Virus record (IMG/VR): IMGVR_UViG_3300033141_005909
Location: 1 to 39,344 of that record
DNA: 39,344 bases
Reading direction: 5' to 3' (one strand)
DNA from: a virus
Shown: piece by piece, positions 1 through 39,344 of the stretch
How the letters are laid out: each line of letters begins with the position of its first letter
Numbering within the stretch: the first letter of the stretch is position 1
The notes under the pieces: model-generated
Databases searched by the model: none
Told to the model about the DNA's origin: nothing
The model's input: the letters and a program-made list of their open reading frames with translations, nothing else
Program-made: the position numbers and the translations under genes

Positions 1-33
1 TGCGATTGTTTTTATTGCATTCAAATTGCTTGA
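1..33 (+). CDS. C-terminal end of a small cysteine-containing protein (partial)
   Basis: The first 33 bases read in frame as CDCFYCIQIA and a stop. A C-x-C-x2-C cluster suggests metal binding. The frame continues exactly from the open frame that runs off the right end of the window (39234-39344), giving a 47-residue protein if the molecule is circular. Function unknown. Confidence 0.5.
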   Translation, partial: CDCFYCIQIA

Positions 34-39
34 ATTAAT

Positions 40-240
40 ATGATAGGCTGGATAAAAAGATATTGCTTCACTTGCAGGGAAAGAACCCCATTTGAATATT
101 TAGGAACACAAGAAATAAACGGGAGAAGATTTGATTTATATAACTGCAAGATTTGCTATACTACAAGGGCTTTTAATTTGAGAAACTTAACAACTAAATT
201 GGAGGGTAAAGATGGCAAAGATAAAAATTCCAAAAGATAA
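40..240 (+). CDS. Small zinc-ribbon-like protein
   Basis: 66 residues. Two Cys pairs, CFTC at residues 9-12 and CKIC at 36-39, are spaced like the knuckles of a zinc ribbon; the C-terminus is Lys-rich. It begins 7 bases after the stop of the preceding frame and its 3' part overlaps the next tiny frame at 212. The family is not recognised; a nucleic-acid-binding accessory role is inference. Confidence 0.5.
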   Translation: MIGWIKRYCFTCRERTPFEYLGTQEINGRRFDLYNCKICYTTRAFNLRNLTTKLEGKDGKDKNSKR

Positions 241-259
241 TGCCAAACACATAAAATGA
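212..259 (+). CDS. Tiny 15-residue ORF between two small genes
   Basis: Starts with ATG 7 bases after a good Shine-Dalgarno (TTGGAGGG, 199-206) and ends in an ATGA overlap with the next gene at 256. It may be a leader that couples translation, or the Shine-Dalgarno may mainly serve the next gene by coupling. No function can be assigned. Confidence 0.3.
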   Translation: MAKIKIPKDNAKHIK

Positions 260-411
260 CAAATATAACAAAATTGACAGAAAAAGAATTGAAGGCTCTT
301 GGATTTGACATTATAGAGAAATTGAACTTGTTGCAAAATGATTTAATGGCAATTAAATCCGAGTTAATGAGAAGGAATCAAGAGAAATTGAAGGAAAATA
401 AGAAAGAGTAA
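256..411 (+). CDS. Short helical protein of unknown function
   Basis: 51 residues starting at the ATGA overlap with the preceding tiny ORF. The sequence is rich in Leu, Lys and Glu with heptad-like spacing (TEKELKALG, then IEKLNLLQNDLM), so a small coiled-coil is likely. It ends about 40 bases before the TATA-like box of the HNH gene. Not recognised. Confidence 0.45.
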   Translation: MTNITKLTEKELKALGFDIIEKLNLLQNDLMAIKSELMRRNQEKLKENKKE

Positions 412-451
412 GTTTATTAGATAAAATAGAGAAAAAAGACTTGAACGAAAG

Positions 452-460
452 ATTTAAATA
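452..460 (+). promoter_or_regulatory. TATA-like box for the leaderless HNH gene
   Basis: ATTTAAATA is centred 26 bases before the ATG at 482, with no Shine-Dalgarno in between. This is the usual geometry of an archaeal leaderless promoter. Confidence 0.6.
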
Positions 461-481
461 GTTTGGATATTATTTTAGATT

Positions 482-949
482 ATGGTTACTAATAATATAG
501 TAAAACCTAATAAACCTACAATAAAACCTAATAAATGTTTTTATTGTGGAAATGAAATAAAAGGAACAAGAAGATACTTTTGTTCTAATACTTGTTTACA
601 AAAATACTGGAGTGGAGTTTATAGCAAGAAGTGGAAAGAAGGGGATATATTTGTTAGAGAAGATGATAAACCAACTGAACAAGATATTGAAAAAGAGAAA
701 CAAAAATATCAAGCAAGAAGATTAGCATATAAAAAACTGAATTCTAAAAAAATAATAAATTGTGATTTATGTGGTATTAAATTAAAGAAATCAAAAATTG
801 TTAGACATCATGAAGATTATAATAAACCAGAAATATTTATGGTTTTATGCACAAAATGTCATGGATGGGTTAAAAGATATAATAACTTAAAGAAAAAATT
901 ATATTTTGATGAATTGAAAGGAGGTGTTGTAAAGAATGCAGATAAATAG
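482..949 (+). CDS. Zinc-finger plus HNH endonuclease-like protein
   Basis: 155 residues in two modules. Residues 19-44 hold a zinc finger (CFYC, then FCSNTC and KYW) closely resembling the small protein at 11749. Residues 94-126 form an HNH-type fold: CDLC (94-97), the RHHEDYNKP signature with H109/H110, and CTKCH (123-127). HNH proteins cut DNA; viral ones can be homing-type or help packaging. Separated from terminase by about 6 kb across the circle junction. Leaderless start. A structural zinc-binding role without cleavage cannot be excluded. Confidence 0.7.
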   Translation: MVTNNIVKPNKPTIKPNKCFYCGNEIKGTRRYFCSNTCLQKYWSGVYSKKWKEGDIFVREDDKPTEQDIEKEKQKYQARRLAYKKLNSKKIINCDLCGIKLKKSKIVRHHEDYNKPEIFMVLCTKCHGWVKRYNNLKKKLYFDELKGGVVKNADK

Positions 950-1517
950 TCCAAATTGGGTTCAATATACTATTCTTGTTTTAGCGGTGATTTTAGTAAT
1001 TGGAAGTTTTACATGGATGGCTCCTGTTGTTAAAGTTAATGAACAGAAAGTTGATTTATCTCAATTAGATATTCCAACAGCAGAAGAAATTGCCTCTCAA
1101 ATAGACATAGACAATTCAAAAATAGATGACTTGCATAATGTAATGTTTGGTCGTTGTAGAACAGAACTTAAAGATAATGCAGAAAGTGTAGTTTTAGATG
1201 AGATAGATATAGATGAGTTGAAAGAATACATTGAAGACCAAATTGCTGACTTTGATAAATTCACTAAAATTCCAACTTTAGATGAAGATGAAACAGAAGT
1301 TACTATTAATCAACTTGGTTATTGCATAGTTTTTGGAGAAGAATTTGGAGATGAAAAAGATGACAAATCAGCCATAGTAAATTTAGTTTATAACTTTGAA
1401 TACGAAGATGAAAATTCTTATGATGTTCATAAAGATAAACTTTATATTACAGGAACAGTAGATTTTGAAGAAGGAGATTTTGATGACGAAGATGTTGAAT
1501 TGAGTTATTCACTTTAA
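936..1517 (+). CDS. Membrane-anchored acidic protein
   Basis: 193 residues. A hydrophobic helix at about residues 10-31 (YTILVLAVILVIGSFTWM) would be a signal anchor; the rest is very acidic, with many Asp/Glu and a beta-rich C-terminal half. A strong Shine-Dalgarno (AAAGGAGGTG, 917-926) lies inside the end of the HNH gene, so the two are co-transcribed. Followed by a T-rich terminator. Not recognised; an envelope-located viral factor (for example in exclusion or exit) is speculation. Confidence 0.6.
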   Translation: MQINSPNWVQYTILVLAVILVIGSFTWMAPVVKVNEQKVDLSQLDIPTAEEIASQIDIDNSKIDDLHNVMFGRCRTELKDNAESVVLDEIDIDELKEYIEDQIADFDKFTKIPTLDEDETEVTINQLGYCIVFGEEFGDEKDDKSAIVNLVYNFEYEDENSYDVHKDKLYITGTVDFEEGDFDDEDVELSYSL

Positions 1518-1535
1518 GAAGCGATAAATAGATAA

Positions 1536-1555
1536 TTTATTTTTTTATTTTTTTT
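1536..1555 (+). terminator. T-rich terminator
   Basis: A nearly unbroken T tract follows the stop at 1517 and directly precedes the tRNA gene. T tracts end archaeal transcripts; no strong hairpin is visible. Confidence 0.45.
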
Positions 1556-1556
1556 G

Positions 1557-1662
1557 GCGGACATGGTGTAACAGGTTGCACAGATTAACAGAATTGCCTT
1601 GCTGACGAGTAAGGGTTACCAGTTCTGTTAATCAGGAGCGAGTTCGAACCCCGCTGTCCGCG
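1557..1662 (+). tRNA. tRNA gene with probable intron, likely Arg(UCU)
   Basis: Acceptor stem GCGGACA pairs perfectly with TGTCCGC (1655-1661), discriminator G, no CCA. D arm GTGT/GCAC has GG in its loop; T arm GCGAG-TTCGAAC-CCCGC has one A-C mismatch. The anticodon arm is 51 rather than 17 bases. Only an intron near 31/32 or 32/33 (about 34 bases, near 1588-1622) leaves U33, giving anticodon UCU, which reads AGA, the common Arg codon here. The canonical 37/38 position does not give U33. GATTAACAGAA pairs fully with TTCTGTTAATC. Isotype is inferred by hand. Confidence 0.7.
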
Positions 1663-1722
1663 TTAATATTTCATATATATAAAAAAACTTATTCTTAATT
1701 ACTCAAAAATAATCAAATTTAT

Positions 1723-2289
1723 ATGCCTTTACCAAATCCCAGAAAAGATGAAGATAAAAATTCTTTTATAAGTAGATGTATGTCTAATGAAACTATGAAA
1801 TCTGAATTTCCTGATCAAAAACAAAGAACTGCTGTTTGTTTTTCTCAATGGAGAAAAGGTAGAAAAAAAGATTCAGAGCCATTAATGACTAAACAATGTA
1901 TTAATTTTGTTTCTAAACATTATGAAATAGAAAAAGAAGAAGGAACTAAAGAGCGATATATTGAAGTGCCTATTTCTGGATTAAAAGAAGATAGAGATGG
2001 AGAAAAAATGTCTCAGACAGCTATTAACAAGATGATTGATTCTCTAAAAAAAGGAATAGTTCTCCATTCTGATCATGGTAAAGGGCCAATAGAATATTCA
2101 TGGAAGGATATACAAGGAGTTTCAGTTGATGGTTGGCAGAATAATGATTTATTAATAGCAAAATTTAGATTAAATAAATCTCATCCAGATCATGAATTAT
2201 TATGGAATTATATTCATAAAGAAAAAATGCCTGTTGGATTTTCAATAGGTGCAAGACCTAAACAAGCACATTATGAAAAAATAGAATGA
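1723..2289 (+). CDS. Prohead (capsid maturation) protease, main part
   Basis: 188 residues. The N-terminus (PNPRKDEDK, SRCMSNE, FPDQKQRTAVC, SQWRKGRKK) is a segment common at the start of viral head genes. The HK97-type protease core follows: HSDHG (His115, His118), then VGFSIGARP with the candidate nucleophile Ser174. It lies directly before the capsid gene, as expected. The frame stops at the point where the family normally continues with a beta strand and an E-V-SPVGIPSYPEA segment; that segment is encoded in the -1 frame by the next, 4-base-overlapping gene. The protease is therefore split, frameshifted or affected by a sequencing error. Confidence 0.8.
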   Translation: MPLPNPRKDEDKNSFISRCMSNETMKSEFPDQKQRTAVCFSQWRKGRKKDSEPLMTKQCINFVSKHYEIEKEEGTKERYIEVPISGLKEDRDGEKMSQTAINKMIDSLKKGIVLHSDHGKGPIEYSWKDIQGVSVDGWQNNDLLIAKFRLNKSHPDHELLWNYIHKEKMPVGFSIGARPKQAHYEKIE

Positions 2290-2765
2290 GAAGAATAAAA
2301 GTTTATGATGATGTTGAATTACTTGAAGTAAGCCCAGTTGGGATTCCATCCTATCCTGAGGCAATTAATCGAAGTTTAATTAAATCTATAATGTCCAAAA
2401 TGGCTGAAGAAGAAGTATCAACTGATACACAAACTTCTGATGAGGAAGAAAAAACAGAAACTACTGAAAAACCTGCGGAAGAAACTCAATCTACAGAAGA
2501 AAAAACAGAGGAAGGAAAAACAGAAGAAGGAGAAACTGAGGAAGGAAAAACAGAGGAAAAGTCATCAATTATCCAGATGTCAAAAGCACAGATTCAAGAA
2601 CTTATTACTGGTATTGTTAAGGAAGTTCAAGCAGATCGTAAGGGTCTGGTTGAAAAACAAGAAGAGGAACAAAAAAAAGAAGATGTTGAAAAGATGTCTG
2701 CAGGTGAAATAATGCAAAAACTCGGTTTTTTTGATACTAATAAAGGACTTCAAACATGGGGTTAA
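2286..2765 (+). CDS. Protease C-terminal segment plus scaffold-like acidic domain
   Basis: 159 residues. Residues 1-27 (KVYDDVELLEVSP, then VGIPSYPEA) match the end of the HK97-type protease fold that the previous gene lacks. Residues 40-95 are an acidic low-complexity tract with repeated EEGKTEEG units. The rest is helical (about 95-150), as in scaffold or delta domains that precede the capsid protein. It starts at an ATGA overlap with the protease and ends one base before the capsid ATG. It could be a separately made scaffold or the tail of a frameshifted fusion. Confidence 0.65.
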   Translation: MRRIKVYDDVELLEVSPVGIPSYPEAINRSLIKSIMSKMAEEEVSTDTQTSDEEEKTETTEKPAEETQSTEEKTEEGKTEEGETEEGKTEEKSSIIQMSKAQIQELITGIVKEVQADRKGLVEKQEEEQKKEDVEKMSAGEIMQKLGFFDTNKGLQTWG

Positions 2766-2766
2766 A

Positions 2767-3690
2767 ATGGCAGACATAAAAAAAGCAGTTTTAGAAGGCA
2801 CAGACAAATATGGTGGTTATTTAACACCAGAAATTTTGTCAAGAAAAGTCTATGCTATTGTTCAAAATAATACAGTTATGGTTCCTCTGATGGAGCAAGT
2901 TAAGTTGAAATCCGATACTACTTATTTGCCAAAAAACACAAAAGGTTCAACAGCTTATTGGGTTGCAGAAACTCAATCTATTACTGCCTCTACACCTGAA
3001 TGGGAAAGAATTACACTTTCTCCAAAAAAGGTTGCGGCATTAACAGAACTTTCAACAGAGTTATTAGAAGATGCGGCAGTAAATCCAGCGGTTGCTAATT
3101 ATGTAATGGAACAAATGGGTAAAGATATTGGTTTATCTATTGACAATGAAATCATCAATGGAACTCAGGGTCAATTCACAAATTATTTGAGATCTACAGG
3201 AAGTTTTACTAATTCTGTTACATGTGGTGCAAGCACAAATGGTGGAAACATCACATTAGCAAAAATAAGTGATGCAATCAATGAAGGTGAAAAAGATAAT
3301 TTCCGATATGATGTTTCTATCTTTAATCCTCGAACAGTGAATTCTTTGAGAAAATTAACAGATAGTAATGCAAGACCAATGTTTGATGAAGCAACATTTG
3401 GTTCCCCAATATTGAAAGATGGAGCTTTAGGAACTATCTATGGGACTACTGTCTTTGCAACAAACCAGATACATCATACTGCAAGTTATGGAACAGCAGG
3501 AGATGCAACTGATGCAATTATTGGAACTAAGAAGAAATTTGGTGTTTATGGTATGAGAAGGAATCTAACCTTCCATAAAGATTATGATATTGCCCATGAT
3601 TCATGGGATTATCAGGCAAATATGAGAGTGGCGTTCAATATCTTGTATAGTGAAGCATACTGTGTTATCAGAGCAATCTTAGACGATTAA
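2767..3690 (+). CDS. HK97-fold major capsid protein
   Basis: 307 residues from ATG 2767 (MADIKKAVLEG). I prefer this to an in-frame ATG at 2731, which lies inside the preceding gene. The pattern is that of phage capsid family PF05065: GGYLTPEI near the start, VPLMEQVKL, WVAETQSIT, KKVAALTELSTELLEDA (spine helix region), FNPRT, and a C-terminal segment ending in RAILDD. It forms the icosahedral shell. No N-terminal delta domain is present, which agrees with scaffold function lying in the preceding gene. Followed by a T-rich terminator, as suits a highly expressed gene. Confidence 0.88.
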   Translation: MADIKKAVLEGTDKYGGYLTPEILSRKVYAIVQNNTVMVPLMEQVKLKSDTTYLPKNTKGSTAYWVAETQSITASTPEWERITLSPKKVAALTELSTELLEDAAVNPAVANYVMEQMGKDIGLSIDNEIINGTQGQFTNYLRSTGSFTNSVTCGASTNGGNITLAKISDAINEGEKDNFRYDVSIFNPRTVNSLRKLTDSNARPMFDEATFGSPILKDGALGTIYGTTVFATNQIHHTASYGTAGDATDAIIGTKKKFGVYGMRRNLTFHKDYDIAHDSWDYQANMRVAFNILYSEAYCVIRAILDD

Positions 3691-3699
3691 AAAACCTAA

Positions 3700-3722
3700 A
3701 TTTTTTATTTTTTTATTTTTTT
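3700..3722 (+). terminator. T-rich terminator after the capsid gene
   Basis: Three runs of 6-8 T separated by single A residues, starting 10 bases after the capsid stop and ending 10 bases before the next ATG. It may partly terminate capsid transcripts. Confidence 0.45.
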
Positions 3723-3732
3723 AATTGGAAAT

Positions 3733-4530
3733 ATGGGAAAGTATATTACTCCAGTTGATGTTTGGAATTTTTTAAATTCCTATACTGAAATAAGAGCAGA
3801 AACAGCTGGGACTGCGACAGGCAATTCTCAAACTTTTTCTCTTGCTAATAAAAATATTATTAGTGGTTCTACAACAATTTATACTAATGGAACACAGATT
3901 ACTCAAAGTGCAACATGGGATTATGATGCAGGAAAATTTACATTAACTGCTGTTTCTGGAAGTAGTGTTACAGTAGATTATGATTATGCAAGTATTCCGA
4001 ATTCTGTTATGACAGATTTTATTACTCAAACTGAAGATAAATTAGATAATTTATCAAGAAGAAAATTTAATATCACAACTGGTAGAACTGAATATTTAGA
4101 TGTTGATGAAAATCAAAAAACTTTTTTTACAAAATATTATCCTATTCAAACTGCATCAATATCAAGAAATAAAAATCATGAAACAGACACTCCTAACTGG
4201 GAAACATTAACAGAAGGATTAGGAGGGCATTATTTAATGACTGATGAAGATAAATTGATTGGAAGATTCAGATTAATTGATAAATTTCCAGAAAAAGGGA
4301 AAAATAAAATTAGGGTAATCTATTCTTATGGATATTCAAGTGGATCAATTCCTGCTGTTGTTAAAGAATTAGCAACATTAGAATGTGCAAGAAAAGTTTT
4401 AGATAGTTCAATATATAATGCTTATGTAGATGGGAGAGAAGGATTTAGTCCTGCAAGAATTGAACAAATAGATAATCGTATTGAAGAATTGCGAAAAATA
4501 CTTAAACGAGATGAGATTTCATTAATATAA
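3733..4530 (+). CDS. Head-tail connector (adaptor) protein
   Basis: 265 residues. It sits just after the capsid gene, where gp6/gp15-type adaptors lie. The central part (about 90-130) is helical with NSVMTDFITQTEDKLDNLSRR and then FNITTGRTEYLDV, typical of connector proteins in which a helical bundle is followed by a strand. The C-terminal part has VIYSYGY, then PAVVKELATLECARKVL, the usual end of this family. The N-terminal 70 residues form an extra beta-rich insertion (SGSTTIYTNGTQIT). It would join the portal to the head-closure ring. Confidence 0.7.
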   Translation: MGKYITPVDVWNFLNSYTEIRAETAGTATGNSQTFSLANKNIISGSTTIYTNGTQITQSATWDYDAGKFTLTAVSGSSVTVDYDYASIPNSVMTDFITQTEDKLDNLSRRKFNITTGRTEYLDVDENQKTFFTKYYPIQTASISRNKNHETDTPNWETLTEGLGGHYLMTDEDKLIGRFRLIDKFPEKGKNKIRVIYSYGYSSGSIPAVVKELATLECARKVLDSSIYNAYVDGREGFSPARIEQIDNRIEELRKILKRDEISLI

Positions 4531-4552
4531 TCCTGATGGGATAAAATAGCTG

Positions 4553-4993
4553 ATGGCAATAAGTAAATCAAATTTGTATGAAGAAGCATACAATGTAGTG
4601 AAAGACCTCATTACTAAATATATTTCTGATCCAACTAAAGCATATAAAAGAAAATGGATTTATTCATCAATGCCTGATATTTCCAAGCCAAGATTTAAAT
4701 TTCCATTTATTATAATAAATTCTCCAGATATTTCTCAAGAAAATAGAGATTTTAATACAGGAAAAGGAAATACTTATAGAATTTTAATTACTGTTTGGAG
4801 TGATAAAGAAAGTGAAGTAGATGAATTGTCATCAGACATTCAAGCAACCTTAATTAATCATGAATCAGATTTAAATAATAATAATCTATATAATCCAGAA
4901 ATAAATTCAAGTCCTTTTAATATGGTATTAGATCAAAATGGAAAAAAACTATATAACAGGCCAATAGGAATAATTTGCAGGGGGTGGATATAA
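4553..4993 (+). CDS. Neck / tail-completion-like protein
   Basis: 146 residues. By position (after the connector, before the HK97 gp10-like gene) and by its alternating strands, for example FPFIIINSP, YRILITVWS and a final PIGIICRGWI, it resembles the small neck or tail-terminator proteins that cap the tail tube. An LSSD tetrapeptide near residue 92 is encoded by a copy of the repeated GTCATCAGACA motif. It ends immediately before the next ATG. The exact neck role is not certain. Confidence 0.55.
   Translation: MAISKSNLYEEAYNVVKDLITKYISDPTKAYKRKWIYSSMPDISKPRFKFPFIIINSPDISQENRDFNTGKGNTYRILITVWSDKESEVDELSSDIQATLINHESDLNNNNLYNPEINSSPFNMVLDQNGKKLYNRPIGIICRGWI
4828..4838 (+). repeat. GTCATCAGACA motif copy 1 (within neck gene)
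   Basis: TTGTCATCAGACA in the coding frame, read as Leu-Ser-Ser-Asp. Confidence 0.5.
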
Positions 4994-5410
4994 ATGGCAA
5001 AATCAATGCAAGTAACTGGAATTGCTGAATTAACAAAAAAATTAAAAAGAATAGAATATACAATAAAAGGAATTCCAAAAGAGGATCTTCCACAGGTTGC
5101 AGAGCAAGGAATGTTGCATGCCCAAAAAATAGCACCAAAAGCAACAGGAGCTTTAATCCAAGCAATTAAGTTTAATCATTATGGAGAAATATGGATGATT
5201 ATATCAAAACAACCTAAAAAAAAGGAATATAATTATCCTAATAGTATGCAAAAACAAACTAAACCATTGCCTTATCATATCTGGATTGAAACAGGTGTGC
5301 AACCAGCAAAAACAGGAGAAAATGCTTATATGAAAAAAACAGCACAATGGTTATCACAAGTATTATTTTATACAATTGATAATAAAATTAAACAAGCAAT
5401 CAAATCATAA
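4994..5410 (+). CDS. HK97 gp10-like head-closure / tail-completion protein
   Basis: 138 residues. It begins with GIAELTKKLKRIE, and the segment QVAEQGMLHAQKIAPKATGAL is the hallmark of the HK97 gp10-like family (PF04883), as is the IWIETGVQPAK stretch followed by a C-terminal helix. Shine-Dalgarno CAGGGGG lies about 10 bases before ATG, inside the previous gene. It helps to close the head or complete the tail. Confidence 0.75.
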   Translation: MAKSMQVTGIAELTKKLKRIEYTIKGIPKEDLPQVAEQGMLHAQKIAPKATGALIQAIKFNHYGEIWMIISKQPKKKEYNYPNSMQKQTKPLPYHIWIETGVQPAKTGENAYMKKTAQWLSQVLFYTIDNKIKQAIKS

Positions 5411-5456
5411 TGAAAGAAAAGATAGACGCTGCGTCAATTAAATTCGGAGAAATAAG

Positions 5457-6038
5457 ATGGTTAATTTAACACAACAAATATGGATGAAACAACCTTATGT
5501 TTCCATAGCTCGTATAGATGGAAATGAAATGCAATTTAGATCACGAACAAGCACATTGAATATTACTGGTGATAATTTTGATATTGAAGGTATTGAAACC
5601 TTTGGCGGTAAAGTAACAAGAATTGGCTCAAGAGAAGATATAGAAATTAGCATGGATATTTTTCCATTAAGTGCAGAGCATACTGATTTTGATGCTCTAT
5701 TTTATGGACATACTGGATCAAGTTCAATTATTACTGCAAGTGATCAACTTAAATACAGAATTTGTTTATTATGGACAAATGAAAGCGGAATAACAAGTGG
5801 TGCAGAAGCGATAGCAAGCGGTTCTGATGCATATAGAAGAATTTATGCAGAAGGATATATCACAAATATGGAAGTTAGTCAAGATGCTGGTGAAGAGTTA
5901 AAAGGAACAATTACTTATAAAACATCACCTGAAGATGAAAATGGTGATAGTAATCGTAAGATTGAATCTTGCACACCAGATGGAACACCTGTTACATTAG
6001 GAGCAGTTGCTTCATACACTTCAACAACTAAATGGTAA
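5457..6038 (+). CDS. Major tail tube protein
   Basis: 193 residues, mostly beta strand, placed between the tail-completion gene and the tail chaperone, the standard position of the tube protein. Segments such as NITGDNFDIEGIETFGG, REDIEISMDIFP and GYITNMEVSQDAGEELKG resemble tail tube proteins that mention target fields such as a raised loop and a final strand pair. Shine-Dalgarno CGGAG lies 9 bases upstream. It would polymerise around the tape measure to form a non-contractile tail; no sheath gene is present. Confidence 0.7.
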   Translation: MVNLTQQIWMKQPYVSIARIDGNEMQFRSRTSTLNITGDNFDIEGIETFGGKVTRIGSREDIEISMDIFPLSAEHTDFDALFYGHTGSSSIITASDQLKYRICLLWTNESGITSGAEAIASGSDAYRRIYAEGYITNMEVSQDAGEELKGTITYKTSPEDENGDSNRKIESCTPDGTPVTLGAVASYTSTTKW

Positions 6039-6049
6039 ATTATGAGTGA

Positions 6050-6352
6050 ATGTCAGAAGAAGAAACAGAAATAGAAAAAAAAGAGAAATTTATGAAGAGC
6101 ATAAATGATAGAATCACTACCAGTTTTAGTATAACCTTTATTCCAGTTAAGGAATTTAGAAGATTTAAAAAATTGGCAGAAGATGAATTTAGAGATAACT
6201 ATGCAATGACACTTAAATTCTTAATGGATTCATGGGAAAAAAATCAATTTTATTTAGAACAAATTAATTTATTATGGAAAGAAATTCATACTCTCAAAGA
6301 AGAGAAAATTAAATTGAAAGAAATGAAGCCAAAAACATTTGGTGAAAATTAA
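6050..6352 (+). CDS. Small helical protein in the tail operon
   Basis: 100 residues, almost all helical: an acidic start, then PVKEFRRFKKLAEDEFRDN, LKFLMDSWEK and a Lys/Glu-rich coiled coil. The middle recalls short helix-turn-helix or ribbon-helix-helix style proteins but lacks a clear first strand. It lies between the tail tube and the tail assembly chaperone and ends two bases before the chaperone ATG at 6354. Function unknown. Confidence 0.5.
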   Translation: MSEEETEIEKKEKFMKSINDRITTSFSITFIPVKEFRRFKKLAEDEFRDNYAMTLKFLMDSWEKNQFYLEQINLLWKEIHTLKEEKIKLKEMKPKTFGEN

Positions 6353-6353
6353 A

Positions 6354-6734
6354 ATGTTAGATATAGAAAGACTAAGAGCAAAGCCAAAAGAAGTGGAGTT
6401 TATGGGTGATACTATCAAGATTTATCCATTGAAAACCAAACAGATTGCTGAATTAGGGGAATTACAAGCCAAAAATAAGTTTGCAGATGCAACAATGATG
6501 TTAATCAGAGAAACATTTAATAGAATGTTACAGGAAGAACATATTGCCAAATTGATAGAACAAGGCAAAACTCGTGAGGAAGCAAAAAAAATACCCTTTA
6601 AAAAACTTACAGATGACGATATTGATGAATTTGATCAAAAAAGTTTGAATGAATTGATGCCTCATATAATGGAAGTTAATGGTTTGAAAATTCCAGAAGA
6701 AAAAGACAATCAAAAAAAAACTTCAAAGCAATAA
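6354..6734 (+). CDS. Tail assembly chaperone, short (gpG-like) form
   Basis: 126 residues from ATG 6354; a TTG 15 bases earlier lies inside the previous gene and is unlikely. The position between tail tube and tape measure, the size, a start with strands (VEFMGDTIKIYPL) and a helical remainder fit lambda gpG-like chaperones. The frame ends at 6734, shortly after a nine-A run. A -1 slip there gives the longer GT form (ending 6940). The chaperone coats the tape measure during tail assembly and is absent from the virion. Confidence 0.75.
   Translation: MLDIERLRAKPKEVEFMGDTIKIYPLKTKQIAELGELQAKNKFADATMMLIRETFNRMLQEEHIAKLIEQGKTREEAKKIPFKKLTDDDIDEFDQKSLNELMPHIMEVNGLKIPEEKDNQKKTSKQ
6712..6720 (+). 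promoter_or_regulatory. Programmed -1 frameshift site (A AAA AAA)
   Basis: Nine A residues read in frame as caA AAA AAA Act, a perfect X-XXY-YYZ slippery heptamer. Shifting -1 moves ribosomes from the short chaperone frame, which stops at 6732-6734, into a frame open to 6940. That second frame has no good start codon of its own at its beginning. Confidence 0.75.
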
Positions 6735-6940
6735 TTGATCAACAAATTAGCGGCAAAACATCAACCTTAGATCAAATAATTTGTGAAGGCACATATGCTC
6801 TTTTAAGAAACATGCAAGGATTTAATATTGAAGGAATTATGGAAATGCCAATTTCTCAATTCTTTTTCTTACTTGATGGTCTTTCTAAAGAATATAAAGA
6901 GTGTGAAAAGAAAAATACAAAAAGGGGGGTAAGGAAATAA
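6719..6940 (+). CDS. gpT-like extension of the tail chaperone (frameshift product)
   Basis: About 73 residues in the -1 frame relative to the chaperone (NFKAIIDQQISGKTSTLDQ onward, through MEMPISQFFFLLDGLSKEY). The frame runs open from the slippery A run to a stop at 6940, directly abutting the tape-measure ATG. Length and placement match the T half of G/GT chaperones. The full fusion would be about 195 residues from 6354. There is no independent Shine-Dalgarno at its start. Confidence 0.7.
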   Translation, partial: NFKAIIDQQISGKTSTLDQIICEGTYALLRNMQGFNIEGIMEMPISQFFFLLDGLSKEYKECEKKNTKRGVRK

Positions 6941-8419
6941 ATGGTTCAAACTGTTCATGATATAATTATTAGACTGAAACAGGAAGGAATGAATGAGACA
7001 GCTAAAGCTGTGCAACAACTTGGGCCTCAATTAAAAAATTTAAAGAAAGGAGAAACAGCTGTTGCTTCTGGAACTAAAATAATGAATCAAGGTGTGCAAA
7101 AAGCAACTATTGTTTTTAAACGAAATAAAAAAGGTATCTTAGAAGTTTCAAAATCATTAACTACAAATGTTTCAAATATGAGAAGATTTAGAATGGAATG
7201 GTTGTCTGTTATGTTCTTTTCTATGAATGTCTCACGACGACTTAGAGGAATAATGATGGGTTCTGTATCAACTTTAACTAAAATTGCTGGAAAAAATAAT
7301 GAGGCGGCACAAACTGTTGCCGCACTTTCAGCACAATTCACTTACCTTAAATTTGCAATAGGAAGTGCAATCGGTGAAGCACTTCAACCATATATGCCAA
7401 TTATTGCTAAATTTGTGGATAAAATGGTGGAGTTTATTGAACAACATCCTGATTTAGTTTTCAAAGGACTTGTTGGTGCTTTTGTAATTTTTGCAGGATT
7501 AAATATCGCAGGACAATTAGCTTTAGTAGCAACTGGTTTTATGCAAATTGCTACAAATGCAATGGCAGCAAAAACAGCTGTAATGGGATTTAAAACATTA
7601 GGAGCAATAGCAACAGCAACAATTGGATTATATATTGCTTATGGGGGAATAAAAGATATAATTAAAGGAATTTCTGAAGCGGATTGGAAAACAATTTTAA
7701 AAGGAATTCTTACAGCAGGAGTTGGTGGAGCCCTTGTAGGTGCGGCGGCGGCGATTGCTCTCGGAACTCCATTACTTGCATCAGCAGTAATTGGAGCAAC
7801 TGTTGCTGTTTCAATTGGATTAATACTTGCATTTTATATTAAAGATACTAAAAGAATTGAAAGATTAAGAGCAAGAGGTTTATCAGAAAAAGATATAGCT
7901 CAATTAAAAATAGAAGAAATATTTGGAATTGATACAGGTATTTCTGGATTTGCAAGGATGCAGAGAGAAGTAGATGATTTTCTTCAACAAGCAAAAAATT
8001 CAGCAAATGAAACAAGTGAGAGTTGGCAAAATTCATGGAGGCATGCATTAGGAAAATATAAATTATCTACTCCTTTAGGATGGTTATTATTACAAGTAAG
8101 TCAAGAATGGATTAATATGGCTAATGTAGCAACATCTCAAATTGATAGAATTATAGCTAAAATAAATACAATTCCAAGAGAGATTGTTACAACTGTGAGA
8201 ATAAGGACTATTGGAGGAGGAATTGGAGTAAGAGGATTTGCTACTGGGACAGATTATGTTCCAAAAACAGGAATGTATTTGCTTCATAGAGGAGAACAAG
8301 TAATTCCCAACAATATTACAAATAATGTGAATGTAAATGTTTCTGGAAATCAAAATGCAAATGCAATTGCTCAGGCAATTTCAGAAGAATTAAATAAAAA
8401 ATTGAGGAGGTATATCTAA
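6941..8419 (+). CDS. Tail tape measure protein
   Basis: 492 residues. A helical N-terminal third (GMNETAKAVQQLGPQLKNLKK) is followed by the MRRFRMEWLSVMFFSMN segment common to archaeal-virus tape measures. Long hydrophobic Gly/Ala-rich stretches occupy about 175-300 (GGALVGAAAAIALGTPL), and the end has GTDYVPKTGMYLLHRGEQV, a typical tape-measure C-terminus. Shine-Dalgarno GGGGGG lies about 20 bases upstream with AAGGA closer. At roughly 0.15 nm per residue, a known rule for siphovirus tapes, the tail would be about 70-75 nm long. The hydrophobic segments may also help genome delivery across the membrane. Confidence 0.82.
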   Translation: MVQTVHDIIIRLKQEGMNETAKAVQQLGPQLKNLKKGETAVASGTKIMNQGVQKATIVFKRNKKGILEVSKSLTTNVSNMRRFRMEWLSVMFFSMNVSRRLRGIMMGSVSTLTKIAGKNNEAAQTVAALSAQFTYLKFAIGSAIGEALQPYMPIIAKFVDKMVEFIEQHPDLVFKGLVGAFVIFAGLNIAGQLALVATGFMQIATNAMAAKTAVMGFKTLGAIATATIGLYIAYGGIKDIIKGISEADWKTILKGILTAGVGGALVGAAAAIALGTPLLASAVIGATVAVSIGLILAFYIKDTKRIERLRARGLSEKDIAQLKIEEIFGIDTGISGFARMQREVDDFLQQAKNSANETSESWQNSWRHALGKYKLSTPLGWLLLQVSQEWINMANVATSQIDRIIAKINTIPREIVTTVRIRTIGGGIGVRGFATGTDYVPKTGMYLLHRGEQVIPNNITNNVNVNVSGNQNANAIAQAISEELNKKLRRYI

Positions 8420-8826
8420 TGGATGTTCAATTAAGTAGCAGTGCAGTAAATTCAGGCATACCAGTTAATCTTTGGGGAACTCAAATAACTCCAGCATATG
8501 AAAAAAATATAGATAGTCCTGTTTATATAGGTCAAACAGGAAGTTCTGATTCTATTAGTGAAGTTAATATTGGTTCAAGAGAAAATCCTCAAATTACTGT
8601 GGAAGGATTAATTGATGTAGATAAAACAGGTAGTAGTTACCCAACAATAACAAAATTAAAGAATTTTTGGAAAGAAGATACAATATATATCAAGGATAAT
8701 GTTTTCTTTCCAACTTGGACTAAAATTGCTGTTAAGTCATTAAGATTTAATAGAACTGCTGAATTTCAAAAAGATACAAAAGGAAATATAATAAATTATA
8801 ATATTACTGCAATTCAAACACTATGA
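8419..8826 (+). CDS. Small distal-tail protein
   Basis: 135 residues, beta-rich, starting on the tape-measure stop (TAATG overlap) with a strong Shine-Dalgarno GAGGAGG. The content (NLWGTQITPAYEKN, IGSRENPQITVEGLIDVDK, and a strand-rich end) and the place just after the tape measure point to a distal-tail or baseplate ring protein. It overlaps the hub gene by 4 bases. The family is inferred from position rather than a firm motif. Confidence 0.5.
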   Translation: MDVQLSSSAVNSGIPVNLWGTQITPAYEKNIDSPVYIGQTGSSDSISEVNIGSRENPQITVEGLIDVDKTGSSYPTITKLKNFWKEDTIYIKDNVFFPTWTKIAVKSLRFNRTAEFQKDTKGNIINYNITAIQTL

Positions 8827-10118
8827 AACACAAATGTAAATTGAGAATTTATAAAAAAATAGGTGAAGATGAATGGGATAGTAATTATACTGAATTAAGT
8901 ATAACTGACATTGATGCAAATATTGGAATTAAAACAACTAAAGATACTTTCTCTTTTAAGTTGCCAAATCCAAATCAAACAAATAAAGATAAAGTTCATA
9001 TTGATGATAGAATTCAAATCTTTTTTTATACTGGAAGTTTGAATACAAGTTCAGATTTAATTATAGATGGAAATATTACGAAAATAAGTCAAGATATTAA
9101 TGAAAGCCAAAGAATGATTTCTGTTAATGGTTCTAATAGAACAGAAGATTTACTAAATATATTAGTTCAACTTTCTTTTAATGATTATCAAAAAGATGTA
9201 AGTGAAGTAATGCAAGAAATAATTAATAAAGTCAATAATCAAAACAGCAAAATAAGTGGAGAGGATAAATTCATTTCAACAGATATTCAATCCACAAAAA
9301 AAGATGGCAGTGCTTTTCCAAAAAAGATTTTTGTTAGTGCATATAAACCTGCTTATGAATTAATTGAAAGATATTCTACTGATGAATATACTGAAGATGG
9401 AGGTTATATGTTTTGGGTTGATTCTAATAATGTTTTTCATTGGACAAATAAAACAACTAATTTAAGTTCAGAAGATTATAAATTTGATGAAAGTCAGGAT
9501 AACATCAGAAGTTTAAAAGTAGATGAAGGAACATGGGATATTTTTAATGCGGCGATTGTGGATGTAGGCAGAGATGCTTATGGACATGGAAACCATACTT
9601 TAGTTTTTAATCAGATTAGTATGGTTGATGTAGGAACTAAATGGACTTTCTTAGATTTAAGTTCTACAACACCAACTCTTTTAACTCAGGAATTTGAAGA
9701 TCATCCAGCAAAATGGGATACTGGTTCAGATGGAGAACCAACTGGAAGTTTTCCAAATTCTTATCCTTATACTTGTTCATTTTATACAATGTCTGATGCT
9801 TATATTGAAGGCACAAGCAGTTGGGTGGTTAATTCTGATGCAGAATTTAATCTGGCAATTAGAAGAACAGCAAGAGCAATTGGAAAGGATAAAGGACAAT
9901 CTATTTTAAATAAAAAAGGGGAAAAAAGATATAAAATTGATTGTGAATTAAATGGAACAAATGGATATACAATTGGAGAATTAGCAGAATTTACAATTCA
10001 ATCTCATAATTTAGAAAATCAAAAAGTTAGAATAATGGATATTGAACATTCATTTAATAAATCTGGATGGATTACGGTTCTTCGTTGTGAAGAAGATCCA
10101 GAAATTGTAGGAGCATAA
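8823..10118 (+). CDS. Baseplate hub protein (gpD / gp27-like)
   Basis: 431 residues. The start reads as tail-hub proteins do: strand-rich with IKTTKDTFSFKLPNPNQ and RIQIFFYTG, then GNITKISQDINESQRMISV followed by NGSNRTEDLLN, the conserved hub segment. The final part (CELNGTNGYTIGELAEF, RIMDIEHSFNKSGWITVL) is a second beta domain common to gpD-like hubs. It would form the ring at the tail tip to which fibres attach. ATGA overlap with the previous gene. Confidence 0.72.
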   Translation: MKHKCKLRIYKKIGEDEWDSNYTELSITDIDANIGIKTTKDTFSFKLPNPNQTNKDKVHIDDRIQIFFYTGSLNTSSDLIIDGNITKISQDINESQRMISVNGSNRTEDLLNILVQLSFNDYQKDVSEVMQEIINKVNNQNSKISGEDKFISTDIQSTKKDGSAFPKKIFVSAYKPAYELIERYSTDEYTEDGGYMFWVDSNNVFHWTNKTTNLSSEDYKFDESQDNIRSLKVDEGTWDIFNAAIVDVGRDAYGHGNHTLVFNQISMVDVGTKWTFLDLSSTTPTLLTQEFEDHPAKWDTGSDGEPTGSFPNSYPYTCSFYTMSDAYIEGTSSWVVNSDAEFNLAIRRTARAIGKDKGQSILNKKGEKRYKIDCELNGTNGYTIGELAEFTIQSHNLENQKVRIMDIEHSFNKSGWITVLRCEEDPEIVGA

Positions 10119-10709
10119 ATGGGAGTAGGAGATACAATAGGTGAAGAATTTAGAAATACAAGAGATTTTAAAACTGAGAAAGATATTGGCAGCAAGAAAA
10201 CTGAATTGCTTTTATTAAAGAAAAGAACAATCAGTATTAAAGATAGACATTTAATTGTTAAACAACGAGATACAAGTCAAGATGGAATTTGGGGAAGAGA
10301 TAGTTGGGGAACAATGAGATGGACAGGAACATATAGTTCAACTTATACTGTTCAAAGAGTTGTTAATCCAAATAGAAAATTTGTTGATAATCTTTATAGC
10401 ACTACATTTAAAGATACTAATTCAACAGCAACATGGGATGGTTCTGGATCAATTACATTTGATACAACAAGTCAAATAGCTTTAAGCACGGCAATTTTTA
10501 AAAATAATGAAACAATCAGTTCTGCTACTTTAACTGCTACAGCAACAGGTTCTGGAAGTTTAACTTATTATTTAAGTGCAGATGGTGGAAATAATTGGGA
10601 AAATGTAACTAATGAAACAGAACATACATTCACAAATACAGGAAAAGATTTAAGATGGAAAGCAAGTGGATCAGATAAGGTTATAACTAAAATTGAGATT
10701 GATTACTAA
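10119..10709 (+). CDS. Tail-tip protein with a C-terminal beta-sandwich domain
   Basis: 196 residues beginning directly after the hub stop. Residues 1-60 are charged and polar; residues 95-196 form a likely Ig or carbohydrate-binding-like sandwich (TATWDGSGSITF, GSGSLTYYLSADGG, a Trp-rich pair NNWENVTNE and KDLRWKASGS). Such folds at the tail tip often bind the cell surface. Specific receptor unknown. Confidence 0.55.
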   Translation: MGVGDTIGEEFRNTRDFKTEKDIGSKKTELLLLKKRTISIKDRHLIVKQRDTSQDGIWGRDSWGTMRWTGTYSSTYTVQRVVNPNRKFVDNLYSTTFKDTNSTATWDGSGSITFDTTSQIALSTAIFKNNETISSATLTATATGSGSLTYYLSADGGNNWENVTNETEHTFTNTGKDLRWKASGSDKVITKIEIDY

Positions 10710-10724
10710 TATTTATATAGATAA

Positions 10725-10745
10725 AAATTAATAAATTAAATAATA
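10725..10745 (+). promoter_or_regulatory. Possible TATA-rich internal promoter
   Basis: The 52-base gap before 10762 is nearly pure A/T. AATTAAATAATAA lies about 25 bases before the ATG and there is no Shine-Dalgarno, so a leaderless internal promoter is plausible. Confidence 0.35.
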
Positions 10746-10761
10746 AAAAATTATTAATAAG

Positions 10762-11124
10762 ATGGTTTTGTTAAATGATGCAAAAACTCAGGTAAGGAAT
10801 TTTTTAGCAACAGGAAATGCAGATTATCCTAAATATATGTTATTTGGTTCAGATACAACAAGTGCTAATGTAACAGATTCAACAATGACTTCTTTGATTG
10901 CTACTGCATCATTTGAAAATGTTAATGTAGGAGTTACAAGACAAGTTAAATATGAAGCAATCTTATTAACAACACAGGCAACTGGTTCAGATATATCTCA
11001 AATTGGATTGTCATCAGACACAACAGGAACATCTGGAACATTATTTACTAAAGAAAATATAAATACAATCACAAAAACTAAAAACTTTGATATTCAAGTA
11101 ATTGAAATATTAGAAATAACTTAA
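10762..11124 (+). CDS. Tail fibre-associated protein
   Basis: 120 residues. The layout YMLFGSDTTSANVTDS, followed by beta strands and then GLSSDTTGTSGTLFTKENI, is typical of small tail-fibre or baseplate proteins that have a 'site-specific bonus' start and end in strands. The LSSD stretch is encoded by a copy of the repeated GTCATCAGACA motif (11010-11020). It probably belongs to the fibre set with the next gene, one base downstream. Confidence 0.55.
   Translation: MVLLNDAKTQVRNFLATGNADYPKYMLFGSDTTSANVTDSTMTSLIATASFENVNVGVTRQVKYEAILLTTQATGSDISQIGLSSDTTGTSGTLFTKENINTITKTKNFDIQVIEILEIT
11010..11020 (+). repeat. GTCATCAGACA motif copy 2 (within fibre-associated gene)
   Basis: TTGTCATCAGACA in the same coding frame as copy 1, again Leu-Ser-Ser-Asp. 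Confidence 0.5.
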
Positions 11125-11125
11125 A

Positions 11126-11659
11126 ATGGCAATACCAAATAGCTTCACAAATGGAACTATAGCAGACGCAGACAAAGTTAATGAAAATTTCACATATGTA
11201 GATGATAGATTAAGCACTATGGAAGCAGTTTATACAGGATCAGATTTTGATAGTTCAATATCAACAGCTAATAATTCAGATGAACAAAGTTATGAAATGC
11301 CAGCCATTTCAAGTGATGAATTGACGGGATTTAATTATTTAGTTATTACAATTACGGGAACTACATTCATTCAAGAAACAACAGTTGCAGCAAAAACTGA
11401 AATAAAAATTCAAACTCGAGCTGTGGGGGACAGTTATTCAGATTCATTAGGATATACTCCAACTGTGCAAAGAAATGCTTCTACAGACGCAACTCCTGAT
11501 TTTTATTTAACAAATACAATAAGGTGGGTTCACACATTAACAAATGATGAGAAAACCAATGGAGTTCAAATAAAATTATTCAGTAAATCAACAGTAGGGA
11601 ACTCAAACATCCCCGTAAGCTGGACAAATGTCCAAAGCACTGTGGAGGCTATAAAATGA
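11126..11659 (+). CDS. Tail fibre-like protein
   Basis: 177 residues. The start IPNSFTNGTIADADKVNENF is a widespread N-terminal motif of viral tail fibre and virion-decoration proteins (a trimerising helix follows it). The remainder is beta-rich, with NYLVITITGTTF and a C-terminal INxPVSWTNVQ-type strand. It ends the head-tail operon. The receptor is unknown. Confidence 0.6.
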   Translation: MAIPNSFTNGTIADADKVNENFTYVDDRLSTMEAVYTGSDFDSSISTANNSDEQSYEMPAISSDELTGFNYLVITITGTTFIQETTVAAKTEIKIQTRAVGDSYSDSLGYTPTVQRNASTDATPDFYLTNTIRWVHTLTNDEKTNGVQIKLFSKSTVGNSNIPVSWTNVQSTVEAIK

Positions 11660-11719
11660 CTGGCTATTATAAAAAGAGAGTTCAGATTTAAGAAGTCAAT
11701 AAAAATTAAAATAGAAACA

Positions 11720-11727
11720 TTTATAAA
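11720..11727 (+). promoter_or_regulatory. TATA-like box
   Basis: TTTATAAA is centred about 25 bases before the ATG at 11749, with no Shine-Dalgarno; leaderless start of a new operon. Confidence 0.6.
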
Positions 11728-11748
11728 CTCCATTTTCCTTCATATTTT

Positions 11749-11931
11749 ATGAAAATTTTAGAAAAGTTGAGAAAACTTTTTGAAAAAAAGATAGAAAAAT
11801 ATGATTTCTGTATAATATGTAAAAGAAAATTAAGTGGCAGACAAAGAAAATTCTGCTCACCTTATTGTGCTAATAAATACTGGCATAATAAGAATAAAAG
11901 ATATATTCAAAAATTAGAAATTGAAAGATGA
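11749..11931 (+). CDS. Small FCS-type zinc-finger protein
   Basis: 60 residues. A basic helix of about 20 residues precedes CIICKRKLSGRQRKFCSPYC and KYWHN. This C-x2-C, then F-C-S-x2-C, then KYW arrangement also forms the N-terminal module of the HNH protein at 482, so the two are related. Zinc binding and nucleic-acid contact are likely; a regulatory role is inference. It heads an operon of overlapping small genes. Confidence 0.6.
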   Translation: MKILEKLRKLFEKKIEKYDFCIICKRKLSGRQRKFCSPYCANKYWHNKNKRYIQKLEIER

Positions 11932-12035
11932 AAATTAAAAAGAAGGCAGACCCAAGACAGCCCGCCAAAGAACAGTATCTTCGTGAAGGTGTTATGGCGC
12001 TGGGGGAGTTCTGCCCTCTTATGTTTAGAAAATGA
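11928..12035 (+). CDS. Short ORF with atypically GC-rich codons
   Basis: 35 residues between two ATGA overlaps (11928 and 12032), which supports translation. Bases 11948-12020 use CCC, GCC, CTG, CGT and GGG codons and stand out against the AT-rich neighbours, suggesting recent transfer or a constraint on the RNA. The middle reads PRQPAKEQYLREGVMALG. No family recognised. Confidence 0.45.
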   Translation: MKIKKKADPRQPAKEQYLREGVMALGEFCPLMFRK

Positions 12036-12331
12036 AAACTTTAAGCGAGAAAAGAATATTAGTAGATGAATATTTTGCACATTATACAGAAGAAGATGTC
12101 AAACAATTCATAAAAGAGATTTTAGAGGAGATTGAAAGAAGAAAAAAACACCATATGAAACATTTTGATAGGTATATAAGAGAAACAGAAAAATATGCAG
12201 ATGATGAAAAGCAAGTTGAATATTCAGAAAATCAAGCAATAAAAGAAATGAATATTAATGATGAATTAAATGAATTAGAAGAATTTATTAAACGAAAAGC
12301 AGGCAAGGAGCTGGTAGATAATGAAAACTAA
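12032..12331 (+). CDS. Helical protein of unknown function
   Basis: 99 residues, charged and almost wholly helical (VKQFIKEILEEIERRKKHH, then NDELNELEEFIKRKAG). ATGA overlap with the preceding gene and an 11-base overlap with the next. Coiled-coil interaction protein likely; family unknown. Confidence 0.55.
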   Translation: MKTLSEKRILVDEYFAHYTEEDVKQFIKEILEEIERRKKHHMKHFDRYIRETEKYADDEKQVEYSENQAIKEMNINDELNELEEFIKRKAGKELVDNEN

Positions 12332-12680
12332 ACCACAATCTTTAGATTTGGAAGGGATAAAGAAAAATATCATAGATAGAGTATATAAAGAAACAATTTA
12401 TGAAAATGGAAAAAAATTCTATAAATCTAAAAAAGAAATACCAGACCCCATCATTATTGCATTAGATATTTGTTTTGATGAAATCAAACAACGCCTCAAA
12501 TCAGCCTGCGAGTTTTATTTGAGATATAAAGACAAGCCAGAATTATTAGAAAAAGAAAATCATAAATTATGGGTAAAAATATCTAATGAGAATAGAATAA
12601 CAACAGGAAAAGTAACTGACCAATACAACGAATGGCTATTCAAACTTGCATTTAAAGATGTTTTGGAGGAGGAAAAATGA
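12321..12680 (+). CDS. Hypothetical helical protein
   Basis: 119 residues, mixed charge. The middle (PIIIALDICFDEIKQRLKSAC) is a clear amphipathic helix. Starts inside the end of the previous gene behind AAGGAG and overlaps the next by four bases. Nothing recognised beyond membership of the small-gene operon. Confidence 0.5.
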   Translation: MKTKPQSLDLEGIKKNIIDRVYKETIYENGKKFYKSKKEIPDPIIIALDICFDEIKQRLKSACEFYLRYKDKPELLEKENHKLWVKISNENRITTGKVTDQYNEWLFKLAFKDVLEEEK

Positions 12681-12904
12681 AAACTGAAAAATCAGCCGCA
12701 GAACTTGAAATGGAGGAATTACTGAAAAAATGCGAGGACATAATCAATCATAATTATCTAACAATAGATGATGCGAATCAAATCATAAAAGCGGGATATA
12801 AGTTATTGATGAAATGCGAGGAATTGAGATTATCAAGAGATAGATGGAGAGAGAAATATAAGGAAATTAAATCATTTAAATTAAAAAGGAATAAAGTAAA
12901 ATGA
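12677..12904 (+). CDS. Hypothetical small helical protein
   Basis: 75 residues, helical, acidic first half and basic second half (RLSRDRWREKYKEIKS). Shine-Dalgarno GGAGGAGG lies 7 bases upstream inside the previous gene; four-base overlaps on both sides. Function unknown. Confidence 0.5.
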   Translation: MKTEKSAAELEMEELLKKCEDIINHNYLTIDDANQIIKAGYKLLMKCEELRLSRDRWREKYKEIKSFKLKRNKVK

Positions 12905-13053
12905 CAGGAAAAGATAATCCAAAAGCAGGCATTACAAAAAGAGAAACAAAAAAAGGATCAACTGGAATAATTTTGGAAGAGAAATACTTGTCAGTGGAAG
13001 GCGAAAATTTATCAAAAGTTAAAAAAGTATTTGAGGAGGAGTGGGAAAAATGA
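12901..13053 (+). CDS. Hypothetical 50-residue protein
   Basis: Starts and ends in ATGA overlaps within the operon. Basic N-terminal half (GKDNPKAGITKRETKKG) and acidic helical C-terminal half (KVKKVFEEEWEK). The basic half suggests nucleic-acid contact; no family recognised. Confidence 0.45.
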   Translation: MTGKDNPKAGITKRETKKGSTGIILEEKYLSVEGENLSKVKKVFEEEWEK

Positions 13054-13118
13054 AAGGTTTTAATGAAATTATATTGAAAAAAATCAAATTAATTAAATTA
13101 AACAGGAGGGAAAAATGA
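13050..13118 (+). CDS. 22-residue ORF bridging two genes
   Basis: Runs from one ATGA overlap to the next; its 3' end contains the strong Shine-Dalgarno CAGGAGGG (13103-13110) of the following gene. Probably a coupling leader rather than a functional peptide, rich in Lys and Ile. Confidence 0.3.
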   Translation: MKGFNEIILKKIKLIKLNRREK

Positions 13119-13501
13119 AAGGAAATGTAAAAGCGATAAGCCAGCAAAACCGATCTGTTTTAATTGAAGATAATTCCAAAGAAGAATGGTATGATATTGC
13201 TGATAACGTTAAGTTAGACTATGTTAAAAAAGGAATGTGTGAGTTTTCTGTTGATGAAGAAAACATTGGGCCAAATGGAAATCCAGCATTAACATTTATT
13301 AGACATGAAGGCGGACAAACTAATTTATATGCAAGGAATACAAAGAAAAATAGTTATGAAACAGATGAACAAATGAAAAGAATGTCTGCATTAAAATCTT
13401 CAAGCAGAATTTATGAAGGCACAGGCAAAGAAAAAGAATTTAAAAAATTAACAAATGAATGCCTAAATTATATTAAAACAGGTAGATGGGAGAATGAATA
13501 A
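13115..13501 (+). CDS. Possible OB-fold single-strand DNA-binding-like protein
   Basis: 128 residues. The first 70 form short alternating strands (GNVKAISQQNRSVLIED, EWYDIADNV, GMCEFSVDEE) followed by ALTFIRHEG, which recalls small OB-like folds found in phage recombination operons. The C-terminus is basic, with EFKKLTNECLNYIKTGRW. It starts after a strong Shine-Dalgarno and overlaps the SWIM gene by 8 bases. The fold call is by pattern only. Confidence 0.45.
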   Translation: MKGNVKAISQQNRSVLIEDNSKEEWYDIADNVKLDYVKKGMCEFSVDEENIGPNGNPALTFIRHEGGQTNLYARNTKKNSYETDEQMKRMSALKSSSRIYEGTGKEKEFKKLTNECLNYIKTGRWENE

Positions 13502-13754
13502 AGATATTTTTGTTAAAGCAAAAATAATTAGTAAATACCTGCAAAATATTCAGGAAACAGATAAATCAATTTATGCAGAATTTTCACGGACAGGAATTCA
13601 AGTAAGAATTTGGAAAGAGAATAAAAATCTAAAATCTTCCTGCACTTGCAGACAATTTACTTTTAATCAATCTGATTGCAGTCATATACTTGCTTTAAAA
13701 TATTGGTTAATTAAAAATTCAAAACCAGATGAAATAGATTTATTAGTAGCATGA
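13494..13754 (+). CDS. SWIM-type zinc-finger protein
   Basis: 86 residues. The C-x-C (Cys50, Cys52) and C-x-H (Cys62, His64) with a following hydrophobic helix (ILALKYWLI) match the SWIM domain, usually a nucleic-acid or protein-binding zinc module. Strands VRIWKENKN precede it, as in other SWIM proteins. The partner is unknown; the neighbours (zinc ribbon, HNH) suggest a DNA-related role. Confidence 0.7.
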   Translation: MNKDIFVKAKIISKYLQNIQETDKSIYAEFSRTGIQVRIWKENKNLKSSCTCRQFTFNQSDCSHILALKYWLIKNSKPDEIDLLVA

Positions 13755-14104
13755 AAATAAAATGTAGTTTATGCAATAAATATTTTAAAAAAAAGAATAA
13801 TAGAGGCAGTCCTAAATATTGTCCAATTTGTTTAAAAAAAGTTGAAAAAGAACGAGTAAAAACTTTTTATAAGAAAAATAAGAAGGATTTAACATTAAAG
13901 GTTTTGATAAGAAATCAATTAAGAAATCCAACTTGTTGTTTTCAACAAGGAAGTTATTGTGTGAAAAAAGGGATTAGTATTTTAGGTGTGAGAACTTATA
14001 TTGGAAAAAGGAATAAATGTTTATATAAAGGAAAAGAAAAATTAAAATGTTCTGGATTTAAACCTAAATACCCTTCAATTGTAAAACATATTAAAAATGG
14101 ATGA
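13751..14104 (+). CDS. Zinc-ribbon protein
   Basis: 117 residues, strongly basic. CSLC (5-8) and CPIC (24-27) form a zinc ribbon at the N-terminus; the C-terminal half has further Cys (CC, C and C at about 62-100) that could bind a second metal. Four-base overlap with the SWIM gene and 8-base overlap with the HNH gene. Nucleic-acid binding is inferred from charge. Confidence 0.55.
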   Translation: MKIKCSLCNKYFKKKNNRGSPKYCPICLKKVEKERVKTFYKKNKKDLTLKVLIRNQLRNPTCCFQQGSYCVKKGISILGVRTYIGKRNKCLYKGKEKLKCSGFKPKYPSIVKHIKNG

Positions 14105-14357
14105 AATAGAAATAAAATCAAATACTTGTTGGTTATGCGGTGAAGAAACTGCTCAAAAAGAAAGACATCATGCAATACCTCAATTTTTAAAACCAAAAAA
14201 GAATTTATGCATCACAGTTTGTAGAAAATGTCATCAAAAAATAAATTCTTATACAATTCAATCAGTTCCAAAATTTAAAGCAATTGATAACTTGTTAAAT
14301 AGTTTAAAAGAAGCAATTAAAAAATATGAGAAGAAATTAGATAGATATAGAATATGA
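14097..14357 (+). CDS. Small HNH endonuclease-like protein
   Basis: 86 residues. CWLC (11-14), the HNH core ERHHAIPQF (His24, His25) and VCRKCHQKIN (Cys42, Cys45, His46) are the pattern of small HNH nucleases. A basic coiled-coil ends the protein. It lies at the end of the zinc-protein operon, overlapping the glycosyltransferase by four bases. Targets unknown. Confidence 0.65.
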   Translation: MDEIEIKSNTCWLCGEETAQKERHHAIPQFLKPKKNLCITVCRKCHQKINSYTIQSVPKFKAIDNLLNSLKEAIKKYEKKLDRYRI

Positions 14358-15010
14358 AAATTTTATTAGTTTATTTAGAAGAAGATGCAAAATTAAAAAG
14401 ATGTTTAAATAGCTTGAAAAAGTATTCTCCAGAAATAGAGGTTGTCAAACACAAAGCAGATTCAACTAAAACAAATGTAGCAGAAGAAATATATAATGAA
14501 TTAATCCCTAAAATAGATGATGATGTAATGATATGGCATCCAGATATGGAAGCAACAGAAGGATGGTATGAGAAACTTAAAAATTATTATTCTGTATTTG
14601 ATGTTATTGGAGTTAAATTAGTTTATCCAAATGGATTGATAAATCATTATGGTGGATGGTTGAGGCATGATGGTTGTGGAATTCATCCACATCAATATTG
14701 CATGGATTTTTGTTTAGAAAAACCAATGGAATGTGTTTATGTTACAGGACCAGGAACTTTAATAAAGAAAAGAGTTTTTAATAAAGTAGGTAAATGGGAT
14801 AATCAGTTTGATTATTTCATTGATGTAGATTATTGCTTTAGAGCCAGAGAAAAAGGATTTAAAGTAGGAGTAGTGCCAGTAAAATTAATCCATCATGAGA
14901 GAGGAGATAATTCAAAAAGATGGAATCAAAAAGAAAATATAAAGCGATTAACAAATTCATGGAAAAAATTCATAACTAAACATCAAAATATATTAGCAAA
15001 ATACAAATGA
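14354..15010 (+). CDS. Family 2-like glycosyltransferase
   Basis: 218 residues. Starts with the GT-A nucleotide-binding strand MKILLVYLEED; the metal-binding region reads DDDVMIWHPDME (around 57-68). A GPGTLIKKRVFNKVG segment and FIDVDYCFRAREKGFKVG (around 125-175) are the acceptor-side signature of GT2 enzymes acting on cell-surface glycans. It would transfer a sugar from a nucleotide-sugar to a glycan or protein. First gene of the modification block, overlapping the radical SAM gene by four bases. Confidence 0.72.
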   Translation: MKILLVYLEEDAKLKRCLNSLKKYSPEIEVVKHKADSTKTNVAEEIYNELIPKIDDDVMIWHPDMEATEGWYEKLKNYYSVFDVIGVKLVYPNGLINHYGGWLRHDGCGIHPHQYCMDFCLEKPMECVYVTGPGTLIKKRVFNKVGKWDNQFDYFIDVDYCFRAREKGFKVGVVPVKLIHHERGDNSKRWNQKENIKRLTNSWKKFITKHQNILAKYK

Positions 15011-15864
15011 AACTTCCAATAAGATATAATTATGCTGAAGCATATTTAACATTAAGATGTAATTTAGGATGTAGTTATTGTATAAATGATAATTCTGGAG
15101 TAAAAAGAAACAGGAAAGAATTAAGTGCAGATGAATGGGCAAAAGCATTAAATAGAATAGATTTTGGAGAAACACCTTTAACTCTTGGAGGTGGAGAACC
15201 TACATTATATAAAGGATTTTATAATTTATTAGATAAATTAAAGCCAGATATTCAGGTTGATTTATTAACAAATTTAACTTTTAATGTTGATGAATTCATC
15301 AAAAAAACTAAACCAGAAAGATTTACTCAAAATAATATTCCAAGTTATAAATCAATCAGAGCAAGTTTTCATCCAGAAAAACACAACCCAAAAGATTTAG
15401 TAGATAAAGCAGCTAAACTGCAGAATGAAGGATTTCAAATTGGAATTTTTGCATTAAATCATCCTAAAAACATGATAAAAAATATGGAAATAGCTGAATT
15501 AGCAAGAAAAAATAAAATCTATTTCTTTATAAAAGATTTTTTAGGCTGGTTTGACGGACAATTGTTTGGGTATTATAAATATCCAAAAGGATTAGATGGT
15601 GATAGAAAATTAGCAGATTGCAGAACAAAGGAGTTGTTAATTGCTCCAGATGGTGAAATTTATAGGTGTCATAGAGATTTGTATCATGCTGAAAATCCAG
15701 TTGGACATTTATTAGATGAGAATTTTGAAATTCAAGATGTTTTTAGACCTTGTAAAAATTATGGATTATGTAATCCGTGCGATTTAAAATTAAAAACCAA
15801 CCGCTTCTTTCAAATGGGGAATTGTAGTGTGGAAATAATTGAAAATGAAACAAAAAAAATATAG
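15007..15864 (+). CDS. Radical SAM protein (first copy)
   Basis: 285 residues. The CNLGCSYC cluster (Cys18, Cys22, Cys25) binds the 4Fe-4S centre; LGGGEPTL (61-67) is the SAM-binding GGEP motif. The C-terminal part has Cys residues at about CRTK, CHRD, PCKNYGLCNPCD, resembling a SPASM-like auxiliary cluster region. Such proteins carry out radical modification of sugars or peptides; the substrate cannot be read from the sequence. Flanked by glycosyltransferases, so a glycan or precursor is likely. Confidence 0.78.
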   Translation: MKLPIRYNYAEAYLTLRCNLGCSYCINDNSGVKRNRKELSADEWAKALNRIDFGETPLTLGGGEPTLYKGFYNLLDKLKPDIQVDLLTNLTFNVDEFIKKTKPERFTQNNIPSYKSIRASFHPEKHNPKDLVDKAAKLQNEGFQIGIFALNHPKNMIKNMEIAELARKNKIYFFIKDFLGWFDGQLFGYYKYPKGLDGDRKLADCRTKELLIAPDGEIYRCHRDLYHAENPVGHLLDENFEIQDVFRPCKNYGLCNPCDLKLKTNRFFQMGNCSVEIIENETKKI

Positions 15865-16588
15865 GTTATTAAGTATTTGTTCAAGTAGAACATATCCTAA
15901 AAGATTAAGAGAAATGCTGAAAAGTTGGAAGCGAACAAGAACTAAAGGATTAAGCAGAATTTTAATTTATATTTGGGATGAAGACCCAAAAATTGAAGAA
16001 TACAAAAAAATTATAAAAGAATTTAATGATGAAGATATTGAATTTATTTTAGGTAAATCAAGATTTATGACAGAAGTTCTAAATTATATTTCAACAGAAG
16101 TTTATCCAGATTATGATTATTATCAAAATATTAATGATGATCATTATTATGTAGTTAAAGGGTGGGATAAAATGATGATTGATCCTTTGGATAAGAATGG
16201 AGGATGGGGGATTAGTTATTGTAAGGGAAAAAATGATGCTCATAATCCTAATGCAGAGATTATTTCAGGAAAAATAGTAAGGGCATTAGGTTATTATTAT
16301 TATCCAAAATTCAGACAATTTGGCATTGAAGGTTTTGTTATATCTTTAGGACAAGCATGCGGATTTTTTTTGGTTTCAGAAGTAATCGAACATAGATGTA
16401 TTAATATTGGTTATGGAGAAAAAGATGAAACATGGAAATTCATTTATAGTCCTTCAGAAGCATTGCATGCAAGAAGTGCAAGTCAGGAATGGAAAAGCAA
16501 AATGGATGGAGAATTGAAAAAGATTAGAGATATAATTGCAACAGAAATGAAAGAGGATTTTAAAAAAGGGGGGATTGAATATAGATGA
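15845..16588 (+). CDS. Glycosyltransferase-like protein (GT-A type)
   Basis: 247 residues from ATG 15845; a TTG six bases earlier is less likely. Two N-terminal segments (YRLLSICSSRTYPKRLREML and ILIYIWDED) look like the nucleotide-binding half. INDDHYYVVKGWDKMM at about 100-115 carries a DDH in place of DxD, followed by a C-terminal region with AGGF-like GQACGFFLV. It overlaps the radical SAM gene by 20 bases. The sugar and acceptor are unknown. Confidence 0.6.
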   Translation: MKQKKYRLLSICSSRTYPKRLREMLKSWKRTRTKGLSRILIYIWDEDPKIEEYKKIIKEFNDEDIEFILGKSRFMTEVLNYISTEVYPDYDYYQNINDDHYYVVKGWDKMMIDPLDKNGGWGISYCKGKNDAHNPNAEIISGKIVRALGYYYYPKFRQFGIEGFVISLGQACGFFLVSEVIEHRCINIGYGEKDETWKFIYSPSEALHARSASQEWKSKMDGELKKIRDIIATEMKEDFKKGGIEYR

Positions 16589-16848
16589 AAGATGAAGAAG
16601 AAATAATCAGGTGGGTGATGCAGGATGAAATTGTTAAATCCAATAAATTAGTTGCTGAAAGAGCATGTAAATTGATACTCAATTATTGGGAAAATCATTT
16701 GAAAGAATTAAGAAAAAAATTATTGGAGAAAGTTGATTGGGTATGGGATAAATATTCTGAAACAGGCAAGATGGATGGAGCGAAATTATCACATATTATA
16801 AGAGTTTATGATGATGAATTAAAAAAGAAGTTTGGAATAAATGGATAG
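16585..16848 (+). CDS. Hypothetical helical protein in the modification block
   Basis: 87 residues, helical, with Trp-rich patches (WVMQDE, NYWENH, VDWVWDKYSE). Shine-Dalgarno-like GGGGGG lies about 15 bases upstream. Four-base overlap with the glycosyltransferase and eight bases with the membrane gene. No family recognised. Confidence 0.45.
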   Translation: MKDEEEIIRWVMQDEIVKSNKLVAERACKLILNYWENHLKELRKKLLEKVDWVWDKYSETGKMDGAKLSHIIRVYDDELKKKFGING

Positions 16849-17233
16849 CCGTATAAAAAGTGCAAGTAAAAGTATTTTCTGGAGAATAACAGGAATTATT
16901 ATTTTAGCAGTAATTACATATGCCTTTACAGGAAATTGGATACAAACAGGATTAATTACATTTATTCATCATTTCATATTTATTTTTGTATTTTATTTTC
17001 ACGAGAGAATTTGGATTTTAAATAAATCAATTACAGGATTAAAAAGAAAAATTTTAAAGATGTTTATTTATGAAACCTTTTTAGGAAATATAATTTTAGG
17101 TTCAATTACTTATTTGATTACAGGCAGTTGGAAGGCAATGACTGCAATTACACTAACTTATATTGGAATTAAACATATACTTTATATTTTTAATGAATTT
17201 ATTTGGGAGAATAAAAATTTTCCAATAAAATGA
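16841..17233 (+). CDS. DUF2061-type membrane protein (internal duplication)
   Basis: 130 residues, four likely membrane helices. The first half (KSIFWRITGIIILAVITYAFTG, ending in HERIWI) is a DUF2061 repeat, and the second half (YETFLGNIILGSITYLITG, ending in NEFIW) is a degenerate second repeat. In many genomes DUF2061 proteins occur beside APS kinase genes; here a CysC-like fusion lies at 30082. Its role is not known, perhaps transport or anchoring linked to sulfate or nucleotide chemistry. Confidence 0.65.
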   Translation: MDSRIKSASKSIFWRITGIIILAVITYAFTGNWIQTGLITFIHHFIFIFVFYFHERIWILNKSITGLKRKILKMFIYETFLGNIILGSITYLITGSWKAMTAITLTYIGIKHILYIFNEFIWENKNFPIK

Positions 17234-17637
17234 GAATAGTATATTGTTATGTGGTTTGTGATATCCTTCATATAGGGCATATTTTATATTTAGAAAATGC
17301 AAAAGCAATGGGAGATTTATTAATAGTCGGGGTTTTAACAGATGAAGCAGTAATGGAAAAGAAACCAAAACCAATATTCTCATTTGGAGAGAGAATTAAA
17401 ATAATTAAAAGTTTAAAATGTGTAGATTTAGCAATCCCGCAGGTTTCTTATTCTCCAATTGAAAATATTACAAAATTAAAACCAGATATTTTAATGGAAA
17501 GTGATAGTCATTCAAAAAAAGATTTAAAAAAAATCCTGAAAACCTGTGAGAAATTAGGAATAAGAATGGTAATTACGCCTTATTATCCTGAACAAAATTC
17601 AACTAAATTAAAAAATAAAATTAAAAATGGTAAATGA
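17230..17637 (+). CDS. Cytidylyltransferase-like nucleotidyltransferase
   Basis: 135 residues. The catalytic HxGH is present as CDILHIGHILYLENAKAMGD (His14-Ile-Gly-His17 region), with IVGVLTDEA after it and EQNSTKLKNKI at the end in place of the usual S-T-x-K/R-I motif. Size and pattern match glycerol-phosphate or ethanolamine-phosphate type cytidylyltransferases, which make CDP-activated headgroups. Next to a LicD-like gene, it may supply a CDP-linked phosphate group. Confidence 0.72.
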   Translation: MRIVYCYVVCDILHIGHILYLENAKAMGDLLIVGVLTDEAVMEKKPKPIFSFGERIKIIKSLKCVDLAIPQVSYSPIENITKLKPDILMESDSHSKKDLKKILKTCEKLGIRMVITPYYPEQNSTKLKNKIKNGK

Positions 17638-18166
17638 AAATATGAAAAATGCACTTTTTGAATTTGATGATATAGCAAAAGAGTTGGAAATTACTTATTG
17701 TCTTGGACAGGGAACTTGTTTAGGATTTTATAGAGATGGAGATTTTATTAAAGGAGATAATGATATTGATATTGAAATTTGTGTTGATAAAGTAAAATTA
17801 AAAACATTGTTTAATAGATTGCTTGAAATGGGATATGAAGATGAAGATGGAATTGCATACTGCAATATAATTTCAGATAAAGATTATGAATTAAATCAGC
17901 ATTTTAAAAAAGAATTTTCAATGCTTGATATTTTATTTAAATTTGATGGATATAGAAAAAAGTTTCATAAAAAATTTCAGACAATTGAATTTGAAGGAAG
18001 AACATTTAATCTGCCTTCTCCAGTTGAGGAATATCTTGAATTAGAATTTGGAAAAGACTGGAATAAGCCAAAAGATTTGAAAAGCAGGGGAATGAAATCA
18101 TTGCATCCTTATATTGTGGGTAAAGCAATTAAATTTCCAATTATTAATTATTTTAAATATGGTTAA
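17627..18166 (+). CDS. LicD-like phosphotransferase
   Basis: 179 residues. YCLGQGTCLGFYRDGDFIKG followed by DNDIDIEI is the LicD/fukutin nucleotidyltransferase-fold signature (active-site Asp residues in DNDID). LicD enzymes move phosphocholine or similar groups from CDP carriers onto glycans. The preceding cytidylyltransferase fits as its supplier. Its start overlaps that gene by 11 bases. Confidence 0.72.
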   Translation: MVNENMKNALFEFDDIAKELEITYCLGQGTCLGFYRDGDFIKGDNDIDIEICVDKVKLKTLFNRLLEMGYEDEDGIAYCNIISDKDYELNQHFKKEFSMLDILFKFDGYRKKFHKKFQTIEFEGRTFNLPSPVEEYLELEFGKDWNKPKDLKSRGMKSLHPYIVGKAIKFPIINYFKYG

Positions 18167-19244
18167 AAGAATGATGGATTCTACTAAGATGATTTATCAT
18201 TTAGATAGAGTTAAAGATTTTTATGAGAAAGGAAAAAAAGTATCTCCTATTTTAATCAATATTGGAGTTACTAAAATGTGCAATTTAGATTGTTGTTATT
18301 GTTTTGGAGTAAAACAAGGTAGAGACCAAAAAAGCATGATTCAAAGAAAACCGCTTTTAAGATTATTTGAACAAGCCTCAAAATTAGAGATTAAAGCAAT
18401 GGAAATTATTGGAGATGGAGAACCAACTATCAATCCTCATATTTATGATGCAATGGATATTGGAAAGAAAAATGGATTGGATATGGCTTTTGGAACTAAT
18501 GGTATTCTGCTGGATACAGATGAAAAAAGAGAAAATATATTGAGAAATTGCAAGTGGATGAGAATTAATTTATCAGCAGGAAATAGAGAACAATACAAAC
18601 AAATTCATAGGCGGGATTATTTTGATAAATTAATTAAAAATATTGAAAGATTAGTTGAATTGAAAAAAGAAAAAGGATATAAATGTGATATTGGATTGCA
18701 GGCTGTTTTTGTTCCAGATTTAATGAATCAGCATATGTTGGATGAGAGTGATTTGGCTGTTAAATTAGGAGTGGATTATTTTGTAATAAAACAATGCAGT
18801 CTGCCTGAAGGCAATACAAAAGTAGCAGATGTAGAATTTGATGTAAATAGATATGATGATGAAGATATTCAAAATCTTTTAAAAAAGTGCGAAGCAAAAT
18901 CAACTGATAAAACAGAGATTATTCCAAAATATAAAGCAATTAGTCTGAAAGGAAACAGGCCTTATGACCATTGTGTTGATGTTCCTTTTCTATTTCAGGT
19001 GAGCGGGAATGGAAAGTGTTATCCATGCGGTTATTTATTTGGTGATGAAAGATATGAATATGGAGATTTAAATAAACAAAGTTTAAAAGAAATTTTAGAA
19101 AGTGATAGATATTGGAAAATTGTAAATTATATGATTAATGAATTTGATGTTCATACACAATGTGCAGGACATTGTCGTCATGACAGTTCAAATAAATTTG
19201 TTTGGGATTATTTAAATAAACCAGAATCAATTAATTTCATATGA
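18159..19244 (+). CDS. Radical SAM protein with SPASM-like C-terminus (second copy)
   Basis: 362 residues from ATG 18159, which sits at the end of the LicD gene; an in-frame ATG at 18114 is inside LicD and unlikely. CNLDCCYC (Cys41, Cys45, Cys48) is the radical SAM cluster and IIGDGEPT (83-90) the SAM-binding loop. The C-terminus has CVDV, CYPCG and CAGHC clusters that would hold extra Fe-S clusters, as in SPASM or twitch proteins. It is distinct in length from the first copy. Substrate unknown, probably a glycan precursor or peptide. Confidence 0.76.
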   Translation: MVKRMMDSTKMIYHLDRVKDFYEKGKKVSPILINIGVTKMCNLDCCYCFGVKQGRDQKSMIQRKPLLRLFEQASKLEIKAMEIIGDGEPTINPHIYDAMDIGKKNGLDMAFGTNGILLDTDEKRENILRNCKWMRINLSAGNREQYKQIHRRDYFDKLIKNIERLVELKKEKGYKCDIGLQAVFVPDLMNQHMLDESDLAVKLGVDYFVIKQCSLPEGNTKVADVEFDVNRYDDEDIQNLLKKCEAKSTDKTEIIPKYKAISLKGNRPYDHCVDVPFLFQVSGNGKCYPCGYLFGDERYEYGDLNKQSLKEILESDRYWKIVNYMINEFDVHTQCAGHCRHDSSNKFVWDYLNKPESINFI

Positions 19245-19834
19245 AAAAGGAGTTAATTAAGTTTGAAAATAAAGTAAAAAAATTATTTGAAAAGGGAAAA
19301 CTTCCTTATCCAATTCATTTTTGCGGGGGAAATGAGGAGGATTTAAGCATAATTTTTAATTCAATTAAAAAAAATGAATGGGTATTTACAACTCATAGAA
19401 ATCATTATCATTGTTTGTTGAAAGGTATGCCTAAAAAAGAATTATTGGAAAGAATTAAGAGGGGAAGAAGTATGAATGCTTATTCTAAAAAATACAAAAT
19501 ATTTGGCAGTTCAATTGTAGCAGGAAATTGCGCTATTGCAGTTGGTGTAGCTTTGGCAATTAAAAGAAAAAAGAAAAAGGAAATGGTCTGGTGTTTTGTT
19601 GGTGATGGAGCAACAGATGAAGGGCATTTCTGGGAAGCATTAAGATATGCAGAAGGACATGATCTGCCTATAATTTTTATTGTAGAAGATAATGGATTGG
19701 CTGTTGATACTCCGCAAAATGAGAGATATAATTTAATAAAAGATTTGGATAAATATAAAAAAGTTTTTAGATATGAATATAAAAGAAAATATCCGCATGT
19801 TCAAACAGGTAAATGGGTAGATGCTTATATGTGA
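19241..19834 (+). CDS. Thiamine-diphosphate enzyme, E1-alpha-like subunit (minimal)
   Basis: 197 residues. The TPP-binding motif GDGATDEGHFWEALRYAEGH begins at 121 and ends in VEDNGLAVDT (about 148-157); the RSMNAYSKKYKIFG and SIVAGNCAIAVGVALA segments are as in E1-alpha or transketolase N-halves. Usual E1-alpha proteins are about 330 residues; here the C-terminal part is missing, leaving the cofactor domain. It pairs with the next gene, which supplies the pyrimidine-binding domain. The reaction is unknown, perhaps ketol or decarboxylation chemistry on a sugar precursor. Confidence 0.75.
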   Translation: MKKELIKFENKVKKLFEKGKLPYPIHFCGGNEEDLSIIFNSIKKNEWVFTTHRNHYHCLLKGMPKKELLERIKRGRSMNAYSKKYKIFGSSIVAGNCAIAVGVALAIKRKKKKEMVWCFVGDGATDEGHFWEALRYAEGHDLPIIFIVEDNGLAVDTPQNERYNLIKDLDKYKKVFRYEYKRKYPHVQTGKWVDAYM

Positions 19835-19835
19835 A

Positions 19836-20321
19836 ATGGATAAAATGAAAATTAAAAAAGAAATGGAAGAATTGGCAAAAGATAAAAAAGTTGTTTTTAT
19901 TGGTTATAATTTGAAATATGGAAGCCAATGCTATGGAAGCTTAAAGAACATTCCAAAGAAGCAGATAATTGAAATGCCTGTGGCGGAAAATCTAATGACT
20001 GGAATAGCAATAGGGATGAGTTTAGAAGGATATAAGCCTGTTCTAATATTTGAAAGACACGACTATATGTTGAATGCATCTGACCAATTAATCAATCATT
20101 TAAGCAAAATAGAGCAGATGAGTGATGGAGAATTCAAGCCTCATGTAATTATCCGTTCAATTTTAAAAACAAAACCCTTTAAACCTGATGAAACTCATAT
20201 TCAAGATTTTACAGATTTTTTTAAAAAACATTTAAGTTTTCCAGTTAAAGAATACGAGCAGGGCATTTATTTGAAGGCATTAAAAGAAAATAAATCAATT
20301 ATGGGGGTTGAAAGATGGTAG
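19836..20321 (+). CDS. Thiamine-diphosphate enzyme, E1-beta-like subunit (minimal)
   Basis: 161 residues from ATG 19836; ATG 19821 inside the previous gene is an alternative start. The pyrimidine-binding domain is clear: VVFIGYNLKYGS, then EMPVAENLMTGIAIGMSLEG, with the Glu that activates thiamine, and a DYMLNASDQLINHLSKI stretch. The C-terminal transketolase domain of normal E1-beta is absent. With the alpha gene it makes a compact two-subunit enzyme. Confidence 0.73.
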   Translation: MDKMKIKKEMEELAKDKKVVFIGYNLKYGSQCYGSLKNIPKKQIIEMPVAENLMTGIAIGMSLEGYKPVLIFERHDYMLNASDQLINHLSKIEQMSDGEFKPHVIIRSILKTKPFKPDETHIQDFTDFFKKHLSFPVKEYEQGIYLKALKENKSIMGVERW

Positions 20322-20503
20322 ATGATTTTGAGCAATTTGATGACAAACCAGATAGTGTGAAAGTTTCAAGAACAGCAAAAGGCACAGCTACTTGGGAAAT
20401 TAAGATACGGTCAAAGGATTTAACAGATCCTGAAGAACAAGCCAAAGTTGAAAGCTCAATTGAAGCAATCTGGTTGAAATTGAAATCTAAATTTCCTACA
20501 TAA
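20315..20503 (+). CDS. Small acidic protein
   Basis: 62 residues. The start is acidic (VDDFEQFDDKP), then TATWEIKIRSKDL and a helix with Glu. The WEIK strand is seen in small phage proteins of unknown role. It overlaps the end of the E1-beta gene by 7 bases and precedes the nuclease gene by 3 bases. Confidence 0.5.
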   Translation: MVDDFEQFDDKPDSVKVSRTAKGTATWEIKIRSKDLTDPEEQAKVESSIEAIWLKLKSKFPT

Positions 20504-20506
20504 AAA

Positions 20507-20905
20507 ATGATTGATTGGAAGAAAAATAATAAGATTAGTTTGAGAAATTTTTCTGAAGCAGTTGATTTTCATGATGTCGTGAAGACAATGATTGTCAGAA
20601 TGTTGAGAAGAAATTATCCTGATTCTCATTCTGTTCCAATTTATACAGAATTTAGAAAAGACGACCCAAATAAAACATATCCTGATATTTGGATGAGAAT
20701 TAAAAGCAATATAATAGTTTGGGAAATTCAAAAAGAAATCACTAAAAAGTGGTTGTCAAACATCCAAAAAAACTATGAAAATGTTGATTTAATCATTGTT
20801 GATCTAAAAAAAGTTGAAAAACAATGGAATAAATTATTAAAAAACAAAAAGTATATTAACCCTATTGACTTATTAAAAGAAGCACTTGCAGATTATATAA
20901 TATGA
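20507..20905 (+). CDS. PD-(D/E)xK-like nuclease
   Basis: 132 residues. The acidic core is Glu48, then YPDIW with Asp60, then VWEIQKE with Glu73-x-Gln75, a spacing seen in PD-(D/E)xK nucleases in which Lys is replaced by Gln. A following basic helix (TKKWLSNIQK) and hydrophobic strand LIIVDLKK agree. Located directly before the small terminase, so a role in packaging or genome processing is possible; a restriction-like defence role is the alternative. Confidence 0.55.
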   Translation: MIDWKKNNKISLRNFSEAVDFHDVVKTMIVRMLRRNYPDSHSVPIYTEFRKDDPNKTYPDIWMRIKSNIIVWEIQKEITKKWLSNIQKNYENVDLIIVDLKKVEKQWNKLLKNKKYINPIDLLKEALADYII

Positions 20906-21471
20906 AAATTCCTAAAAAATACGGCTCTAAAATAATGAATTGGAAAGCAGAAGGCTATTCTAATCCTGAAATTGCAGATAAATTAAATATTCTTGAAGAA
21001 CAAACAAAATATACTGAAAGAGATGTCCGATATTTTCTTGAAAAAGCAGACATAGATGCCAAGCAGTATTATGCTAAAAAAGGAGAATTAGAACAGCAGA
21101 ATGCACGGAAATATTTTGATACTCTTGATAGAATCAATCAATTAAACAAGTCTGTCTGGGAAATCTATTATCCAACTTTAGAGCTAATCAAATCATTTCA
21201 AGAAAAACTCAGAAAGGCAAATAATTTATCTGAAAAGGAAGTATCCAGTTTGTCAAAATTATTGAATGCATTATCAGCTCAAACTAAAAATCTGCTTCAA
21301 ATAATCGAACATGTTGATAAAATTCTTGGAAAAATATCCAATGAAAAAGTAAATATTACTTATAATATTCAGGATTTAAGCAGAAAAGTAGTGCAATATG
21401 CAAATATTCTGCAGAAAAGATTTGGATTAAAAATTCCTAAGAAAAAATTGAAAGAAAAATACATAGAATAA
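20902..21471 (+). CDS. Probable small terminase subunit
   Basis: 189 residues. The N-terminal 45 residues carry a helix-turn-helix (MNWKAEGYSNPEIADKLNI, then RDVRYFLEK), followed by a long coiled coil (QLNKSVWEIYYPTLELI to LLNALSAQTKNLL) and a basic tail. This design, DNA-binding head plus oligomerising helices, is typical of small terminases. The large subunit is 12 kb away at 33305. A plain DNA-binding regulator remains possible. Confidence 0.55.
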   Translation: MKIPKKYGSKIMNWKAEGYSNPEIADKLNILEEQTKYTERDVRYFLEKADIDAKQYYAKKGELEQQNARKYFDTLDRINQLNKSVWEIYYPTLELIKSFQEKLRKANNLSEKEVSSLSKLLNALSAQTKNLLQIIEHVDKILGKISNEKVNITYNIQDLSRKVVQYANILQKRFGLKIPKKKLKEKYIE

Positions 21472-21485
21472 TCATAAACAAAACA

Positions 21486-21493
21486 TTTAAATA
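21486..21493 (+). promoter_or_regulatory. TATA-like box
   Basis: TTTAAATA centred about 23 bases before an ATG at 21513. It would start a leaderless transcript that contains the small ORF and then the structured segment that follows. Confidence 0.55.
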
Positions 21494-21512
21494 CCTTATT
21501 CTCATTATTATT

Positions 21513-21608
21513 ATGCCACACCTCTGTTTGGTTGGTAATGAAGAAGAAAAATTCCTTCAGAAATCATTAAATGAAGCAGACACTTGTCAAACATGTGAAA
21601 AAAAATAG
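21513..21608 (+). CDS. 31-residue ORF at the start of the structured transcript
   Basis: Reads MPHLCLVGNEEEKFLQKSL, then a Cys-rich end CQTCEK. The C-x2-C suggests metal binding, but it is short. Its first bases (GCCACACCTCT) can pair loosely with AGAGGCGAGGTGGC at 21607, so it may be part of the RNA structure rather than, or as well as, a coding region. Confidence 0.35.
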   Translation: MPHLCLVGNEEEKFLQKSLNEADTCQTCEKK

Positions 21609-21699
21609 AGGCGAGGTGGCACCTCTCTCTTGCAGGAAGAGTAATATCCTGTCAGTAGCTTGATACTGAGATTAAGATAACCTGTCTAAGTCGTCAGTT

Positions 21700-21710
21700 G
21701 TCATCAGACA
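21700..21710 (+). repeat. GTCATCAGACA motif copy 3 (in structured RNA)
   Basis: Within a 16-base stretch GTTGTCATCAGACAGG (21697-21712) that forms the right arm of a hairpin; an exact inverted copy lies at 28046-28061. Confidence 0.6.
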
Positions 21711-21814
21711 GGCCTTAAAAATAAAACGTATGCTTACGGAATAATCCAATAAATATATATCTTTCCAAAAATCTGAGGAGTAAGCTAACTCAGAAAAATC
21801 AGGAAGATATTATA

Positions 21815-21821
21815 TTTTTTT
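21815..21821 (+). terminator. T7 run after a long hairpin
   Basis: T7 directly follows the imperfect outer stem ATCTTTCC/GGAAGAT (21759-21808) of the structured segment; possible transcript end within it. Confidence 0.35.
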
Positions 21822-21930
21822 GGCATTATTCGCCGTGACAATGTCATGGCTGTCCTAAGCCATACCCGTGAATATGCTAATAATACTAAAAAATATATAT
21901 AATATAAGTAAAATAACAATATTATAATAT

Positions 21931-21959
21931 ACCTTTATTTTTCCAAATGAAATAAAGGT
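21931..21959 (+). promoter_or_regulatory. Hairpin sequestering a ribosome binding site
   Basis: ACCTTTATTT and AAATAAAGGT form a perfect 10-base stem with a 9-base loop. The right arm contains AAAGGT, seven bases before the ATG at 21967, so the stem would hide the Shine-Dalgarno. It could act as a translational switch or as a DNA operator for a dimeric repressor. Confidence 0.5.
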
Positions 21960-21966
21960 CATTGAA

Positions 21967-22191
21967 ATGAAATATCAGATAGTTGAAATTAAGTCTAAAG
22001 ATAAAGAAGGAAATTATTTAATTCAGAGATTTATAGATACTGATCAAGGCTTAATTCATCTTCCAATTAAATGGGAATATATTGAGCAAAAAAAAGATGA
22101 AAATATAATTAATATTAAAACAATTGGAGAAATAGATTTAGAATTGCCTTATATTTCAAAAGGAAAATTAAAACCAGTTGAATATAAATGA
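21967..22191 (+). CDS. Hypothetical small protein under hairpin control
   Basis: 74 residues, mostly beta (YQIVEIKSKDKEGNYLIQRF, LIHLPIKWEYIEQ), ending in a Pro and Lys tail. Shine-Dalgarno AAAGGT lies in the stem described at 21931. ATGA overlap with the sulfotransferase-like gene. Function unknown; possibly a small OB-type or KOW-like fold. Confidence 0.5.
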   Translation: MKYQIVEIKSKDKEGNYLIQRFIDTDQGLIHLPIKWEYIEQKKDENIINIKTIGEIDLELPYISKGKLKPVEYK

Positions 22192-22862
22192 ATGTAAAGA
22201 TATACGGCTTAAGAAGGTCTGGGACAAATTATATCGCAAGTTTGTTGGAAAACAACTTTAAAGATGATGTTTTAATTCATATTGGCTGTTCTAAACATGA
22301 TATTCCTCAAATTTTAACAAAAGAGAAAATTCAAAAATGGATTGATGTTAGAAATTGTCATCAGACACCCTAATCAAAAAAGAACACTTTAAAGACATAT
22401 ATCAAATAGATAGAGTCTTAAATCAGGAAACTAAATATATTTATATATATAAAGATATTTTCAGCTGGTTATGGTCTTATAGAAAATATTCAAGATTTAA
22501 TCTTAATCATCCATTTGAACCCCCTTTAAAATTAACAGAATTCAGCCAAAAACAAAAGATTAGGCAGTTAGTTGATAAATAACTTCACATATTTAAAAAA
22601 AGCACGCCAGATTGGCTGTATTCTAATCAAATATGAAGAACTATTAAAATCGCCCTTTAAAATATTAGAAAAATTAGAAAAAAAATTTAAACTCACTAAA
22701 AAGAAGAAAAACTTTCAAGATAATGAATTCTATATTGGAGCAGGATTTACTCAATCTAATGAAAGATTTAACAAATCCTTTTATTTGAAAAAAGAATATT
22801 TAAAGGATTATACAAGAGAACAAGTTGATTTTATCACAAATCTTCTAAATAATTATTCTTAA
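22188..22862 (+). pseudogene. Sulfotransferase-like gene broken by two frameshifts
   Basis: Three frame pieces read as one protein: GLRRSGTNYIASLLENNF (P-loop-like sulfate-donor site, RRSGTNY), then TKYIYIYKDIFSWLWSYRKY, then CILIKYEELLKSPF. The first shift lies at 22356-22370, exactly at a GTCATCAGACA motif; deleting those 11 bases (22357-22367) restores the frame. The second shift is near 22580, where two bases appear missing before AACTTC. Together they look like a decayed gene, or a sequencing error at one site. A sulfotransferase would use PAPS, which the CysC-like kinase at 30082 could make. Confidence 0.6.
22357..22367 (+). repeat. GTCATCAGACA motif copy 4 (at a frameshift)
   Basis: Sits at the first break of the sulfotransferase-like gene; removing these 11 bases restores the frame. 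Confidence 0.6.
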
Positions 22863-23997
22863 AACTTTCTTCAATTGAACAATCGTTAGAAAAGGAATAA
22901 ATGTCAATCTCATCAGGCATACAACCCTGAGCAATCTTCTCACTCAGCCAATTAACTAATTCCAAATATCTATTTCCAAACTTTTTCTTAATCTCTGGAT
23001 TATCATTTAAATATTTGATTGCTATATCTCTTTCATCCTGACTAAACGTTTTGTTTTTATCTATTTTTTTCAATTCTTCATATCCAAAATCCTGAAATTC
23101 AGGATTTATCTCTCTCCCTCTTGATGTAATAGCAATATATCCTTTTTTAATTAAATCCGGCTCAATCTCATATTTGATATAATCTTCGCTTTTTCTTAAA
23201 AATAAACTAATTATACGAACTCCAACTTTTTTATGTTTTTTAACGATTTCTAAATATTTTTCCTGCAAATCAGACAAACCAGAATATAGATTAATTTTTT
23301 TTAATCTAAATACTTTTTCTAATGTTTTCAAACTATAATCCCCATATAACTGCATCATATTTAATAGATTATTCAAAATACGAATATTTGTAGAAAAATT
23401 AAGCAAATATTCACTAACCTGTTTATTGCATCCTTTTTTTTCAAGCAATTCCATTAATAAATCCTTATCCAATTCGCTTAATTCAATCTCTTGAAACCTG
23501 TTCCGCAATGGTTTTGATAATGCCTGCGGTTCAGTTGTTGTTGCAACAAACATACAATCCAAAGGAACAATTTTCCCATCTACTGCTAATTCTCCATCCT
23601 GTATTGCAGGATATATAATTTCAGAAGTTTTTGTATTCCAAGAATGGATTTCATCAATCAAAACCAAGCAATTCGGCTTTAAATTGCTTAAAATATTAAT
23701 AACTTTCTCACTTCTCATATTCCCATTCAAATAGATGAAAGGACGCCCTGTTTCAACACTTAACATTCTCCCAGTAGAAGATTTTCCAGTCCCTTCCTGT
23801 CCAAATAACAGCAGATTAATATTTTCTTTTCTTGCTTTCTGAATTATCAATCTTAAAATCTCCTTGACATTTTCCTCATAGATTAAATCTTCAAATTGAG
23901 GGGCAGTTAATTCTTCTCCAATAGGAGCAATTTTATTGATCTCCCCTTTTTCTTCAACTTCTATATTGAGGTAATCTTCCTCTAATTTTTCAAACAT
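22834..23997 (-). CDS. RuvB-like AAA+ Holliday-junction motor
   Basis: 387 residues. Walker A GQEGTGKS (66-73), Walker B VLIDEIH (112-118), a segment AIQDGELAVDG in the RuvB position, sensor 1 VATTTEP, and PLRNRFQ with the arginine finger. The C-terminal winged helix has DLIKKGYIAITSRGREIN, which matches the RuvB C-terminal domain. RuvB drives branch migration at four-way junctions in bacteria and is normally absent from Archaea. Its 3' end overlaps the sulfotransferase-like gene by 29 bases, tail to tail. Last gene of the minus-strand operon. Confidence 0.78.
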   Translation of the reverse strand: MFEKLEEDYLNIEVEEKGEINKIAPIGEELTAPQFEDLIYEENVKEILRLIIQKARKENINLLLFGQEGTGKSSTGRMLSVETGRPFIYLNGNMRSEKVINILSNLKPNCLVLIDEIHSWNTKTSEIIYPAIQDGELAVDGKIVPLDCMFVATTTEPQALSKPLRNRFQEIELSELDKDLLMELLEKKGCNKQVSEYLLNFSTNIRILNNLLNMMQLYGDYSLKTLEKVFRLKKINLYSGLSDLQEKYLEIVKKHKKVGVRIISLFLRKSEDYIKYEIEPDLIKKGYIAITSRGREINPEFQDFGYEELKKIDKNKTFSQDERDIAIKYLNDNPEIKKKFGNRYLELVNWLSEKIAQGCMPDEIDIYSFSNDCSIEESFKNNYLEDL

Positions 23998-24145
23998 TTT
24001 TCCACATTTTTACAGCAGATGGACTATTTTTCTTTTCACCTTTTAAAAATCCATTAAAACCATTCCAAAATAACTTTTCCTTATCAGACATCTTTTTCCA
24101 TTCTCTTAATTTTTTATTATATTTTTTTGATTCTATTTCTTTCAT
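23990..24145 (-). CDS. Small basic protein upstream of the RuvB-like gene
   Basis: 51 residues (KEIESKKYNKKLREWKKMS, then KLFWNGFNGFLKGEKKN). It overlaps the RuvB-like start by 8 bases and so is probably co-translated. Basic charge suggests nucleic-acid contact. Not recognised. Confidence 0.45.
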   Translation of the reverse strand: MKEIESKKYNKKLREWKKMSDKEKLFWNGFNGFLKGEKKNSPSAVKMWKNV

Positions 24146-24202
24146 TTCTTAAAATGTTAAGCGATTATCAAATTAAAAAAAAAGAAAAAAAATAAATTTT
24201 TT

Positions 24203-24424
24203 TTAGTTTTCTCTCTTTTTTATTATTTCTTTAAATTCCTCAATAGCATCTCTTTTCAAATCCTCGTCCCAACTCTTATAAATATCTACCCAAATCTGCT
24301 TATCAAACCAACTTAAACACCATTCTTCCCACTCGTCATCTGTAAGTTTTTCAATTAGTTCATTAAACTCAACTTCTACATCATAACCCTCGTCGCAGTT
24401 TGTTAAAATTGCTTTTTCTATCAT
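24203..24424 (-). CDS. Small acidic protein
   Basis: 73 residues, very acidic (EKLTDDEWEEWCLSWFDKQIW). Starts at an ATGA overlap with the preceding gene. An acidic, DNA-mimic-like composition is visible but cannot be tested here. Function unknown. Confidence 0.5.
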   Translation of the reverse strand: MIEKAILTNCDEGYDVEVEFNELIEKLTDDEWEEWCLSWFDKQIWVDIYKSWDEDLKRDAIEEFKEIIKKREN

Positions 24425-24990
24425 TTTATATATGCTTTTAACAATTCTTCTTCATTCACTCGTTTAACACTGCTCTCGTATGCTTCATTTCGTTGTTCCT
24501 GTGTCATATAATCTTTTAATAAGTTATTAATTTCCTCATCTAAATTACCCCAACCCAAAACCATAACTAACCAATTCTTATAAGGACAAATAAAAGAATT
24601 ATACAACTTAAATCCATTTCCATTAGTGAAAATACACTTTAAAACCTTTCCTTTTTGAATTAACTCATCTCGTAGTGGCTCACAATCAACAAGATAATAT
24701 TGTTCAATAATCATTCCCCGCATCTCACTTAAATCAACTAAATCTTCTTCTGTGTAATCAATATATTTTGTTTTTTCTAATTTTCGTCGTGGCTGTCCAT
24801 TTACCAAATTGAAAACATCAAAACATTCATTCCCCTGTTCATCAAAATATCTCTTCCTGCCTCTTCCTTCAATTTTCATCTTTAAAATATTGCCTTTTTC
24901 ATCACAATAAGGAAAGGATTTTCTTGCTTTCTCTATTTTGTTAATTCTTGCTCTATATTTTCCAATCTGTATTTTATTCCAACTTGCCAT
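24421..24990 (-). CDS. Unknown protein of about 189 residues
   Basis: Start chosen at ATG 24990, two bases after the previous gene's stop region; a TTG 15 bases earlier lies inside that gene. N-terminal part is basic (GKYRARINKIEKARKSF). The middle carries FVLV-like strands and YIDYTEEDLVDL, then a strand-rich end with KVLKCIFTNGNGFKLYNSF and NWLVMVLGWGNL. I do not recognise it with confidence; a faint order resembling Ku-type DNA-end proteins is noted elsewhere and not claimed. Confidence 0.55.
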   Translation of the reverse strand: MASWNKIQIGKYRARINKIEKARKSFPYCDEKGNILKMKIEGRGRKRYFDEQGNECFDVFNLVNGQPRRKLEKTKYIDYTEEDLVDLSEMRGMIIEQYYLVDCEPLRDELIQKGKVLKCIFTNGNGFKLYNSFICPYKNWLVMVLGWGNLDEEINNLLKDYMTQEQRNEAYESSVKRVNEEELLKAYIK

Positions 24991-24991
24991 T

Positions 24992-25228
24992 TTACTTTTT
25001 TTCAACTATTGAAAAATTTTCTGAAAATTCTTTAATCCTATTCTCTTCTTCGTTTGCGATTTCTTCTTCAACTTCCTGCAATTTTTTAATCTGGTGAGCA
25101 ATTTCTTGTTTAATTAAGTGGTGTTGCTGTGTAGCACCCAAATCCAAAAGAATTTGAGCAAATCCCTTTAAATTCCCTTTAACATACTGACAAAATGCTT
25201 CTTCAACTTTCTTTCTTATCACTGCCAT
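24992..25228 (-). CDS. Hypothetical helical protein
   Basis: 78 residues from ATG 25228, which overlaps the end of the small zinc protein. Helical, with a likely coiled coil (LIKQEIAHQIKKLQEVEEEIA). Ends two bases before the ATG of the next gene. No family recognised. Confidence 0.5.
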   Translation of the reverse strand: MAVIRKKVEEAFCQYVKGNLKGFAQILLDLGATQQHHLIKQEIAHQIKKLQEVEEEIANEEENRIKEFSENFSIVEKK

Positions 25229-25334
25229 TTTTAATAAGATTCTCACAATCTGAACAAATCCAAATTTCCCTGAGAGTTTCTCCATCTATTATAGAATGTT
25301 CTGCCTTGCAATTTCCACAAAATTGGCAATTCAT
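25203..25334 (-). CDS. Short zinc-finger protein
   Basis: 43 residues with CQFCGNC near the start and CSDC about 20 residues later (WICSDCENLI), a small zinc-ribbon pattern. Starts with ATGA overlap behind the previous gene and overlaps the next by 26 bases. Role unknown. Confidence 0.55.
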   Translation of the reverse strand: MNCQFCGNCKAEHSIIDGETLREIWICSDCENLIKNGSDKKES

Positions 25335-25537
25335 TCTAAATCTGAAATGTCCGTTTGCAGAAGATTTAAACTTTGAAATCTATGTTCTTCAATTCTTTCT
25401 AAAATACGATTTTTCAAATCAATTGGAATGTCTGCACTGCTCGTTTCTTTTTCTAATTGTTCAAACCTCTTTAATCTGTCATCTATTTGGTTGGTAGCAA
25501 TCGCTTCTTTAAACTTCTCTTTAATTATCTCTAACAT
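25331..25537 (-). CDS. Hypothetical helical protein
   Basis: 68 residues from ATG 25537, placed 6 bases after a strong Shine-Dalgarno AAAGGAGGT. Helical with mixed charge (IKEKFKEAIATNQIDD, FEQLEKETSS). ATGA overlap with the short zinc protein. Not recognised. Confidence 0.5.
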   Translation of the reverse strand: MLEIIKEKFKEAIATNQIDDRLKRFEQLEKETSSADIPIDLKNRILERIEEHRFQSLNLLQTDISDLE

Positions 25538-25541
25538 TTTT

Positions 25542-25571
25542 TTACCTCCTTTCAATTATTTTAATATCCAT
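25542..25571 (-). other. Nine-residue leaderless leader ORF
   Basis: ATG 25571 is about 26 bases from the TATA-like box and codes MDIKIIERR then stop. The Shine-Dalgarno of the following gene (AAAGGAGGT) lies within its end, so ribosomes ending here could reload at 25537. Coupling leader likely; the peptide itself need not matter. Confidence 0.4.
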
Positions 25572-25593
25572 TTTATTTTTTGCCCTTTAAATT

Positions 25594-25601
25594 TATTTAA
25601 A
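25594..25601 (-). promoter_or_regulatory. TATA-like box on the minus strand
   Basis: TTTAAATA on the minus strand, centred about 26 bases from ATG 25571, with an AT-rich surround. Confidence 0.5.
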
Positions 25602-25659
25602 TTTAATTCAACATTACAATCAAAAAAAATTTACAATCAAAAAAAATAAAAATCTTTTC

Positions 25660-26049
25660 TTATTTTATCTCTCTATGATATTCTTCAATTTTCTTTAAAA
25701 TCTCTTGTGCCTGTTTCTTATCTATTGTTTCATTATTTAATTTTTCTTGTAAATACTGAAAAAAGTCATTATCTATAAGTGCCTGTTCCAGACAACAATA
25801 AGCGGAAGTTACCAACTGCCTGTTTAAACTGCTGTTATCTATAAGTCCCTCGTCTGCATATTCTAATAAATTGGTTTCTTCTATAAATTTAAGGGCTGTT
25901 TGGTTGTCTTGTGGCGTGTTGCTGTCTATTTCTTCGTGTGCTATATCCCAAAAATAAACTTCTCTCTCTGTCTCTATGTGTATAAGTTCGTCCTTTACTC
26001 GCTCTAAAATAGCATTTAAGGTATTCTTTATTATTTCTTCTGTTTCCAT
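25660..26049 (-). CDS. Hypothetical acidic helical protein
   Basis: 129 residues (IIKNTLNAILERVKDELIH, then LIDNSSLNRQLVTSAYCCLE). Strong Shine-Dalgarno AAAGGAGGT 7 bases before ATG. About 100 bases of intergenic DNA precede it, holding two tiny possible leaders and a TATA-like region. Function unknown. Confidence 0.5.
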   Translation of the reverse strand: METEEIIKNTLNAILERVKDELIHIETEREVYFWDIAHEEIDSNTPQDNQTALKFIEETNLLEYADEGLIDNSSLNRQLVTSAYCCLEQALIDNDFFQYLQEKLNNETIDKKQAQEILKKIEEYHREIK

Positions 26050-26173
26050 TCTTCTTTACCTCCTTTCAATTCTTTAATTATGCCTTTTATTTTTAATTTC
26101 ATTTTTTTTAAACATCAAATTCCCCCTTTAATTTAGAAAATTAACAAAAAAATAAATAAATATAGTCATCTTT

Positions 26174-26569
26174 TTAGTTTTCTACTCTTGGAGCGATTAT
26201 AATCCTGAAAAACTCATTTTCTAATTTAATCGGGAAGTCATCTAATGAGTAAACTTTTATGGATTCCCCTGATTCTTTTAAAATTTTAACTGCCTTTTCA
26301 AGATATTCTGCGGATATTTTAACCCCTGTTTTAACTTCCCGATTATAATCAAGAGTCGGATCTTCTCTTGCGGTGTCTTTATCAATAAATCGTCTTAAAA
26401 GTTTTTTTGCGTAGTCATTAAGTCCAGTTATACAACAAACATTTGCATCATCAAAAACAGCATAATCCCTGTTTAATACTTCCTCTTCTGTCGGATTATT
26501 CTGCTGAATCTCAAAAATCCTGTCCAGTGCTTTTAAAACTTTAACTTCCTGTTTTAAATCTAATTCCAT
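26174..26569 (-). CDS. Hypothetical protein
   Basis: 131 residues. It has a helical start (QEVKVLKALDRIFEIQQ), a DANVCCITGLNDYAKKLL segment and a strand-rich end (IKVYSLDDFPIKLENEFF). Both a TATA-like TTTATATT about 27 bases upstream and a Shine-Dalgarno AAAGGGGG lie ahead of ATG. No family recognised. Confidence 0.5.
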   Translation of the reverse strand: MELDLKQEVKVLKALDRIFEIQQNNPTEEEVLNRDYAVFDDANVCCITGLNDYAKKLLRRFIDKDTAREDPTLDYNREVKTGVKISAEYLEKAVKILKESGESIKVYSLDDFPIKLENEFFRIIIAPRVEN

Positions 26570-26601
26570 TTTAAACCCCCTTTCAGTTTTTTGAATATAA
26601 A

Positions 26602-26619
26602 CCCGCCATTTAAGGCGGG
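26602..26619 (-). terminator. Hairpin CCCGCC/GGCGGG between minus-strand genes
   Basis: A perfect six-base GC stem with loop ATTTAA, in a very AT-rich setting, lies between the end of the HExxH gene and the promoter of the next. Probable terminator or processing site for the upstream transcript. Confidence 0.5.
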
Positions 26620-26648
26620 ATATTTTAAAAAAGCGGTGAGTTTTATTT

Positions 26649-27071
26649 TCATCTGATAATCCCCCATTTTAGTTTTGCAGTTTCTGGATAATCCTTCTTA
26701 ATATACTCCTTCACTCTTTTATCAATTCTCTTCAATCCCCTATTAACCGCCATCTGTGTTCTGATTGCTATATGTCTTTTACTTCTTACCCTAATCTTTC
26801 TTTTGATTGGAATCTTATAAGCCCTCATCACCTCAAAACTAAACATTTCACATAAATACTCCTGCAAATACATAGGTTTGACTTTTGAGTTTACCTTATG
26901 CCCTATTTCGTGGAGCCCAACTTGTAATCTCTCAGCATTAATAGGTTTTGAAATATACGCCTTATTCTTTGATTCTGAATATCTTCCAGTATTTGACTTA
27001 AAGAAATACTCAAAATTAACTTGATTCTCTTTTGCAACTTTCTCAAAAATTTCTATATATTTATTTGTCAT
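26649..27071 (-). CDS. HExxH zinc metallopeptidase-like protein
   Basis: 140 residues from ATG 27071; a TTG 33 bases earlier is unlikely. QVGLHEIGHKV carries the HExxH zinc site, followed by LQEYLCEMFSFEVMRAY where a third ligand could lie. The layout recalls ImmA/IrrE-type peptidases that cut repressors, though the rest is basic and unlike that family. Starts in an ATGA overlap with the membrane-type gene upstream. Could control viral induction. Confidence 0.55.
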   Translation of the reverse strand: MTNKYIEIFEKVAKENQVNFEYFFKSNTGRYSESKNKAYISKPINAERLQVGLHEIGHKVNSKVKPMYLQEYLCEMFSFEVMRAYKIPIKRKIRVRSKRHIAIRTQMAVNRGLKRIDKRVKEYIKKDYPETAKLKWGIIR

Positions 27072-27232
27072 TCTATTAGGATATAATTCCCACCCCCCAA
27101 CCAATTTTTATAAATAATAAAAGAAAAAAAGGATAAGAAAAAGAATCTTATCCTACTCAATAAGGAAGGTTTATATAACCTTATCTTATTCTTTCTAAGT
27201 GCCTCACACACTCTTTTATTTATTGCTTTCAT
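27068..27232 (-). CDS. Small protein with a hydrophobic segment
   Basis: 54 residues from ATG 27232, the leaderless start set by the TATA box at 27252-27259. The first 20 residues are basic (INKRVCEALRKNKIRLY); the end has FFFLSFFSFIIY, which could be a membrane helix. Four-base overlap with the metallopeptidase supports coupled translation. A terminator-like hairpin lies inside the gene. Confidence 0.45.
   Translation of the reverse strand: MKAINKRVCEALRKNKIRLYKPSLLSRIRFFFLSFFSFIIYKNWLGGGNYILIE
27129..27153 (-). terminator. Hairpin plus T run inside the first minus-strand gene
   Basis: AGGATAAG/CTTATCCT pair perfectly; on the minus strand the stem is followed by CTTTTTTTCTTTT. This resembles an intrinsic terminator 80-100 bases after the start, so it may attenuate the minus-strand operon or end a short RNA. 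Confidence 0.45.
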
Positions 27233-27251
27233 ATCTCTTATTATGAAAAGG

Positions 27252-27259
27252 TATTTATA
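27252..27259 (-). promoter_or_regulatory. TATA-like box of the minus-strand operon
   Basis: TATAAATA on the minus strand centred about 24 bases from ATG 27232. It drives leftward transcription away from the divergent region. Confidence 0.55.
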
Positions 27260-27414
27260 TATTTTTCTATTCTGTTTTTTTTGAGTTATTCGGTTATTCT
27301 CGTCGGACAAAGAGTTTTTTTGTAGTTATTAGAGAATAAAAACAAACATCTTATAGTTATTGATTAATCCCATTATTAGAGCAATATGTTATATATGTTT
27401 GGATATCTATTATT

Positions 27415-27435
27415 GTAATGGAATATATCCATTAC
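27415..27435. repeat. Perfect dyad GTAATGGA/TCCATTAC
   Basis: Eight-base perfect inverted repeat with a five-base centre (ATATA), an operator-like site for a dimeric regulator such as the nearby AbrB or ribbon-helix-helix proteins. Confidence 0.5.
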
Positions 27436-27469
27436 CATAGTCCAGCCCTTCTCTTTTTCTTTTTGAATC

Positions 27470-27480
27470 GTCATCAGACA
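27470..27480 (+). repeat. GTCATCAGACA motif copy 5 (divergent region)
   Basis: Followed by GG as in copies 3 and 6; together with copy 6 it brackets the iteron cluster as an inverted pair. Confidence 0.6.
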
Positions 27481-27540
27481 GGCACAACAAAATACATAAT
27501 AAATTATACTTCTTTCTTTTTCTTATATTCCCTTATGTCT

Positions 27541-27585
27541 TATTATGTTTTATTATGTTTTATTATGCTTTATTATGCCTTATTC
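27541..27585. repeat. 10-base tandem repeat (TATTATGYTT, four and a half copies)
   Basis: TATTATGTTT twice, then TATTATGCTT, TATTATGCCT and a partial fifth unit. A period of about one helical turn places protein-binding sites on one DNA face, as with iterons. Confidence 0.6.
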
Positions 27586-27626
27586 AATCGCACAATAAGA
27601 GATATTTACAATAAGGATATGATGTT

Positions 27627-27676
27627 ATTCCAGTAAGGGTATAATCTCATTCCAGTAAGGGCTCTCTTATTGGAAT
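27627..27676. repeat. Two ATTCCAGTAAGGG direct repeats plus an inverted partner
   Basis: ATTCCAGTAAGGG at 27627-27639 and 27649-27661, spaced 22 bases (about two turns), with CTTATTGGAAT at 27666-27676 as a near-perfect inverted copy. A clustered binding site. Confidence 0.6.
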
Positions 27677-27919
27677 AATACTTATATTATAAGACAAAGG
27701 ATTATAGTCATAACTCATAAGTATAAGAGGATAATATAAAGGTTCCATAGGAAATGGGGATATCAATATTTACAAAATTCATCTCTTATTATTAATCCAT
27801 ATGGGCGGGATATGGGGGATTTTTAGTTTTATTTCTCTTATTTTGCTATACCCCTGCTTCTTGTGGAATAAAAATATATTTTTAATCAAATTTATAATCA
27901 TATAAGAGAAAAATTAATT

Positions 27920-27936
27920 ATAAGGGGGGGGCTTAT
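27920..27936. repeat. G8 tract cradled by ATAAG/CTTAT
   Basis: Eight G in a row flanked by a five-base inverted repeat, in very AT-rich DNA. Possibly a G-rich structure, or a Shine-Dalgarno-like element for the tiny ORF at 27935. Confidence 0.35.
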
Positions 27937-28039
27937 GGTTTTAGATAAAGGGAAAGTCTATAACAAACGACCATATTATTTATACCAAATTTTCAATGAA
28001 AACTATATGATTTATAGTTTAATGTTGAACTATTTATAG
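27935..28039 (+). CDS. Possible 34-residue ORF
   Basis: ATG four bases after a G8 tract, coding a Tyr-rich peptide (GKVYNKRPYYLYQIF). It may be an accident of the control region; no family recognised. Confidence 0.25.
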   Translation: MVLDKGKVYNKRPYYLYQIFNENYMIYSLMLNYL

Positions 28040-28047
28040 TTAATTCC

Positions 28048-28058
28048 TGTCTGATGAC
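28048..28058 (-). repeat. GTCATCAGACA motif copy 6 (divergent region, inverted)
   Basis: CCTGTCTGATGACAAC at 28046-28061, the exact reverse complement of the 16-base stretch at 21697. It lies just upstream of the TATA box of the rightward operon. Confidence 0.6.
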
Positions 28059-28065
28059 AACTAAA

Positions 28066-28075
28066 ATATTTAAAT
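28066..28075 (+). promoter_or_regulatory. TATA-like box of the rightward operon
   Basis: ATATTTAAAT centred 26 bases before the ATG at 28096, without Shine-Dalgarno; leaderless start. The motif copy at 28048-28058 is 8 bases upstream, where a regulator could block the promoter. Confidence 0.6.
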
Positions 28076-28095
28076 GGTAGGACATTACTTATTCT

Positions 28096-28293
28096 ATGGC
28101 GATAATTTTTGAACATCAATCTCCGGAATGGCAGGAGAAATTCAGACAACTCATGCTGTGTCAGGAGAATATGACTCGTTATTGTAAATTATATAATTTA
28201 AAATATCCCAAGAAAATGATAAATTGGGAGAAATTAGACAATGAGGCAAAGCAAGCAAGTTTAAGAGAAATAGAAACATTTATAAATGAATAA
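28096..28293 (+). CDS. Hypothetical small protein, first gene of the rightward operon
   Basis: 65 residues, helical (PEWQEKFRQLMLCQENM, then WEKLDNEAKQASLREIE). Leaderless. It overlaps the next gene by eight bases. Early viral regulator or host-interaction protein by position only. Confidence 0.5.
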   Translation: MAIIFEHQSPEWQEKFRQLMLCQENMTRYCKLYNLKYPKKMINWEKLDNEAKQASLREIETFINE

Positions 28294-28495
28294 AATATGT
28301 AATATTATGAATCATCCAGAAATTATTAAAAAATATCTCTTTGGGCAGGATAAGAAACTTCAGTTCTGCGGCTCCTGCATGGCTGTTATCATTCCAAAGG
28401 TTTTATTGAATGTCTTCAATATAGGGCCGGACAATAGAGAAGTGAGTGTGAGAATTACAAAAGAGGGAATACTAATATGCCCAAAAAATAAATAA
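28286..28495 (+). CDS. AbrB-like (swapped-hairpin) DNA-binding protein
   Basis: 69 residues. VIIPKVLLNVFNIGPDNREV and SVRITKEGILICP give the strand-IPK-helix-GxD-strand order of AbrB/SpoVT folds. It lacks the usual beginning strand, replaced by a Cys pair (FCGSC). AbrB-type proteins bind AT-rich operator DNA as dimers; the nearby dyads are candidate sites. An alternative start is the Met at 28307. Confidence 0.6.
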   Translation: MNKICNIMNHPEIIKKYLFGQDKKLQFCGSCMAVIIPKVLLNVFNIGPDNREVSVRITKEGILICPKNK

Positions 28496-28496
28496 T

Positions 28497-28646
28497 ATGC
28501 CTCAAGTAACAATTACATTAAGTCCTGAAGCAAATTCATTTGCAGAAAAATATTCTAAAGATACAGGCAGAACTAAATCAGGATTCATTGATTGGTTAAT
28601 TAAAAAATTTAAGGAAAAAGAAAAAAAAGATTTTATTAGAAAATGA
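28497..28646 (+). CDS. Ribbon-helix-helix regulator
   Basis: 49 residues. A first strand (PQVTITLSPEAN) is followed by helix one (FAEKYSKDTG) and helix two (TKSGFIDWLIKKF), the ribbon-helix-helix layout. Such proteins bind inverted repeats as dimers. ATGA overlap with the chaperonin gene. It probably regulates the divergent region. Confidence 0.65.
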   Translation: MPQVTITLSPEANSFAEKYSKDTGRTKSGFIDWLIKKFKEKEKKDFIRK

Positions 28647-30073
28647 ATGATGAAATTCAGTATATTCAATTGGCAATCAAATATGCAGATTTAGTTAAAA
28701 CTACTCTTGGACCTAAAGGGAGAAACAAGCTCGTTAAATTTGATTCTAATTTATTGGTTACTAACGATGGAGCCACAATTATGAAGTCAATTAAAACAGA
28801 AAATCCAATAGGAGATTTATTTAAAAGACTTGCAGTTAGTCAAGAGCAGATTGCAGGTGATGGGACTACTACTGCGATTGTTCTGGCAGGCAGTTTATTG
28901 CAGAATGCTATGGATCTCATTAAGAAGGGAATGCATCCAAGCAATATAATTAATGGATATAATTTGGCTAAAATAGCCAGTTTAAATATTTTAGAGGAAT
29001 TAAAATTTGAAGGAGAGTTGGATCAGATTATTCAGACATGTTTGGGAAGCAAGGTAAGTCAGGAGATTAGAGAAAAAATAATTGAAGTCCTAAAATCAGC
29101 TCAAATAGATTATCAAAAACTTAGAATACACAAGCAGGACAATCAAAAAAATAATGTAGAATTAATAAATGGATATGGATTGAATGCTTTTGTGAGAAAT
29201 GAAAGAATGCCCAGTGAAACAAAAGGAAAAACATGTCTTTTGGATTTTAAAGTAAATTTGAAAACAACTGAGCAGTATAATTTGAAAGATGCAGATGAAT
29301 TGGAGAAGCTTGAAGATAAGGAAAAAAAATTTGCCAAACAAATAGTCAATAATCTGAAGAAAGCAGATATTAAATGTGTTTTTTATACAGATACCAGCAG
29401 GGAATTTGAAGCATATCTAACTAATGAAGGAATTAGCGGAATTCTTTTAAGAAAAAAAGATGATATAGACAATATTTCACTTGTTCTAAATAAAAGAGCA
29501 ATTCCTGATAATAAGGTTGATTTCGCTCAATATGCGGCAGAAGCTGAAATGCAGTCAAATAAAGGTTCAGTTAAATTAAGTTCAAAAAATTCTCAAATTA
29601 AGACATTAATTATTTCAGGACAGACACTTCAAATATTAGAGGAAATTCAAAGGGCATTGGAAGATGTTGTTACAATTCTAAAGCACGGCAATGAAGTAGT
29701 AGTGGGGGCTGGAGCCATAGAAATGCAGATTGCTAAAAAAATCAGGGAAATAGAAGTGAAAGGCAAGGATCAGATTAGTTTTCATAAATTTGCCAATTCA
29801 TTAGAAGCTATCCCAATGCAGATTGCTGAAAATTGCGGCATGGACAGCTGGCAGTTGATAACAGAATTAAGGGCTCTTCACAAAACAAACCAAAATATTG
29901 GAATTGATGTTAATAATAAATTAGGTTATTCTGATGCTAAAAGCAGGGGAATTGTAGAGCCTGTAATGGTTAAGATTTATGCAATTGCAAATGCTGTTGA
30001 TGTTGTTAATTTAATTTTAAAATTAGATACAATTTTAGTAGGAGAAGAAAAAGAAAAAAAAGATAAAATATAA
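28643..30073 (+). CDS. Group II chaperonin (thermosome-like)
   Basis: 476 residues. TTLGPKGRNK (20-29), NDGATI (41-46), the ATP-binding GDGTTT (72-77), Asp341 (the position of the hydrolytic Asp in RALED), and GAGAIEMQIA (355-364) identify it. The apical domain runs from about 165 to 320 with a short protrusion. At 476 residues versus about 540 it lacks the first ~20 residues and other trims. Thermosomes fold proteins in Archaea; a viral copy could fold virion proteins or replace the host one. ATGA overlap upstream shows it is in the early operon. Confidence 0.88.
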   Translation: MNDEIQYIQLAIKYADLVKTTLGPKGRNKLVKFDSNLLVTNDGATIMKSIKTENPIGDLFKRLAVSQEQIAGDGTTTAIVLAGSLLQNAMDLIKKGMHPSNIINGYNLAKIASLNILEELKFEGELDQIIQTCLGSKVSQEIREKIIEVLKSAQIDYQKLRIHKQDNQKNNVELINGYGLNAFVRNERMPSETKGKTCLLDFKVNLKTTEQYNLKDADELEKLEDKEKKFAKQIVNNLKKADIKCVFYTDTSREFEAYLTNEGISGILLRKKDDIDNISLVLNKRAIPDNKVDFAQYAAEAEMQSNKGSVKLSSKNSQIKTLIISGQTLQILEEIQRALEDVVTILKHGNEVVVGAGAIEMQIAKKIREIEVKGKDQISFHKFANSLEAIPMQIAENCGMDSWQLITELRALHKTNQNIGIDVNNKLGYSDAKSRGIVEPVMVKIYAIANAVDVVNLILKLDTILVGEEKEKKDKI

Positions 30074-30081
30074 CTTCAAAA

Positions 30082-30816
30082 ATGAATAAAATAATCTGGC
30101 TGACAGGGGAAAGTGGAAGCGGCAAAACCACTCTTGCCTTAAAATTGGCAAAAGAATTAAATGCAATTATATTGGATGGAAATGAAATGCGGGGAAGTAT
30201 TTCTGTCGGGGCGGGATTTTCAAAAGAGGAGAGAGCGGAACATAATTATAGGGTGGCAAGATTAGCAAATGTTTTATCTAAACAAATGAATGTAATTGTT
30301 TCTGTAATTGCGCCAAGCAGGGATGTTAGAAAAAAAATAGACAAAATTTGCTCTCCTATTTGGATTTATGTTAAAAGAAATTTGCCGAAAAGAAAAGGGC
30401 ATTTTTATGAAGAACCGAAGGAATATATTATGGTTGATAGTGATAAAAATACAGTTAAAGAAAATCTTGCTAAAATAAAAAATTTATTTGGAGATAGTAG
30501 AAAATTTTGTTTATTTATTGGAAGATTTCAGCCATTGCATGAGGGGCATAAGAAATTATTTGATGAAGTTAGAAGAGAAGGAAAGAATATTTTAATTGGA
30601 ATAAGAAATACTAATATTGATGAAGAAAATCCTTATTCTATAGATGAAAGAATTAAAATGATTAAAGAAGAAGTTCCAGATGCAGAAGTTATTGTTTTGC
30701 CTGATATTGAGGCTGTTTGTTATGGAAGGAAAGTAGGTTATGATATTAGAGAAATTAAATTGGAAAAGGATATTGAGAAAATATCTGCATCTAAAATTAG
30801 AAAAGGAAAAAAATGA
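30082..30816 (+). CDS. APS kinase-like (CysC) / nucleotidyltransferase fusion
   Basis: 244 residues. Residues 1-130 form the CysC-type kinase: P-loop GESGSGKTT (9-17), LDGNEMR, GFSKEERAEHNYRVA and IAPSRDVR. Residues 141-240 form a nucleotidyltransferase: FIGRFQPLHEGHKKLF (His153 and His156 in HxGH), ending in ISASKIR. The kinase would phosphorylate APS to PAPS, the sulfate donor; the second domain resembles NMN or cytidyl transferases. Overlap of four bases with the next glycosyltransferase ties it to surface chemistry. Confidence 0.78.
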   Translation: MNKIIWLTGESGSGKTTLALKLAKELNAIILDGNEMRGSISVGAGFSKEERAEHNYRVARLANVLSKQMNVIVSVIAPSRDVRKKIDKICSPIWIYVKRNLPKRKGHFYEEPKEYIMVDSDKNTVKENLAKIKNLFGDSRKFCLFIGRFQPLHEGHKKLFDEVRREGKNILIGIRNTNIDEENPYSIDERIKMIKEEVPDAEVIVLPDIEAVCYGRKVGYDIREIKLEKDIEKISASKIRKGKK

Positions 30817-31910
30817 AAGTATTATTTTCAGGTGCGGTGTTTCATCCAACAGGATTTGGGAAGCATTCAAGAGAATTAATTAGAGCAATTAAAAAAAAAC
30901 ATGAGATTCAGATAGATGACTTTTATATTCCCAGAAAAGATATTAATGTAAAAGGATTTGATCAACTAAATAATTCAATTATTAAAGAACTCAAAGATAT
31001 AAATCAAACAATTACAATAATTAATGATTATCCTCACAAATGGGAAAAAGGACATGGCAGAAGATTTGCATTTTTAATTCATGAAGGAAGTAAACTGCCT
31101 GATATTTATATTCAAGCAAGCAGTCAGTTGGATGGAATTTTTGTGCCAAGTCAGGCAACTAAAAATTTGGCTAAATGGAATGGGGTTAAAGTTCCGATTT
31201 ATATAATTCCTGAAGGAGTAGATCCTGATTTTTATTATCCACAGAATAATTCTAAAACAGGGGATAAATTTAAATTTTTATTTATAGGAAGCTGGACAGG
31301 CCAGTTAATTGATAGAAAAGGAGCAGGACTTGTAATTAAAGCATTTAATGAAGAATTCAAAAAAGAAGAAAATGTAGAATTAATTTTAAAAATCTCAACA
31401 TTTTGGGCTCCTAAATTTGATGTCAATCAGGCAATCCAACAGATAATCAGGAAAGAAGATAATAGAATTAAATTTAATCAGGATGCTATCACCCCAGAAG
31501 AAATCAGGCAGTTATATTGGGATGCTGATTGTTTTGTCATGCCTACACAAGGAGAATCATTTGGTTTGACAATTTGTGAGGCAATAGCCTGCGGCGTTCC
31601 TGTAATTGTTACTAATGATAAAAATTCAGGGCATATGGATTATACAAAAGATTTTGTAACCTATGTAAATTGGAAAGAATTAATTCAGGGAGATTTAAGA
31701 TTTTTTCATCCAGATAATAGATTTCCTTTAATTGATTTAGAAGATTTAAAGAAAAAAATGAGAGAAGTTTATGAAAATTATGAAGAAAAAAAGAAAATTG
31801 CATTAAAAGGAAGCGAGTTTGTTAGAAAACAATTTAATTGGGATAATGCTGTTCAAAAAATAGAGGAGGTTTATAATGCTCAAAGTAATATGTCCGAATT
31901 GCAGAAATGA
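30813..31910 (+). CDS. GT4-type glycosyltransferase
   Basis: 365 residues. The start MKVLFSGAVFHPTGFGKHS is the Rossmann acceptor half. The C-terminal half has FIGSWTG, the donor-site segment QGESFGLTICEAIACGVPV with the E-x7-E motif, and an NSGHMDY loop. Transfers a sugar from a nucleotide-sugar with retention, known of the family. Overlaps both neighbours, so it is co-translated with the kinase fusion and the zinc ribbon. Confidence 0.8.
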   Translation: MKVLFSGAVFHPTGFGKHSRELIRAIKKKHEIQIDDFYIPRKDINVKGFDQLNNSIIKELKDINQTITIINDYPHKWEKGHGRRFAFLIHEGSKLPDIYIQASSQLDGIFVPSQATKNLAKWNGVKVPIYIIPEGVDPDFYYPQNNSKTGDKFKFLFIGSWTGQLIDRKGAGLVIKAFNEEFKKEENVELILKISTFWAPKFDVNQAIQQIIRKEDNRIKFNQDAITPEEIRQLYWDADCFVMPTQGESFGLTICEAIACGVPVIVTNDKNSGHMDYTKDFVTYVNWKELIQGDLRFFHPDNRFPLIDLEDLKKKMREVYENYEEKKKIALKGSEFVRKQFNWDNAVQKIEEVYNAQSNMSELQK

Positions 31911-32136
31911 ACAGGATGTTGAAAAATTTAAAAGATGCATAATCTGCGGACAAATACTTTTCAAAGAAAATAAAGTAAAAGCAAAAGTAATACAAAAAAA
32001 AGTCGCATGTTCGCCTGAAGAAATAGAAAAAAAATTTAAATGCGAGTTTTGTGGTAATGAAGCAGAAACTTTAATTGATGAAACTCATTTAATATGTAAA
32101 AAATGCAAATGGAAAAGAAGCAATCCAAAAAAGTAA
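31876..32136 (+). CDS. Double zinc-ribbon protein
   Basis: 86 residues. CPNC and CIIC near the start, then CEFC and CKKC, form two zinc ribbons. Lies between two glycosyltransferases, overlapping each by about 35 bases. Role unknown; a protein-binding adaptor is likely. Confidence 0.6.
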   Translation: MLKVICPNCRNEQDVEKFKRCIICGQILFKENKVKAKVIQKKVACSPEEIEKKFKCEFCGNEAETLIDETHLICKKCKWKRSNPKK

Positions 32137-33308
32137 TGATTTTAACTGATTCCCCATTTCTTTCAACGGGTTATGGTAGTGTAATGTATAACCTTTTGAA
32201 AAGATGGATTGGGAGAGATAAATTTGAATTTATTTTTATTGGAAATTCTGCTGAAAGAGAACATGAACATAAATTAGGAAAAGGAACTTACAAAGTATTG
32301 CCGAGATTTTCTGATTTTGGATATGATGTTTTAGAAAAATACTTATTAAAATTCCAGCCAAATATTCTTATCACACTTTATGATATTGGCTATCAATCTG
32401 GATTTATAGAAATTACAAATAAAGCTCATCAAAAAGGATGGAGAGGGAGATGGATTGCTTATCTTCCAATAGATACTGAAACTAAAAAAGTATTTACTTG
32501 GAAGGATGTTTTAAATGAATTAGATATTGTAGTGGCTATGAGCAAACATGGACAAAAATTTTTAAAAGAAAATTATCAGATTGAATCAAAATATATTCCT
32601 CATGGAGTAGATATTAATGTTTTCAAACCAGATATAAGCCAGAAAAAAAAATCAGGAATTTCAGAAGATGTATTTGTAATCGGAGCAGTAGGTAAAAATC
32701 AGATTAGAAAAATGTGGCCTGTTTTATTTAAAGCTTATTCAGAATTTCAAAAGGATAAATCAGATGTTAAATTGCTTTTACATGTTGATATGGATCCCAA
32801 GTCATTGGAATCAGGATGGAGTTTAAAATATCATGCAAATAAATATGAGTTTAATATTAGTTCTACAACAGATAAATTGGATCATGTGGAAAGACAATTT
32901 ATTGATAATGATGCAATGGCTAAAATCTATAATACTATGGATTTATATGCTTTTCCAACTGGTGGTGAGGGATTTGGAATACCAACTTTAGAAGCATTAA
33001 GCTGTGGTATTCCAGTAACAACAACCGATTATACAACGGGTAAAGAGCTTTGCGGTGATGCAGGATTTAAGATGATTCCTATTTTAAAAGATAAATATGG
33101 AAGAAATGTTATGTGGGATGGATTGAATGGAGTTGAATTTGCAATTGCAGATGACAAAGTTTTAAAAGAGAATTTGGAATATTATTATAAACTTTGGAAA
33201 GAAGGAAAATATGGGCCAGAAAGATACAAAGCAAGACAACATGCTTTAAAGTATGATTATGATAAAATAGCAGATAAATGGTTAAAACTTTTTAATGAAA
33301 TTTTATGA
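32103..33308 (+). CDS. GT4-type glycosyltransferase (second)
   Basis: 401 residues from ATG 32103 (or ATG 32109). TDSPFLSTGYGSVMYNLL is the N-terminal Rossmann part, PHGVDINVF the hinge region, and GGEGFGIPTLEALSCGIPV contains the E-x7-E donor motif. It differs clearly from the first GT4, so it is not a recent duplicate. Overlaps the terminase gene by four bases, which puts glycan genes in one operon with packaging genes. Confidence 0.8.
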   Translation: MQMEKKQSKKVMILTDSPFLSTGYGSVMYNLLKRWIGRDKFEFIFIGNSAEREHEHKLGKGTYKVLPRFSDFGYDVLEKYLLKFQPNILITLYDIGYQSGFIEITNKAHQKGWRGRWIAYLPIDTETKKVFTWKDVLNELDIVVAMSKHGQKFLKENYQIESKYIPHGVDINVFKPDISQKKKSGISEDVFVIGAVGKNQIRKMWPVLFKAYSEFQKDKSDVKLLLHVDMDPKSLESGWSLKYHANKYEFNISSTTDKLDHVERQFIDNDAMAKIYNTMDLYAFPTGGEGFGIPTLEALSCGIPVTTTDYTTGKELCGDAGFKMIPILKDKYGRNVMWDGLNGVEFAIADDKVLKENLEYYYKLWKEGKYGPERYKARQHALKYDYDKIADKWLKLFNEIL

Positions 33309-34750
33309 GATCAATTCAAGAAATAATGAATGGAAGTGGATTTAATAAAGAAGATTTTGATGCTTTTTGGTTTGCTTGTTATTTTTCATATCCTTTTTTT
33401 GCTAAACATGTATTTGGTTTTAAAGTAGGAGATTTCCATGAAGAATGGGCTAATTTATGTGAGAAATTTAAAAGAGTAGCAATAATTGCACACAGAGGTT
33501 CAGGCAAAACATTTTGGTTTGCAGGTTATTTTGTCTGGAGAGCAGTTTTTTTTAGAGATGAAGAATATTTAATTGTTTCTAATAGCTTGGAGCATTCTAA
33601 ATATATTTTAAAAGTTGTTAAAAGTTTGATTACAGAGAATGAGTTGTTAAAACAATTAGCACCTTCAGATAGAAATCAAACATGGAGGCAGACAGAAATC
33701 ACAACATCAACAAACTGCACTTTTTATATCAGAACATTTAGTGAAAATATAAGAGGTCTTCATCCGAATTTTATTTTTTGTGATGAAGGACAGAATTATG
33801 AGAATAAATCAATTTTTTGGCAGGTTATTAGTCCAACTGTTCAATTGAAAAATGGAAAGATATTTGTTGTAGGAACAACTCGGAGTTTTGGAGATTTATT
33901 AATGGAATTGTATAATGAGAATGATGAATATTTTTCAAAAAAATATCCTGCAATAATTAAAAATGAAAAAGGAAAAGAAGTTCCTTTATGGCCTGAAAAA
34001 TATACATTAGAGAATAAAGATATTTTTAAAAAAATATCACTTCCAAGAATTAGAAGGGAAATAGGGGAAATTAATTTTGAACAGGAATTTATGTTAAATC
34101 CTGTAAGTAGCCAAACTGGATTGTTTCCTTATGAATTAATCCAAAGAAATATCGATAGTTCTCAGGGTTTTTTAGAATTCGCACAATCAAATGAAAGATA
34201 TGTTATTGGAATGGATATTGCTTATTCTAAAGAAGTTAAAGGAGATTTTTCAGTAATTATTGTATTGGGAATTGATCCTCAAAGAAATAAAAGGATTGTT
34301 TATATGGACAGATTTAAGGGTAAATCACCAAATGAACAAAAAAGTATTCTTAAAAATATAATTGGAAGATTTCATCCATATAGAGTTATCATAGATGAAA
34401 AAGGGGTAGGCGAGGGTTTTTTGAGAGATTTAAAAGAAGAAGTGCATACAACTCAAATAGAAGGGAAATCATATAATCAGCCAGAAGCAAAAAATGATTT
34501 ATTAAAAAGTTTGAGAAATGAGTTTGAAAACAACCGATTGACTATTCCGCATAATCCAGAACATGCTATTAGTTATGAAAGAATAAATGTTTTAATTAAA
34601 GAATTAGAGGAAACAGGATGGGTAATCAAAAATAATAAAGCAAAAATAGAAGGATTAGGAAAACATGATGATACAGTTATGGCTTTAGCATTAGCAAATT
34701 TTGCTTCAGAAGGTTCAGTAGGAAAAGTGAGTTTATCTACGCTCGATTAA
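33305..34750 (+). CDS. Terminase large subunit
   Basis: 481 residues. Walker A AHRGSGKT (62-69), Walker B FIFCDE (156-161), motif III VVGTTRS (188-194), and an RNase H-like nuclease with GMDIAYS (Asp304), VIIDEKGVGEG (Asp364) and HDDTVMALALA (Asp455/456). It pumps DNA into the prohead and cuts the concatemer. Its last 14 bases overlap the opposite-strand regulator. The usual small subunit is not next to it. Confidence 0.88.
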   Translation: MRSIQEIMNGSGFNKEDFDAFWFACYFSYPFFAKHVFGFKVGDFHEEWANLCEKFKRVAIIAHRGSGKTFWFAGYFVWRAVFFRDEEYLIVSNSLEHSKYILKVVKSLITENELLKQLAPSDRNQTWRQTEITTSTNCTFYIRTFSENIRGLHPNFIFCDEGQNYENKSIFWQVISPTVQLKNGKIFVVGTTRSFGDLLMELYNENDEYFSKKYPAIIKNEKGKEVPLWPEKYTLENKDIFKKISLPRIRREIGEINFEQEFMLNPVSSQTGLFPYELIQRNIDSSQGFLEFAQSNERYVIGMDIAYSKEVKGDFSVIIVLGIDPQRNKRIVYMDRFKGKSPNEQKSILKNIIGRFHPYRVIIDEKGVGEGFLRDLKEEVHTTQIEGKSYNQPEAKNDLLKSLRNEFENNRLTIPHNPEHAISYERINVLIKELEETGWVIKNNKAKIEGLGKHDDTVMALALANFASEGSVGKVSLSTLD

Positions 34751-35306
34751 ATTTTGAAAAATCTATTTCTGCTTTGATTTCTTCTCCTGCTTTCCATTTT
34801 ATGATAAGCTGTTTCATAATATCTTCTATAAGATAACTCATTACAACGTGTTTTTCTTTACAAAGTTGTTTGAAGTCCTCAAAGATTTTCTGATTTAAGC
34901 TTAAACTTGTAATTCCTCTACTTGTTTCAGAAATAGGTGTTTTTTCTTTTTTAATAGCTCTTTTTAATTGTCGTGTAGACCAATTATTTTCTTTTGCTTT
35001 TTTCAGCCATTCTTCTGGATTGTCTGTAAATCCTGCAATAAAATGATGTGTCCATGTCATATTTGATAATCGCTTATCATTTCTAAAAATTCCAGAAACT
35101 TTACGATAAATTCTTAATGTATTATATTCTTCCTTAACATCTTCAGCAAATTTTTGTAAAGATTTTTGTCCATATTTAACTTCAACATCTAAAGCAAGAT
35201 CTCCTTTTTCCCATCTACAATCATCCTCATTTTTGATTAATTGTTTATATTTTTCAACAAAAGTTTCATAATCATTAATTTGTTCTTGTTCCATCTTTTG
35301 TTCCAT
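34737..35306 (-). CDS. Antisense regulator with helix-turn-helix / ribbon-helix-helix domain
   Basis: 189 residues on the opposite strand between terminase and portal. The middle (MTWTHHFIAGFTDNPEEWL, KKAKENNWSTRQLKRAIKK) is a segment shared with viral plasmid- or partition-type regulators (DUF3102-like). The C-terminal part (LNQKIFEDFKQLCKEK, MSYLIEDIMKQL) resembles a ribbon-helix-helix-like domain. Convergent overlap with terminase and a divergent TATA-rich gap (35307-35376) with the portal operon imply control of packaging genes. Confidence 0.6.
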   Translation of the reverse strand: MEQKMEQEQINDYETFVEKYKQLIKNEDDCRWEKGDLALDVEVKYGQKSLQKFAEDVKEEYNTLRIYRKVSGIFRNDKRLSNMTWTHHFIAGFTDNPEEWLKKAKENNWSTRQLKRAIKKEKTPISETSRGITSLSLNQKIFEDFKQLCKEKHVVMSYLIEDIMKQLIIKWKAGEEIKAEIDFSKFNRA

Positions 35307-35321
35307 AATTAATGAAGTAAT

Positions 35322-35359
35322 AGTTTATATATAAATGTTATTGAATATCTATATATTTA
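35322..35359. promoter_or_regulatory. Divergent TATA-like boxes
   Basis: TTTATATATAAA, a near-palindrome, lies about 23 bases before the minus-strand ATG at 35306; CTATATATTTA at 35349 lies about 23 bases before the plus-strand ATG at 35377. Both genes can start leaderless. Confidence 0.55.
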
Positions 35360-35376
35360 GTTTTTTTGAGAATTAT

Positions 35377-35583
35377 ATGAAATTTAAGGAAATTTTAAAG
35401 AAAATAGGAAGATTTTTTTATAATTTTAGAAAAAAGAGAATAATTTTTATAGAAACAAATCAATCTAATGATGTAATTAAAGATTTACATAAGTTTTTGA
35501 CTGAAGTTATTCCAGATAAAAGATTTGTAATTGTTCCTTCAACAACTGCAACAGAATTGAAAATAACAAAAAAATGGCTTTAA
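35377..35583 (+). CDS. Hypothetical small protein
   Basis: 68 residues from ATG 35377, the leaderless position set by the TATA box; an upstream in-frame ATG at 35335 lies too close to the promoter. Basic start (KFKEILKKIGRFFYNFRKK), then IIFIETNQ and VIVPSTTATELKITKKW, an alpha/beta arrangement. It overlaps the portal gene by 10 bases. Function unknown. Confidence 0.5.
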   Translation: MKFKEILKKIGRFFYNFRKKRIIFIETNQSNDVIKDLHKFLTEVIPDKRFVIVPSTTATELKITKKWL

Positions 35584-37187
35584 TTTTAAATAAAAAAATA
35601 GGAAATAGATTAGGTTTAGATCCAGATTATACTCCTCATTGGACTGAAACAGATAAGCCAATAATTTCAGGATTAGAAGGAGTTAATATTGATACTCTTT
35701 ATGAAGTTATTAAAAAATCTCCAGAAGTAGTGGCTTCAATTAATGCATTAGTTGAAGATATTATGTCTGATTATTGGAAATTTGAAGGAGCTAAAAAACC
35801 AATAGAAGATGCAGAAACATTTGTTGAAAATTCAAAATTTTATAAAATTTTGAGCAATGCTTTATATGATTTATTTATAACAGGAAATGCTTATATTTTA
35901 AAATTATCTGTTTCAGAAGCAAGGATTAAATCTTTATTAGATAGAATTTCACAAAATAAAGTTATGCAAAAATTTGGATTAAAAAGAAAAGAAGTTAGAA
36001 AACAAATATTTTATGAATTAAAACAAAAAAATACCTTTGTTCCAAAAGATCTGCAAAATTTAAAAGCATCTACTGTTTATATTGAATATGATGAACATGG
36101 AATTATTAAACATTATAGACAAACAGTTAATGAAAATACAGTTATATTTCAACCAAATGAAATAGTTCATTTAAGTTTAATTAATTTAGGAGGATCAGTT
36201 TATGGTTTTACTGGTTTAGAACCACTATTAAGTGATATTGCATCTTTAATATTTGCAAAAGATTATGCAGGTAAATTCTTTGAGAATAATGGTGTTCCTA
36301 ATTTATTGATTAATCTGCCAGAAGCAATGGGTGAAGAAGATAGAAATTATCAAGTTCTTAAACAACAAATGAAGGAACTTAAAAAGAAAGAAAATAAATG
36401 GAGAGCTTTAATTACAACTGGCCCAGTAAATATTAATCAGATAGATCCTTTTAGCAAGGAGATGCAGTTTGTTGATTTAATCAATCATTTTACAAAAATT
36501 GTTCTAATGACATTAGGTGTGCCTCCACAAAGAATTAATCCACAAGAAACAAAAGGATCTCAAAATGAATTAAGAGCTTATGAAGGTTATTTTAAAAAGA
36601 TTAATTTTTTGCAAAGATTAATTGAAGGAAGTTTAAATAGAGAGATATTCAGTGAGTTTGGAAAAGTAAAATTAAGATTTAATCGTTCTTATAAAATAGA
36701 TGAATTAAGAGAAGCCAATATAGTAGCTATTTTAGCAGATAGAGGTTTGATAACAATTGAAGAAGCAAGAGAATTAATGGGAATGGAAAAAGAAATGAAA
36801 GGAGAAATTCCAAATCAAAGAGGTCAAGACAGAGATACAAGAAGTCTTAGAGGAGAAGATACAAGAAAACCAGAAGATGAAGAACTAACTCAGCCACAAG
36901 ACAGACAACCAAAACCAGATAATAAAATAAGCGGAAGAACCCAAACATTTTTAGAGAAAAAATATGAAGAATCAAAAAAAGTAAGATGGGAAGATTTTAA
37001 AGCACTTGTAGAAAGAATAATGCCTTTTCAAGATGCAAATATTCTCTATCATGAAACAGATGAACAAATAATGCTTTATTTTCATGATGGTAAATGGTCT
37101 TATAAATGTGAAATAGATAAGAGAGATATAGATGTAGAAGAATTTAAATTTGATTATCTTACTAATGCTGTAAGGTTGTTATTGTAA
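35574..37187 (+). CDS. Portal protein
   Basis: 537 residues. An N-terminal PEVVASINALVEDI and LYDLFITGNAYILKL are the portal wing; the helical core has HLSLINLGG, then GLEPLLSDIASLIFAKDYAGKFFENNGVPN (conserved in HK97-type portals), VNINQIDPFSKEMQ and VPPQRINPQ. The C-terminal 130 residues are charged and less conserved. Forms the ring for DNA entry. Precedes the fibre genes and, across the circle, the protease and capsid genes. Confidence 0.85.
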   Translation: MALILNKKIGNRLGLDPDYTPHWTETDKPIISGLEGVNIDTLYEVIKKSPEVVASINALVEDIMSDYWKFEGAKKPIEDAETFVENSKFYKILSNALYDLFITGNAYILKLSVSEARIKSLLDRISQNKVMQKFGLKRKEVRKQIFYELKQKNTFVPKDLQNLKASTVYIEYDEHGIIKHYRQTVNENTVIFQPNEIVHLSLINLGGSVYGFTGLEPLLSDIASLIFAKDYAGKFFENNGVPNLLINLPEAMGEEDRNYQVLKQQMKELKKKENKWRALITTGPVNINQIDPFSKEMQFVDLINHFTKIVLMTLGVPPQRINPQETKGSQNELRAYEGYFKKINFLQRLIEGSLNREIFSEFGKVKLRFNRSYKIDELREANIVAILADRGLITIEEARELMGMEKEMKGEIPNQRGQDRDTRSLRGEDTRKPEDEELTQPQDRQPKPDNKISGRTQTFLEKKYEESKKVRWEDFKALVERIMPFQDANILYHETDEQIMLYFHDGKWSYKCEIDKRDIDVEEFKFDYLTNAVRLLL

Positions 37188-37324
37188 TGGTAACTCCAGT
37201 TCCTGATATAAAAAATATAGAACATAATGAAGATGCTGAAGCAAAAAAGGTTGTTTTAATTGGAAAAACAACTTCTGGTTCTTATAAAACGATTAAATTA
37301 GATACAGATGGAAGTTTAATATGA
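37187..37324 (+). CDS. Small paralogue of the fibre N-terminus
   Basis: 45 residues (TPVPDIKNIEHNEDAEAKK, then TTSGSYKTIKLDTDGSLI). The first 47 residues of the next gene match it closely, so it is a duplicate of the fibre's virion-attachment domain. Starts on the portal stop (TAATG) and overlaps the fibre by four bases. Confidence 0.65.
   Translation: MVTPVPDIKNIEHNEDAEAKKVVLIGKTTSGSYKTIKLDTDGSLI

Positions 37325-39344: not shown

Follow-up and report, generated by a model that had tools for sequence, protein, structure and literature searches.

Six copies of a strict 13-base word, a putative DNA binding site, dispersed in a probable archaeal virus

The virus record analysed here (the window, 39,344 nucleotides, 39.3 kb) carries six copies of a 13-base word, TTGTCATCAGACA, which we propose to be a putative DNA binding site read by the virus's own sequence-specific DNA-binding protein; about half of our confidence goes to this proposal. 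The copies are exact but for one base in one of them, and they are not a random occurrence; the protein nature of the reader, its viral origin and the effect of its binding are inferred. An 11-base part of the word, GTCATCAGACA, had been picked out by a first-pass annotation at six places in coding and non-coding DNA. As a matter of fact, all six were exact matches, five on the + strand and one on the − strand, and the estimate of about 0.01 chance copies was reproduced, with 0.01 expected and none of 100 dinucleotide shuffles reaching six. When all 11-mers of the window were ranked by raw count, GTCATCAGACA was in the top seven, and the words that were as frequent or more so were only near-homopolymeric A/T words. 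Under first- to third-order Markov models it came first by far: the log10 of its Poisson probability was about −15 to −16, and that of the 13-mer −16 to −17. This makes it the most over-represented word of the window, ahead by about eight orders of magnitude of the next independent word, an SD sequence (log10 P about −8).

The 11-mer stood as described, but the full common site turned out to be 13 bases long. It is exact in five copies; the copy at 27468 reads TCGTCATCAGACA, with C at base 2, which gives the general form T-T/C-GTCATCAGACA. A purine lies directly 5′ of the 13-mer in all six. Allowing one mismatch in a search of the window added nothing to the six copies of GTCATCAGACA. With up to three mismatches, 25 matches were found versus 16 expected, the set itself accounting for six of the 25, and since near-matches are thus barely above chance the site is a strict one. 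The short dyad that had been noticed is half right: the arms TGTC and GACA match in 5/6 copies, but the central ATCA is invariant and non-palindromic, so that the 13-mer is asymmetric as a whole. The GG reported to follow the three non-coding copies is indeed present at 21698, 27468 and 28048. No longer repeat was common to the flanks of the six copies, and the excess of one strand (5/6) was not significant (two-sided p ~0.2).

Table 1. Copies of the 13-base site and other features of the window.
Feature	Position	Strand	Remarks
Site copy 1	4826..4838	+	Inside tail-terminator-like gene 4553-4993; codons TTG TCA TCA GAC A (LSSD)
Site copy 2	11008..11020	+	Inside gene 10762-11124 (phrog_5417-like); codons TTG TCA TCA GAC A (LSSD)
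Site copy 3	21698..21710	+	Intergenic; GG and a weak TATA-like stretch on 3′ side; 5′ of predicted structured RNA
Site copy 4	22355..22367	+	At frame-change point of split sulfotransferase-like gene 22188-22862
Site copy 5, TCGTCATCAGACA	27468..27480	+	In long non-coding region that separates divergent blocks; GG on 3′ side
Site copy 6	28048..28060	−	Long non-coding region; GG on 3′ side; BRE/TATA of rightward operon begins at its end
Predicted archaeal BRE/TATA, CTAAAATATTTAAATG	28061..28076	+	About 20 bases before ATG at 28096; read from sequence
HNH-type endonuclease	482-949
HK97-type major head protein	2731-3690
HTH-like protein	20902		Further candidate reader
MazE/AbrB-like small protein	28286..28495	+	Rival binder; operon behind copy 6; E 0.05, weak
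CopG-like ribbon-helix-helix protein	28497..28646	+	Rival binder; operon behind copy 6; weak
TCP-1/cpn60 chaperonin	28643-30073		Pfam E 4e-91
Large terminase	33305-34750
Protein with HTH and C-terminal RHH-like domain	34737..35306	−	Candidate binder; HTH LmbU-like, ParB-DNA-binding-domain-like by fold
Portal	35574-37187

Just 3′ of copy 3, the non-coding stretch 21730-21879 folds strongly (RNA MFE z-score −5.45) and is a possible structured RNA; Rfam gave no match there, and no known RNA family or tRNA at any of the copies. The gene that holds copy 4 is split over three frames, with changes near 22355 and 22575, and its fragments searched together gave a weak Sulfotransfer_3 match (E 0.0018). 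These frame changes could be decay or assembly error; a programmed frameshift at 22355 was rejected, as no slippery heptamer was read in the right frame. Copies 5 and 6 lie in a long AT-rich non-coding region (27310-28096) that contains repeats of TTATGTTTTATTATG and eight consecutive G. A comparable region, with seven G in a row ahead of the AbrB-like gene, is present in the record of a relative, L070; such a region is a possible replication origin.

In the two intact genes, the word itself is probably selected at the DNA level. The peptide LSSD occurred twice in the 32 ORFs examined (ORF calls were mechanical), both times written TTG TCA TCA GAC, with codon shares in these ORFs of 0.19 for TTG (Leu), 0.325 for each TCA and 0.105 for GAC (Asp). 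Upon synonymous codon shuffling, 395 of 400 trials gave no coding copy, five gave one and none gave two; for this test, the four remaining copies suffice to define the motif. At 4828, the relative L066 encodes the same LSSD with commoner codons, TTA TCA TCT GAT. Since the peptide is common to both viruses, synonymous changes alone either created the word in the lineage of the window or erased it in that of L066; the genes at 4826 and 11008 align with those of relatives without length change. Taken together, the rare-codon spelling, the shuffling and the coding in L066 argue for selection on the nucleic acid. A cause at the peptide level was discarded because four copies lie outside sound coding frames.

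Archaeal-type promoters, that is, TTTAAATA or TTTATAAA with a purine-rich BRE shortly 5′ of the start, are predicted in the window at 482, 11749, 21514, 28096 and 28286, so the host is probably an archaeon. Incidentally, we noticed that the chaperonin is kept in the record of L070 (44% identity). Genes for glycosyltransferase-like, radical SAM, LicD, cytidylyltransferase and thiamine-diphosphate enzymes form a cluster at 14354-20321, presumably for surface-sugar modification, and a short N-terminal module (PIPDIxNxEYNExAxAK...TTSGSY) is duplicated at the starts of two adjacent tail-fibre-like proteins (37187-37324 and 37321).

Scans with capsid and portal alignments yielded L066 (about 73% nucleotide identity), L070/L071 (capsid identity 47%) and about 33 further contigs. 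The first-pass annotation had named absence of the motif from close relatives at these sites as evidence against it, and this applies in part: GTCATCAGACA was in none of these roughly 35 contigs (about 554 kb; 0.12 copies expected), L066 at its one comparable site included. The enrichment is thus special to this genome, and the site is lineage-specific, being confined to this virus or near kin of it. L066 (13 kb) had no copy within two mismatches, and only one of the six sites, that at 4828, could be compared there; about two copies would be expected in L066, and we estimate the chance of zero at ~0.13. A closer relative (over 80%) was not found in the collections searched, which may omit the nearest records, and searches by the RuvB-like protein, the chaperonin or the terminase alone returned no close relative. 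A literature search for the word retrieved unrelated papers only. The idea of a motif common to other viruses was also rejected: TTGTCATCAGACAGG is in 55 IMG/VR contigs, and TTGTCATCAGACA occurred just once in each of 50 whole records checked.

Dispersed words of such extremity were absent from the relatives. The two that came closest (log10 P −14.8 and −14.6) belong to near-complete genomes and look like contexts of ribosome binding or of start codons. Three words considered as analogues were all dismissed as weak or as start-codon contexts: TTGTCTTCGACT, with three coding copies in L070 (log10 P −9.4), GAGGTTAAAATGG in G084, where a ribosome-binding site is combined with a start, and TTAAGCATAATAA in G088. 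The last has five exact dispersed copies in a distant relative (L137:3847, 12681, 13209; L138:3344, 4988; log10 P −14.6) and is perhaps a start-codon context, the reverse strand reading TTATT-ATG-CTTAA. In another relative, a perfect 13-bp inverted repeat, ATCCATATTACTC / GAGTAATATGGAT, surrounds the leader of an AbrB-like gene (L081:5672-5736) and is a possible operator.

Several proteins of the window might read the site, their links to the 13-mer being circumstantial. The HTH and RHH protein at 34737 matched the LmbU regulator model NF038070 with E 2.6e-13 and 50.3 bits, below the curated cut-off of 125. With its AlphaFold model (pLDDT 68.5), Foldseek placed ParB and Noc DNA-binding domains first, at a probability of ~1.0 but with E at least 0.06, and the matches include ParB bound to parS (probability 1.0, E 0.06). 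The helical DNA-binding region comes after only about 27 residues, which leaves no room for an N-terminal CTP-binding domain. In most relatives, the RHH protein encoded at this locus, flanked by terminase and portal, stands alone (about 80 residues) and is usually on the other strand; among those examined, the HTH part was seen only in the window and in L066, whose protein is 65% identical. The pairing of an extra HTH with a dispersed site is a single evolutionary event and hence, as a link to the 34737 protein, only suggestive; no copy of the site was found at the promoter of its gene. That this protein on its own reads the 13-mer is possible but rather unlikely. The AbrB-like and RHH proteins at 28286 and 28497, encoded behind the promoter that bears copy 6, would fit autoregulation.

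Of the uses proposed by the first-pass annotation, an operator fits best. It is favoured by six copies without near-misses of the window's most extreme word, by the coding constraint, and by copy 6, which adjoins a predicted archaeal BRE/TATA and heads the operon with the AbrB-like and RHH proteins. Binding there would regulate the main rightward operon; binding at 27468 and 21698 would affect the non-coding control regions, and at 4826 and 11008 (late tail genes) and 22355 (decayed gene) the site may be a roadblock, a silencer, or a loading or partition site. The operator reading is weakened by the invariant asymmetric centre, unusual for a palindrome read by a dimer, by the lack of degenerate copies, unusual for a regulator of graded affinity, and, as regards the 34737 protein, by L066, which has the HTH and RHH protein but no copy in its 13 kb. 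The other proposed use, a recombinase site, was abandoned, as Pfam and PHROGs scans of most larger window ORFs detected no recombinase, integrase or transposase; a transposon fared no better, there being no such gene and no longer repeat around the copies.

Other readings were weighed against the operator. Instead of a transcriptional operator, a DNA-processing site (a Chi-like recombination hotspot of host or virus, or a nickase, packaging, replication or partition site) would suit a strict word dispersed over coding and non-coding DNA with 5/6 copies on one strand, in a virus that encodes an HNH-type endonuclease and whose candidate binder has its best fold match in ParB/Noc, which reads dispersed sites. 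We nevertheless regard it as unlikely, for the strand bias is not significant, recombinases were missing from the proteins scanned, and relatives that share its head and packaging genes do not carry the motif. A possibility was also that the motif acts in RNA, the five sense copies (UUGUCAUCAGACA) pairing with a viral or host small RNA and the inverted copy 6 possibly giving the complementary strand. Exactness without degenerate copies suits base pairing, for which an asymmetric site needs no dimer; four copies are sense in + transcribed regions, and the stretches from 21696 and 28047, at copies 3 and 6, offer 16-17 exact complementary bases. Yet copy 6 precedes the BRE/TATA predicted for the 28096 operon and so need not be transcribed, no Rfam family was found at any copy, and the T to C change at 27468 would break an A-U pair instead of leaving a wobble. 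We hold this explanation to be quite improbable.

If a short sequence without function had recently spread, by being copied or inserted, this might explain why the copies are identical over 13 bases and why copy 4 sits where a split gene changes frame. An inserted 11- or 14-mer, however, fits only that frame change, since at 4826 and 11008 the alignments to relatives are gap-free and hence nothing was inserted; moreover, the six flanks have no longer repeat in common and L066 encodes the LSSD of 4826 without the motif. We consider such a spread very unlikely. Chance is hardly credible: log10 P is about −16 and the relatives yielded no copy, even though some of them carry words with five dispersed copies, which resemble translation-start contexts.

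The favoured reading, a binding site for a viral protein, can be extended further. A head-tail virus whose hosts are uncultivated archaea would then run a system of sites dispersed over its whole genome, for silencing, as roadblocks or for partition, and a ParB/LmbU-like HTH joined to the resident RHH would read an asymmetric 13-bp site kept synonymously in structural genes. In this full form it probably does not hold. Dispersed operators within coding genes are already known in a few plasmid, phage and chromosome systems; if true, a synonymously kept set of operators in a virus probably infecting archaea would be a new setting, and, with about 35 related contigs lacking the site, it would show the rise of a new dispersed regulon within one virus lineage.

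Strict sites of 13-16 bp, dispersed over coding and non-coding DNA and read by a ParB-type HTH, are found in KorB-OB of RK2 plasmids, ParB-parS and Noc-NBS, and these sites are full palindromes. The window likewise has multiple exact dispersed sites, and its 34737 protein may have a ParB-type fold (Foldseek probability 1.0, but E 0.06 with a model of pLDDT 68). In contrast, its site is palindromic in the arms TGTC/GACA only, with the asymmetric centre ATCA, and the short 34737 protein carries an RHH in place of the CTP-binding domain, for which it leaves no room. In cluster A mycobacteriophages, L5-type stoperators are 13-bp asymmetric sites dispersed in the promoter and elsewhere, bound by a monomeric repressor with two DNA-binding domains whose specificity varies between relatives (PMC9283540, PMC6550527). 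The window site is also 13 bp, asymmetric and dispersed, with one copy at a promoter; it differs in having six copies versus more than twenty, one of them reversed and two within intact genes, and no homologue of the cluster A repressor was among the window proteins scanned with PHROGs. In archaeal viruses with Aca8-type regulators, the regulatory sequences of early genes are virus-specific and diverge rapidly between relatives (PMC11065993). Similarly, the element described here adjoins a BRE/TATA and is specific to one virus genome, but only 1/6 copies is at a clear promoter. LmbU combines HTH and RHH, as does the 34737 protein, and binds the palindrome CGCCGGCG (PMC6510168), whereas the window site is no full palindrome and the protein scores 50.3 bits against the NF038070 cut-off of 125. 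Although membership in none of these systems is established, by analogy the window system may work like KorB-OB, ParB-parS/Noc and the L5 stoperators.

Follow-up and report, generated by a model that had tools for sequence, protein, structure and literature searches.

A probable lambda-type −1 frameshift in the tail assembly chaperone locus of an uncultivated virus with a likely archaeal host

The locus directly upstream of the tape measure protein gene in virus record IMGVR_UViG_3300033141_005909 (39,344 nt, analysed at full length and referred to here as the window) most probably encodes a tail assembly chaperone of the lambda G/GT type, made in two forms through −1 ribosomal slippage. It consists of a short 0-frame ORF (G) and a −1-frame extension (T) that overlap at an A_AAA_AAA heptamer. 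The locus joins the known G/GT class; the searches made here returned no close relative of its lineage among described viruses.

Reading frames and tail-module context

G extends from an ATG at 6354 to a TAA at 6732–6734 (126 codons) and closes with the codons CAA AAA AAA ACT TCA AAG CAA TAA, with four sense codons separating the heptamer (6713–6719) from the stop. No stop interrupts the −1 frame between 6680 and 6937; it is bounded upstream by a TAA at 6677–6679 and downstream by a TAA at 6938–6940, and the base right after this stop begins the tape measure ATG at 6941. The two frames share 55 nt (6680–6734), within which A_AAA_AAA is the sole in-phase XXXYYYZ site. An earlier note on this DNA had described the heptamer before the short-form stop, a −1 frame of about 73 codons reaching the tape measure ATG and a fused product of about 195 residues; the first two are borne out, the heptamer to the base, and the third matches the size predicted from the frames (122 + 73 = 195 aa). 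The junction of the predicted G-T fusion reads EKDNQKKNFKAIIDQQ, in which KKNFK spans the slip. ATG, GTG and TTG are absent from T before 6812, with −1-frame ATGs at 6812, 6839 and 6845, and since T has no start codon of its own, annotation pipelines will miss it.

Table 1. Features of the chaperone locus and neighbouring structural genes in the window
Feature	Position	Strand	Basis
G, 0-frame ORF, short form, 126 aa	6354..6734	+	Open frame; putative tail assembly chaperone
A9 run with in-phase heptamer A_AAA_AAA (6713–6719)	6712..6720	+	Direct reading; likewise in the relative L002
Two-frame overlap, only place for a −1 shift	6680..6734	+	Frame reading
T, −1-frame extension, 73 codons + TAA	6719..6940	+	Open frame; −1-frame homology in L002
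Tape measure protein gene, 492 aa	6941..8419	+	Pfam TMP_N (E 0.016) and PHROG 13674 (E 0.0026), both weak; position
Probable major tail (tube) protein gene	5457..6038	+	Position only; 80% identical in L002
Tail terminator / gp17-like gene	4553..4993	+	Pfam Tail_completion_gp17 (E 2.5e-6); PHROG 176 (E 7e-5)
HK97-type major capsid protein gene	2773..3690	+	Pfam Phage_capsid (E 1e-36)

The hallmark genes of tailed viruses are present, with Terminase_6C (4e-11) and Phage_portal (2e-25) matches in addition to the capsid protein. The arrangement has the features by which G/GT pairs are recognised: a short ORF directly upstream of the tape measure gene (itself recognised by weak matches) in the tail module, an in-phase X_XXY_YYZ heptamer within the overlap of the two frames, close to where G ends, a start-less −1-frame T ORF ending near the tape measure start, and conservation of the site and both frames, found in one relative. 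The probable tube protein gave no family match in the PHROG search, and its predicted model (pLDDT 37) was too poor for a fold test.

G itself weakly matches PHROG 344 (E 0.006) and PHROG 1749 (E 0.04), both named tail assembly chaperone; its orthologue in L002 gave no tail assembly chaperone family match. The predicted model of G (pLDDT 81) had a best BFVD fold match at E 0.0037, with none at E ≤ 0.001; among the best 50 matches, 11 have tail assembly chaperone or GT as their name, those of N15 (GT) and ChaoS9 among them, and the sixth, likewise weak, is ORF19 of psiM2. Matches in the PDB reached a Z score of 4.0 at best. Since these weak family and fold matches are found together with the frame geometry, a G/GT chaperone is the best reading of the locus, the putative function of G being drawn from geometry, gene order and the weak matches. 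The earlier note's identification of a G/GT tail assembly chaperone is supported by the same evidence and by the conservation described below.

Conservation and expectation by chance

The sole relative found, IMGVR_UViG_3300033149_004112 (L002), comes from a different metagenome and was recovered by a capsid search of IMG/VR. Capsid, chaperone-alignment and terminase-alignment scans of IMG/VR returned this contig alone, plus terminases at 19–23% identity that are unusable for chaperone comparison, and single-sequence scans of the same database with the tape measure, chaperone and terminase returned no relatives. GTDB genome contigs contained no capsid relative, and terminases at 23–26% occurred only in Desulfobacterium/Deltaproteobacteria genomes. 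Against phage records, tblastn of the G-T fusion found nothing and tblastn of the tape measure protein found three matches, all at E 0.1 or above.

Terminase, portal, capsid and tail genes follow one another in L002 as they do in the window, and most shared proteins are approximately 70–80% identical (two are lower, at 50% and 56%). Its G orthologue (12083–12457) is 70% identical to G and contains an A9 run at 12437–12445 with an in-phase A_AAA_AAA at 12439–12445, followed by three sense codons and the stop. A −1-frame TAA at 12436–12438 shares its A residues with the run, which confines any shift in L002 to the 19 nt from 12439 to 12457. The heptamer and both frames, which the earlier note had proposed aligning across relatives, are thus kept in the one relative available. 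Conservation at 6713 was read directly from the sequence, because the lysine run is misplaced when the proteins are aligned with gaps.

The −1-frame proteins of the two genomes are 55% identical over 42 aa (E 1e-15, a single pairwise comparison), the comparison stopping where the L002 contig ends, 43 codons into T. Changes in T at codon positions 1, 2 and 3 number 10, 12 and 16, a slight third-position excess over few codons. Relative to the window, L002 is three codons shorter from a conserved IPE block to the slip codons and one codon longer from the slip to a conserved TLD block; as read from the two sequences, indels have changed the flank lengths while the slip site remained inside the overlap.

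The heptamer phase alone is weak evidence, because every A9 run contains exactly one in-phase A7 whatever its phase, and the window (29% GC) contains 126 A7 runs against 153 expected. The open frame is stronger evidence: a −1 frame of 73 codons stays open in only 22 of 5000 dinucleotide shuffles. The 12 genes common to the window and L002 contain 14 in-phase A_AAA_AAR sites in 3039 codons, approximately one per 217 codons, and the presence of such a site in both short overlaps (18 and 6 codons) is therefore unlikely by chance, at approximately 0.002 by our own estimate. Across the genes of the window there are 33 A_AAA_AAR sites in phase, and the one at 6713 alone leads into a long new −1 ORF outside recognised genes; that at 15852 lies within an overlap with the next gene, where the −1 frame closes after four codons, and that at 30807 leads into the overlapping gene 30813–31910.

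The last of these is an in-phase A_AAA_AAA (30807–30816, + strand) directly before an ATGA stop/start overlap that links a kinase/adenylyltransferase-like gene (30082–30816) to a glycosyltransferase-like gene (30813–31910). Slippage by −1 at this point would join both genes into one reading frame; the site is probably a chance occurrence.

Probable ribosomal slippage and alternative routes to G-T

G/GT pairs generally work by −1 slippage of the ribosome, as reviewed for lambda (PMC5009743). In the window, most ribosomes would read G to its stop and yield the 126 aa protein, while a minority, carrying one lysyl-tRNA in the P site and another in the A site, would slip back one base at A_AAA_AAA; the slipped tRNAs would keep A:U pairing, and reading would continue in the −1 frame through T to produce a 195 aa G-T protein whose frame closes immediately ahead of the tape measure ATG. 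If the lambda model applies, G would coat the tape measure protein, the rarer G-T would bring tail tube subunits to it, and both would leave before tail completion. That the shift occurs, that the ribosome is its agent and that it takes place at such a rate is what we infer. Neither a stable RNA structure downstream of the slip site (z −0.08 in the window and −0.81 in L002 against shuffles) nor an obvious Shine–Dalgarno-like stimulator upstream of it was found.

The programmed −1 frameshift claimed in the earlier note accordingly stands as regards slip site, frames and conservation, while the agent, ribosome or RNA polymerase slipping on A9, is not separable by sequence. RNA polymerase that added an A or lost two on A9 would place G and T in one frame in part of the mRNA, whose normal translation would give the same G and G-T products. 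Both genomes have exactly nine A residues at this place, more than the seven of the heptamer, and runs of at least nine A are depleted (4 against 12.4 expected on the window + strand; 1 against 3.5 in L002, where the single run sits exactly at the chaperone slip site), as expected if such runs are error-prone at either level. There is precedent in Thermus thermophilus dnaX, where polymerase slippage takes the place of a ribosomal shift (PMC5009743). Against this, the haloarchaeal virus HVTV-1 has the same architecture and uses G_GGA_AAG, a site without a long homopolymer, which makes the ribosomal mechanism the general one; two further A9 runs (30891 and 32643) are tolerated inside coding genes of the window, and our literature search found no paper that mentions archaeal RNA polymerase together with transcriptional slippage. 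Ribosomal slippage is thus likelier, and transcriptional slippage is on balance an improbable source of G-T. Its specific form, in which an archaeal RNA polymerase instead of the ribosome makes the G-T of this lineage by slipping on A9, is marginally more doubtful still; if true, it would be a change of mechanism inside an otherwise conserved tail-assembly switch.

T might also be a separate protein made by internal initiation, the heptamer being incidental, given the −1-frame ATGs (those above in the window; 12541 and 12568 in L002) and the frequent, possibly coupled overlaps between genes of the window. A start at 6812 would, however, give only 42 codons, and the segment before the first in-frame ATG is conserved as protein in both genomes (TLD..IC.G.YA.LRN), with no ATG, GTG or TTG ahead of it in either. 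A conserved segment without a start, together with the site in L002, makes internal initiation a poor explanation, and we consider it very unlikely. The same evidence counts against a sequencing or assembly error in an error-prone A9 homopolymer, the true gene being one uninterrupted ORF with no short form: the earlier note had raised such an error as grounds for refutation, but it would have to have happened twice, as L002 (approximately 70% identical, from another metagenome) has the same A9 and frame break at the corresponding position within a matching gene order, and the 0-frame ends have diverged in sequence yet stop three to four sense codons past the run in both genomes, so that this is the least credible of the alternatives.

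Known G/GT systems and the probable host

The locus resembles lambda G/GT in that the gene lies just before the tape measure gene, the heptamer is near the end of G and T has no start of its own. It differs from lambda in its A_AAA_AAA site within A9, in having no recognisable RNA stimulator and in that the fusion has no detectable sequence similarity in phage records.

Among archaeal viruses, a −1 G-T frameshift has been reported for HVTV-1 and HCTV-1, 2 and 5 (PMC5009743, PMC8211752), and one has been predicted for the Halorubrum virus Hardycor1, with G_GGA_AAT as the slip site upstream of the tape measure gene (PMC7911831). According to the passage of PMC3483164 that cites Xu et al. 2004, the slip site of psiM2 is AAAAAAG, and psiM100 and phiCh1 are there grouped with phages sharing the frameshifted-gene organisation. 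With psiM2, HVTV-1, HCTV-1/2/5 and Hardycor1 already published, the statement in the earlier note that the arrangement is seldom documented for archaeal viruses was too strong. Reviews also list a +1 frameshift for HSTV-2.

The scan applied to the window recovers both the annotated HVTV-1 pair at G_GGA_AAG and the published psiM2 site. In HVTV-1, gp129 and gp130 are annotated as G and G-T, T ends 1 nt before the tape measure gene, and the tape measure protein has 480 codons against 492 in the window; unlike the window, it has a G_GGA_AAG site and unrelated sequence. Hardycor1 likewise differs in its G_GGA_AAT site, which is a prediction only. In ORF19 of the Methanothermobacter virus psiM2, A_AAA_AAG is followed by 78 open −1 codons, and a −1-frame TGA overlaps the slip site, as the TAA does in L002; in contrast to the window, 736 nt intervene before the annotated tape measure gene, and there is no sequence similarity. 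The psiM2 site was considered as a new one and rejected, as the part of PMC3483164 citing Xu et al. 2004 already attributes it to that paper. ORF19 of psiM100 (998–1734) also has an open −1 frame, 48% identical to the T segment of psiM2; its overlap contains no XXXYYYZ heptamer and reads GGG AAG AAA AAG AAG, and the heptamer rule is therefore not absolute even among archaeal viruses.

In Drs3 (MH674343), ORF30 (23208–23793) lies upstream of a gene annotated as 'prominin', likely the tape measure gene by position. It has no −1 extension, but 52 codons of its +1 frame (23635–23790) are free of stops and carry no annotation, which suggests a +1 shift, as proposed for HSTV-2.

An archaeal host is likely, as suggested by a group II chaperonin gene and by putative leaderless TATA-type promoters. 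The thermosome-type chaperonin (476 aa, 28643–30073, + strand) scores 262 bits against thermosome_arch, below the 671-bit cut-off, and the PDB entry that it matches best is a group II chaperonin. Of the 27 operon-leading genes of the window and L002, 7 have a TTTAWA box, a motif picked after inspection of the sequences, 24–34 nt upstream of the start codon (mean in shuffles 2.5, with 7 reached in 11 of 1000). This spacing between box and start is that expected of leaderless archaeal promoters. Orthologous genes at 35306 (−) in the window and 3541 (−) in L002 share a TTTATATATA box approximately 29–30 nt before their starts, likely such a promoter. The chaperonin and the boxes support the earlier note's description of the virus as archaeal, though indirectly; the window also encodes a RuvB-like ATPase of bacterial type. 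This AAA+ protein (22834–23997, − strand) matches the RuvB N- and C-domains, is approximately 25% identical to RuvB-like stretches in phage records, and is odd beside a probable archaeal host. No tRNA genes were found.

A metabolic-type cluster on the + strand (14354–20321) encodes two radical SAM proteins, a nucleotidyltransferase and a pyruvate-dehydrogenase-E1-like protein, an unusual cargo for a 39 kb virus contig.

In the literature searched, archaeal G/GT sites have so far been reported from viruses of haloarchaea and Methanothermobacter. An AT-rich, uncultivated lineage with a probable archaeal host now joins this handful, which fits the view that the chaperone switch has been kept across the divide between bacteria and archaea while its proteins have diverged beyond easy recognition.
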